Shown: positions 1 to 43,970 of the stretch, piece after piece
How the letters are laid out: the number at the start of each line of letters is the position of its first letter
Position numbering within the stretch: position 1 is the stretch's first letter
NCBI GenBank assembly: GCA_017532145.1
Contig: JAFXJR010000106.1
Span: 1 to 43,970 of the forward strand
Reading direction: 5' to 3'
Length of the DNA: 43,970 bases
Source: Lachnospiraceae bacterium
GTDB lineage: Bacteria; Bacillota; Clostridia; Lachnospirales; Lachnospiraceae
Program-made: the position numbers and the translations under genes
The notes under the pieces: model-generated
Told to the model about the DNA's origin: nothing
Databases searched by the model: none
What the model saw: the letters and a program-made list of their open reading frames with translations, nothing else

Positions 1-57
1 CCGACACCTCATCCGACCTCGCTGGCGCTCGGCCACCTTCCCCTCGAGGGGAAGTCT
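1..57. repeat. Palindromic intergenic repeat, cut by the window edge
   Basis: Positions 37-54 form a perfect 18-bp palindrome, CTTCCCCTCGAGGGGAAG. Just left of it, 13-32 form a weaker inverted repeat (CCGA...TCGG ends). The stretch is far more GC-rich than its surroundings. It lies between the spoIVB stop codon and the expected position of spo0A. From memory, similar GC-rich palindromic units are scattered in gut Firmicutes genomes; I could not check this. It could act as a transcript-end hairpin or be a REP-like or MITE-like element. Confidence 0.5.
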
Positions 58-1386
58 TTAGCTTGCTGCGGTCAGCATGTTTTCAATGAAGATGCCGTAG
101 CCGCGGGTGGGGTCGTTTACCAGCACATGGGTCACCGCACCCACCAGTTTGCCATCCTGAATGATCGGGCTGCCGCTCATCCCCTGAACAATTCCCCCAG
201 TCAGTGCTAACAGCTTAGGATCCGTAATCTGAAGAACTATCCCCCGGTTCACACTGTCATTTTCCAAGCTAATCTCCAGAATCTCTACATCATAATAGTG
301 GGCTTCCCCATCAATACTGCAGATAATCTGGGCAGGTCCTGTTACCAACTCCTGCTTTAGTCCTATGGACAAGGGTTCTGAAATTATGGCTTCTTCCTGT
401 TTTCCATTATAGGTACCAAAGATTCCAGCTGTTGTATTCTGTGTAATTTTTCCAATTACCTGAGAGGCATCATACTCAATATATCCGGTCAGTTCACCGG
501 GAGAGCCATTGCTTCCTCTGGTAATCCCAACAATTTCCGTATGGTACAAGGTTCCCTTTTCCAGTTCCATCAAAGTACTGGTATCCACATCATTAATCCC
601 ATGTCCCAAGGCACCAAAGGAGGAATCTTCACTGAGATAAGTCATCGTACCTACTCCCTGTGCATTGTCCCTAATCCAGATTCCTATTTTGTAGTCACCG
701 GACTGGCTGGTTTGAGGCTTTACTTTTAAGGTTAGATTTTCTCCCCCTCGCCGCACCCCCAGTACCAGTTCCTGACCCTCACTGTGCTTTACCATTTCTA
801 CAAAATCACTCTTTCCTGTTACTACCTCATCGTTTACCTGAGTAATGTAGTCTCCAGATTGCAGAATATATTCAGAAGGAGAACAGCTTTGTCCATCCTC
901 TCCCATAAACTCTCCTACTCCTATTACTAAAACACCATTGGTTTTCACATAAATCCCTACAGGAATACCTGCAGGTATCAGTGTCTTATCCTGTATTACC
1001 TGCAAATCTACAGTCTTGAGTGGAATAATTCCAAACAGCTTTAAATCCAGTACATATTTTTCTATCTGATTAGCCTTTAACGTTACCGGCTTGGCCAAAT
1101 CGATGTGGATACTGTCCTTGGGTATATTGGATTCCGGCTGTCCACTGACCTCCAGTATCTTCTCCTTGTACAGATTCCCTGACACTGGCATCTGTAAATC
1201 CAGTGTCTGCTCCACTCCTGCCTTTATCCTGATACAGGAAGGCACCTTCCTCCATAACGTAAAATAGCAACTAAAAATCAGAGCAATACTGGCAACTGCC
1301 AGCAACAAACAGAGAAATACCCGATATCTGTCTTCTCTGCTCGCTGTTCTATTCCTTCTTCCTCCCAAGTCGTCACATCCTTTCAC
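58..1386 (-). CDS. spoIVB: SpoIVB, S55-family sporulation signalling serine protease
   Basis: SpoIVB is made in the forespore, crosses the inner forespore membrane and cleaves SpoIVFA, which triggers pro-sigma-K processing in the mother cell. The 442-residue protein has an N-terminal membrane anchor (about 24-45), a PDZ-like region (about 140-225) and the S55 peptidase domain. Its catalytic His is in ALGHGI (His262) and its nucleophile in GMSGSP (Ser404), both intact. The start is GTG, preceded by GAGGG at 6 nt. The gene follows recN, as in many clostridia, and spo0A normally comes next. A CATACTA element at 1434-1440 (minus strand) resembles a forespore sigma-F/G -10, but its -35 is weak. 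The family call is firm; the promoter is inference. Confidence 0.96.
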   Translation of the reverse strand: MKGCDDLGGRRNRTASREDRYRVFLCLLLAVASIALIFSCYFTLWRKVPSCIRIKAGVEQTLDLQMPVSGNLYKEKILEVSGQPESNIPKDSIHIDLAKPVTLKANQIEKYVLDLKLFGIIPLKTVDLQVIQDKTLIPAGIPVGIYVKTNGVLVIGVGEFMGEDGQSCSPSEYILQSGDYITQVNDEVVTGKSDFVEMVKHSEGQELVLGVRRGGENLTLKVKPQTSQSGDYKIGIWIRDNAQGVGTMTYLSEDSSFGALGHGINDVDTSTLMELEKGTLYHTEIVGITRGSNGSPGELTGYIEYDASQVIGKITQNTTAGIFGTYNGKQEEAIISEPLSIGLKQELVTGPAQIICSIDGEAHYYDVEILEISLENDSVNRGIVLQITDPKLLALTGGIVQGMSGSPIIQDGKLVGAVTHVLVNDPTRGYGIFIENMLTAAS

Positions 1387-1461
1387 ATTAAACCCTCATC
1401 TGTTTTGTATGGCATACCGCCACAGCATGAAAGTAGTATGTGACAAACCTGTCTATTTTAC

Positions 1462-3150
1462 TTATGAATATTGTTTTGAATTTTCTGCCAATTCCTTCAT
1501 TTCTCTGGCATTCTGTAAGGCGGCCTCTGTAATTTGGTCTCCGCCCAGCATTCTGGCCAGTTCTTTCAGGCTTTCTTCCTCCTCCAGACTGCGAATCCTG
1601 GTAACAGTTCTTTCTCCTTCTGTCCCTTTTTTTATCAAAAAATGGGTATCTGCCATAGCTGCAATCTGAGGCAGATGGGTAATACAGATTACCTGACGGT
1701 CTTTTCCTAAAATTGCCATTTTTTCAGAAACTTTCCAGGCAGTTCTGCCGCTGATTCCTGTATCGATTTCATCAAAAATCAACGTCTCTATCTGATCCTT
1801 GTCTGCTAGCACCGTTTTAAAAGCCAGCATAATTCTGGAAAGTTCTCCTCCACTGGCCACCTGACTTAAAGGCTTTAAACTTTCTCCCTTATTGGTGGAA
1901 ATCATAAATTCCACATCGTCATATCCCTCTTCTGTTAGCTGCTGCAGCTGAGGGGTGACACAGATTTCAAATTGAATTTCTTCAAAATTTAAATCCTGCA
2001 GTGCCTGTTTTAATTTTTTTCCCAACTCTGCAGCAGCTTTTTTTCGCTTCTCTGACAATCGTTCAGACTCTATCAGCAGCAGCTTTTGCAGTTCTTCTGC
2101 TCTGTGCAGAATTTCCTGGCGATAGACTTCAAAATTTTCTAAAATATGCAGTCTCTCCTCCCCCTGCTGCCTATAGGCTGCTACTGCCTCCAGGCTTTTT
2201 CCATATTTTGCTTTTAGATGATTCAATAGATTCAATCGGCTTTCTGTCTGGAGAAAATCTTCTTCCTCAAACTCCAGTCCCTCCATGTATTCTGCTGCTG
2301 CTCTATTAAAGTCACTTAACAGACCGTCAACATCCAAAAGCTGGGACTCCAAATCTGCCAGAGCCTCATCATAAGAAGATACACTCCTTAACTCCTTCAA
2401 CGCTCTGCCTACATTTTCTCCTGCACTTTCTCCACTTCCCCATCCAGTCAGCCGATACATAGCTGCCACAGCTTCCTTAATCCTGCGTCCATTCAGCATT
2501 TTCCGGTAGAGCTGCTCCATTTCCTCATCCTCTCCCGGACGGATTGCTGCCTGTGTAATTTCATCTATCTCAAACCGCAGAAACTCTGCTTCCTTTCTGC
2601 GTCCTGCCTCATCCTGTCCCTTTTTCTCCAATTCCTTTAGCAGTCCCACATACTCCTGATACTTCTCCTGGATTCTCTTTTTCAGCTCTGCAGCTATACT
2701 GCCCGCATAGTCATCCAAAATCTCCTTATGCTTTCTTTTGTTTAATAAAGACTGATGTTCATGCTGACCATGGATGTCTAAAAGGATTTCAGCAATACCC
2801 TGTAGCTGCTTGGCTCCTACAGTTTCCCCACAGGCCTTACAGACGCTTCTGGAAGGCATAATCTTTCTTTGCAGCACAAAGCTGCCATCCTCTTCCGGAA
2901 AAAAATCCAGCTCCTTCAATCTTTCTGCCTGATGTTTATTCAATGAAAACACCAGTTCAATCAGAGCATAATCCGCACCGGTACGAATCAGCTCCTTATC
3001 TGCTTTTCCTCCTAATGCCAGGCTTACCGAGCCAAGAATCACCGACTTACCTGCTCCGGTCTCGCCAGTCAGAATATTTAGTCCCTTACCAAAGCAAACA
3101 TCTTCCTCATCAATCAGTGCCAGATTTTTCACATGTAAACTTTCTAACAT
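1462..3150 (-). CDS. recN: RecN, DNA double-strand break repair SMC-like ATPase
   Basis: RecN gathers at DNA double-strand breaks and helps recombinational repair with RecA. The 562-residue length is normal for the family. The Walker A motif GETGAGKS is at residues 29-36, followed by a long coiled coil (roughly 150-380). Near the C-terminus are the ABC signature ASGGELS (about 432-438) and the Walker B FDEIDTG (about 459-465). The start is the ATG that places the usual N-terminal strand (MLESLHVKNLALI) at residue 1. It lies 10 nt downstream of argR and 75 nt upstream of spoIVB, an arrangement conserved in clostridia. Confidence 0.97.
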   Translation of the reverse strand: MLESLHVKNLALIDEEDVCFGKGLNILTGETGAGKSVILGSVSLALGGKADKELIRTGADYALIELVFSLNKHQAERLKELDFFPEEDGSFVLQRKIMPSRSVCKACGETVGAKQLQGIAEILLDIHGQHEHQSLLNKRKHKEILDDYAGSIAAELKKRIQEKYQEYVGLLKELEKKGQDEAGRRKEAEFLRFEIDEITQAAIRPGEDEEMEQLYRKMLNGRRIKEAVAAMYRLTGWGSGESAGENVGRALKELRSVSSYDEALADLESQLLDVDGLLSDFNRAAAEYMEGLEFEEEDFLQTESRLNLLNHLKAKYGKSLEAVAAYRQQGEERLHILENFEVYRQEILHRAEELQKLLLIESERLSEKRKKAAAELGKKLKQALQDLNFEEIQFEICVTPQLQQLTEEGYDDVEFMISTNKGESLKPLSQVASGGELSRIMLAFKTVLADKDQIETLIFDEIDTGISGRTAWKVSEKMAILGKDRQVICITHLPQIAAMADTHFLIKKGTEGERTVTRIRSLEEEESLKELARMLGGDQITEAALQNAREMKELAENSKQYS

Positions 3151-3160
3151 TCCTCTACTC

Positions 3161-3613
3161 CTAGCCCTCCATCATTCTATGGATTTTTTCCATAACCGTA
3201 TGAGTATCCTCTACGGTTCTCACTGCCATCATAATGGTATCATCCCCCGCAATGGAACCCACGATTTCCCGCAATTTCATGGCATCAACAGCTGCTGCTA
3301 CTGCCATTGCCATCCCGGGAACAGTACGAATAACCAGAATATTTTGTGCCATATCCATGGATAGAAATCCATCCTTAAGTACACGAATATATTTTTCTCC
3401 CAAATGGCTGTCATCCTGTTTGAAAAAAACATATTTCTGCTTTCCATTTCCTGTGGCTATTTTTGAAAGAGTGAGCTCACGGATATCCCTGGACACTGTA
3501 GCCTGTGTCACCTGAAAGCCGGCCTCTCTTAGCTTTTCTGCTAACTCATCCTGTGTCTCAATGTCATAATTTTCAATTAATTCCACTATCTTGCAGTGTC
3601 TGTTTCTTTTCAT
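3161..3613 (-). CDS. argR: ArgR/AhrC arginine repressor
   Basis: ArgR is a hexameric arginine-responsive regulator of arginine synthesis and breakdown. The 150-residue protein has an N-terminal winged helix (about 1-70, with the recognition region QATVSRDIREL) and a C-terminal oligomerisation and arginine-binding domain that contains the family's GDDTIM motif (about residues 122-127). The ATG start is preceded by AGGAAAGGA. It sits between nadK (51 nt upstream) and recN (10 nt downstream) in a continuous minus-strand operon. Nothing unusual is visible. Confidence 0.96.
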   Translation of the reverse strand: MKRNRHCKIVELIENYDIETQDELAEKLREAGFQVTQATVSRDIRELTLSKIATGNGKQKYVFFKQDDSHLGEKYIRVLKDGFLSMDMAQNILVIRTVPGMAMAVAAAVDAMKLREIVGSIAGDDTIMMAVRTVEDTHTVMEKIHRMMEG

Positions 3614-3664
3614 AAACTAAATCCTTTCCTTTATCATCGGTGGAAATGTTAAATACCAAATGGC

Positions 3665-4528
3665 TTAATCACTCATTTTCTTATGTAATAATTCCAAAAA
3701 ACTAACCTTGTTTATTTTTACGATTTTGGCAGTCATAACTGCTCTTTGTATTTCCACCCGATCTCCCGTATACAGGGACAGCTTACAACTGCCGTCAAAA
3801 TCCACCTCTACCTGTTGAATACTTCCCTCTCGCCCCGCACCTATTCTGATTTCTACCTTATCCTCCGGTGCCAGAATCACGCTTCTGCTATTCATCGTAT
3901 GCGGACAGACAGGCGTGACCAACATCAGCTCTGCCTTGGGTTCCACAATAGGACCCCCGGCAGAAAGATTATAGCCGGTAGAACCGGTAGGTGTAGATAA
4001 AATTACTCCATCTGCATGATATTCCCTTAAAAATTGTCCGTTTACCCATATTTGAAACCGAATAATTTGCAAAGACCCACTTCTAGTAATTACAATATCA
4101 TTTAAGGCCAGAGACTGCTCCATTCCTTTCTGTTCTTCCTGGTCTGCACGAATAATCCGGCCTGTCAGCATCATTCTCTGCTCTACTTCATAGTTGCCCT
4201 TCAGCAGCTGATGCAGAGCTTCTTCCATTCCGGCTACCTCTACCTCTGCCAAATATCCTAATGTTCCCAGATTAATACCCAATAAGGGAATATCCCTCTC
4301 TATGGTATCTCTGGCAGCCTGCAGCAAAGTTCCGTCCCCTCCCAGCACCAGAATACAATCCACATCCTCAGGAATGCAGCCGGCATCAGTATATCCTGAT
4401 TTCCGCTCCCGCTCTGCAGCCTGAATACTGCACTTTACCTGCCGTACTTCCAGATACTGCCGAATCTGATTGGTTATTTTGTGTCCACAATCCTTATGTT
4501 CATTGGTAATAATATAAAAATGTTTCAT
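3665..4528 (-). CDS. nadK: NAD kinase
   Basis: The enzyme phosphorylates NAD to NADP in the cytosol. The 287-residue protein has the diagnostic GGDGT motif at residues 63-67 and the second conserved block STPTGSTGYNLSAGGPIV in the C-terminal half, which forms the NAD-binding site. The ATG start is followed by the usual beta strand (MKHFYIITN). The gene lies 54 nt after tlyA and before argR, as in many clostridial genomes. Confidence 0.96.
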   Translation of the reverse strand: MKHFYIITNEHKDCGHKITNQIRQYLEVRQVKCSIQAAERERKSGYTDAGCIPEDVDCILVLGGDGTLLQAARDTIERDIPLLGINLGTLGYLAEVEVAGMEEALHQLLKGNYEVEQRMMLTGRIIRADQEEQKGMEQSLALNDIVITRSGSLQIIRFQIWVNGQFLREYHADGVILSTPTGSTGYNLSAGGPIVEPKAELMLVTPVCPHTMNSRSVILAPEDKVEIRIGAGREGSIQQVEVDFDGSCKLSLYTGDRVEIQRAVMTAKIVKINKVSFLELLHKKMSD

Positions 4529-4582
4529 TTGACGATTATATTTCCTTCCTGGTATCTCTCTGTCTCTGCATCCTTCCTTATC

Positions 4583-5473
4583 CTATGCCTTCTGCAGTGC
4601 CTGATGTGCCTGTTCCACTATCTGCTGCAGCGGCGCCTCCACACTTTTTTCTTGGGAAAGACCACTTTTTTCTTCGATAATAATTTTAAGCTGTTCTTCT
4701 GCTTCTGTCTCTGTCAAAGTCTCTCTTTCTTCTGATACTTCCCTTTTCCTGATATGCAGTAAATATTCTATATTTCCCTCCGGTCCCCGAATGGGAGAAT
4801 AGTCTAAGCCCAGCCATTCAAATCCCAGCAAATCCACATAATCTATCACCTTTGCTACTACTTCCTTATGGATTTCCGGCTCCCGCACTACCCCTTTTTT
4901 TCCTACCTTTTCCCTTCCTGCTTCAAACTGGGGCTTAATCAGGCAAACCATTTGCCCACCTTGTGCCAGAATATTTCTCGCCGGAAGAAGGATTCTAGTT
5001 AAGGAGATAAAGGAGACATCCACTGTAGCAAAATCAGGTATCTCCTCTATATCCTGAGGCCTCATATAACGAAAATTCGTCTTTTCCATACAGACTACTC
5101 TGCTGTCGTTTCTTAGCTTCCAGTCCAGCTGTCCATGTCCCACATCAATCGCATATACCTTCTTTGCTCCATTTTGCAGCATACAGTCGGTAAATCCTCC
5201 GGTAGAAGCTCCAATATCCATACAAATCTTATTTTCCAGTACCAGATTAAAGGAGGTAATGGCTTTCTCCAACTTGAGTCCTCCTCTGCTTACATATTTC
5301 AGACTGCTGCCCTTAATTTCAATCCGACTCTTTGTAGAATCAAAGACAGTACCTGCCTTATCCTCCCTTTGTCCATTAACAAAGACGTTTCCTGCCATAA
5401 TCACCGCTTTCGCCTTTTCCCTTGAGGCAGCATATCCCTGCTGTACCAGTAGTACATCCAAACGCTCCTTCAC
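4583..5473 (-). CDS. tlyA: TlyA-type 2'-O-ribose methyltransferase with S4 RNA-binding domain
   Basis: The TlyA family methylates ribose 2'-OH groups of rRNA; some members are annotated as hemolysin A. Residues 1-60 form an S4 RNA-binding domain. A FtsJ-like Rossmann fold follows, with the SAM loop DIGASTGGFTDCML near residues 86-100. After about residue 245 there is an acidic, Glu-rich and Gln-rich tail of about 50 residues, which is longer than in many homologues and looks disordered. It is in the operon between dxs (15 nt upstream) and nadK. The enzyme family is clear, but the exact rRNA target in this organism is not. Confidence 0.93.
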   Translation of the reverse strand: MKERLDVLLVQQGYAASREKAKAVIMAGNVFVNGQREDKAGTVFDSTKSRIEIKGSSLKYVSRGGLKLEKAITSFNLVLENKICMDIGASTGGFTDCMLQNGAKKVYAIDVGHGQLDWKLRNDSRVVCMEKTNFRYMRPQDIEEIPDFATVDVSFISLTRILLPARNILAQGGQMVCLIKPQFEAGREKVGKKGVVREPEIHKEVVAKVIDYVDLLGFEWLGLDYSPIRGPEGNIEYLLHIRKREVSEERETLTETEAEEQLKIIIEEKSGLSQEKSVEAPLQQIVEQAHQALQKA

Positions 5474-5488
5474 GCTTCCCCTTCTCCT

Positions 5489-7363
5489 TTATTTTTCTTC
5501 TGCTGCCTGGTATACTGCAAGCACTCTTTTTATAATAGAATCTGCATCAATACCGATTTCTTTTTTTAATACCTCTACATTGCCATGCTCCACATATTCA
5601 TCCGGAATAGCTATGGTAAGCAAACGAATGTTCTCTGTTCTGTTGTCCAAAGCTTCCCTTACCTTTTCTCCAAATCCTCCGCTGAGCACATTTTCCTCCA
5701 TTGTCACCAACAATTTATGCCGAGAAGCTGCTTTGATGATAGCCTCCTCATCAATGGGCTTTACAAACCGAGCATTAATAAGAGAACAGGATTTTCCTTC
5801 TGATTTTAGCTTCTCTCTTACCTGCTCTGCTATTTTGACCATACTGCCTACTGCCATCAGGCAGATTTCTTTTTCCTCATAGATAGGCTCACTTTTCCCA
5901 TACTCAATTGGTAGACGGTATTCCTTCAAACCATCATAGGCCTCTCCTCTGGGATAGCGAATAGCCACCGGTACGCCCAGATTGAGTCCATACTTCATCA
6001 TATCTGATAGCTCCCACTTATTTTTAGGAGCCATAATATGCATATTGGGAATGGAAGAAAGATAAGAAAGATCAAAGATTCCCTGATGCGTTTCTCCATC
6101 ACTTCCTACCAGTCCTGCCCTGTCTATGGCAAACAATACCGGCAGATTCTGCAGGCAGACATCATGTAGAATCTGGTCATAGGCTCTTTGCAGAAAGGAG
6201 GAATAGATGGCTACTACTGGCTTTAAGCCTCCACTGGCCAAACCAGCAGCAAAGGTGACTGCATGCTCCTCTGCAATTCCTACATCAAAAAAACGCTCCG
6301 GAAACACATTATGGAAACGCTTTAACCCGGTACCATCCGGCATAGCTGCTGTAATAGCCACCACCTTTTCATCCCGTTCACCCAGCTTACGCATCACTGT
6401 AGAAAAAATATCGGTATAGTTCGCCTTTGTTCTGGGGTGGGTAGGCAGTCCTGTCTGGATTTCAAAAGGCTCAGCTCCATGAAACCGGGCAGGATGCTTC
6501 TCCGCAGGTGCATATCCCTTCCCCTTCTGGGTCATCACATGTACCAACACCGCTTTCTTTACCCTTTTGGCCTCTGCAAACACACGCAGCAGCTGATCCA
6601 TATCATGACCATCCACAGGTCCTAAGTAGGTTAAGCCCATATCCTCAAAAAGCATACCGGGAATTACCAGCTGCTTAAAGCTGTTTTTAGCTCGTCGAAT
6701 AAATTTTACCATCTGACTTCCATAGCGCGGAATATCCTTCAGCTTATTGTATACCCCATTTCTCAAATCCAGATAACCGGTAGCTGTCCGCATATTTCCA
6801 AGATATCGGGATACACCTCCTACATTTTCTGATATAGACATATTATTATCGTTGAGTACGATAATAAAATTGGTATCCAGTCTGGCCGCATTATTTAAGG
6901 CCTCATAAGCCATTCCTCCTGTCAGAGAACCATCTCCGATTACCGATACTACCGTATGATTTTCTCCTTTGATATCCCTGGCCTTTACCAATCCTAAACC
7001 GGCAGAAATAGAGGTAGAGGCATGTCCTGTCTCAAAAGCATCACACAGACTTTCCTTTCTCTTGGGAAATCCACTCATTCCCCCATATTTACGCAGTGTT
7101 TCAAAGCCTTCCCGTCTGCCTGTCAAAAGCTTATGTGTGTAAGATTGATGTCCCACATCCCAGATAATCTTATCCTCCGGCAGATCCAGAGACAGATGCA
7201 GAGCCATCGTTAGTTCTACCGCTCCTAAATTAGAGCCTAAATGGCCACCGGTCACACTGATTTTTTCAATCAGAAAATCCCGGATTTCCTGTGCCAGCTT
7301 CCCATATTCCTCTTCCTCGATATTTTTGATATCATTCATCTTCTGAATCTTGTCCAGTAGCAT
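5489..7363 (-). CDS. dxs: 1-deoxy-D-xylulose-5-phosphate synthase
   Basis: DXS condenses pyruvate and glyceraldehyde 3-phosphate to start the MEP isoprenoid pathway; it needs thiamine diphosphate and magnesium. The thiamine-binding motif GDGSLTGGMAYEALNNA is in the N-terminal third, and the HQSYTHKLL region and the C-terminal transketolase domains are complete. I chose the ATG at 7363 (MLLDKIQKMNDI) because AAGAGG precedes it by 6 nt and the N-terminus then matches the family. An in-frame start at 7450 would overlap ispA by 37 nt and add 29 unrelated residues. The product is 624 aa. It directly follows ispA, so two isoprenoid genes are co-transcribed. Confidence 0.96.
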   Translation of the reverse strand: MLLDKIQKMNDIKNIEEEEYGKLAQEIRDFLIEKISVTGGHLGSNLGAVELTMALHLSLDLPEDKIIWDVGHQSYTHKLLTGRREGFETLRKYGGMSGFPKRKESLCDAFETGHASTSISAGLGLVKARDIKGENHTVVSVIGDGSLTGGMAYEALNNAARLDTNFIIVLNDNNMSISENVGGVSRYLGNMRTATGYLDLRNGVYNKLKDIPRYGSQMVKFIRRAKNSFKQLVIPGMLFEDMGLTYLGPVDGHDMDQLLRVFAEAKRVKKAVLVHVMTQKGKGYAPAEKHPARFHGAEPFEIQTGLPTHPRTKANYTDIFSTVMRKLGERDEKVVAITAAMPDGTGLKRFHNVFPERFFDVGIAEEHAVTFAAGLASGGLKPVVAIYSSFLQRAYDQILHDVCLQNLPVLFAIDRAGLVGSDGETHQGIFDLSYLSSIPNMHIMAPKNKWELSDMMKYGLNLGVPVAIRYPRGEAYDGLKEYRLPIEYGKSEPIYEEKEICLMAVGSMVKIAEQVREKLKSEGKSCSLINARFVKPIDEEAIIKAASRHKLLVTMEENVLSGGFGEKVREALDNRTENIRLLTIAIPDEYVEHGNVEVLKKEIGIDADSIIKRVLAVYQAAEEK

Positions 7364-7413
7364 ATCCATCCTCTTGTAGCTGTAAAGGTGTAAAACAGCT
7401 ACGTCCTCTTTCT

Positions 7414-8319
7414 TTATTTTTCCCTGGTTATTAACTGTCTTACCAGGCATTCCAAAAATCTGTTTCTATACTCCTGAAAGGACTCCAGTATTCCAATTGC
7501 TTTTGCAGACATACTTTCCACATCCCGTTTAGCTTCTTCCAATCCCTTTTGTTCTACATAGGTCTTTTTATTATTCTTTGCATCACTGCCTATGGGTTTA
7601 CCCAGGCTTTCCAGACTACCTGTTACATCCAGAATATCATCCTGAATCTGAAAGGCTAAACCAATCTGATAGCCACAGTCCTCCAATCGTTTTACCATTT
7701 CTTCAGAGGCACCAGCCAAAGTAGCTCCCACCATCAACGCTGCCTGAATCAGTGCTGCCGTCTTATGGGCATGAATAAACGTCAGCTGCTGCATCGTCAT
7801 CTCCTGCCCCATCCCTTCGGCCTCTATGTCTGCTACCTGTCCTCCAATCATTCCATAAACACCTGCTTTTTTGGCAAAGATAACCAGTGCCTGAGCTGCC
7901 AGCAGACGTTCTCTTTCCCCTTCTGCCTTTGCTACAGCTTCTGCTGCCGTTTCATAAGCCAGATTCAGCAATCCATCCCCTGCCAGTAAAGCCATACCTT
8001 GTCCATATACTGCATGGGTGGTCTTTTTTCCCCTGCGATACTCATCATCATCCATACAGGGCAGGTCGTCATGCACCAGCGAATAGGTATGTACCATTTC
8101 TATTGCAGCTACAAAAGGCTCCACAATTCTTTCCTTCCCCCCAAACATCTGATAAGCCTCTAACATCAGCAGCGGACGCAGACGCTTGCCTCCGGCTAAT
8201 ATACTGTAATTCATCGCCTTCAGGACGGTCTTTTGAAAACCAGACTCCAGGGGAAGGTAATCCATAAGTATTTCCTCTATTTTTTTAATCTTCTTGTCCA
8301 ATTCCTGATTAAAATTCAT
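7414..8319 (-). CDS. ispA: Polyprenyl synthetase (geranyl/farnesyl diphosphate synthase)
   Basis: The enzyme joins isopentenyl diphosphate to allylic diphosphates to make C10-C15 prenyl diphosphates. The first aspartate-rich motif, DDLPCMDDD, is at about residues 84-92 and the second, DDILD, is in the C-terminal half. The GGKRLRP substrate-binding motif is also present. I prefer the ATG at 8319 (MNFNQELDKKI), which has GGAG 6 nt upstream; the ATG at 8331 has its AGG touching the start codon. Either way the gene overlaps the end of xseB, suggesting translational coupling. Product-length specificity cannot be read from sequence alone. Confidence 0.95.
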   Translation of the reverse strand: MNFNQELDKKIKKIEEILMDYLPLESGFQKTVLKAMNYSILAGGKRLRPLLMLEAYQMFGGKERIVEPFVAAIEMVHTYSLVHDDLPCMDDDEYRRGKKTTHAVYGQGMALLAGDGLLNLAYETAAEAVAKAEGERERLLAAQALVIFAKKAGVYGMIGGQVADIEAEGMGQEMTMQQLTFIHAHKTAALIQAALMVGATLAGASEEMVKRLEDCGYQIGLAFQIQDDILDVTGSLESLGKPIGSDAKNNKKTYVEQKGLEEAKRDVESMSAKAIGILESFQEYRNRFLECLVRQLITREK

Positions 8320-8524
8320 CAATGTCTCCATCCTCGTTAATTCGCAATACTCTCTTTTCTACTCTGTCTATTTTATCATTACAATATTTCAGGATTTTCA
8401 TTCCCTGCTGATAAATCTGAAAGGATTCCTCCAGGGTAATCTCCTCTGCCTCCAGCTTTTCCACTGTTTCTTCCAGCTTTTCAAAAGCCTCCTCCAACGT
8501 TAATTCCTGTCTGTTTTCTCCCAT
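8309..8524 (-). CDS. xseB: Exodeoxyribonuclease VII small subunit
   Basis: This is the small subunit of exonuclease VII, which degrades single-stranded DNA from both ends together with XseA. The 71 residues match the family, with the typical FEKLEETVEKLEAEEITLEES helical region. It overlaps the 3' end of the interrupted xseA frame (which would end at 8500) and the 5' end of ispA. This tight packing means the three genes are translated as a coupled set. Confidence 0.95.
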   Translation of the reverse strand: MGENRQELTLEEAFEKLEETVEKLEAEEITLEESFQIYQQGMKILKYCNDKIDRVEKRVLRINEDGDIDEF

Positions 8525-9732
8525 TCTACTGTCTCCTTCTCTAAGGCTTTTGCTCTAATCCATCCATTTCGTACATGAACCTGCAGCAGGCTGCCAATTT
8601 CTACCCGATGAATATCGGTAACCGTTCTTCCCTCTCCATCAGAGACATAAGCAAAACCCTGATTCAGCTTGTCTAAGGGAGAAAGTCCCTTTAACCGTTC
8701 AATCCAGACTGCCAGCTGATGTCACTTCTTTGTTAAAACAGCTTCCATAGCTTTTTCCAGCTCTTCCTCCAACTTCATTGCATAGGTTCGTTTTTCCCGA
8801 ATCTGGTTAGCAGGACTTAAGTATTTTAATCTGGTAGACAACTGCTCCAGCTTACCCCTTTCTTTGCTCAATCTGTTGTCCATCAGCCTGTCCAACCTAT
8901 AGCCATAGTCCTGTAAAATTGCTTCCAGTCTGGTATATTCATAGACAGCCAGCTCAGCCGCTGCTGAAGGAGTAGGTGCTCTTAAGTCTGCCACAAAATC
9001 TGCAATGGTAGTATCTGTCTCATGCCCTACTGCAGAAATAATCGGAATCTGACAGTCAAAAATCGCCTGTGCTACAGTCTCCTCATTAAATCCCCACAAA
9101 TCCTCAATAGAGCCACCACCTCTGCCTACAATTATCACATCTACTCCATACTGCTCCAGAGTCTGAATCCCTTTAGCAATAGAAGCTGCCGCCTGCTCAC
9201 CCTGAACAATGGCAGGATAGAGGATAATCTGTACATAGGGATTACGTCTGGATGCCACCTGGATAATATCTCTGACTGCTGCTCCTGTGGCAGCTGTTAC
9301 CACTCCCAGCGTCTTAATATAGGGAGGTATAGGCTGCTTATAACAGGAAGCAAACATTCCCTTCTCCTCCAGCTGTATCTTTAGCTGTTCAAACCGTTCA
9401 TAGAGCAGACCTGCACCTTCCAGAATAATCTGCCGGGCATAAAGCTGATATTTACCATCCCTTTCATAGACATCCACAGTTCCTGCCACTACTACCTGCT
9501 GACCCTCCTGCATCCGAAAAGAAAGACCGGAACGGTTTCCCGCAAACATTACACAGGAAATCGTTCCTTTCTCATCCTTTAAAGTAAAATAAATATGACC
9601 CGAGGAATGATATTTGCAGTTACTGACTTCTCCTTTAACAAATACAGACTGCAGCATAAAATCCTGGGCAAACATATTCTTGATATATGAATTCACTTGT
9701 GCAACAGTGTATACATTCTGTTTCATTCCCAT
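8500..9732 (-). pseudogene. xseA: Exodeoxyribonuclease VII large subunit, interrupted by an in-frame TGA
   Basis: XseA is the catalytic large subunit of exonuclease VII. Residues 1-336 (8722-9732) contain the OB-fold and the catalytic domain, with GRGGGSIEDLWGFNEE and the SAVGHETDTTIAD block. A TGA at 8722-8724 then stops the frame. The same frame continues without a shift as HQLAVWIERLKGLSPLDKL and on to a TAA at 8500-8502, which is the conserved XseA C-terminal domain. Without the TGA the protein would be 410 aa, the usual size. CGA (Arg) to TGA is a one-base change that fits the basic context. The break is a nonsense mutation, a sequence error or recoding; the first two are more likely. 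The lost part would be about 73 residues. Confidence 0.9.
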
Positions 9733-9756
9733 GGCTATCCATCCAATTACTATCCA

Positions 9757-10164
9757 TTAACTGCCATCTGCCTGTACAAGTCTGGCCAGAACTCCGTTGA
9801 CAAATCCCGGTGAGCTGTCCTGACCATACTTCTTTGCCAGTTCTACTGCTTCGTTAATCGCTACTCCAGTAGGGATTTCCTCGTCATACTTAATTTCATA
9901 TACCGCCAAACGTATCAACGTTAAATCCACTTTGCCCATACGGCTGGTCTCCCAACCCTTGGTATTTTTGTTAATCATATCATCGATTACCTTCAGCTTT
10001 TCAACAATCTCTCCGTACTTTCCCTGAATATATTGCTTTTCCTTTTCTGTTACCCGGTCTTCTTCAAAAAACAGCTTCTGTTGCTCTGCCATATCTTCCA
10101 TCGCATTAAATTCTACTCGAAACAGCAGCTTAAAAATCTGTTCTCTCAGTTCTCTTCTTCCCAT
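9757..10164 (-). CDS. nusB: Transcription antitermination factor NusB
   Basis: NusB binds boxA with S10 and supports rRNA antitermination. The 135-residue all-helical protein starts MGRRELREQIFKLLFRVEF and has the typical C-terminal block GVAINEAVELAKKYG. It lies 11 nt after the Asp23-family gene and 24 nt before xseA. The order asp23-nusB-xseA-xseB-ispA is common in Firmicutes. Confidence 0.96.
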   Translation of the reverse strand: MGRRELREQIFKLLFRVEFNAMEDMAEQQKLFFEEDRVTEKEKQYIQGKYGEIVEKLKVIDDMINKNTKGWETSRMGKVDLTLIRLAVYEIKYDEEIPTGVAINEAVELAKKYGQDSSPGFVNGVLARLVQADGS

Positions 10165-10175
10165 GACCTGCCATC

Positions 10176-10553
10176 CTATCCGTTCTTCTGCATATTTATG
10201 CCCATAATCCGTATATTTACATCGGTCACTTCCAAGCCTGTCATATTTTCAATGGCATTTTGCACTCGCTCCTGAACCTTTCGGCTGGAAGCAGGAATAT
10301 TATATCCATACTCCATAACCAATGCCATATCCACTCTGACCTCCCGACCAATCACTTCTACCCTTACTCCTTTTTTCAGGTTTTTTACTCCTACCTTATC
10401 CAACAGCCCATTGGTAAGATTTCCAGCCATTGCAGCCACACCTTCTACTTCTGCAGCAGCAATACCTGCAATGGTTGCCACCACATCGTCTGCAATCTTC
10501 ACTGAACCAATATTATCATTTCCATATGTGTTTTCCTGATATTCCTTTTCCAT
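10176..10553 (-). CDS. Asp23/Gls24-family envelope stress response protein
   Basis: The 125-residue protein carries the Asp23 domain: SVKIADDVVATIAGIAAAEVEGVAAM near the N-terminus, and GYNIPASSRKVQERVQNAIENMTGLEVTDVNI near the C-terminus (given here only as family landmarks). Family members in Firmicutes associate with the cell envelope, and their detailed role is unclear. It is the first gene of the operon that continues into nusB. An AGGAG lies about 11 nt before its ATG, and an extended -10 promoter sits 70 nt upstream. Confidence 0.93.
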   Translation of the reverse strand: MEKEYQENTYGNDNIGSVKIADDVVATIAGIAAAEVEGVAAMAGNLTNGLLDKVGVKNLKKGVRVEVIGREVRVDMALVMEYGYNIPASSRKVQERVQNAIENMTGLEVTDVNIRIMGINMQKNG

Positions 10554-10607
10554 CTAATCTATACGCTCCTTTCTTGGTGTCAATCTTCATCCGATACAAA
10601 AACTCAA

Positions 10608-10632
10608 GCCATATCTGTGTACCATCATACCA
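10608..10632 (-). promoter_or_regulatory. Extended -10 promoter of the asp23-nusB-xseAB operon
   Basis: On the minus strand TATGAT (10624-10629) is preceded by TGG, giving an extended -10. The -35 region, 17 nt further upstream, is poor. It lies about 71 nt upstream of the first gene and 85 nt downstream of the transglutaminase gene. It is the only good candidate in this gap and could drive the whole set from the Asp23-family gene through recN. The 10633-10713 remainder contains no gene. Confidence 0.5.
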
Positions 10633-10713
10633 AAATTTACATCATTTGCATAGAGCGTGTTTACAAATTCAGCCCATAGCCGCCTCCGAAACTAGCCAAA
10701 GCTACAGGAAACT

Positions 10714-12006
10714 TCACAGCCAAAAGCTAAGACTGAGCTGAGTTTCATTGTCTGCATAGGCAACCACTCCATCCAGATTATCCAAATACTGAAAGATCTC
10801 CTGCTCTCCAATCAGCATTTCCTCCATCTTCTGATAGACCTCCTGACTGCTGCATTTTAACGTTACACAGGTACTCCCACTCGCATAGCCTTTTTCAAAA
10901 AGAGTCCGGATTGCCTCTGTATCTAATGAAGTAAAATATGCCCCTTCTCTAACATAATAATTAGCCTTCATGGAAGTACACTCAGGCAGCTCCACCACTG
11001 CTGTAGCTGTATGCGTCTGCGTCATCTGTTCACTGGTTACACACAGGTAATCATAGTTAATACTGGGCAACTGTTCCTGCTCCAATTCTCCTGTCTCCTG
11101 TGAACCGGCTAACTGATAAGAGGCGTCCCCCCAAGTAACATCCACATAATAATATTCCCCATCAATACACACCAGATTCCAAGCATGTCCTTCTCCGCTT
11201 TCTACCTGTCCGATTACCAGTGTAGAACAAATCCCCATTTCTTCTAACAGATACTGCATGGCTTTGGCATAGCCCTGACAGACAGACTTTCCATAAAGAA
11301 ATACAGAACAAATGTTTTGATTATCTTTAGCTTTTGCCAGATATTCTGTATTTTCTATCAAATATTCATAGGCATACTTTACCTTTGTATACTCGTCTGC
11401 AGCCGGAGGAAGCCCTGACAGACAGACTTCCAGATAGGCATCAATCCTTTTTTGACAGTCTACCGTCTCCTCTCTGTCCATACTGTAGCTTCCGGTAAAG
11501 GTAATTTTTTTTAGTTCCTCCCCCAGCGTATATCGGGTGAAGGTATATCCTTCCACATAAAAAATCTCTGGATGATCATTGAGGACACATTGAAATACCC
11601 GCTCCAGCACTTGGTTATCCAGACAGGAGACCTTTACCTCTTCTCCTCGGTGCAGCAGAATCTGCAGTAACTCTACATAAATCAGCTGCTCCTGACTGTC
11701 CAGTCGGTCAAAGTGATAATAACCTTTCTGTGCTTCTAACAGCCCCGGTATAGCTTCCTCTGATAATCCTGCTTCTTCCCGGATAAGACTGTCATTTCTC
11801 TCTTTGGTGGTGCGAACCGTTACCTTGCTCTCTCTCCCCTCCGGACCGGCTTTTGTCTGTGCTGTTTCCCCATAGACTGTCTCTATTAAATCTTCGGTCT
11901 GCTCCAAAAGCTGAGATTCCCTAATGGTATAGAAAAGAAGACCGCTTAAAATCAACATACCCAGACACAGACCACATCTTCTCCCAAGTCTTCCCCTTTT
12001 TTTCAT
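10714..12006 (-). CDS. Membrane-anchored transglutaminase-like (cysteine protease fold) protein
   Basis: The protein has one N-terminal membrane segment (residues ~13-27) and a C-terminal transglutaminase core. The catalytic Cys is in SVCQGYAKAMQYLL, the His in GEGHAWNLV and the Asp in YYVDVTWGD, so the triad looks intact. Such extracytoplasmic proteins occur widely in clostridia, but their substrates are unknown. The ATG at 12006 has AGGTGAG about 12 nt upstream. A GTG at 12024, directly after the prfC stop, is also possible and would add six residues. Being immediately downstream of prfC, it is probably transcribed with it. No terminator is obvious in 10630-10713. Confidence 0.85.
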   Translation of the reverse strand: MKKRGRLGRRCGLCLGMLILSGLLFYTIRESQLLEQTEDLIETVYGETAQTKAGPEGRESKVTVRTTKERNDSLIREEAGLSEEAIPGLLEAQKGYYHFDRLDSQEQLIYVELLQILLHRGEEVKVSCLDNQVLERVFQCVLNDHPEIFYVEGYTFTRYTLGEELKKITFTGSYSMDREETVDCQKRIDAYLEVCLSGLPPAADEYTKVKYAYEYLIENTEYLAKAKDNQNICSVFLYGKSVCQGYAKAMQYLLEEMGICSTLVIGQVESGEGHAWNLVCIDGEYYYVDVTWGDASYQLAGSQETGELEQEQLPSINYDYLCVTSEQMTQTHTATAVVELPECTSMKANYYVREGAYFTSLDTEAIRTLFEKGYASGSTCVTLKCSSQEVYQKMEEMLIGEQEIFQYLDNLDGVVAYADNETQLSLSFWL

Positions 12007-12024
12007 TCCCCGATATTGTCTCAC

Positions 12025-13620
12025 CTATTCATCACGTCCAAACTCAGATAATATTAATCCTTCGTTCCTGTCCAATGTCATTCCAATACTCCATTGATTG
12101 ATAAACAGAAGCAAGGGATTGCCCTTCATATCCTTTACTTTTTTCATATCTGAAGTACCTGTCAGCTTCGTCATATCCAGTTCCTTATTTTTTACCCAGC
12201 GAATATGCTCATAGGGCAAAGGCTCCAACCGTATTTCTACATTATATTCATTTTCCAATCGGTATTTTAATACTTCAAACTGAAGAACTCCCACTACACC
12301 TACAATAATCTCCTCCATACCTGTATTAAATTCCTGAAAAATCTGGATGGCTCCTTCCTGAGCAATCTGGGTGATTCCCTTAACAAACTGCTTTCTTTTC
12401 ATCGTATCCAGCTGGCGTACTCTGGCAAAATGTTCTGGTGCAAAGGTAGGAATCCCCTCATAACGAAACTGCTCTTTAGGCATACACAGTGTATCTCCAA
12501 TAGAAAAAATACCCGGGTCAAAAACTCCGATAATATCCCCTGCATAAGCCTCCTCCAAAATCTTTCTTTCACTTGCCATAATCTGCTGAGGCTGGGAAAG
12601 CCGCAGCGTCTTTCCTCCCTGTATATGCTTGACCTCCATACTGGCTTCATATTTTCCGGAACAGATTCTCATAAAGGCAATTCTGTCTCGGTGTGCCTTG
12701 TTCATATTGGCCTGAATCTTAAATACAAAGGCAGAAAAGGGATTTTCTACCGGATCTATCCAACCTGTATCTGCCTTTCTGGGCAGGGGAGTAGTCGTCA
12801 TTTTCAAAAAATGCTGCAAAAAAATTTCTACTCCAAAATTAGTTAAAGCAGAGCCAAAAAATACAGGTGTCAGTTCCCCGGCCTGTACCACCTCCAAATC
12901 AAACTCTGCACTGGCTCCATCCAACAGCTCCACTTCTTCATTCAGCTTGTCCCTTAAATCGGTACCAATAAAGCTGTCCAGTTTCTCTACTTCCGAGATG
13001 GGAATTACCGTGGTTTCCCCCTCCTTGGTACCCTTCTGGGTATCGGTATAGGTATAGACACACTGTTCTTCTCTATGATAGACACCTTTAAAGCTTTTTC
13101 CTGAGCCAATCGGCCAGTTAATCGGACAGGTAGCAATGCCCAGCTCCCTCTCTATTTCATCCAACAGTTCAAACATATCTCCTGCATCCCTATCCATCTT
13201 ATTAATAAAGGTGAAAATAGGGATTTTTCTCATTACACAAACCTTAAACAGCTTTCTGGTTTGAGCCTCCACTCCCTTGGAAGCATCAATCACCATAACT
13301 GCTGAATCAGCTGCCATCAGGGTACGGTAGGTATCCTCCGAAAAATCCTGATGCCCCGGTGTATCCAGGATATTGATACAAAAGTTGTCGTATTCAAACT
13401 GAAGTACACTGGAGGTAACGGAAATTCCTCTTTCCTTTTCTATCTCCATCCAGTCGGACACAGCATGTCTGGCTGTGGCCTTTCCCTTTACACTACCCGC
13501 CAGATTAATCGCTCCTCCATAGAGCAGAAATTTTTCTGTTAAAGTAGTCTTCCCCGCATCCGGATGAGATATAATCGCAAATGTCCTTCTTCTGTTTATT
13601 TCTTCTGCATAATTGCCCAC
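12025..13620 (-). CDS. prfC: Peptide chain release factor 3
   Basis: RF3 is a translational GTPase that recycles RF1 and RF2 from the ribosome after termination. The G1 motif SHPDAGKTT is at residues 18-26, with DTPGHQDF (G3) and NKMD (G4) following. The length, 531 aa, is typical. I chose GTG at 13620 because GGGAGG lies 9-10 nt upstream and the protein then begins as in the family. The frame stays open upstream to 14031, but that part runs through spoIIIAH in another frame and is not RF3. It has its own promoter and a structured leader of about 190 nt. Confidence 0.95.
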   Translation of the reverse strand: MGNYAEEINRRRTFAIISHPDAGKTTLTEKFLLYGGAINLAGSVKGKATARHAVSDWMEIEKERGISVTSSVLQFEYDNFCINILDTPGHQDFSEDTYRTLMAADSAVMVIDASKGVEAQTRKLFKVCVMRKIPIFTFINKMDRDAGDMFELLDEIERELGIATCPINWPIGSGKSFKGVYHREEQCVYTYTDTQKGTKEGETTVIPISEVEKLDSFIGTDLRDKLNEEVELLDGASAEFDLEVVQAGELTPVFFGSALTNFGVEIFLQHFLKMTTTPLPRKADTGWIDPVENPFSAFVFKIQANMNKAHRDRIAFMRICSGKYEASMEVKHIQGGKTLRLSQPQQIMASERKILEEAYAGDIIGVFDPGIFSIGDTLCMPKEQFRYEGIPTFAPEHFARVRQLDTMKRKQFVKGITQIAQEGAIQIFQEFNTGMEEIIVGVVGVLQFEVLKYRLENEYNVEIRLEPLPYEHIRWVKNKELDMTKLTGTSDMKKVKDMKGNPLLLFINQWSIGMTLDRNEGLILSEFGRDE

Positions 13621-13809
13621 GTTCTTCTTCCTCCCAGTTCTTTCCTTCCGGCGATTTTCATTGGATATCCGTAACTGTTCAGTACCTTCACCATTACGGA
13701 TATCCTCTTTTTTTACCTGTAGATAGATTCGGCTTTTCCTTCCTACCGAATCTATCGTGTCCGCTTTTATAACGCCCTCCGGAATTACGTACCTGCTTTG
13801 GTACGTTGT
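13621..13809 (-). promoter_or_regulatory. Structured 5' leader of prfC with three hairpins
   Basis: From the inferred start near 13809 to the GTG at 13620 there are about 190 nt without a gene. Three inverted repeats follow in order on the transcript. The first is ACGTACC/GGTACGT (13787-13806) at the very 5' end. The second has 11-bp arms GATAGATTCGG/CCGAATCTATC (13722-13756). The third has 12-bp arms GGATATCCGTAA/TTACGGATATCC (13663-13705), and its loop is a fragment of the dispersed repeat family. None is followed by a U tract on the gene strand, so they are not simple terminators. No known riboswitch consensus was recognised. Confidence 0.5.
13671..13697 (+). repeat. Solo end of the GTAACTGTTCAGTA dispersed repeat (copy D)
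   Basis: The 27 bp from GTAACTGTTCAGTA to CCATTAC match the left end of the repeat copies at 22627, 26044 and 40953. The segment is flanked on both sides by GGATATCC (13663-13670 and 13698-13705), so it forms the loop and inner stem of a hairpin in the prfC leader. It is in the same orientation as the full copies. Confidence 0.6.
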
Positions 13810-13815
13810 ATTGGT

Positions 13816-13824
13816 ATTATAGCA
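13816..13824 (-). promoter_or_regulatory. Extended -10 promoter of prfC
   Basis: The minus strand reads TGCTATAAT here: a perfect TATAAT (13816-13821) with TGn in front (13822-13824). No clear -35 is visible, which is acceptable for an extended -10 promoter. It starts transcription about 60 nt after the spoIIIAH stop and would make prfC independent of the sporulation operon. Confidence 0.65.
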
Positions 13825-13882
13825 CATCCTACTTTCTAAAGAAACCTGTAACCTTAGCTTTTTCCCTCTATAATCCCTGACG

Positions 13883-14662
13883 CTATGGCGTTTCAGAGAC
13901 AGGCTGAGCAGGTGTGGCTTCTGCCGGTGTGGTACTAATAATAATATTTTCTGGTGCAGTTCCTGTCTTTCTGATAATAATATCCTCAATCTGAGCTCTC
14001 TCTGCTTCTGAAAGCTGGGCAGCATCCACAACTACATCCACACCGGTACCACTGATACTTACTACCACATCAGTAAAGCCCTTGGACTCCAGCAGAATTT
14101 CAGAAGCTGTCTCCTTCTCTGCAATATCTGTAATCGCAATCATACTATCCACTGCTTCCTGCTTCTGGCTTTCTGTAATGTTGGCATTGTTGATAATTTC
14201 CATCAGAGTCTCTTTATTTTTTGCTCGGGTCTGCTCTTTTAACAGCCTGGCTCCTGACAGGGAACTCATTCCGGTAGTCGATGTAAATACCGCTTCTCCC
14301 GGTACTTCACTGTCAACAGGAGCAGTCTCTCCCACATTTTCAGCCATTCCTTCATCCAGATAGTTGGCAGCCAGTTCTCCTCCATCACTGTCCAGACTTT
14401 CAATATCTCCATAGCCGGAAGCCTCCAGTAAGTCTTCATCTGAAATGTCTAAAACTGCTGCCAGTTCATCATCTGCTGTTTCCTCTATTATTCCACCGTC
14501 TGCGGTCAGCCCTGGTCCATCATTCACTACCGTATCACTGTCCACGGTCATCATCTCCTCTTCTGTCACCTTGGTACCTGCAAAATTCAAATAACCTGCC
14601 ACAGCTATCATAATGGCCAGTGCCGTAATCATAATCTGATTTTTTTTCAGCATATTTTTCAC
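13883..14662 (-). CDS. spoIIIAH: SpoIIIAH, mother-cell half of the SpoIIIAH-SpoIIQ channel
   Basis: SpoIIIAH sits in the outer forespore membrane and forms a ring that docks with SpoIIQ during engulfment. The 259-residue protein has an N-terminal membrane segment (about 9-28), an acidic linker (about 35-115) and a C-terminal ring-building (YscJ/FliF-like) domain with SKGFTDVVVSISGTGVDVVVDA. A Pro/Ala/Thr-rich tail follows. It is the last gene of the spoIIIA operon, 19 nt after spoIIIAG. Confidence 0.93.
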   Translation of the reverse strand: MKNMLKKNQIMITALAIMIAVAGYLNFAGTKVTEEEMMTVDSDTVVNDGPGLTADGGIIEETADDELAAVLDISDEDLLEASGYGDIESLDSDGGELAANYLDEGMAENVGETAPVDSEVPGEAVFTSTTGMSSLSGARLLKEQTRAKNKETLMEIINNANITESQKQEAVDSMIAITDIAEKETASEILLESKGFTDVVVSISGTGVDVVVDAAQLSEAERAQIEDIIIRKTGTAPENIIISTTPAEATPAQPVSETP

Positions 14663-14681
14663 GCCCCTACTCCCTTTTCCC

Positions 14682-15326
14682 TTATTCTGATTTCATTTTT
14701 ACTACTTTTATTTTATGTGGTTCTATATCAAATAATGCCACAATTGCTTCGGTAATATTTTTACTGACCTGTGGATGATTACCTCCCTGAGCCACCACTA
14801 CCACTCCCTTAATCAGCGGCTGCAGTGTCTTAATTACATAAGGTGTAGTATTTCCATCTCCATCTTTTTTGTAAACTGTCTCCTCTCCCTCCTCTGATTC
14901 CTCAATCCTTCTGACTCCTCCCTGAGCATCCTCCTCTGACGTTATATTTCGATTGGTGGGAACATCCTGAGCCAAGACCAGTTCCTGGGAAGAAGCTGCT
15001 GTTACCATTACCTTGACTCTCCCTGCTCCTTCCATTGCAGCTATAGCCTGTTCTAATTTATTCTCCATATAGCGTTCATATTCCTCTGCATTTTTTATTC
15101 CCTCCTGTTTTTCCTCTGGCTGCTGACCAGACGTGGACAGCTTCTCAATAACAACAGCAGTTTCTCCTTTTTTTACTTCCTCCATCTTTCCATCGGATTT
15201 AGAAGTAGGCATAGCAATTACTAATAGCAGAATACCTGCCAAGATGCAGATAACAAACTGATCCTTTCCTGGCTTTTTTCCCTTCCATAGCCTCACTGCT
15301 TTGGCTTTTTTCTCTTCCTCTGCCAT
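14682..15326 (-). CDS. spoIIIAG: SpoIIIAG stage III sporulation protein
   Basis: SpoIIIAG forms a large ring in the feeding tube between mother cell and forespore. The 214-residue protein has one membrane segment at about 25-42 and a C-terminal ring-building domain (residues about 80-214). That domain is interrupted by a charged insertion around EESEEGEETVYKKDGDGN, as seen in the family. It starts directly after the spoIIIAF stop codon. Confidence 0.93.
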   Translation of the reverse strand: MAEEEKKAKAVRLWKGKKPGKDQFVICILAGILLLVIAMPTSKSDGKMEEVKKGETAVVIEKLSTSGQQPEEKQEGIKNAEEYERYMENKLEQAIAAMEGAGRVKVMVTAASSQELVLAQDVPTNRNITSEEDAQGGVRRIEESEEGEETVYKKDGDGNTTPYVIKTLQPLIKGVVVVAQGGNHPQVSKNITEAIVALFDIEPHKIKVVKMKSE

Positions 15327-15890
15327 TTATCTCCCTCCTTCTTCCCACTCTATTTCCAGATAATCCTGATGAATACCAAGCAAAATACTAAATTCTCGGA
15401 CTAACTCAGCGACTGGAGACGTTCCGGTTGTAGTTTCCTTCGATTCACCCACCTTCACCTCCACCATCTGTATTCTCCCAGTCTCCTTCTCTTGCCTTTG
15501 AGGATGGAGAAAAATCAAAATTTTTTCCTCATCCAGCTTTACCTCAGCAAGAGTAAACCCATATTCCTCTGCTTTCTGTGACAGTCGGTCTGCCATTTCC
15601 TCCTCCAAAGCTTTGAAGGTATCCTTTTCTCTCTGTTCAGGATAGGGATTCTTCTGTGTTGCTTCAGACAGCTCCTGCCCAAACCGTTTTACCTCTGCAG
15701 CCAGTTCCACCCTGCCTGCTCCAAAAAACAACATACTAACAGGGGTAATAAACTGAGCCAACACCATAATTCCTACCAAAAGCCTGACATATTTTTCATA
15801 GGATTTTCCTGCACAAAAATGAATCAGACACTGGGCACAAAGAATAAATACACCTATTTGCCTTATAAACTCAAAAAATGAATCTCCCAT
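15327..15890 (-). CDS. spoIIIAF: SpoIIIAF stage III sporulation protein
   Basis: SpoIIIAF has two N-terminal membrane helices (about residues 8-28 and 35-60) and a soluble C-terminal domain, matching the family length of about 190-200 residues. It is part of the SpoIIIA membrane complex. It abuts spoIIIAE and spoIIIAG with no spacing, which implies translational coupling. Confidence 0.92.
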   Translation of the reverse strand: MGDSFFEFIRQIGVFILCAQCLIHFCAGKSYEKYVRLLVGIMVLAQFITPVSMLFFGAGRVELAAEVKRFGQELSEATQKNPYPEQREKDTFKALEEEMADRLSQKAEEYGFTLAEVKLDEEKILIFLHPQRQEKETGRIQMVEVKVGESKETTTGTSPVAELVREFSILLGIHQDYLEIEWEEGGR

Positions 15891-17165
15891 CTACATCCCT
15901 CTGCCTGTCGTATAAGCTGCAATAGCTATAGTAATCATAAAAAGTGCCACTGCAGTAAAAGCTGCCCTCAACAGTAGAAAGCTCCCATCTCCTACCCGGT
16001 CAGCACACCCTGTAATCCTTTTGTCACTGACAATTCCTGCTAAAGCTGCACTGCCTTTAATCAGACAGGCAATACACAACAGCTTGGTCAAAGGAATCAA
16101 ACAGGCCGCCAATAAAACCAATAACAGTAAGAGGCCAATACTGTTTCTAATCAATACTGCTGAACCAAAAAGCAGCTCTGTTACTCCCTCCGCTAAATCT
16201 CCAATACCCGGAATTACTGAAACGGCTTTTTTTATCGCAGAATTTTTCAATGTATCTAATAATGGCGTAATCATAGACTGGATGATACTGACAGAGGTAA
16301 TCACTCCAATTGCTCCCTTTAATCCCAATCCGATTGCTTTTTTTAAAAAATCCAACAAGAGTCCCAGCCGTTCCTCCTCCCATATCCCATTCATTAAGGC
16401 CAGCAATACATAACTGTAAATCACAGGCAGTAGAAGACTTAAAATCAGACTTTCTACCCCATAAATCAAAAGGAGCATCAACTGGTAACAAGCCAGTGCA
16501 GTAGCACTCCCTACAGCCGCTCCCACTGCCAGAAAATATGAGGGAATAAAAACACGGATAAAATGCACCATACGTTCCACCATCTGCAGAGCAATCGAAG
16601 AAGCTTCCTGAAAAACCTTAATCAGTACGGTTGCCAATAACAAATATAAAAAATAAAAGCTAATATCCACAATCTGCTTATTACGAAACATGTCCGAAAA
16701 ATTACTGAACAAAGCAGAAAGAATCCCCAAAATCAGTATAGAAGCAAAAATATTCTTCATCCCGGTCAATTCCCGCACCAATTGTTGACCTGTCCCTTCC
16801 CAAAGCAGCTCCACCGCCCTTCCCAGCCTGCCTGACAGAATATGCTCCCATACCTTCGGCAATACCTCCGTATCCTGTATAAGAAAGCCATCCAGACTCT
16901 TTGTTATCTCTTCCAATCCATAATCCTTCCAGATAGTTTCCGCCTCTATCGTACCCGATTCATACATTTTACCGTCTTCTCCTGAGGCTATTGAACTGTT
17001 CACATATATCATCTCTCCCCTTTTCCGCTCTAGTCTGTTCTGATTCTCTACTATTCTCCTGTTTCCTGACTCTGCTTCACTTTGGGCACACACCGGTCTG
17101 TACAACATCAAAAATCCCAAAAACACAAGCAGAATAAGCTTCCTTCCTCTTTTTTTTCCCTTCAT
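15891..17165 (-). CDS. spoIIIAE: SpoIIIAE multi-span membrane protein
   Basis: SpoIIIAE is the large polytopic component of the SpoIIIA channel. The 424-residue protein begins with a signal peptide (residues 1-28, ending at VCAQ), then a lumenal segment, then about eight hydrophobic helices from residue 130 onwards. Characteristic runs are EITKSLDGFL and KAVSVIPGIGDLAEGVTELLFGSAVLIRN, the latter a family landmark. Its start overlaps the spoIIIAD stop by 4 nt. Confidence 0.95.
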   Translation of the reverse strand: MKGKKRGRKLILLVFLGFLMLYRPVCAQSEAESGNRRIVENQNRLERKRGEMIYVNSSIASGEDGKMYESGTIEAETIWKDYGLEEITKSLDGFLIQDTEVLPKVWEHILSGRLGRAVELLWEGTGQQLVRELTGMKNIFASILILGILSALFSNFSDMFRNKQIVDISFYFLYLLLATVLIKVFQEASSIALQMVERMVHFIRVFIPSYFLAVGAAVGSATALACYQLMLLLIYGVESLILSLLLPVIYSYVLLALMNGIWEEERLGLLLDFLKKAIGLGLKGAIGVITSVSIIQSMITPLLDTLKNSAIKKAVSVIPGIGDLAEGVTELLFGSAVLIRNSIGLLLLLVLLAACLIPLTKLLCIACLIKGSAALAGIVSDKRITGCADRVGDGSFLLLRAAFTAVALFMITIAIAAYTTGRGM

Positions 17166-17548
17166 TCCGTTATCCCCTGTATACTCTCTATTATCGCCAG
17201 AAGAATAGGCATACCTGCCGCCAGTACTGACAGTTTTCCAAAAATCTCCATTTGTGAAGCGATGGCCGAATAACCTGCGTCTTTACAAATATCAGAACAA
17301 AATTCACACACATAGGTAATCCCAATGACTTTAAGTAAAATCTGAAAATATACATTGTCAGCATTTAGGTATTTTTCCAAGATTCCCATCGTTCCAAACA
17401 ACGCATCCATTCCTGAAAGAGCCTGAGAAAGTATCAACAGACAGACTCCAAATCCTATATACATTCCATACTCCGGTCTGCCTGCCTTAAACTGCAAAGC
17501 CAGCATCACTCCTGCGATTCCCAATATCCCAATTTTCAGCATATCCAT
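17162..17548 (-). CDS. spoIIIAD: SpoIIIAD membrane protein
   Basis: The protein is a small polytopic membrane component (about four helices) of the SpoIIIA complex. I chose ATG at 17548 (MDMLKIGILGIAGVMLALQ) because AGGGGG lies about 9 nt upstream and this matches the family N-terminus. It gives 128 aa. An upstream in-frame codon at 17575 would overlap the end of spoIIIAC. The stop overlaps spoIIIAE. Confidence 0.92.
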   Translation of the reverse strand: MDMLKIGILGIAGVMLALQFKAGRPEYGMYIGFGVCLLILSQALSGMDALFGTMGILEKYLNADNVYFQILLKVIGITYVCEFCSDICKDAGYSAIASQMEIFGKLSVLAAGMPILLAIIESIQGITE

Positions 17549-17564
17549 GGAAAATACCCCCTTT

Positions 17565-17759
17565 TTACAAATCAAACAGGTTTTGTATCATGGTAAATAA
17601 ATCATAAATATATGGCACAATCCAGGTTAAAACCAGAATAAGACCTGCCAGACTAATCAGGAAGGCATGCTCCTCTCGTCCGCTGTGCTTTAAGACCTGG
17701 CTTAAAATAGTTATTAATATCCCTACTGCTGCTATTTTAAATATCAGACTTACACCCAT
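17565..17759 (-). CDS. spoIIIAC: SpoIIIAC small membrane protein
   Basis: The gene encodes a two-helix membrane protein of the SpoIIIA complex. With the ATG at 17759 (MGVSLIFKIAAVGILITIL) the product is 64 residues, close to the family norm. An in-frame GTG at 17792 would add 11 charged residues that the family lacks. An AGGAG lies 12 nt before the chosen ATG. There is an 84-nt gap back to spoIIIAB (17760-17843) with no other gene visible. Confidence 0.91.
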   Translation of the reverse strand: MGVSLIFKIAAVGILITILSQVLKHSGREEHAFLISLAGLILVLTWIVPYIYDLFTMIQNLFDL

Positions 17760-17843
17760 CTTCGTTTTCCTGCTCCTTTCCTGTGCCTCCACTACCTGAA
17801 AGCAGTTGGTCTAATGGTTTCCCATGCAACCATTGACGATATT

Positions 17844-18362
17844 TCAGAGTAAGATAATAGCCATCATCAATCCTCCCATTATACTTAGGCTCATAATAAC
17901 CCTGCACCTGTTGTTCATCTCCTTTTCCAGCCTGTCTATTGAAAGCTCCAGCCTGTTCATATAGCCTGTGACCAATTCTGCCTGCAGTCTATTATCAATC
18001 TGGCCAATACAATTACCAAATTCTAACAAAAGTTCCTTGTCTCCCCTTGAAATGTCAATTTGACTTAAACAGGGATTCATCTGTCTTTTCCATATCTCTG
18101 CAAAGGCTTCCCCACTGTTTTGCACCATGGATTGATGAATCCCAAGAAAGGCTTCCTGATAGGGATTGGGCAGACTCTCCCCCATTCTGCAGCAGGCTTC
18201 TGGCATCGTCGTCCTGCTATAAACAATTTCATTTTGCAGTGTACAAAGAATCTCTCTTAATCGATACAACTCCTTCAGTCTGGATTGCAAAGCCTCCTTT
18301 ATACTCCATCCCAGTCCGGTACTGCCACTCAATAAAAGCAGAACTCCACAAAGCTTCAGCAT
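17844..18362 (-). CDS. spoIIIAB: SpoIIIAB stage III sporulation protein
   Basis: The 172-residue SpoIIIAB has an N-terminal hydrophobic segment (residues 1-22), a mostly helical central domain, and a C-terminal hydrophobic segment (about 155-172, MSLSIMGGLMMAIILL). Its fold resembles type IV pilus/GspF-like components and it is thought to partner the SpoIIIAA ATPase. It overlaps the 3' end of spoIIIAA by 7 nt. Confidence 0.92.
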   Translation of the reverse strand: MLKLCGVLLLLSGSTGLGWSIKEALQSRLKELYRLREILCTLQNEIVYSRTTMPEACCRMGESLPNPYQEAFLGIHQSMVQNSGEAFAEIWKRQMNPCLSQIDISRGDKELLLEFGNCIGQIDNRLQAELVTGYMNRLELSIDRLEKEMNNRCRVIMSLSIMGGLMMAIILL

Positions 18363-19336
18363 AACTGAAAGCTCCTGTCATAGATTCCCTTCACCCTGCA
18401 GCACCCCTCCTGTTTTCCCAATACTATGTATCTGCCAAAAATCTGCTGACTGAGCAAAACCTCCATAAAGCTTTTCTTTCTAATCTCCTCTAAGGAATCC
18501 CCATGAATGGTAGCCAGTACTTTACTGCCACACTGCAGTACCCTGCTGAGTGCTGCCACATCCTCCTCACTGCCCAGCTCATCCACCGCCACTGCCTGAG
18601 GAGACATTGAGCGTATCAACATCATCATCCCTAAAGCTTTTGGACAGCCATCCAATATATCCGTTCGCCTTCCCACATCGTTTTGAGCCACTCCCATATA
18701 ACAGCCGGCAATTTCTGACCTTTCATCTACCACGGCTACATTGATTCCCTTCTGGTGCCTGTTTCCATCAGAAATCTGCCTTACCATATCTCTAAGCAAT
18801 GTAGTCTTACCACAGCCTGGAGGAGAAATTAGTAGCGTGTCCAATAGCTGACCATTTTCATAAATCCAGGGAATTATCCTGTCAGCTACTCCCCGAATTT
18901 CATGAGCAATTCTAATATTCATATAACGAATATGTTTGATATTCCTGATTTTTCCTTCTTCATCCAAAATAACCTGTCCCGCCAAGCCTACCCGATGACC
19001 TCCCGGCAGAGTAAGAAAGCCCTGTCTGATTTCGTCAGAAAAAGCATAAATAGAATAGTCACACACATGATTTAATATAGCCTCTATCTCTCTGTCTGTG
19101 ATACAGCTGGCCTTTTCCTGACTGGTTAAAACCTGTCCTCCTCCACTTAAAAAATATTCACAGCCATCTAAAAGGAGGATAATCTCTCTGCCTGCTCTTA
19201 AGCGAATTTCCTGTAGCCTGTCTGCTAAATCCGCCACCTCCTGCCACTGTCTCCTCATCTGAGCAGGAAACAGATGCAGAATTTCTTCACTTTTTTTCAT
19301 TTCTCCCTGCCTTCTTTCCGTTTTCACTGTTCCCAT
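18356..19336 (-). CDS. spoIIIAA: SpoIIIAA secretion-type ATPase
   Basis: SpoIIIAA resembles the hexameric ATPases of secretion and pilus systems and is proposed to energise the feeding-tube complex. The Walker A motif PPGCGKTT is at about residues 172-179, followed by VVDERSEIAG and the Walker B-like AVAVDELGSEEDVAAL. It is the first gene of the spoIIIA operon. ATG at 19336 gives 326 aa; an internal ATG at 19300 (MKKSEEILHLFPAQ) would give 314 and has GGGAG very close by, so the start is uncertain. On the minus strand just upstream, CATATATT resembles a sigma-E -10, with GAATAAC near the -35 position. Confidence 0.94.
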   Translation of the reverse strand: MGTVKTERRQGEMKKSEEILHLFPAQMRRQWQEVADLADRLQEIRLRAGREIILLLDGCEYFLSGGGQVLTSQEKASCITDREIEAILNHVCDYSIYAFSDEIRQGFLTLPGGHRVGLAGQVILDEEGKIRNIKHIRYMNIRIAHEIRGVADRIIPWIYENGQLLDTLLISPPGCGKTTLLRDMVRQISDGNRHQKGINVAVVDERSEIAGCYMGVAQNDVGRRTDILDGCPKALGMMMLIRSMSPQAVAVDELGSEEDVAALSRVLQCGSKVLATIHGDSLEEIRKKSFMEVLLSQQIFGRYIVLGKQEGCCRVKGIYDRSFQLC

Positions 19337-19409
19337 CCCTTTCTTCTACTTTCAATATATGATGCTTTGTCCAGGTTATTCCTATCCATCCGTACTTTTT
19401 AACCGAATC

Positions 19410-19459
19410 AAAAAAAGTCTCCTGCTTCAAGCATATCAAATACTTGAAGCAAAAGACTT
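19410..19459 (-). terminator. Intrinsic terminator downstream of the glycosyltransferase pair
   Basis: On the minus strand the arms AGTCT..TGCTTCAAG and CTTGAAGCA..AGACT pair with small internal bulges and a loop of about 11 nt, followed by seven T residues (19410-19416 on the plus strand as A). It lies after the GT-C gene and before spoIIIAA, separating the two operons. A further small hairpin, AAATTCAAT/ATTGAATTT, is at 19502-19522. Confidence 0.8.
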
Positions 19460-19533
19460 CCTTGATTTATTTCACTGTCAAAAAGGATATTTGCCATCTA
19501 CAAATTCAATTTCATTGAATTTCGCTACTTGTT

Positions 19534-19581
19534 ATAATATGATGCCAGGGTCAAAACCTTTTGACCCTGGCATCATATTAT
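19534..19581. repeat. Perfect 23-bp inverted repeat overlapping a stop codon
   Basis: The arms at 19534-19556 and 19559-19581 are exactly complementary over 23 bp with only CC between them (core TGATGCCAGGGTCAAAA and its complement). The stop codon of the GT-C gene (19573-19575) lies inside the right arm. No U tract follows on the gene strand, so it is not a standard terminator; that job is done by the hairpin at 19410-19459. Confidence 0.8.
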
Positions 19582-21630
19582 TTGATAAATATAGTACCGT
19601 TTGTTGTCCTGGCAGAGGCTTAGATTGTCTCCTTCCAGCTTTTTTTCCACAATCAGATAGCATCCCTTCTGCAGACGGGCAATCTCTTTTCTGTCAATCA
19701 TTCGTATCTTTCTGTCATACAATTCTGCCTGAGCATAATACTTTGCTTTCTCGTCCGTCAGGCAATAGACCGGTGCCTCCTCCAGATTACGTTCTGCCCA
19801 TCGAAAAATACCTTCCTTTGGCCGCTGATAGGCTTCAATCCGTATCACACTATAGGACACTCCTACCACTAAAAACAGCACACTGATTGCCGCACAAAAC
19901 AGGATTCTTCCCTGTCTGCTCCTTCGTTTCCATACCAGACCAAACAATAACAGCAACGTTACCGCCTGAATCAGCAATGTAAAGTGTATGACATTCATTC
20001 CCTCTACCCGATCTGCGTACCACATACCGGGAATACACATACTTTTCATTAATTCATTCTTAAATTGTCCGGAATACAGATGAATCATCAAGGTCACTGC
20101 AAAGGCTACCACATTTCCTAACAGTATCTTAACTAACAGCAGCCAGGAGGGATTCCCCAACACATATACCAATCCAAACATTATAATCACGCCAAGCACT
20201 GCATCTACATATCGACCATAATATAAATAAGTTACCAGCTTTTCTCCTATATTGTCACTTAAAGGCATATTAGCCAATGTACTGATTCCCCACTCTCCCA
20301 GAAAAGCCAGTGCGACGAAAAATAAAAAGAAGAAATCCTTCCCCTGTCTGCGAAATAGCTCCCGAATGACATAGCATAGTCCCAGAATACCTAAAGTGAA
20401 AGTAGACATATTGACATAAACCAGCTCTCCCAGAGCAGTTCTTATTCCATGCCCTATCCCATCCGGTGTAAAAAAAGCCTTTAGCTTCCAGATACGGTTT
20501 CCCACATCATTCAATCCATACTCCAGACCGGTAGCCTGAGTAAGTCCGGCCTCCAGGACGTTCCTTCCCCATTCGTTTCCTAGATACAAAATAGCAGCCG
20601 GAAGCAATAAAGCCTGCAGCTTTACCCAGGAAATTCTGCCTGTCCATTTTAGAAGCACTGCCAATAAAGATAAAGCCAGAATAATGGCTAACATCCGATT
20701 ATGAATCAAATAGGTAAGACCGGCCAGAAAGGAGGTCAACAGACAAAACAGAAAGCTACTGGTTTCCAACAGTCGTTCCAAGCATAGTAACAGTAGCCAA
20801 AAGGTCAGATAGATGGCCATCTCAGACCAGGCAATCTTAGACTGTCCAACATAAGCCGGGTAGAGACTGACTGCTGCAGCGATTGCCATCCTCAGACTCC
20901 ACGCTGTACTGGGATAGAGCCTGCCCAACAGTGTTCTCACCGTCAGATAAATTCCTATTGCCATCGCACCATTCATCAGTAAGGCTGCATGGTACATAGA
21001 CGACATATATTCAAACACAAAAAAAAGAGGCAGCAATAAAAGACTATAGCCAAAGGAATACCAGGGTGCATGACTAATCACTCCTGACCAATCATAACCA
21101 GCAAAAAATGCCGCATGCTCCCAGTAGAAAAATTCATCCACCAGAATAATAGGAACATCATACTTCCAAAAGCCCCAAACATGCACCAGAAAAATTCCTG
21201 CCATTAGTAACAGCCCTATCAATTTTATTTTCAGACTGACTTTCGGAATAACAGAAGCTACCTGTTCTTCCTCCTCCGAATCCTCCCATTCTTCTCCTGT
21301 TTCCTCCAGTTCCTCCCATATTCCAGGCTTTTTTTCTGTCTGCCTTGATGTTTCCTCTTCCGCTACTTCTATTTCTTCCTCAGCAACAGTTTTAGCATAT
21401 CCTTTTACTGGTCTCTCCTGTAGCTTTTTCTCCTGTCTTTCCCTGGCTGCTTTAGCTGCCCTCTCCTTCGATGCTTCAATTGCTTTTTGAATCGATTCTT
21501 TAGTAGACCTTTTCTTTACTTTCTTGTTCTCCTCTTCTCTCAGTCTCCTTTCCTCCTCCAGTCTTTCCGGGGATTTGATAATCACCTTCTCCTTCATCCT
21601 TATCTGTCCCGTCGCTTTCTTTTTTTCCAT
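19573..21630 (-). CDS. Polytopic GT-C-like glycosyltransferase with charged N-terminal extension
   Basis: The protein has 685 residues. The first ~130 are extremely charged and probably coiled coil (runs such as KASKERAAKAARERQEKK style K/E/R repeats). About 11 membrane helices follow from residue 136, then a soluble tail. An early acidic motif between the first helices, ILVDEFFYWEH, is like the loop-1 acidic site of GT-C enzymes that use polyprenyl-phosphate sugars. The neighbouring GT2 enzyme would supply such a donor. The start at 21630 is supported by GGAGG 5 nt upstream. This start lies 131 nt inside the upstream gene, which is unusual. The donor, the acceptor and the exact family are not recognised. 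Confidence 0.75.
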   Translation of the reverse strand: MEKKKATGQIRMKEKVIIKSPERLEEERRLREEENKKVKKRSTKESIQKAIEASKERAAKAARERQEKKLQERPVKGYAKTVAEEEIEVAEEETSRQTEKKPGIWEELEETGEEWEDSEEEEQVASVIPKVSLKIKLIGLLLMAGIFLVHVWGFWKYDVPIILVDEFFYWEHAAFFAGYDWSGVISHAPWYSFGYSLLLLPLFFVFEYMSSMYHAALLMNGAMAIGIYLTVRTLLGRLYPSTAWSLRMAIAAAVSLYPAYVGQSKIAWSEMAIYLTFWLLLLCLERLLETSSFLFCLLTSFLAGLTYLIHNRMLAIILALSLLAVLLKWTGRISWVKLQALLLPAAILYLGNEWGRNVLEAGLTQATGLEYGLNDVGNRIWKLKAFFTPDGIGHGIRTALGELVYVNMSTFTLGILGLCYVIRELFRRQGKDFFFLFFVALAFLGEWGISTLANMPLSDNIGEKLVTYLYYGRYVDAVLGVIIMFGLVYVLGNPSWLLLVKILLGNVVAFAVTLMIHLYSGQFKNELMKSMCIPGMWYADRVEGMNVIHFTLLIQAVTLLLLFGLVWKRRSRQGRILFCAAISVLFLVVGVSYSVIRIEAYQRPKEGIFRWAERNLEEAPVYCLTDEKAKYYAQAELYDRKIRMIDRKEIARLQKGCYLIVEKKLEGDNLSLCQDNKRYYIYQII

Positions 21631-22591
21631 TGATTCCTCCGTTGCTCTGTGTATATCTGCATTCCTGCTTTTTTACATGATACTGGATATCTTCCAAAAT
21701 TTTCCGATTAGCTGCTATAATATCTGCCTGCAGCCCTATGATATAGGTCATAAATCCCATCATCAATAACGTTCCTGCCAGAATCAGAGACTGTACATGC
21801 CCCGATGCTGAGCCATTAAAATAATAATATAAAAATCGCAATCCCAGTCCAAACCCAGCCAGAAAGGGGACTGAGCCTACTACTGTAAAAAAAGCCAGTG
21901 GACGGTACATAGCAAAGGCTCTTACCATGGTGACTACCGATTTTTTTATATAGCCAAACATACTGTTAAACAGCCGGGATTGTCTTAATTCCGGATTAGT
22001 TCTAACGGGTACAGACATAATGGCCATTCTATTATGCCCTGCCTGAATGATAGTTTCCAGTGTATAAGTATAGTCGTTAATTACATTCAGCCGCAAAGCA
22101 GCTTCTCTACTGTAGGCTCGAAATCCACTGGGTGCATCCGGTATGCTAGTCCCTGATGCTTTGCGTACTGCCCAGCTGCCCAGCCTTTGCAGTTTCTTTT
22201 TCAAGGGAGAAAAGTCCGAAATTTCTTCAATGGGTCTTTCTCCTATCACTATATCTGCTCTTCCTTCCAGAATAGGACGCACCAGCTTTTGGATATCCTG
22301 GCTACAATACTGGTTGTCTGCATCTGTATTGACGATAATATCGGCTCCCTGTTCCAGACAGGCATCTATTCCAGCCATAAATCCCCGAGCCAGTCCCTTA
22401 TTTCTCCTTAAATTGACTACATAGTGAACTCCCCAGTTGACTGCCACCTCTGCAGTATTGTCCTCACTGCCATCATTGATAATCAGATATTCTATTGTAT
22501 CAATACCTTCTATCTGTTTTGGCAGGCTGTCCAATACAATCGCTAACGTTTCCGCTTCATTATAACAGGGAATTTGTATAATTAATTTCAT
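21500..22591 (-). CDS. GT2 family polyprenyl-phosphate glycosyltransferase
   Basis: The N-terminal GT-A domain reads MKLIIQIPCYNEAETLAIVLDSLP and has LIINDGSEDNT and VNTDADNQY (DxD-like). Two C-terminal membrane helices (about 225-250 and 265-290) follow. This matches DPM1/GtrB-type enzymes that transfer a sugar from a nucleotide donor to undecaprenyl phosphate. After about residue 315 the protein has a hydrophilic, low-complexity tail. That tail is read through the ribosome-binding site and first 131 nt of the next gene. The pair probably acts together: this enzyme makes the lipid-linked sugar and the GT-C protein uses it outside the membrane. Confidence 0.88.
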   Translation of the reverse strand: MKLIIQIPCYNEAETLAIVLDSLPKQIEGIDTIEYLIINDGSEDNTAEVAVNWGVHYVVNLRRNKGLARGFMAGIDACLEQGADIIVNTDADNQYCSQDIQKLVRPILEGRADIVIGERPIEEISDFSPLKKKLQRLGSWAVRKASGTSIPDAPSGFRAYSREAALRLNVINDYTYTLETIIQAGHNRMAIMSVPVRTNPELRQSRLFNSMFGYIKKSVVTMVRAFAMYRPLAFFTVVGSVPFLAGFGLGLRFLYYYFNGSASGHVQSLILAGTLLMMGFMTYIIGLQADIIAANRKILEDIQYHVKKQECRYTQSNGGINGKKESDGTDKDEGEGDYQIPGKTGGGKETERRGEQESKEKVY

Positions 22592-22626
22592 CCTGCCACT
22601 GAACTCCTCTCTTTGTGACTTTCTTT

Positions 22627-22736
22627 ATAACTGTTCAGTACCCTCACAGTCACAAGGCAAAAATCCATGAAAATTCGTTACTATGACGTTTTCCTACGCT
22701 CAGCACAGCAAGTATGCTGACCTACTGAATAATTAC
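22627..22736 (+). repeat. Dispersed repeat copy A (110 bp)
   Basis: The copy begins ATAACTGTTCAGTA (22627-22640) and ends TACTGAATAATTAC (22723-22736), which are near-perfect inverted ends. It shares CCCTCAC, the ATCCATGAAAAT block and CAGCACAGCAAGTATG with copies B and C, but lacks about 23 bp in the middle that form an inner stem in copy B. It lies upstream of the GT2 gene on the gene strand. A 62-codon frame across it is not supported. Confidence 0.8.
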
Positions 22737-22846
22737 CTGTCTTTTTCTCTATTGTAGTCTCCCCCATAGGAAAACTGCAAGTAGTTTTTTCCACTTCCTG
22801 CCCTGATTCATTGCGTTGTTTTTTTGTATGCAAAAAAGTACATACT

Positions 22847-22876
22847 ATCATAGAGTTTTTCGTAGACATTTTCCAA
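22847..22876 (-). promoter_or_regulatory. Possible promoter of the glycosyltransferase pair
   Basis: On the minus strand TTGGAA (22871-22876) and TATGAT (22847-22852) are 18 nt apart. It is divergent to, and partly overlaps, the grcA promoter. It would give a leader of about 250 nt containing repeat copy A. It is a weak call because this AT-rich gap offers other matches. Confidence 0.3.
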
Positions 22877-22891
22877 ATCTAGTGATATGAT
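22863..22891 (+). promoter_or_regulatory. Promoter of the grcA-like gene
   Basis: TAGACA (22863-22868) and TATGAT (22886-22891) are separated by 17 nt, close to the vegetative consensus. The start codon is about 55 nt downstream of the inferred transcription start. It overlaps a possible divergent promoter for the glycosyltransferase genes. Confidence 0.6.
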
Positions 22892-22952
22892 ATAAACAAC
22901 AAAGCAATAACAGTTATCATTATTAACCATAGGAATCAAGGAGGAACCCATT

Positions 22953-23192
22953 ATGACAAACACAGCACAGGTAGATAACTTAGTAAATTTATTAGACGGA
23001 TACGCAGAGAAGGGCGGACATCATCTGAATGTAAACGTTCTGAACAGAGAAACTCTCTTAGATGCACAGAAGCATCCTGAGAAGTATCCTCAGCTGACTA
23101 TCCGTGTAAGTGGATATGCTGTTAACTTCATTAAGCTAACTCCCGAGTAGCAGACTGACGTTATCAACAGAACCTTCCATGAAGGTATGTAA
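22953..23192 (+). pseudogene. grcA: Short glycyl-radical (GrcA/PFL C-terminal type) protein with in-frame TAG
   Basis: The product matches the C-terminal glycyl-radical domain of pyruvate formate-lyase and of the stand-alone repair protein GrcA/YfiD. It contains [29 protein letters not shown] and RVSGYAVNF, where Gly54 would carry the radical. A TAG at 23148-23150 ends it at 65 residues. The same frame continues as QTDVINRTFHEGM to a TAA at 23190-23192, exactly the conserved end (family: LTPEQQ...). CAG to TAG is a single C-to-T change. Intact, it would be 79 aa, shorter at the N-terminus than the 127-residue E. coli protein. AGGAGG precedes the ATG and a terminator follows, so the unit looks like a real gene. 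It is the only plus-strand gene here. Confidence 0.85.
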
Positions 23193-23242
23193 TTAAAACG
23201 GATTGCACAATATTCTGTCTGTAGAATATCTCTTAAAAACCT

Positions 23243-23290
23243 AAAAAGGAGTCTCCAGAAAACCTGTTCTGTAGACTCCTTTTTTATTTT
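23243..23290. terminator. Bidirectional terminator between grcA and the XRE gene
   Basis: AAAAAGGAGTCT (23243-23254) pairs with AGACTCCTTTTT (23273-23284), with an 18-nt loop, and T tracts follow in both directions. It ends the plus-strand grcA transcript about 50 nt after the gene and the convergent minus-strand XRE transcript. Confidence 0.9.
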
Positions 23291-23295
23291 TATTT

Positions 23296-24114
23296 TTAAC
23301 TTATGTTATCACTATTCTGTTTATCTGGTCTGATACTATTATTCCGCTCACTATCTATATACTCCCCAACCTCCAACTTCATACGGATGGGTAACAATAA
23401 TAAATACCCAATCAATCCATACAAGGTACTAAGTAATGCAATACTTATAGAAGCAAATAAGCCTTGAGCAGAAACATCTGAACTTATATACGAATACATC
23501 ATTGCAATAAATCCTACACAGGTGACAAAAATCCCCATTCCCATCCAGGTATTGCTGACTAAACAAACGGCTGTTCTTGAACGTTTCTGCTCTACTGCAG
23601 ATACACCCTGTCTTCTGCCTGTTACTATGACAAATGCCTGCAAAAAATCTCTGCCTAAATTTGTTCCCAATAAAAACAAGAAGGTAACTATCAGCAGAGG
23701 CAGCAGAGATGGCAAATCCAATAACCAAAATCCCATACTGATTCCTCCATTGGATATAATCGTCAGTCCACCTCCTAATAAAACAGTTACCATTGTTACC
23801 CAAATAATAGTAACGGAATTCTCTCTTTTCTTCTTGTTGATTTCTGTTTCATGAATAAGATTCATCATATTTTCCTCCGCCTTTCTGGAATAGCCCTCCT
23901 CTGGCAAACGCTCTCCTGACAGCAACTCATTCACGTTAATTTGCAGCGTCTGACAAAGTGGGGTAATTGAGGATAGCTCTGGCATACCCTTACCGCACTC
24001 CCATTTCGATATCGTCTTGTTACTAACGCCAATGACATCAGCCAACTGCTGTTGTGTCATTCCCTGTTCCTTCCTTAACTCAGAAAGAAACCTTCCAATC
24101 TTCTCCTGATTCAA
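23296..24114 (-). CDS. XRE-family regulator with C-terminal membrane domain
   Basis: Residues 5-60 form a Cro/CI-type helix-turn-helix (GMTQQQLADVIGVSNKTISKWE). A linker follows, then four or five membrane helices (about 100-255). This layout is common in Firmicutes one-component membrane regulators of envelope or stress genes. The start is TTG at 24114 with GGAGG 7 nt upstream; an upstream promoter TTGTAT-17-TATGTT supports it. Its targets are unknown. It is convergent to grcA and shares a terminator with it. Confidence 0.88.
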   Translation of the reverse strand: MNQEKIGRFLSELRKEQGMTQQQLADVIGVSNKTISKWECGKGMPELSSITPLCQTLQINVNELLSGERLPEEGYSRKAEENMMNLIHETEINKKKRENSVTIIWVTMVTVLLGGGLTIISNGGISMGFWLLDLPSLLPLLIVTFLFLLGTNLGRDFLQAFVIVTGRRQGVSAVEQKRSRTAVCLVSNTWMGMGIFVTCVGFIAMMYSYISSDVSAQGLFASISIALLSTLYGLIGYLLLLPIRMKLEVGEYIDSERNNSIRPDKQNSDNIS

Positions 24115-24138
24115 AACAGTACCTCCTTTCTTGCCTTC

Positions 24139-24167
24139 AACATAACAAAAATCTCTTTTTCATACAA
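24139..24167 (-). promoter_or_regulatory. Promoter of the XRE regulator gene
   Basis: On the minus strand TTGTAT (24162-24167) and TATGTT (24139-24144) are 17 nt apart, and the TTG start codon is about 25 nt downstream of the -10. Short leaders like this are usual for regulators. Confidence 0.6.
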
Positions 24168-24320
24168 CAGCTTTACTGTAGAAATAGGTCTACTTATCGT
24201 GGAAAAACGGAAAACTGTCTTATTTTTATTTGTTTTCTGTCAAAAAAGAAGCTATCACAACATAAAATTTTTCTACAATATACGATATTGACTCAAAGAA
24301 AATCATACAATAGCCACTTT

Positions 24321-24420
24321 AGGTAGCCCTACCTATCGGGGTTGAAAGGTCGGAGGAAAAACCCGTTACAAGGACTGGGCAGTTACCAGCCTATGACCTT
24401 TAGGTCGTGGGTAGTTGACA
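24321..24420 (+). mobile_element. Orphan IS200/IS605-type right end or omegaRNA-like element
   Basis: The sequence is GC-richer than its surroundings and rich in hairpins: GGTA/TACC (24322-24333), CGGG/CCCG (24337-24365), CTGG/CCAG (about 24374-24389), and a terminal stem CTATGACC/GGTCGTGG (24391-24410) with loop TTTA. The terminal part ends GTAGTTGACA. This layout (GACC-TTTA-GGTC hairpin followed by a TTGAC-like end) resembles the right end of TnpB-carrying IS605 elements, where the omegaRNA is encoded. No tnpA or tnpB frame lies to its left: the XRE gene occupies that space on the other strand. I infer a solo remnant, a MITE or an exapted guide RNA. The 24168-24320 stretch before it holds no gene. 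Confidence 0.5.
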
Positions 24421-24424
24421 CGAA

Positions 24425-24844
24425 CTACTGTGTTTGATGTATCATTTTACCCTTTCCCTTTTCAGCTGTCATGGCTTCATGTTCTTTCTTTAATTCTTCC
24501 AACAGTTCCTCCGCCTTCCAGGTCTGATTGGCCTCTGTCACTACCGCTTTATACGGGATAGCCCCAATTCCTGCCTTACGGATGGCTCCAAGAACCATAT
24601 CCAGCCTGCCAGGTGTAACTCCTGCCATCACCAGCATCGGGCTGTCCAGAGTCTTTGTATGCTCTGCTTCTGGAGGAATCACTTCCTGAGTCATCAGCTC
24701 CTTATTGCCTGCTAAATAGCCTATGGGAAGGTGCATTTCCTCTGTTCCAACACTCTTTACTCTAAATTTAGCCATGAATAACTGTGTCATCAGCTTCTTT
24801 TGCTTGCTTGCCTCAAAGGCAAATAATAAGATACATTCTCTCAT
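24425..24844 (-). CDS. DUF3783-type small protein
   Basis: The 139-residue protein starts MRECILLFAFEASKQ and has the conserved block around LDSPMLVMAGVTPGRLDMVLGAIRKAGIGAIPYKAVVTEAN that I recognise as the DUF3783 family of clostridia. A basic, charged tail follows. The function is unknown. It follows queA by 130 nt with a strong leader hairpin and has its own AAAGGAAG ribosome-binding site. Its stop codon lies 5 nt beyond the omegaRNA-like element on the other strand. Confidence 0.75.
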   Translation of the reverse strand: MRECILLFAFEASKQKKLMTQLFMAKFRVKSVGTEEMHLPIGYLAGNKELMTQEVIPPEAEHTKTLDSPMLVMAGVTPGRLDMVLGAIRKAGIGAIPYKAVVTEANQTWKAEELLEELKKEHEAMTAEKGKGKMIHQTQ

Positions 24845-24875
24845 TTTATTCTTCCTTTCTTTAGTGATTGATAAC

Positions 24876-24915
24876 GATATGGCAGGCGATTTCCTTTTCC
24901 ATCACCTGCCATACC
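24876..24915 (-). other. 15-bp stem hairpin in the leader of the DUF3783 gene
   Basis: The arms 24876-24890 and 24901-24915 pair over 15 bp (with two G-U pairs on the minus-strand RNA) around a 10-nt loop rich in G and A. On the gene strand there is no U tract after it, and it ends about 30 nt before the start codon. It may therefore control or stabilise the mRNA rather than end the queA transcript. On the plus strand a T-rich run follows it. Confidence 0.55.
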
Positions 24916-24974
24916 TCTTTGTTTTATTAGAGCCTGTTTGAATACTGCTTTATTCTGCACATACTAAATATTGA

Positions 24975-26012
24975 TTATATAATTAACATCGCATCCCCAA
25001 AACTAAAAAAACGATAGGCTTCCTCCACTGCCATCTGATAGGCTTTCAGTACCTTTTCCCGACCTGCAAAGGCAGATACCAGCATCACCAGTGTAGACTC
25101 CGGCAGATGAAAGTTGGTAATCAGTCCATCCATTATTTTAAACTGATAGCCGGGATAGATAAAAATATCTGTATTTCCACTGCTTTCCTTTAGCATACCT
25201 TTTTCATCTGCCGCACTTTCAATGGTTCGGCAGCTGGTAGTACCTACACAGATAACTTTGCCTCCTGTCTGTTTGGTTTGATTAATTTTTTCTGCTGCCT
25301 CCCCGGTAATTTGATAATATTCTGTATGCATATGGTGATTGAGAATATTTTCCTCCTTCACCGGCCGAAAGGTACCCAACCCCACATGAAGAGTTACATA
25401 GGCGATATTTACGCCTTTTTCTTCTATTTTCTCAAGCAGCTCTTTCGTAAAATGCAAGCCTGCTGTAGGAGCTGCTGCAGAACCTTCATACCTGGCATAT
25501 ACCGTCTGATAACGATTCTTATCCTCCAGTCGGTGAGTAATATAAGGCGGCAGGGGCATTTCTCCCAGCTGATCCAGAACTTCTTCAAAAATTCCCTGAT
25601 AAGTGAAACGAATTAATCGATTACCTTCTTCCACTACCTCCAAAATTTCTCCCTGCAAGATCCCCTCACCAAAGCTTACCATGGCTCCCGGCTTCAATTT
25701 CTTTCCCGGCTTAACCAGAGCCTCCCATACATCCTTTTCCTTCCGTTTTAACAGCAATACCTCTATGGCTGCTCCTGTATCCTCCTTGACTCCCAACAGT
25801 CGAGCCGGAATAACTCTGGTATCATTTAACACCAAGCAGTCTCCAGGAGAAAGATAGTCTGTCACCTCCCGAAAGCCATGATGTTCCACACTCCCACTTT
25901 CCCGCCCAAGTACCAATAGGCGGGAATCTGAGCGATTCTCTAAAGGATCCTGAGCAATTAATTCCTGGGGCAATTCAAAATAAAAATCCGATTTTTTCCA
26001 TTCCTGCTTCAT
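24975..26012 (-). CDS. queA: S-adenosylmethionine:tRNA ribosyltransferase-isomerase
   Basis: QueA transfers the ribosyl part of SAM to preQ1-modified tRNA to form epoxyqueuosine. The 345-residue length is normal. Typical blocks are [26 protein letters not shown] at the N-terminus, [15 protein letters not shown], and [11 protein letters not shown] with [20 protein letters not shown] in the C-terminal half. It lies downstream of the M18 aminopeptidase with repeat copy B between them. The usual partner tgt is not in the window. Confidence 0.96.
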
Positions 26013-26043
26013 CTTTCTGCCTCATTTATTGTTTATCCTAAGC

Positions 26044-26176
26044 GTAACTGTTCAGTACCCTCACAGCTACCATGCAAAAACCCATGAAAATCGCCTACGG
26101 GATGGGATTTTTGCTCGTTACTGCTACGTTTTTCTATGGTCAGCACAGCAAGTATGCCGACCTGTTGAACCGTTAC
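26044..26176 (+). repeat. Dispersed repeat copy B (133 bp)
   Basis: The copy begins GTAACTGTTCAGTA (26044-26057) and ends with an inverted partner, TGTTGAACCGTTAC. An inner stem is formed by GCAAAAACCCAT and ATGGGATTTTTGC (about 26073-26114). It begins 31 nt after the queA start on the far side and touches the stop codon of the M18 aminopeptidase (2-nt gap), so it fills the whole intergenic space between these genes. It shares long blocks with copies A and C. Confidence 0.85.
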
Positions 26177-26178
26177 TC

Positions 26179-27591
26179 CTAAGTATTCTTTAAAAAGGCA
26201 GCATAGCCCCTCTTTGCTTCATAAACGTCTGCCTTGTTTGTGGCCTCCCAGGGGGAATGCATATTGAGAACCGCCACACCGCTGTCTATCACATCCATAC
26301 CATAACGAGCCAGAATATAGGCAATAGTTCCTCCACCACCTAAATCCACTCTACCCAGTTCTGCCGTCTGAAAATGTACCTGTTCCTTCTCAAAGATAGC
26401 TCTTAGCTGTGCCAAATACTCTGCATTGGCATCGTTGGAACCGGATTTTCCTCTGGCACCCGTAAATTTATTTAATACCAGCCCTTTGCCCATATAAGCC
26501 ACATTCTTTTTGTCAAAACTGGAAGCATAAGAAGGATCAAAGGCACTGCTTACATCTGAAGAAAGCATCTTTGATGCTGACAAACACCTTCTGAGAGCCA
26601 GCTCACTGTAGCCTCCCATCAGATTCATTACCTCTGCTACCATATTTTCAAAAAAACGAGACTTCATACCAGTAGCACCTACACTGCCTATTTCCTCTTT
26701 ATCTACCAGTATACAGCAGGCAGTTTTTTCCGTCTCTTTCAGCTCCAGCATAGCTTCTAAGGAAGAAAAGGCACAGACTCTGTCATCCTGTCCATAAGCT
26801 AAAATCATACTCCTGTCAAATCCAGCCTCCCTGGCTTTACCTGCCGGAACCACCTCCAGCTCTGCTGAAATAAAGTCTTCTTCCTCTATATGGTAAGCTT
26901 CCTTTAAAATAGCCAGAATCCCTTGTTTTACTGCTTCCTTACCAACTTCCTTTTTTTCCTCCCCTTCCTGCTCCTGCTGCAGAAGCAAGGGCTTATTGCC
27001 AATAATTACATCCAAAGCCTCACCCTCTATTACCTTGGCGGCCTTCTTCTCCAGTTGTTCTGCTGCCAGATGCACCAGTAAATCTGACACAAAGAAAACC
27101 GGATCTTCTTCATCGTCACCTACATGAATCTCCACTGTGGTGCCATCCTTTTTCATCACTACTCCGTGAATAGCCAAAGGAAGAGTTACCCACTGATACT
27201 TTTTCACCCCACCATAATAATGGGTATCCAGATAGGCAAATCCCCCTTCCTCATATAAAGGATTCTGCTTAATATCCAGTCTGGGGGAATCAATATGGGC
27301 ACCCAGAATATTCATTCCTTCCTCCAGTGGCTTTTCTCCTATTTGGAAAAGAATAATGGATTTATTCATCCATACTGCATAGACCTTGTCTCCTTTTTTC
27401 AGTGTTGCCTTTTCCTCAATCAAAGTCTGCAGCTCACGATATCCTGCTTCTTTTGCAGAATTGACGATATAATCAATACATTCCCTTTCCGTTTTTCCCC
27501 TGTCTAAAAACTCCCGATACCGCAGGGCATGGGCTTCCAGTTCTTCTAACTGGTGGGCATTATAGGTTTCCCATACATTTTTTCTCTCCAT
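26179..27591 (-). CDS. M18-family aspartyl aminopeptidase
   Basis: This is a zinc aminopeptidase of the M18 family, which removes N-terminal acidic or neutral residues from peptides in the cytosol. The 470-residue protein has the metal-binding HIDSPRLD motif (NILGAHIDSPRLD), the catalytic DKEEIGSVGATG block, and the C-terminal MHSPWEATNKAD motif. These are the signatures of the bacterial M18 group. It lies 32 nt after pheT, probably in the T-box-controlled transcript. Substrate preference is inferred from family only. Confidence 0.93.
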   Translation of the reverse strand: MERKNVWETYNAHQLEELEAHALRYREFLDRGKTERECIDYIVNSAKEAGYRELQTLIEEKATLKKGDKVYAVWMNKSIILFQIGEKPLEEGMNILGAHIDSPRLDIKQNPLYEEGGFAYLDTHYYGGVKKYQWVTLPLAIHGVVMKKDGTTVEIHVGDDEEDPVFFVSDLLVHLAAEQLEKKAAKVIEGEALDVIIGNKPLLLQQEQEGEEKKEVGKEAVKQGILAILKEAYHIEEEDFISAELEVVPAGKAREAGFDRSMILAYGQDDRVCAFSSLEAMLELKETEKTACCILVDKEEIGSVGATGMKSRFFENMVAEVMNLMGGYSELALRRCLSASKMLSSDVSSAFDPSYASSFDKKNVAYMGKGLVLNKFTGARGKSGSNDANAEYLAQLRAIFEKEQVHFQTAELGRVDLGGGGTIAYILARYGMDVIDSGVAVLNMHSPWEATNKADVYEAKRGYAAFLKNT

Positions 27592-27623
27592 TCATACTCC
27601 TCCTGATTCTACTCTTTGTCTTC

Positions 27624-30044
27624 CTACTGTCTTAATTCTATCCCCAGACCCTCCAGTCCATTCAGGATTTTTTTCATTGCTGCCGAAACATCACTCTCCT
27701 CCAGCGTTCTGTCCTTTGCCCGGAAGGTAATGGAATAAGCCACAGACTTAAATCCCTCCTTAATCTGCTTACCTTCATAAATGTCAAACAGATTATATGA
27801 CTCCAGCAGCTTACCACCTCTTTGTGCAATGACTGCTTCAATTTGTCCCACCAGAATCTCTCTGGGCACTACCATACTAATGTCTCTGGAAACTGCCGGA
27901 TATTTAGCAATACCCTCATACTTTCTGTCAAAGGTAGCAAAAGGAACGATTTCCGGCATATCCAATACAGCTACATAGACTCTGGTATCTATATCATAGT
28001 TGTCACAAACCTCCGGATGTACTTCACCCAGATAGCCTACCAGCTTACCTTCATATAGAATATTAGCCTGTCTGCCAGGATGAAGGAAGGGCTTGCCTGC
28101 TGATGGCTCATAGACTGCCTTCTGCTTCATTCCGATTCCTTCAAAAAATTCCTCCACTACCCCTTTCATTGTATAGAAATCACCCTCTCCATACATTCCC
28201 AGAGTAAACTGCATCCTTTCTTCAGGCAACTCTGTTAAAGGCAGGGATTTTGGCACATAGATGTTCCCCAGCTCATAAAGACGTACATCTTTATTTCTTC
28301 GATTATAATTGGTAGCCAGACTGGTCATGATACCATGGAGAGAAACCGTTCGCATCACAGAAAAATCTTCTCCTAATGGATTGGAAATGGTAATTGCTTC
28401 TCTCAGCTTGCTATCCTCAGGCAATAATAGCTTGTCAAATACCTTGGGACTTTCAAAGGAATAACACATTCCCTGAGAGAAACCACAGTATTCTGCAATG
28501 TCCCTAGCTTTTGCCTCGATTCTTAGCTTAAAGGGCAGCTTACCGGTAGTAGCTTCTCCTTTAGGCAGAGAAACAGGAATCTTATCATATCCATAAAATC
28601 TGGCCACTTCCTCCGCGATATCGGCAAAACCTTCCAAATCTTGACGAAAAGAAGGAATTCCTAATAACTGCGTTTCCGAATCGTACTTCAACTCAATGTT
28701 CTGGAAAATTTCCAGCATTTCTTCTGCACTAATCTGAGTACCCAGCAGGCGATTAATTTTCTCCGGCTCAAAGGGAATCTTTCTGCAGTCTGGCAGCGGC
28801 ACACACACATCTACCATACCAGCTACCACCTCTCCGCAGCCCAGCTCCTGAATCAATTGGCAGGCACGGTTAATCGCAGCCTCTGCATTGTGCGGATCCA
28901 GACCCTTTTCAAACTTTCCGGAGGCATCCGTTCTTAACCCGATTCTTTTTGCTGATTTACGAATATTGATTCCATCAAAGGTGGCTGCTTCAAACAGAAC
29001 AGTCTTTACAGAATCGGTAATTTTGGAATTTTCTCCTCCCATAATACCTGCAATACCAATTTCCTTCTCTCCATCACAAATCATCAATACTTCCGAATCC
29101 AGCTTTCTTATCTGACCATCCAATGTCTGAAACTCATCTCCATCCTTTGCACGACGTACCACAATCTTCCTTCCTGCAATGGTATCCAAATCAAAAGCAT
29201 GCATAGGCTGTCCGTACTCCTCCATCACATAGTTGGTAATATCTACCAGATTGTTAATCGGACGGATACCACTGGCTGCCAAGCGTCTCTGCATCCAGGA
29301 AGGAGAAGGACCAATCTTAATATTTGTACAGACTCTGGCAATATATCTCGGGCAAAGTTTTGTATCTTCTACCTCCACAGAAATATAATCTTCTACTCTT
29401 TCTTCCGTTTCCTTCACTTCCACCACAGGAGATTGAAAAGGCTTTTTAAAAGTAGCTGCTGCCTCTCTGGCAATACCCAGTACACTATAGCAGTCTACCC
29501 GATTAGAAGTCACTTCATATTCAAAAACCGTATCCCTTAATCCCAGCACTTCTACGGCATCACTGCCTACTGCCACCTCATCGGAAAAAATATAGATACC
29601 ATCCTCCGGTGCTTCCGGATACATTTCTCTGCTGCTGCCCAGCTCCTCAATAGAACACATCATTCCATAAGAAGGAACTCCTCTCAGTTTACCTGCTTTA
29701 ATGGGAATCCCTCCCTCTGGCAATGGACTGCCATCATGACCGCCTGCCACCCGGCCTCCATCCAAAACTACAGGTATCTTATCTCTTTCCTTTACATTGG
29801 ATGCTCCGGTAACAATCTGAACTACCTCGCTCCCCACATTTACCTGACATACAATCAGTTTATCTGCATCGGGATGCTTTTCAATTTTTTCTATCTGACC
29901 TACTACAATCTTTTCCAGATTTTTATCCAGACGCTCATAGCCCTCTACCTTGGTTCCTGACAACGTCATAGCATCACAGTATTCATGGTCTGTACAATCC
30001 AGCTCCGGTACATATGCTTTAATCCATGATAATGCTGTATTCAT
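27624..30044 (-). CDS. pheT: Phenylalanine-tRNA ligase beta subunit
   Basis: This is the beta subunit of the heterotetrameric PheRS. The 806-residue protein has the N-terminal tRNA-binding OB domain (residues about 40-150, VGQIEKIEKHPDADKLIVCQVN), B3/B4 editing domains (TSNRVDCYSVLGIAREAAA), the B5 region and the C-terminal ferredoxin-like anticodon-binding domain (YEGIAKYPAVSRDISMVV). It is intact and lies 35 nt after pheS. Confidence 0.97.
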   Translation of the reverse strand: MNTALSWIKAYVPELDCTDHEYCDAMTLSGTKVEGYERLDKNLEKIVVGQIEKIEKHPDADKLIVCQVNVGSEVVQIVTGASNVKERDKIPVVLDGGRVAGGHDGSPLPEGGIPIKAGKLRGVPSYGMMCSIEELGSSREMYPEAPEDGIYIFSDEVAVGSDAVEVLGLRDTVFEYEVTSNRVDCYSVLGIAREAAATFKKPFQSPVVEVKETEERVEDYISVEVEDTKLCPRYIARVCTNIKIGPSPSWMQRRLAASGIRPINNLVDITNYVMEEYGQPMHAFDLDTIAGRKIVVRRAKDGDEFQTLDGQIRKLDSEVLMICDGEKEIGIAGIMGGENSKITDSVKTVLFEAATFDGINIRKSAKRIGLRTDASGKFEKGLDPHNAEAAINRACQLIQELGCGEVVAGMVDVCVPLPDCRKIPFEPEKINRLLGTQISAEEMLEIFQNIELKYDSETQLLGIPSFRQDLEGFADIAEEVARFYGYDKIPVSLPKGEATTGKLPFKLRIEAKARDIAEYCGFSQGMCYSFESPKVFDKLLLPEDSKLREAITISNPLGEDFSVMRTVSLHGIMTSLATNYNRRNKDVRLYELGNIYVPKSLPLTELPEERMQFTLGMYGEGDFYTMKGVVEEFFEGIGMKQKAVYEPSAGKPFLHPGRQANILYEGKLVGYLGEVHPEVCDNYDIDTRVYVAVLDMPEIVPFATFDRKYEGIAKYPAVSRDISMVVPREILVGQIEAVIAQRGGKLLESYNLFDIYEGKQIKEGFKSVAYSITFRAKDRTLEESDVSAAMKKILNGLEGLGIELRQ

Positions 30045-30079
30045 CTTCTCTAATCACCTTTCCTTTCTTCCTTTTATTC

Positions 30080-31104
<1,025 letters not shown>

Positions 31105-31273
31105 GGATTCATCTCTTCCTTTCTGACTCAATCATTTCATAGTCAAAGCGAATATCCACCATATATCATTCGCTTCACTATCTGCTTATTTTGTGAAAAT
31201 AAAATTTTTGGAAAAAGCTTAATTTAAGCTATAGCACTGTGGGCAGAAGTATTGAAAACAATACTCTCAAAGT

Positions 31274-31560
31274 AAAAAAACCCTGACAATTCATGCCAGG
31301 GACGGATTCTTCCGCGGTACCACCCATATTCCTGTTTTATCCTAAACAGGCACCTCTCCACATAACGTGTGTAAACGTCCTGCACTCCTTATTTTCGCAC
31401 AGGAAGCTCCAGTGGGAATTTCAAGCTACATCTGAACTGAAGGAAGCTTCCAGCCAATGGCTTCCTCTCTCTGACAGAAAATGCAGCTCTAACGGCAGAC
31501 CTTTTTTTGCTGTCAACTACAATTCTTCATCCAGCCTGCCCACACCTTCTCAGCCTTTTC
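31274..31560 (-). promoter_or_regulatory. T-box riboswitch controlling pheST
   Basis: The minus strand carries the T-box core GGGTGGTACCGCG (31313-31325) in an antiterminator, followed by a competing terminator stem CCCTGGCA/TGTCAGGG (31281-31301) and a U tract (31274-31280). Upstream lies a long stem I region with paired arms such as GGAAGC/GCTTCC. TTC in GAAATTCCCAC (31416-31418) is a fitting Phe specifier, but I placed it by eye. Uncharged tRNA-Phe would favour read-through into pheS, pheT and the M18 aminopeptidase, and possibly queA. The promoter was not clearly identified in 31560-31650. The 31105-31273 stretch is leader without another gene. Confidence 0.92.
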
Positions 31561-31652
31561 CTTATTTATTTTTAACACTCCTATATTCATTAGGGAAACA
31601 TGGATTAAAGTGTTTCCTTAATAATAGTATTAGGTTACATCTGCTTTACATT

Positions 31653-32543
31653 CTAGTGATTTTTATGTCTCTTGTCAAGACTCTCCTTGTTATGTAGTCT
31701 TTTAGCGATAAAAAGAGCTTCAAAAACAGGAGAAAAATATCGGTTCACATAGGCTCCTATCATAATGATATAGATTCCCATATAGAGCCAAAGCATCAGA
31801 ATCACTATCGTTGTCAGATTGCCATAGATATGAAAGCCTCCTGTACCACTTTCCATATACAAAGAAAATCCCCAGGAAAACAGATTCCATAAAACAGATG
31901 AAAATACTGCCCCCGGAATCTGTAATACCAGTTCCATCTTTTTATGGGGAATATAAGTATACATCAGCGAAAAAACAACCATCATCAATACCAATACGAA
32001 AAGAAAGCGAAAATTGATTAAAACTTCAAAAAACTTTTCCAATTGAGGAATTGACCGAATTAAAGCTTGCACCAATACCTCGCCAAATACCATAAGTACC
32101 AGAGATACCAGCATAATCCCCAAAAAGATAATGGTATAGACGGAAGAAATCCATCTCAGCATAAAATATCCTCTTCCCTCTTCTACATTGTTGATTGCAT
32201 TCAATCCCCGAAGCAGAGCCATCATTCCCTTACCTGCAGACCAAAGAGTAAGAACGGCAGCAGCAGACGTTACTCCTATAGACTCCTCATATACATCCTC
32301 TAAGATAGAGACGACAAATGAATCCACTGCATCCGGTGTTATATTCGTTAGAAAAATTAGTAAATCAGCCTTTGTCAGTGTAGTATAGGGAAGAATGGAA
32401 CAGAGCAGAATCAACATAGGGATTAGGGATACAAACAGAAAAAAGGCTGTACTGGAAGCAAAAGCACCAATATTCTTTTTATTCAAATGCTGCTTAAAAT
32501 CTTTGAATAATGAAATAAACTTTATCAGATTTTTTTCCTTCAT
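31653..32543 (-). CDS. YihY/BrkB-family inner membrane protein
   Basis: The 296-residue protein has about six membrane helices with the family pattern: FFLFVSLIPMLILL near residue 30-45, VLTLWSAGKGMMALLRGLNAIN in the first third, and a C-terminal NLTTIVILMLWLYMGIYIIMIGAYVNRYF block. Family members were once called ribonuclease BN, which is incorrect; the real function is not settled. It overlaps the end of the SpoIID-like gene by 4 nt, so the two are translationally coupled. Confidence 0.9.
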   Translation of the reverse strand: MKEKNLIKFISLFKDFKQHLNKKNIGAFASSTAFFLFVSLIPMLILLCSILPYTTLTKADLLIFLTNITPDAVDSFVVSILEDVYEESIGVTSAAAVLTLWSAGKGMMALLRGLNAINNVEEGRGYFMLRWISSVYTIIFLGIMLVSLVLMVFGEVLVQALIRSIPQLEKFFEVLINFRFLFVLVLMMVVFSLMYTYIPHKKMELVLQIPGAVFSSVLWNLFSWGFSLYMESGTGGFHIYGNLTTIVILMLWLYMGIYIIMIGAYVNRYFSPVFEALFIAKRLHNKESLDKRHKNH

Positions 32544-34912
32544 CCTGCCTCCTTTTCTTCATAAATATTTCTTACCTCACAGTTCTGATAAAAAAAGGTG
32601 AGAATCCCATCTGCTGACTGTCCCTGCTGTGCCATCTGTCTTGCTGCATTTTGTGACATTCCCACACCATGACCATAGCCTCCTCCGGTAAGATGATAGC
32701 CCTCCAGTTCTTCTCCATTCTTTTTTACTGTAATCGTAAAATAGGCACTGGGGAGCAGGCTGGCAGCCGAAGCTTCACTTCCATCCTGTCTGATTATTTT
32801 GGTTTTTCCATCACTAAGTACATACCGAATATTATATTCTGATATCACCTTATAAGTGTTTTTTGTTCCTTTTATTATCAGCTCATCAGCTACTCCGCCC
32901 CTTCCTCTTTTTACAATCTGCAAATCCTGTAAGCTACCCAGATTTTTTAAAGGTACACTTTCATAGTCTCCTTCTTTTGTTTGTGTTAAAATCAGTTCAG
33001 GATTGGTCTCAAAACGCTTTTTCAGTCTCTCCATCATTTCCTCTTCCTCTGCTTCTTCTACCTGATAAGACCAGCGATACCAGGCTTCCTCACTTTCGTA
33101 GTCGGAGGAAGCTCCATGGGAAATAAAGGCAGCAAATGTCTCCTCATCCATCATATTTTCACTGGTGTAGCCCCCATCTTCTGTTCCAATCCGTCCTCCC
33201 AAAAGATACGAGGTGTCCTGCTGACTTTCTGACTTCCATACTCCTGTATCTGTACCAAATCCACAGGAGGTAGAATAGTAATAGGCTCCACAAAGCTCAT
33301 CTCCATAGTATAAAAGTTTTCCGCTTGTTTCCTTTACTGCCTTTGTGGTCTGTGCATTTTCCGAAATATTATTATAGACCTGATAGCTTACACTGTCATC
33401 CACATGGGCTCCAAAACGTCCTGCTCCAGAACTTTGCATATACCGATAAGCATAGGTTCTGGCACACACTGCCTGAGCCTTCAGCGCTTCCAGAGGATAG
33501 GATGCAGGCATTTCACTGGGTACTACCGAATACAGATATTCCTCCAATAAAACCTCATTAATTATAATCAGCCCTTCCTTTGTCTTTGCAACCTCCATCC
33601 TTCCTCTATAAGCTGGCTCTCCCTGTGACCGCTCCACCGACAGCAGCGATATTTTTCCGGTTTGTGCCTTTGGCTCTATAGATATTCTTTCTTCCTTAAG
33701 ATAGTCACTGTTCTCTTCAATCTCAACCACTTCTCCAGCCCGAAACTCCTTGATTTTCCTATCTCCATACTCACCATAAGAAAGAATAAAATCTGTATCT
33801 GCAGTACAAACCACCTTTTCATGATATACATCAGCAAATCCTGTATTTTTAATTAAAACGCGGATATGCTCCATAGCTTCATCCCGGCTAATCAAACCTG
33901 CACAGACCTTTCCATCTTCTATCACAAAATCAGTAAACTCATAACCAATACGAAGGTCACTAAGCTTCCCTTCTTCCAGACGATTATACAGACGATATAC
34001 CTTCATATCCTCCTGATAGGGATAGTTTCCTACTCCTTCTATCTCCAGTATACCATCTCCTATACGAAGCAGCTTTCCTCCAATCTTTTCTTTTTTTACC
34101 TTTATGGACTGCAGTTTGCCATCTGAAAACTCCAAATCTGTTACCTGCTCCCGTTGCTCCTTTTGTATCTCCCCAAAGGAAATCCAAATTTCATGTTCTT
34201 TGTAAAAAATCTGAAGACCATCTTCTTCTGCCTCTATTACCCAGATATTTTTCAATTTCATAGAAGAATCCAGTATACTAATTGGAGTCAGTAAAATTCC
34301 ATTCTTACTATAGGCAATTAATCGTTGATATTGCTGACGGGAAAATAAATCAGACTGATAGGTGTAGATTCCTTCCTCTGCCAGTAAACTATACTCTGTC
34401 AAAGGCTTTCCTTCCCTGTCTGCCACTTGATTCCCTGTTCCCAATACCGTTACCTCTATCTTTTGAATACTGCTCCCTATTCCTTCTGCTTCTATCCAAC
34501 TGTCATAAAACTGATGCCAGTCCTGGATAAGCAGAAAGGATTCCTTCCCATATTTTTTTGCATAGTCTGCTTTAAGCTTCTGACAGTATTTTCTTTTAGA
34601 AGCCTGATCAGCAGATACATCTGCTTTTCTCTCTTCTTCCAGTAAACTTACCAACTGTTCAAACTGTCTATAGGTTATTAAGCTTTCACTGTCTGCTTCT
34701 TCTATTTTCTGCAATTCTATGTAAACATTATGGTTACGATAGCTTTCATTTAAAGCCTCTACTAAGATTAATACATCCTGCAGCCTAGCAAACTCCCCCT
34801 CAGGCTGACCGCCTCTGTCTGTTCTCAGGCTGACTATAAAAATATAAGCTATAATGAAAATACCCAGTACAGTCAGTAGAAGCTTTATTAAATACCCTAG
34901 TCTGATACCCAT
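32540..34912 (-). CDS. SpoIID/LytB-domain cell-wall protein
   Basis: The 790-residue protein has an N-terminal membrane anchor (residues about 7-27), a long extracytoplasmic region with no recognised domain, and then the SpoIID/LytB domain. That domain contains LLEEYLYSVVPSEMPASYPLEALKAQAVCARTYAYRYM (family landmark) and the C-terminal GGGYGHGVGMSQNAARQMAQ block. SpoIID acts as a lytic transglycosylase on denuded peptidoglycan during engulfment. The catalytic Glu in PSEMP is present. This protein is much longer than B. subtilis SpoIID, so it may be a vegetative or amidase-enhancer homologue. GGGGG lies 7 nt before the ATG. Confidence 0.88.
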   Translation of the reverse strand: MGIRLGYLIKLLLTVLGIFIIAYIFIVSLRTDRGGQPEGEFARLQDVLILVEALNESYRNHNVYIELQKIEEADSESLITYRQFEQLVSLLEEERKADVSADQASKRKYCQKLKADYAKKYGKESFLLIQDWHQFYDSWIEAEGIGSSIQKIEVTVLGTGNQVADREGKPLTEYSLLAEEGIYTYQSDLFSRQQYQRLIAYSKNGILLTPISILDSSMKLKNIWVIEAEEDGLQIFYKEHEIWISFGEIQKEQREQVTDLEFSDGKLQSIKVKKEKIGGKLLRIGDGILEIEGVGNYPYQEDMKVYRLYNRLEEGKLSDLRIGYEFTDFVIEDGKVCAGLISRDEAMEHIRVLIKNTGFADVYHEKVVCTADTDFILSYGEYGDRKIKEFRAGEVVEIEENSDYLKEERISIEPKAQTGKISLLSVERSQGEPAYRGRMEVAKTKEGLIIINEVLLEEYLYSVVPSEMPASYPLEALKAQAVCARTYAYRYMQSSGAGRFGAHVDDSVSYQVYNNISENAQTTKAVKETSGKLLYYGDELCGAYYYSTSCGFGTDTGVWKSESQQDTSYLLGGRIGTEDGGYTSENMMDEETFAAFISHGASSDYESEEAWYRWSYQVEEAEEEEMMERLKKRFETNPELILTQTKEGDYESVPLKNLGSLQDLQIVKRGRGGVADELIIKGTKNTYKVISEYNIRYVLSDGKTKIIRQDGSEASAASLLPSAYFTITVKKNGEELEGYHLTGGGYGHGVGMSQNAARQMAQQGQSADGILTFFYQNCEVRNIYEEKEAG

Positions 34913-35150
34913 TTTTTATCCCCCAAAATTAAATTTTTAGATAGACCCTAGTATAATCCACTTTGCCATTTACTTATCCTTTATTACGACAAAGTGAGAC
35001 AAAGCAGGGAAGTATTCTATCCTCTACCTGACACAAGCAAGTTCCCTGGTCTACCAAGTAGCGTTCACTACGAAGTACAGAATGGACTTACACTCGGTGT
35101 GTTTGAAATAGGAAGCTTTCTTGATTTGGTTAAATACTCCTCTAAGCTAC
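34913..35150. other. Intergenic stretch without a recognised feature
   Basis: The part next to the SpoIID-like gene has a possible -10, TATACT (minus strand, about 34951), but no good -35. From about 34985 to 35150 the sequence is less AT-rich than the rest of the gap and an uninterrupted 64-codon plus-strand frame (34994-35188) crosses it. That frame lacks a ribosome-binding site and ends in the terminator hairpin of the neighbouring ncRNA gene. I recognise neither a protein nor an RNA family. Confidence 0.3.
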
Positions 35151-35179
35151 AAAAAAGCAGCCAAATGGCTGCTTTTTTT
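35151..35179. terminator. Bidirectional terminator at the end of the ncRNA gene
   Basis: GCAGCC (35157-35162) and GGCTGC (35167-35172) enclose AAAT, with six A on one side and seven T on the other, so it works in both directions. On the minus strand it defines the 3' end of the ncRNA. Confidence 0.88.
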
Positions 35180-35388
35180 CTTTCGTAGTATACTACTTTT
35201 ATGACCCCCAAAATGCCGCTTCCTGTCCTTTGACTCCTAGCTATGCTAGGTGGGTAACCGCAACCTCACTTTTGCCTTCCCCTCCAATCCTCTTTTGAGT
35301 GGGGGCTTGACAGCCATCAGGCAATATAGGAATCCCGTTTAAAGTAAATGTAGGTTCAAAATAACAGGAGTTATCGTACATCCCAGGT
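35152..35388 (-). ncRNA. Independent structured ncRNA gene, about 235 nt
   Basis: A consensus promoter lies just upstream (TATAAT at 35396-35401) and the RNA ends in the hairpin terminator at 35151-35179. No coding frame is credible. On the minus strand the RNA can fold as a long rod. TCCTGT near the 5' end pairs with ACAGGA near the 3' end, and TTGCCT pairs with AGGCAA. CCCC and GGGG close the apical arm, and CCTAGC/GCTAGG forms a small side hairpin on the 3' strand of a large internal loop. Rods with a side hairpin occur in 6S RNA, and compact RNAs of this size in clostridia include the raiA motif; I cannot decide between these or a new class. Confidence 0.6.
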
Positions 35389-35395
35389 TACTTCT

Positions 35396-35424
35396 ATTAT
35401 ATCCAAAGATATATAAAAATACAA
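35396..35424 (-). promoter_or_regulatory. Strong promoter of the ncRNA gene
   Basis: On the minus strand TTGTAT (35419-35424) and TATAAT (35396-35401) are spaced 17 nt. It lies 32 nt after the stop of the large SLH gene and points away from it toward the ncRNA. Confidence 0.75.
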
Positions 35425-35455
35425 CTGTAAATTTTAGAAATACTACCAAATTTTT

Positions 35456-38400
35456 TTATTCGTAAGGGATATATTTATTTTCAAAACGCATCAGCATTGC
35501 TGCACATTCTGCTCTGGTTGCTTCTCCCTTCGGATCCATACGATAGGTCTTTCCATCATCATTAGGCTTACCAGTAATCATCTTTACTGCTGTTGCCCAT
35601 TTCATATAGTCCACTGCCCAAGGACTAACCTCTGATTCATCAGTAAAAGAGGACAGTTCCTGAGTTTCAGAAATATCATAACCTATGCCCTTTGCATACT
35701 CATAAAGCATCTTGGCAATCTGCTCACGGGTAATATTATGATTGATTCCGTAGCTTCCATCACCCAGTCCCTGCACAATTCCTTTCTGGTTCGCCCAGAT
35801 AATCGCATCACTATACCATTTTTCAGCCTCTACATCACTGAAGGTAGCCGCAAAATTTACATCAGGCTCACCTGCCATACGGTAAAGTACTGTAGCAAAC
35901 ATTGCTCTGGTCAACGGACTGTCAGGCTCAAATAAGGTAGTTCCTGCAATTCCGTTCATAATACTGTTATCCCATACATATTTCACACATTCATGCTTCC
36001 ACTGGTTATTCTGCTCAATATCAGTGAACGGGAACTTTCTATCCATCAGATAGGGAGTTCTTACAATCTTACTGCTATCCATTCCCTGTTTTACTGCAAT
36101 CGCTCTGAACGGCATTCTTCTGTTAATCCAGATAGGACCGGTATACTTCAGACTGTCAGTAGTAGGGTCAGTTCCATCTACCGTGTAGTAGATATCTGCT
36201 CCTTCAGTGGGTGTGGTAATCTGAATGTACATATCCTTATTATAAGTACCTGCAACCGGAGAAAATATGGGAGCTGATACTCTTTTTACTGCTACAGAGG
36301 TATTGATTTCAAATTTACCTATTGCTATCTCACTGGCTACATTGTTTTTGTAAGCAATTGCCTTAATAGTAGTAGTCTTCGTTATGGTAATCGGTGAGGT
36401 ATATCTCTTACTCATATTCGTAGGCTTACTTCCATCAATGGTATAATAAATAACAGCACCTTTCGTTTCACTCTCTATCCCTACGTTGATAGAAGATTTA
36501 TAGGTCTCCGGCTCTGGAGAAAAGGTAGGAGCTTTGGGTGCATCAGGGGACACTACTTCTGCTTTAGGTGTCGCTGTAGCTCTTGCTTCTTCCCCATTTC
36601 CTGCATCAGTTACTCCACGCACCTTAAACGTATAGTTTGTCCCATTCTTCAAGCCTGTAAAAGTATGACCGGTAGTACTATCTGCTTCCACCCATGTCCT
36701 TCCACCATCCTTAGATACTTCATATCGGGTTACTTCTCCTTCCAGCTCTTTCCAGCTTAAGGTTACTTCACCATCACCGGCCTCTGCTGCAAAATCCTCA
36801 GGTGCTGTCAAAGGGTCAGGTAATACGATTTCCTGTGGAGTTGCTGTTGCCGTTGCCTCCGGGCTTCTGCCTACATCATTTACGGCACGCACCTTAAAGG
36901 TATATTCCTGACCATTCATCAAACGGGCAAAAGTATGCCCCGTCTTACTGCTGGCTTTTGTCCAGGTTTTTCCTCCATCTTTGGAAACCTCATATCCCGT
37001 TACTTCTCCTTCCGATTCTGTCCAGCTCAGTTTTACCCATCTATCCCCTGGTGTTGCCTTAAAGTTGGTAGGAGCCTCCGGTGCTGTTGGTATTACTGGT
37101 TCTTCAGGAGTAGCTGTAGCAGCTGCTTCTGCTCCATTTCCTACATCGTTTACCGCACGTACTTTAAAGGTATACTCTGTACCATTTGTCAATCCGGTAA
37201 AGGTGTGACTTGTGGTACTGTCAGCCTGTGTCCAGGTTTTTCCTCCATCGCTGGAAACCTCATATCTGGTTACTTCTCCTGCTACTTCTGTCCAGCTTAA
37301 ACTTACCTGACTATCTCCTGCCTGTGCTTTAACATTAGTAGGTGCTGCCGGTGCTGTAGGTACCACTTCTTCCACAGGGGTAGCCGTAGTAGTTGATGCC
37401 TCACCACTTCCTTCACTACTTATCGCACGTACCTTAAAGGTATATGTTCTTCCATTAATCAAACCGGTAAAGGTATGGCTGGTATTACTGCTGGCCTGTA
37501 CCCATCGAGTACCATTATTCATCGAAACCTCATATCTGATAATATCTCCCTCTACCTCATCCCAGCTTAAAGTTACCTGACCGTCTCCTGCTACTGCAGT
37601 AAAGTTCTCAGGTGCTGAAGGTAATATAATCTGTGCTACAGGAGTAGCCTTAGTCGTTGCCGCTGCACCATTTCCATTATCATTTACGGCACGTACTTTA
37701 AAGGTATACTCTGTACCATTCGTCAGTCCAGTAAAGGTATGACCTGTGCTGCTGTCTGCTGTTACCCACTGATTTCCTCCATCCATGGAAACCTCATATC
37801 TGGTCACGTCTCCCACTACCTCATTCCAGCTTAAGGTTACTTCTCCGTCTCCTGCCTGTGCTTCAAACCGGGCAGGTGCTGCCAGAGTTACCGGAACAGA
37901 AGGTTCTGCCTTAGGAGTAGCTGTAGTACTTGCTTCTGTACCTGCTCCAGCATCATTTACTGCACGTACGGTAAAGGTATATTCCTGATTATTGGTTAAG
38001 TTAGTGAAGGTATATTCTGTACCACCCTCAACGGTTATCCATTCCTCCTCGTCCACACGTACTTCATAACTGGTCGCTCCTTCTACTTCTGTCCAGCTTA
38101 ACGTTACCTGCTTATCACTAGGAGTGGTTGTTAAACCTGTAGGAGTGGCTGGAAGTTCTGGTGTAGGATTTTCGCCTGCGGTTGGAGTTGCTGTCACTTC
38201 TTGTGACTCTGTACCATGTACATCATCTTTTACCGCACGTACTTTAAGGGTATATGTCTGATCATTGTTCAGTCCTGTAAAGGTATGGCTGGTATTGCTT
38301 TCTGCTGTCTCCCACTCACCACCATCGATACAAACCTGATAACCAGTAGCACCCTCTACCTCTGTCCAACTCAAGGTTATCTGACTATCTTCTGCTCTTG

Positions 38401-40099
38401 CAGTAACATCTGCAGGAGCTTCTGGTACTGCTGGTGCAGGGGGTTCTTCTACGGTAGGAGTAGCTTTAATACTTGCTTCTGCACCCTCTCCTGCTTCATT
38501 TACTGCACGTACCTTAAAGGTATATTCTGTATCATTCGTTAATTGAGTAAAAGTGTGACTAGTATTATTTTCAACAGCTTCCCATTCACCATCATCTACA
38601 CATACCTCATAACTGGTCGCTCCTTCTACCTCATCCCAGCTTACAACCACTTGTGTATCCCCAGGGGCAGCTACCAAATTTTCAGGAGCTGCCGGAACTG
38701 TTACTGCAGCCTTAGGAGTAGCTGTTACTTCATCTGACTCTGCTCCTGTCAAATCATTATTTACCGCACGCACTTTAAAGGTATATTCTATGTTGTTTTC
38801 TAACTCTGAAAAAGTATAACTTGTTTCCGTACCTGCTGATACCCACTGATTATCTTTACTACAGAAAACTTCATATCCAGTTACATTCTCAGCTACTGCT
38901 GTCCAGGTTAAGACTACTTCACTATCTCCTGGGGTAGCATTTAAATCTGTTGGTGCTACTGGTGTATTTTCTGCATCTACCAGAGCATCATTCACTGCTT
39001 TTGTATATTCATTAATTTCAGCTTGAGTTAGAATTTCATCGGTAATTGTAATATAAGCAATTTCACCTTGAAAAGAAGCTACAATAGTGTCACCATTCTT
39101 TACACCACCAACACTCAACCTATTCAAATTTGTTAAATGAGAAAAGAAACCTGTCACAGCACTATTATCAAAACTTACTTTTGGTGTACCATTATAAGCA
39201 GAAATTGCTTTTTGACTAAGCAACTTTTTATCTACATCACATACCACTGCAAAAGTAGCCCATTGATCGACAGGTGCTGTACCTGTATAACCTGATCTAA
39301 AATTTGAACCAAAATCCACTCTTATAAAACTATCTCCTTGAGAAACCTCCTGAAATAGTGTAGCTCCCTGATTAACAGTCATTATAGAACCTGGTCCTGC
39401 TGCTGTAGGAAAAGCTGTACCTTCACTTGCCATAAAAAATAAAGCTTTTCGGCTATTGTTGACAAATGTCTTTGGCTTATAAGAAATTAATATTGTACCA
39501 TCTTTTAAATCTTTAATCTTATTAATATCTTCTATCGTTCCTACTTCTACACGTGAACCATTAAAATTTACATCACCTTCTTGCACAAAGTTTCTGTGAT
39601 ACTGCCCTGTCTGTGCATGCTTGTGTACAGCATCCAAACCAGTTACATATATATCTTGGGCGGTTCCCACTGTAACAGCACTTCCATCATCTTTCATGGC
39701 TTCAATCTTATACCAAAATTGTGTACCAGTACCAGCAGAAGTATCATAATAGATAAACTCCTTTTGTTCATCACTAGATGTGATTGTTTCTACATTTATT
39801 TTTGTAAATCCATCTGTTTGATTATTAGATCTGTATACATCATAACCAGTTGCTCCATCAATACCAGTAAAGCAAATCTTATTACTACTAACTCTCGCCT
39901 CTACCGTAACAGTTCCTGCCTCTGTCTGATTTTCATTCTCTGTGGTAGTGTTCCCTTCTGTAGCTGTCTCACCACTTTCTGTATTATCTGTTACTTCCGT
40001 AGCATACGCTATCGACATGGGTAAAGCTGTATAGATGCCGCCCAACACGCTTGACACTGTCAAACCAAGTGCCAATAGTTTTGCACAAAATCGTTTCAT
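35456..40099 (-). CDS. Large SLH surface protein with lectin-like domain and nine FN3 modules
   Basis: The 1547-residue exported protein has a signal peptide (1-33) and a Thr/Glu-rich linker. A degenerate FN3-like unit follows (about 63-155). Next is a concanavalin-type domain (about 160-375) resembling the sialic-acid-binding N-terminal domain of sialidases (CBM40), for example NLNRLSVGGVKNGD. Then come nine FN3 modules of about 90 residues (about 379-1188), two chitobiase C-terminal-type modules (APTFSPEPETY and APIFSPVAGTY, about 1189-1356), and three SLH repeats (about 1357-1547) for non-covalent wall attachment. No catalytic domain was found. FN3 modules 5-9 are very similar (GLTNGTEYTFKVRAVND), suggesting recent duplication. 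AGGAGG lies 12 nt before the ATG. It looks like a glycan-binding surface adhesin. Confidence 0.9.
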   Translation of the reverse strand: MKRFCAKLLALGLTVSSVLGGIYTALPMSIAYATEVTDNTESGETATEGNTTTENENQTEAGTVTVEARVSSNKICFTGIDGATGYDVYRSNNQTDGFTKINVETITSSDEQKEFIYYDTSAGTGTQFWYKIEAMKDDGSAVTVGTAQDIYVTGLDAVHKHAQTGQYHRNFVQEGDVNFNGSRVEVGTIEDINKIKDLKDGTILISYKPKTFVNNSRKALFFMASEGTAFPTAAGPGSIMTVNQGATLFQEVSQGDSFIRVDFGSNFRSGYTGTAPVDQWATFAVVCDVDKKLLSQKAISAYNGTPKVSFDNSAVTGFFSHLTNLNRLSVGGVKNGDTIVASFQGEIAYITITDEILTQAEINEYTKAVNDALVDAENTPVAPTDLNATPGDSEVVLTWTAVAENVTGYEVFCSKDNQWVSAGTETSYTFSELENNIEYTFKVRAVNNDLTGAESDEVTATPKAAVTVPAAPENLVAAPGDTQVVVSWDEVEGATSYEVCVDDGEWEAVENNTSHTFTQLTNDTEYTFKVRAVNEAGEGAEASIKATPTVEEPPAPAVPEAPADVTARAEDSQITLSWTEVEGATGYQVCIDGGEWETAESNTSHTFTGLNNDQTYTLKVRAVKDDVHGTESQEVTATPTAGENPTPELPATPTGLTTTPSDKQVTLSWTEVEGATSYEVRVDEEEWITVEGGTEYTFTNLTNNQEYTFTVRAVNDAGAGTEASTTATPKAEPSVPVTLAAPARFEAQAGDGEVTLSWNEVVGDVTRYEVSMDGGNQWVTADSSTGHTFTGLTNGTEYTFKVRAVNDNGNGAAATTKATPVAQIILPSAPENFTAVAGDGQVTLSWDEVEGDIIRYEVSMNNGTRWVQASSNTSHTFTGLINGRTYTFKVRAISSEGSGEASTTTATPVEEVVPTAPAAPTNVKAQAGDSQVSLSWTEVAGEVTRYEVSSDGGKTWTQADSTTSHTFTGLTNGTEYTFKVRAVNDVGNGAEAAATATPEEPVIPTAPEAPTNFKATPGDRWVKLSWTESEGEVTGYEVSKDGGKTWTKASSKTGHTFARLMNGQEYTFKVRAVNDVGRSPEATATATPQEIVLPDPLTAPEDFAAEAGDGEVTLSWKELEGEVTRYEVSKDGGRTWVEADSTTGHTFTGLKNGTNYTFKVRGVTDAGNGEEARATATPKAEVVSPDAPKAPTFSPEPETYKSSINVGIESETKGAVIYYTIDGSKPTNMSKRYTSPITITKTTTIKAIAYKNNVASEIAIGKFEINTSVAVKRVSAPIFSPVAGTYNKDMYIQITTPTEGADIYYTVDGTDPTTDSLKYTGPIWINRRMPFRAIAVKQGMDSSKIVRTPYLMDRKFPFTDIEQNNQWKHECVKYVWDNSIMNGIAGTTLFEPDSPLTRAMFATVLYRMAGEPDVNFAATFSDVEAEKWYSDAIIWANQKGIVQGLGDGSYGINHNITREQIAKMLYEYAKGIGYDISETQELSSFTDESEVSPWAVDYMKWATAVKMITGKPNDDGKTYRMDPKGEATRAECAAMLMRFENKYIPYE

Positions 40100-40159
40100 T
40101 TCTTTTGCAACCTCCTTGTTTTATCTCCTTAGGATATAACCCATTGCTTGTATAATGAC

Positions 40160-40188
40160 ACCTTAGCACATCATACAATCTTTTTCAA
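40160..40188 (-). promoter_or_regulatory. Promoter of the large SLH gene
   Basis: On the minus strand TTGAAA (40183-40188) is 17 nt from TAAGGT (40160-40165), which has TGC directly in front. It gives a leader of about 55 nt that ends in AAGGAGG. The gap 40189-40226 to the LUD gene is AT-rich and shows no terminator. Confidence 0.45.
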
Positions 40189-40226
40189 TAAATATAATAT
40201 TTATATCGACAAAGAATACTTAATTC

Positions 40227-40868
40227 CTAATACCCCAATTCCTCTCCAATCAGGATAACCTTGATTCTTCCCGGAATTGTGGAATGTCTGGTAATCACTG
40301 TCTGACTGCAGATACAATCCGATGAATGGCAGTCATGGCATCTGCCTGTAGAGGCACAGGGCGTCTTTCTTCCTAAACGAGCCGTATTGGGTGGAGCTGC
40401 TGCTACCCTTACTCTTTTACAGCCACTTTCTACATCCTCCACCAGCTTATTCATTCCTGCGAGTATAACTACATTTTCTGGTCCAAAACAAAGAAAAGCT
40501 ACCCGACTTCCCCGTCCATCCACATTGACTAATTCCCCATCCAAAGTAATCGCATTAGTACTCATAAAAAAGAAGTCACAGCCGCAAATCTTTGCATAAA
40601 TTTCTTTTTGCTGGGCAGGAGTTTTCGCACTCTCTCTGTCGATTACCTGATATGTTCCCTTCTTTAAGGCATCAATAAGACCAGTTTCTATTAATGTCAT
40701 CGAGCCGCCCCAGGCCACACTACTGTTATCCGGCATTAGTTCCAATGCCAGTTTAACCGCACTTTCCCTGTCCGGGCAATAATACCCTTCCATCTGCCGT
40801 TTTTTTAGATTTTTTATTATTGTATCTGCCACTGACTGATAGTATCGTTGTTTTGGTGAAAGTTCCAT
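40227..40868 (-). CDS. LUD-domain protein (LutC-like)
   Basis: The 213-residue protein matches the LUD (lactate utilisation) domain family: NSSVAWGGSMTLIETGLIDALKKG near residues 45-75, DFFFMSTNAITLDGELVNVDGRGSRVA in the middle, and a Cys-rich part (CASTGRCHDCHSSDCIC). Cysteine-rich LUD proteins of anaerobes are often stand-alone, and their function is not known. AGGAG lies 7 nt before the ATG at 40868. A terminator-like hairpin lies only 24 nt upstream of the start codon, leaving no room for a separate promoter. Confidence 0.85.
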   Translation of the reverse strand: MELSPKQRYYQSVADTIIKNLKKRQMEGYYCPDRESAVKLALELMPDNSSVAWGGSMTLIETGLIDALKKGTYQVIDRESAKTPAQQKEIYAKICGCDFFFMSTNAITLDGELVNVDGRGSRVAFLCFGPENVVILAGMNKLVEDVESGCKRVRVAAAPPNTARLGRKTPCASTGRCHDCHSSDCICSQTVITRHSTIPGRIKVILIGEELGY

Positions 40869-40891
40869 CCCATTTCTCCTTTTATTCGGTG

Positions 40892-40934
40892 AAAAAAGAT
40901 ACCGTTTCCCGACTAAAAGCCGAGTTACGGTATC
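40892..40934 (-). terminator. Terminator-like hairpin directly upstream of the LUD gene
   Basis: On the minus strand GATACCGT and ACGGTATC (40898-40934) form a stem with an inner C/G-rich part, followed by six U (40892-40897). It would end the pckA transcript after repeat copy C. Because it is also in the leader of the LUD gene, it may be a conditional attenuator. Confidence 0.75.
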
Positions 40935-40952
40935 CTAATTCCTGCTTATTAT

Positions 40953-41089
40953 GTAACCGTCCAGTACCCTAACCATTACTATGCAAAAACTCATGAAAAT
41001 CACCTATGGCGATAGAATTTTTACTCATTGCAACTACGCTTTCCTATGATCGTCGGCCCAACAAGTGTGCTGACCTACTGAATAGTTAC
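40953..41089 (+). repeat. Dispersed repeat copy C (137 bp)
   Basis: The copy begins GTAACCGTCCAGTA (40953-40966) and ends TACTGAATAGTTAC (41076-41089). It shares CCCTAACC, TGCAAAAACTCATGAAAAT, the inner-stem region and AACAAGTGTGCTGACC with copy B, at lower identity. It lies 37 nt downstream of the pckA stop codon, ahead of the terminator at 40892-40934. Confidence 0.8.
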
Positions 41090-41126
41090 CTTATTATAAT
41101 TAATAATCGAAAATCTTATTCTTAGC

Positions 41127-42818
41127 TTAGTTCAGTGCATCCACCAGCTTCTGAACAGCTGCAAGTGCTTCATCAGGAAGCTTATCATAACCTGCCTTCT
41201 TCTCTGCAAAGCCCTTTACTGCATCTACACGATTCTGCATAGCATTCTTCAGCTGAACCTTATAATCTGCATCATTTAAGTCAGGAGTGAAGCCTTCCCA
41301 ATCCATAATTTCGATATCTTCAAAAGGTCCCCACTGAGAAAAACTTGCCTTTCCTTCTACAATAGCCTCAAGGATTCCCAGAGTATCTGCAGGCTTTACC
41401 TTCTTGCCCATGAAGTCACCAGTATTGATAATGTAGCAATCTACATTCTTTTCCTCAACCAGCTTCTTAAACTTATCATAGTCGTTTACCAGAGGATAGG
41501 TTCTGAACGGATTTGCATAAGGTACGATACGCAATGCATTTAAGTCGGTACCTGCAGCCACACGCTCTGCGGTAGAGGTCTTGGTAGCCAGAGTGGCACC
41601 CATAACGGAAGCCAGAGCTGCGCCCTTCAGCTTTACTACAGGCGGAATGGTAGGATCCTTCATAATCCAGAAAATAGCATTTACAGGAGCATCAATCTTA
41701 TCTACGCGGTTAGGAGACCAGAGCTTAGACTTGATTGCACGTCCATTACCATTTCTAATATCCTCTGTTACCAGCTGAATCTTTCCTTCAGAATCCATGG
41801 TACAAGAGCAGTTCTGTGCAGACAGAAGGTACTCATTGTCAGGACAGCCTGTAGGATAATCGGAGGTCTTGTCAAAATAAGTAGGCTCCAAAGCAATGGA
41901 TGCACAGGTGTCTGTATTGATAATGAAAGCATCATCATGAAGAACCTTAATTTCATATTTTCCATCATGCTTTGCATGAGTCAAGGTGGACTTACCGGAA
42001 CCGGACAGACCGTAAACGGATGCCACATAGGAGCTTCCGTCGGCAAGGATATACTCCTTCTGTCCACCATGGCAGGATGCATAGCCATTTCTGTTTGCCA
42101 ATGCCCAGGCCATAGTCAGTGTACCCTTCTTATGCTCTCCAAAGTATCTCATACCAAGGATAGCTGCACAGTTCTGGTCTGTATCAAAATAACAAAGTGT
42201 CAGAGGATCGCTCAGACAGCTGTAATCTACATCAGGTCTGTTTCCAGGTACCCACTGAGGATCAGAGAAGATATAGATATCCGGCTCGTTGCCATCACCA
42301 ATCGCCTTAGAATTTTTGTACATCTTTACATAATCATCAGACATATACTGGAAGTTCAGCATCCAGTTGTAAAGGATATTCTCCTCTCCTTCCGGAATCA
42401 ACAGATGCGCCTTTGCCATAAACTCAGTATCCAGACCAATATAGCACTCTGCATGGTACATAGTCTTCCAACGAGTCTCATAAATCGCATCCATTACTAC
42501 CTTATCCAGCTTGCCCTCATCTACTCCAGGCTCACCCTTAATCCGACGTGCTGCTGCATAACGTCCTGTTACCGCACCGTCGTTGAACAGCAATACTCTG
42601 GAATCCTTCTCCAGACCGAAAGTCTCTCCATCCTTAATTTTCATATCTGTTACTACAGTACCCGGAGAATTCTTTGCCAGCTCATAAGCCTCTTTCAAGG
42701 TATTAACCTTAACTACGTTATTTCCATAAAAAGCAGCTTCGATGATAGATCTGGTTTTGGAAAAACCTACCTTCCCGGCTCCAATTTCATTAATTGGATA
42801 GTACGCTTTTGTTGACAT
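41127..42818 (-). CDS. pckA: Phosphoenolpyruvate carboxykinase (ATP)
   Basis: PCK interconverts oxaloacetate + ATP with PEP + CO2 + ADP; in anaerobes it often runs toward oxaloacetate. The 563-residue protein has the kinase P-loop GLSGSGKST at residues 270-278, the metal and nucleotide site LHDDAFIIN shortly after, and the upstream active-site region YFGEHKKGTLTMAWALAN. It starts with ATG behind AAGGAGG. It has its own promoter and a leader of about 100 nt with a hairpin. The flanking genes are SLH surface proteins, which have no obvious link to it. Confidence 0.95.
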   Translation of the reverse strand: MSTKAYYPINEIGAGKVGFSKTRSIIEAAFYGNNVVKVNTLKEAYELAKNSPGTVVTDMKIKDGETFGLEKDSRVLLFNDGAVTGRYAAARRIKGEPGVDEGKLDKVVMDAIYETRWKTMYHAECYIGLDTEFMAKAHLLIPEGEENILYNWMLNFQYMSDDYVKMYKNSKAIGDGNEPDIYIFSDPQWVPGNRPDVDYSCLSDPLTLCYFDTDQNCAAILGMRYFGEHKKGTLTMAWALANRNGYASCHGGQKEYILADGSSYVASVYGLSGSGKSTLTHAKHDGKYEIKVLHDDAFIINTDTCASIALEPTYFDKTSDYPTGCPDNEYLLSAQNCSCTMDSEGKIQLVTEDIRNGNGRAIKSKLWSPNRVDKIDAPVNAIFWIMKDPTIPPVVKLKGAALASVMGATLATKTSTAERVAAGTDLNALRIVPYANPFRTYPLVNDYDKFKKLVEEKNVDCYIINTGDFMGKKVKPADTLGILEAIVEGKASFSQWGPFEDIEIMDWEGFTPDLNDADYKVQLKNAMQNRVDAVKGFAEKKAGYDKLPDEALAAVQKLVDALN

Positions 42819-42849
42819 GATTCGTCCTCCTTATTTTGATATATTTTGT

Positions 42850-42886
42850 ACCGTATTCTTTTGTATGTAATAGTTTAAAATACGGT
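42850..42886 (-). other. Leader hairpin of pckA
   Basis: ACCGTATT (42850-42857) and AATACGGT (42879-42886) pair over 8 bp around a 21-nt A/T-rich loop in the pckA leader. On the plus strand it is followed by six T (terminator-like), but no plus-strand gene is nearby. On the gene strand no U tract follows. Confidence 0.4.
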
Positions 42887-42924
42887 TTTTTACACCTTTG
42901 TGTCTGATATGACACATCTTCTAT

Positions 42925-42953
42925 ATTATGTCAGATGCCATAACAAAAGTCAA
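42925..42953 (-). promoter_or_regulatory. Promoter of pckA
   Basis: On the minus strand TTGACT (42948-42953) and CATAAT (42925-42930) are 17 nt apart, close to consensus. It begins only 3 nt after the stop codon of the upstream SLH gene. A short inverted repeat, GTGTC/GACAC, lies just after the likely start site. Confidence 0.7.
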
Positions 42954-42955
42954 GT

Positions 42956-43970
42956 TTATTTATACTTATTCTGAAAGCGCATCAGCATAGCCGCACATTC
43001 TGCCCGGGTAGCCTGTCCCTTCGGATCCAGTCGGTAAGAGGTTCCTTCACTGTCGTTGGGCTTACCGCCAATCATTTCTACGGCAACAGCCCATTTCAGA
43101 TAGTTTACTGCCCATCCACTGACATCCTTTGCATCGGTAAAGCTGTCTAAAGACTTGGAAGCACTAACATCATATTGGCATATTTTAGCATATTCATTCA
43201 GCATCTTGGCAATCTGCTCACGGGTTATCTCTAAATCCACACCGTAGGTTCCATTGCCCATACCCTGAACGATACCCTTTTGATTTGCCCAGATAATGGC
43301 ATTACTGTACCACTTTCCTGCCTTTACATCACTGAAAGTATTCTTAAAGGTAATCTGGGGTTCACCTGCCATACGATATAATACGGTAGCAAACATTCCT
43401 CTGGTCAATGTGGCATCCGGACGAAATTCTGTAGTTCCGGAGATACCATTCATAATATCATTATTATAGACATACTTTACACTTTCAAATTTCCAGTTAC
43501 CTGTAATCTGCTTAACATCAGTAAAGGGGAATGGCTTTTGCACCGGCTTATCCACAGGAGCTTTTTCCTTTGTTAAACCATTGATTGCTGCCGTCAGCTG
43601 CTTCAACATTTCTGTAGCCTGTTGAGCTGCAGGCGTTCCTTTTAACAACTGCTCTGCCTTGGTCAGTGCATTCTGTAAGGTCTGATAGCTGGCTGCTGTC
43701 CAACCCTCTGCCTGAATAGCCTTTGCTTCTTTTACCTTCGCCTTTAAAGTCTCCACTTCTGCTATTATTTCATCCGGTGTATCCACTGCCTCTTTTTCTT
43801 TTGTTAAACCACCGATTGCTGTCGTCAGTTTCTCCAGCATTTCTGTAGCCTGCTGGGCTGTGGGTGTTCCCTCCAACAACTGTTCTGCTTCAGTCAATGC
43901 TGTCTGTAGAGCCTGATAGCTGGCTGCTGTCCAACCCTCTGCCTGAATAGCCTTTGCTTCCTCTACTTTC
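42956..43970 (-). CDS. SLH surface protein with FIVAR-like repeats (5' end beyond the window)
   Basis: The gene is cut by the right edge: its frame is open from 43970 and no start is seen. Two FIVAR-like helical modules are visible and nearly identical (AKAIQAEGWTAASYQ, then ALTKAEQLLKGTPAAQQATE, then a Lys/Glu/Pro linker). They repeat every 77 codons (231 bp). Three SLH repeats follow (PFTDVKQITGNWKF...MLMRFQNKYK). The SLH part is closely similar to that of the protein at 35456-40099 (for example TRGMFATVLYRMAGEP and MGNGTYG against LGDGSYG), so the two share an anchor by duplication. The beginning of a further FIVAR unit reaches the edge. No terminator lies between it and the pckA promoter. 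Confidence 0.88.
   Translation of the reverse strand, partial: KVEEAKAIQAEGWTAASYQALQTALTEAEQLLEGTPTAQQATEMLEKLTTAIGGLTKEKEAVDTPDEIIAEVETLKAKVKEAKAIQAEGWTAASYQTLQNALTKAEQLLKGTPAAQQATEMLKQLTAAINGLTKEKAPVDKPVQKPFPFTDVKQITGNWKFESVKYVYNNDIMNGISGTTEFRPDATLTRGMFATVLYRMAGEPQITFKNTFSDVKAGKWYSNAIIWANQKGIVQGMGNGTYGVDLEITREQIAKMLNEYAKICQYDVSASKSLDSFTDAKDVSGWAVNYLKWAVAVEMIGGKPNDSEGTSYRLDPKGQATRAECAAMLMRFQNKYK

Follow-up and report, generated by a model that had tools for sequence, protein, structure and literature searches.

Correia, RUP, and ERIC sequences are short, non-coding elements with inverted ends that occur in many copies in bacterial genomes. Other bacterial MITEs have ends and duplication lengths that differ from those of the repeats described here. 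Among elements that encode a transposase, ISDge4 of the ISBst12 group carries the ends GTGACTACTCAGCA and GTAACTGCTCAGCA, is flanked by an 8-bp repeat, and has been observed to transpose (PMC12898284). Two other IS66 elements have 8-bp repeats, as judged from the columns of a table in a second source (PMC3281130).

The window analyzed here is a 43,970-nucleotide stretch of DNA from a Lachnospiraceae bacterium. Its intergenic spaces contain a family of dispersed repeats (Table 1) that, on the evidence of sequence comparison, are very likely non-autonomous MITEs, mobilized in trans by transposases that belong to the single-ORF ISBst12 type of the IS66 family. They form a new family within a known class of element. 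The coordinates, lengths, ends, and common plus orientation of the long copies are as described in the original prediction, which listed a MITE among several guesses about their nature. That guess is now strongly supported by 8-bp duplications, empty sites at copy B, ends of the IS66 type, and copy number.

Table 1. Repeat copies in the window, their flanking duplications, and the parts of copy B
Feature	Position	Strand	Description
Copy A, 110-bp element	22627..22736	+	Middle hairpin minus its 3' arm; flanks form a 7/8 duplication
Copy A duplication	22619-22626 / 22737-22744		ctttcttt / ctgtcttt; 7/8
Copy B, 133-bp full element	26044..26176	+	Flanks form a 7/8 duplication
Copy B duplication	26036-26043 / 26177-26184		tcctaagc / tcctaagt; 7/8
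Copy C, 137-bp full element	40953..41089	+	Flanks form an 8/8 duplication
Copy C duplication	40945-40952 / 41090-41097		cttattat on both sides; 8/8
27-bp form (H1 unit only)	13671..13697	+	Flanks form an 8/8 duplication
27-bp form duplication	13663-13670 / 13698-13705		ggatatcc on both sides; 8/8
H1 of copy B	26044..26070	+	Left unit of 27 bp, made up of the left terminal repeat and an inner ACAGCTAC; direct reading and alignment
H2 of copy B	26074..26114	+	Middle hairpin; module missing in the ~90-bp class
H3 of copy B	26138..26162	+	Right hairpin, apex loop GCAAG
Right terminal inverted repeat of copy B	26163..26176	+	Diverged from the usual GTAACTATTCAGTA

From left to right, the full element consists of H1 (27 bp, containing the left end and an inner repeat), the middle hairpin H2, the right hairpin H3, and the right end. 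The two ends are imperfect terminal inverted repeats of ~14 bp (GTAACTGTTCAGTA on the left and GTAACTATTCAGTA on the right) that pair around H2 and H3. Copy B is inserted at the stop codon of an M18 peptidase gene; the TAG of this gene lies inside the right-hand duplication. Copy A had been described as missing the middle of the element. By reading, the 3' arm of the middle hairpin is indeed gone, but the 5' arm is retained, and the remaining sequence looks like a junction formed at TCG. The 27-bp block was similarly a real feature, but its designation as a solo end does not hold, because the block has a perfect 8-bp repeat of its own, GGATATCC, on either side and so represents a complete 27-bp form. 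It sits ~50 bp upstream of the RF3 gene, which has a probable GTG start at 13620. The minus strand of the window also contains a T-box leader (31295-31516; RF00230, 93.9 bits, barely above the gathering score of 93), a 6S RNA (35201-35392; RF00013), and, near copy C, a gene (35456-40099) for a 1547-amino acid protein in which nine fibronectin type III stretches accompany an S-layer homology domain.

The original prediction counted three copies and one further end. These sites are real, but they are far from the total. Searching the host assembly (2,595,317 bases in 134 contigs, 87% complete) with a covariance model returned at least 147 matches at E values up to 0.01, of which 143 fell below 0.001; all three long copies of the window are included. 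The figure of 147 is probably a lower bound, since 150 of 1321 candidates were scored. Most matches are ~90 or ~134 bp in size, and the element is too short to encode a transposase. A blast search of the same assembly with copy B gave 42 matches (40 scored candidates). When up to one mismatch was allowed, TAACTGTTCAGTA occurred 94 times in the forward and 116 times in the reverse direction in the host assembly, compared with once in each direction for a reversed control pattern, which excludes a chance origin. The closed genome of a member of the same genus (G011) contains 176 end matches compared with 210 in the host.

A search of relatives that had been suggested with the original prediction revealed model matches in 26 of 150 family genomes and blast matches in 9 of 61 genomes, with the host counted in both. 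Among the matches listed, the named carriers of the exact unit comprise Blautia species, Oliverpabstia intestinalis, Murimonas intestini, and numerous Lachnospiraceae MAGs, which point to Lachnospiraceae as the family in question. The plasmid search for the element produced no match, and the viral contigs contained no exact match to the 27-mer. Three phage records (MT837311, MT836459, and MT839789, unannotated fecal 'Bacteriophage sp.') each contain one copy with ~81% identity, which reflects either host DNA or phage carriage. A search of open papers returned no name or description for the family.

All four copies in the window are flanked by 8-bp target-site duplications. For fetched full copies, whose ends were set by the terminal repeat alone, the duplication matched at 7 or more of 8 positions in 37 of 53 host copies (perfect in 27), compared with 2.3% of shuffled pairs. 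The corresponding values for full copies from other genomes were 57 of 65 (perfect in 43) and 1.8%. Duplications below 7/8, which were found at 16 of the 53 host copies and 8 of the 65 others, count against assignment of the repeats to MITEs of the IS66 type. The length of the duplication is constant; when registers of 5-11 bp were tried, perfect matches appeared at 8 bp only. The genes that flank copy B are separated by 166 bp in the host. The site is empty in all 14 other same-genus genomes with a match, where these genes lie 5-121 bp apart and the sequences are too diverged to display an intact 8-base target; one further genome of the genus had no match to the gene pair. Presence and absence at a syntenic site is therefore observed for copy B, the sole copy compared.

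Coding IS66 elements with similar ends are found in related genomes. In L149, GTATCTGTTCAGAACCCCC and GTAACTGTTCAGAACCCCC flank an IS66 ORF; the better match of the two agrees with a MITE end at 13 of 14 positions and the second at 12, and both ends of this element are present without a matching duplication. L256 and L257, the latter from the host's genus, each yielded a single end, GTAACTATTCAGAACCCC, that matches a MITE end at 13 of 14 positions. In each of these three cases, an end of the form GTA(A)CT(G/A)TTCAGAACCCC lies close to the transposase gene. L142, which belongs to a related branch, contains a complete IS66 element of 2358 bp with the ends GTTACTGTTCACACCCTA and GTTACTGTTCAGACGCTA (end type GTTACTGTTCA) and an exact 8-bp duplication, GCCGGAAT. 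The L149 and L142 elements, 1.8 and 2.4 kb in length, are both coding. Pfam assigns the transposases to IS66; with NCBIfam, the L149 protein scores above the cut-off and those of L127 and L142 score below. The L149-type transposase is rare; at E values up to 1e-60 it was detected in 1 of 16 genus genomes and in 2 of 299 family genomes, a figure that counts the genome from which L149 comes. The IS66-like element in L127 (1298-3584) encodes a 565-amino acid transposase and a 112-amino acid ORF, the latter unmatched in both Pfam and NCBIfam at E values up to 0.01. It has an exact 8-bp duplication and, by reading, is apparently inserted in a relative of the MITE.

No match to the IS66 transposase (PF03050) was found in the host assembly, which is 87% complete, or in the closed genome G011. 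This result counts against the IS66 assignment and makes any donor in the same cell hypothetical; a transposase in the same genome is not required of relics or of elements moved in trans. Widely spaced ends in G011 suggested an autonomous copy, but the two regions read contained separate 27-bp and full copies only and no transposase between the ends. The repeats do not appear to be internal-deletion derivatives that share subterminal sequence with the coding elements, as these sequences differ by reading. The lack of the MITE interior in the IS66 elements likewise counts against the assignment: an H3-type hairpin was recognized in 23 of 31 MITEs and in 1 of 5 IS66 stretches when 6 of 8 stem pairs were required. 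A threshold of 7 of 8 proved overly stringent, as it recovered 12 of 31 MITEs.

The interior of the element is organized around paired sequences. We aligned 31 representatives (12 from the host and 19 from other genomes), a set derived from 34 cluster representatives by removing 4 (L161, L181, L207, and L250) that have a different type of H3 and adding L002. Of 1013 pairing cells, 95.5% are paired, compared with 32-39% when the partner is slid along. Double changes occur in 14 of 33 pairs, and the 54 double-change cells compare with a shuffle mean of 12.0; none of 500 shuffles reached 54. The terminal stem and the two hairpins therefore covary, and the fold is unusually conserved for a MITE family. 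The original prediction had proposed an alignment to look for covariation and target-site duplications, both of which were found. It also held that the idea would fail if only these copies existed, if covariation were absent, or if the blocks matched a known named element; the searches made gave none of these results. Imperfect palindromes can undergo templated correction during repair, and covariation alone is for this reason not proof of selection.

In distant lineages, the layout is kept and the stems are different. Duplications matching at 7-8 of 8 positions flank 12 of 16 such elements, the ends of which were chosen partly by duplication; in L339, L342, L349, and L352 the match is 5/8 or less. 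The 16 were drawn from 19, with L337, L344, and L345 left out because they were mislocated. By reading, the apex loop (C/T)TT(A/G)C or its complement is present in 11 of 13 H3 hairpins, a count that leaves out L341 and L343 (another H3 type) and L352. The interior is modular in that H1, H2, and H3 are gained, lost, or shortened. Loss of H2 (the ~90-bp class) or of both H2 and H3 (the 27-bp class) is common. Longer variants of 182-233 bp (L198 4061, L211 252, L195 5744, and L228 3342) carry additional hairpin sequence in a nested arrangement, and their duplications match at 7-8 of 8 positions; these variants suggest that modules are added as well as lost.

The element also has a preferred direction. 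The H1-left strand is antisense to co-directional flanking genes in 27 of 29 host copies (28 tandem copies pooled with 1 inside an ORF), 35 of 45 copies in G011, and 35 of 52 on named contigs, where long and short copies contribute 27 of 36 and 8 of 16, respectively. With respect to replication, the H1-left strand runs against the leading strand in 31 of 40 host copies and 45 of 58 copies in G011, including 24 of 31 short forms of the latter. In G011, the switch in GC skew falls between 1.80 and 2.06 Mb, and 36 of the 49 exact end matches in this genome are directed against the leading strand. Where tandem genes run against replication, the element is antisense in 3 of 6 cases (host and G011 stretches) and 4 of 10 cases (named contigs). 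At convergent and divergent sites, the leading strand is opposed in 4 of 9 and 7 of 11 cases in the host and G011 stretches and in 19 of 25 cases on named contigs. Gene direction and replication direction are not separable as drivers of the bias in these counts, which use greedy ORF calls in stretches taken mostly from large contigs or from the surroundings of known end matches. Moreover, rates for the 27-bp and long classes are biased, since detection required duplications of at least 6/8 for the former and 4/8 for the latter.

This antisense placement, together with the covarying stems and the recurrent H3 apex loop, is what would be expected if the repeat were a structured RNA or an mRNA 3'-end or processing element, the transcript of which acts on flanking genes and the mobility of which is incidental. 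The original prediction raised an RNA element of this kind as a possibility, but the sequence provides no support for it and we consider it unlikely. The inner stems contain 14 G-T and 19 A-C cells; A-C mispairs and G-T pairs thus have similar frequencies, which indicates that neither strand is favored as RNA. The terminal stem is asymmetric (32 G-T versus 9 A-C cells), an imbalance that comes largely from a single position in the unequal ends. In addition, the copies have no match in Rfam at E values up to 5, H2 or H2 and H3 are often lost, and the site of copy B is empty in every comparable relative. A secondary effect at the transcript level may nonetheless accompany the orientation bias. 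The operator-like unit, the remaining guess of the original prediction, gains no support from these results.

The 27-bp forms probably arose from longer copies as deletion remnants. Such a form is the expected product if sequence is deleted between the direct repeat ACAGTTAC, which lies in H1, and its right-end counterpart A(C/T)AGTTAC. Other short sizes (40, 49, 60, and 82 bp) exist, some with duplications, and the sequence of the 40-bp form suggests a junction at a CAGTA repeat. The T typical of the right end (CATA...) was found in 4 of 31 short forms and at the equivalent place in H1 in 0 of 27 long copies of G011, as deletion junctions would give, although these numbers are small. The contrary reading, in which the 27-bp form is itself mobile and inserts as 27 bp, appears improbable to us. 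It would account for the presence of this form in several genera, for its abundance in G011 (31 of the 58 copies detected in the stretches of that genome, versus 1 of 40 in the host stretches), and for the duplications of at least 7/8 at 30 of 82 units that lack the right end and were tested at 27 bp (shuffled, 0.7%). However, only ~8 bp of its right end resemble the terminal repeat, and the direct repeat is placed where a deletion would yield 27 bp. The orientation of the short forms, which is biased against the leading strand in G011 and evenly divided relative to genes on named contigs, gives mixed evidence.

It is very improbable that the repeat is a REP/REPIN-like palindrome whose spread depends on a Y1 (RAYT) transposase or on some other mechanism that requires hairpins: REP/REPIN palindromes are likewise small intergenic hairpins in high copy, and the H3 apex recurs, but single-strand HUH transposition leaves no target duplication of the kind seen here, and the present element has both 8-bp duplications and IS66-type ends.

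Mobilization by an IS66 transposase would proceed as follows. The enzyme, since lost or missing from the assembly, would have bound both ends and inserted the element mostly into AT-rich intergenic DNA, leaving the 8-bp duplication. Deletions between short repeats would later account for at least part of the loss and shortening of hairpin modules. To generate the 27-bp forms, the direct repeats in H1 and at the right end may recombine or slip across the intervening palindromes, an event that would remove ~106 bp and keep the duplication. Nearly precise excision of Tn10 is a comparable deletion process. Two processes could maintain the hairpins, namely selection for the structure itself or the templated correction that imperfect palindromes undergo. 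It is possible, although doubtful, that H2 and H3, with its apex type GCA-(C/T)TT(A/G)C-TGC, are selected parts recognized as folded DNA or RNA by a transposase, a replication protein, or an RNA-binding protein; a structured, strand-oriented element would in that event have spread through much of the Lachnospiraceae with its stem sequences freely replaced.

These repeats constitute a high-copy mobile element that occurs widely within one of the major groups of gut bacteria and is tied to the little-studied ISBst12 branch of IS66. The family supplies many natural cases of insertion and of shrinkage to a 27-bp scar, and its definition would allow many unannotated intergenic repeats in such genomes to be named. 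The conserved fold and orientation bias raise the question of whether a MITE moved by a DDE transposase needs internal hairpins; the bias raises the further question of whether replication or transcription sets the direction of the element.

The family resembles other bacterial MITEs, including MITEAba12, in being short and non-coding with inverted ends and many copies. The conserved multi-hairpin interior and the 27-bp remnant class are features that set it apart from bacterial MITEs in general. It shares ends (13/14) with the elements of L149, L256, and L257 and an exact 8-bp duplication with that of L142. ISDge4, like the MITE, has a duplication of 8 bp (PMC12898284). The slightly unequal 14-bp ends of ISDge4, GTAACTGCTCAGCA and GTGACTACTCAGCA, match the left and right MITE ends at 12 and 11 of 14 positions, respectively, and a CTG/CTA difference is common to both elements. 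ISDge4 differs in encoding a transposase; its likeness to the MITE lies in the ends and the duplication.
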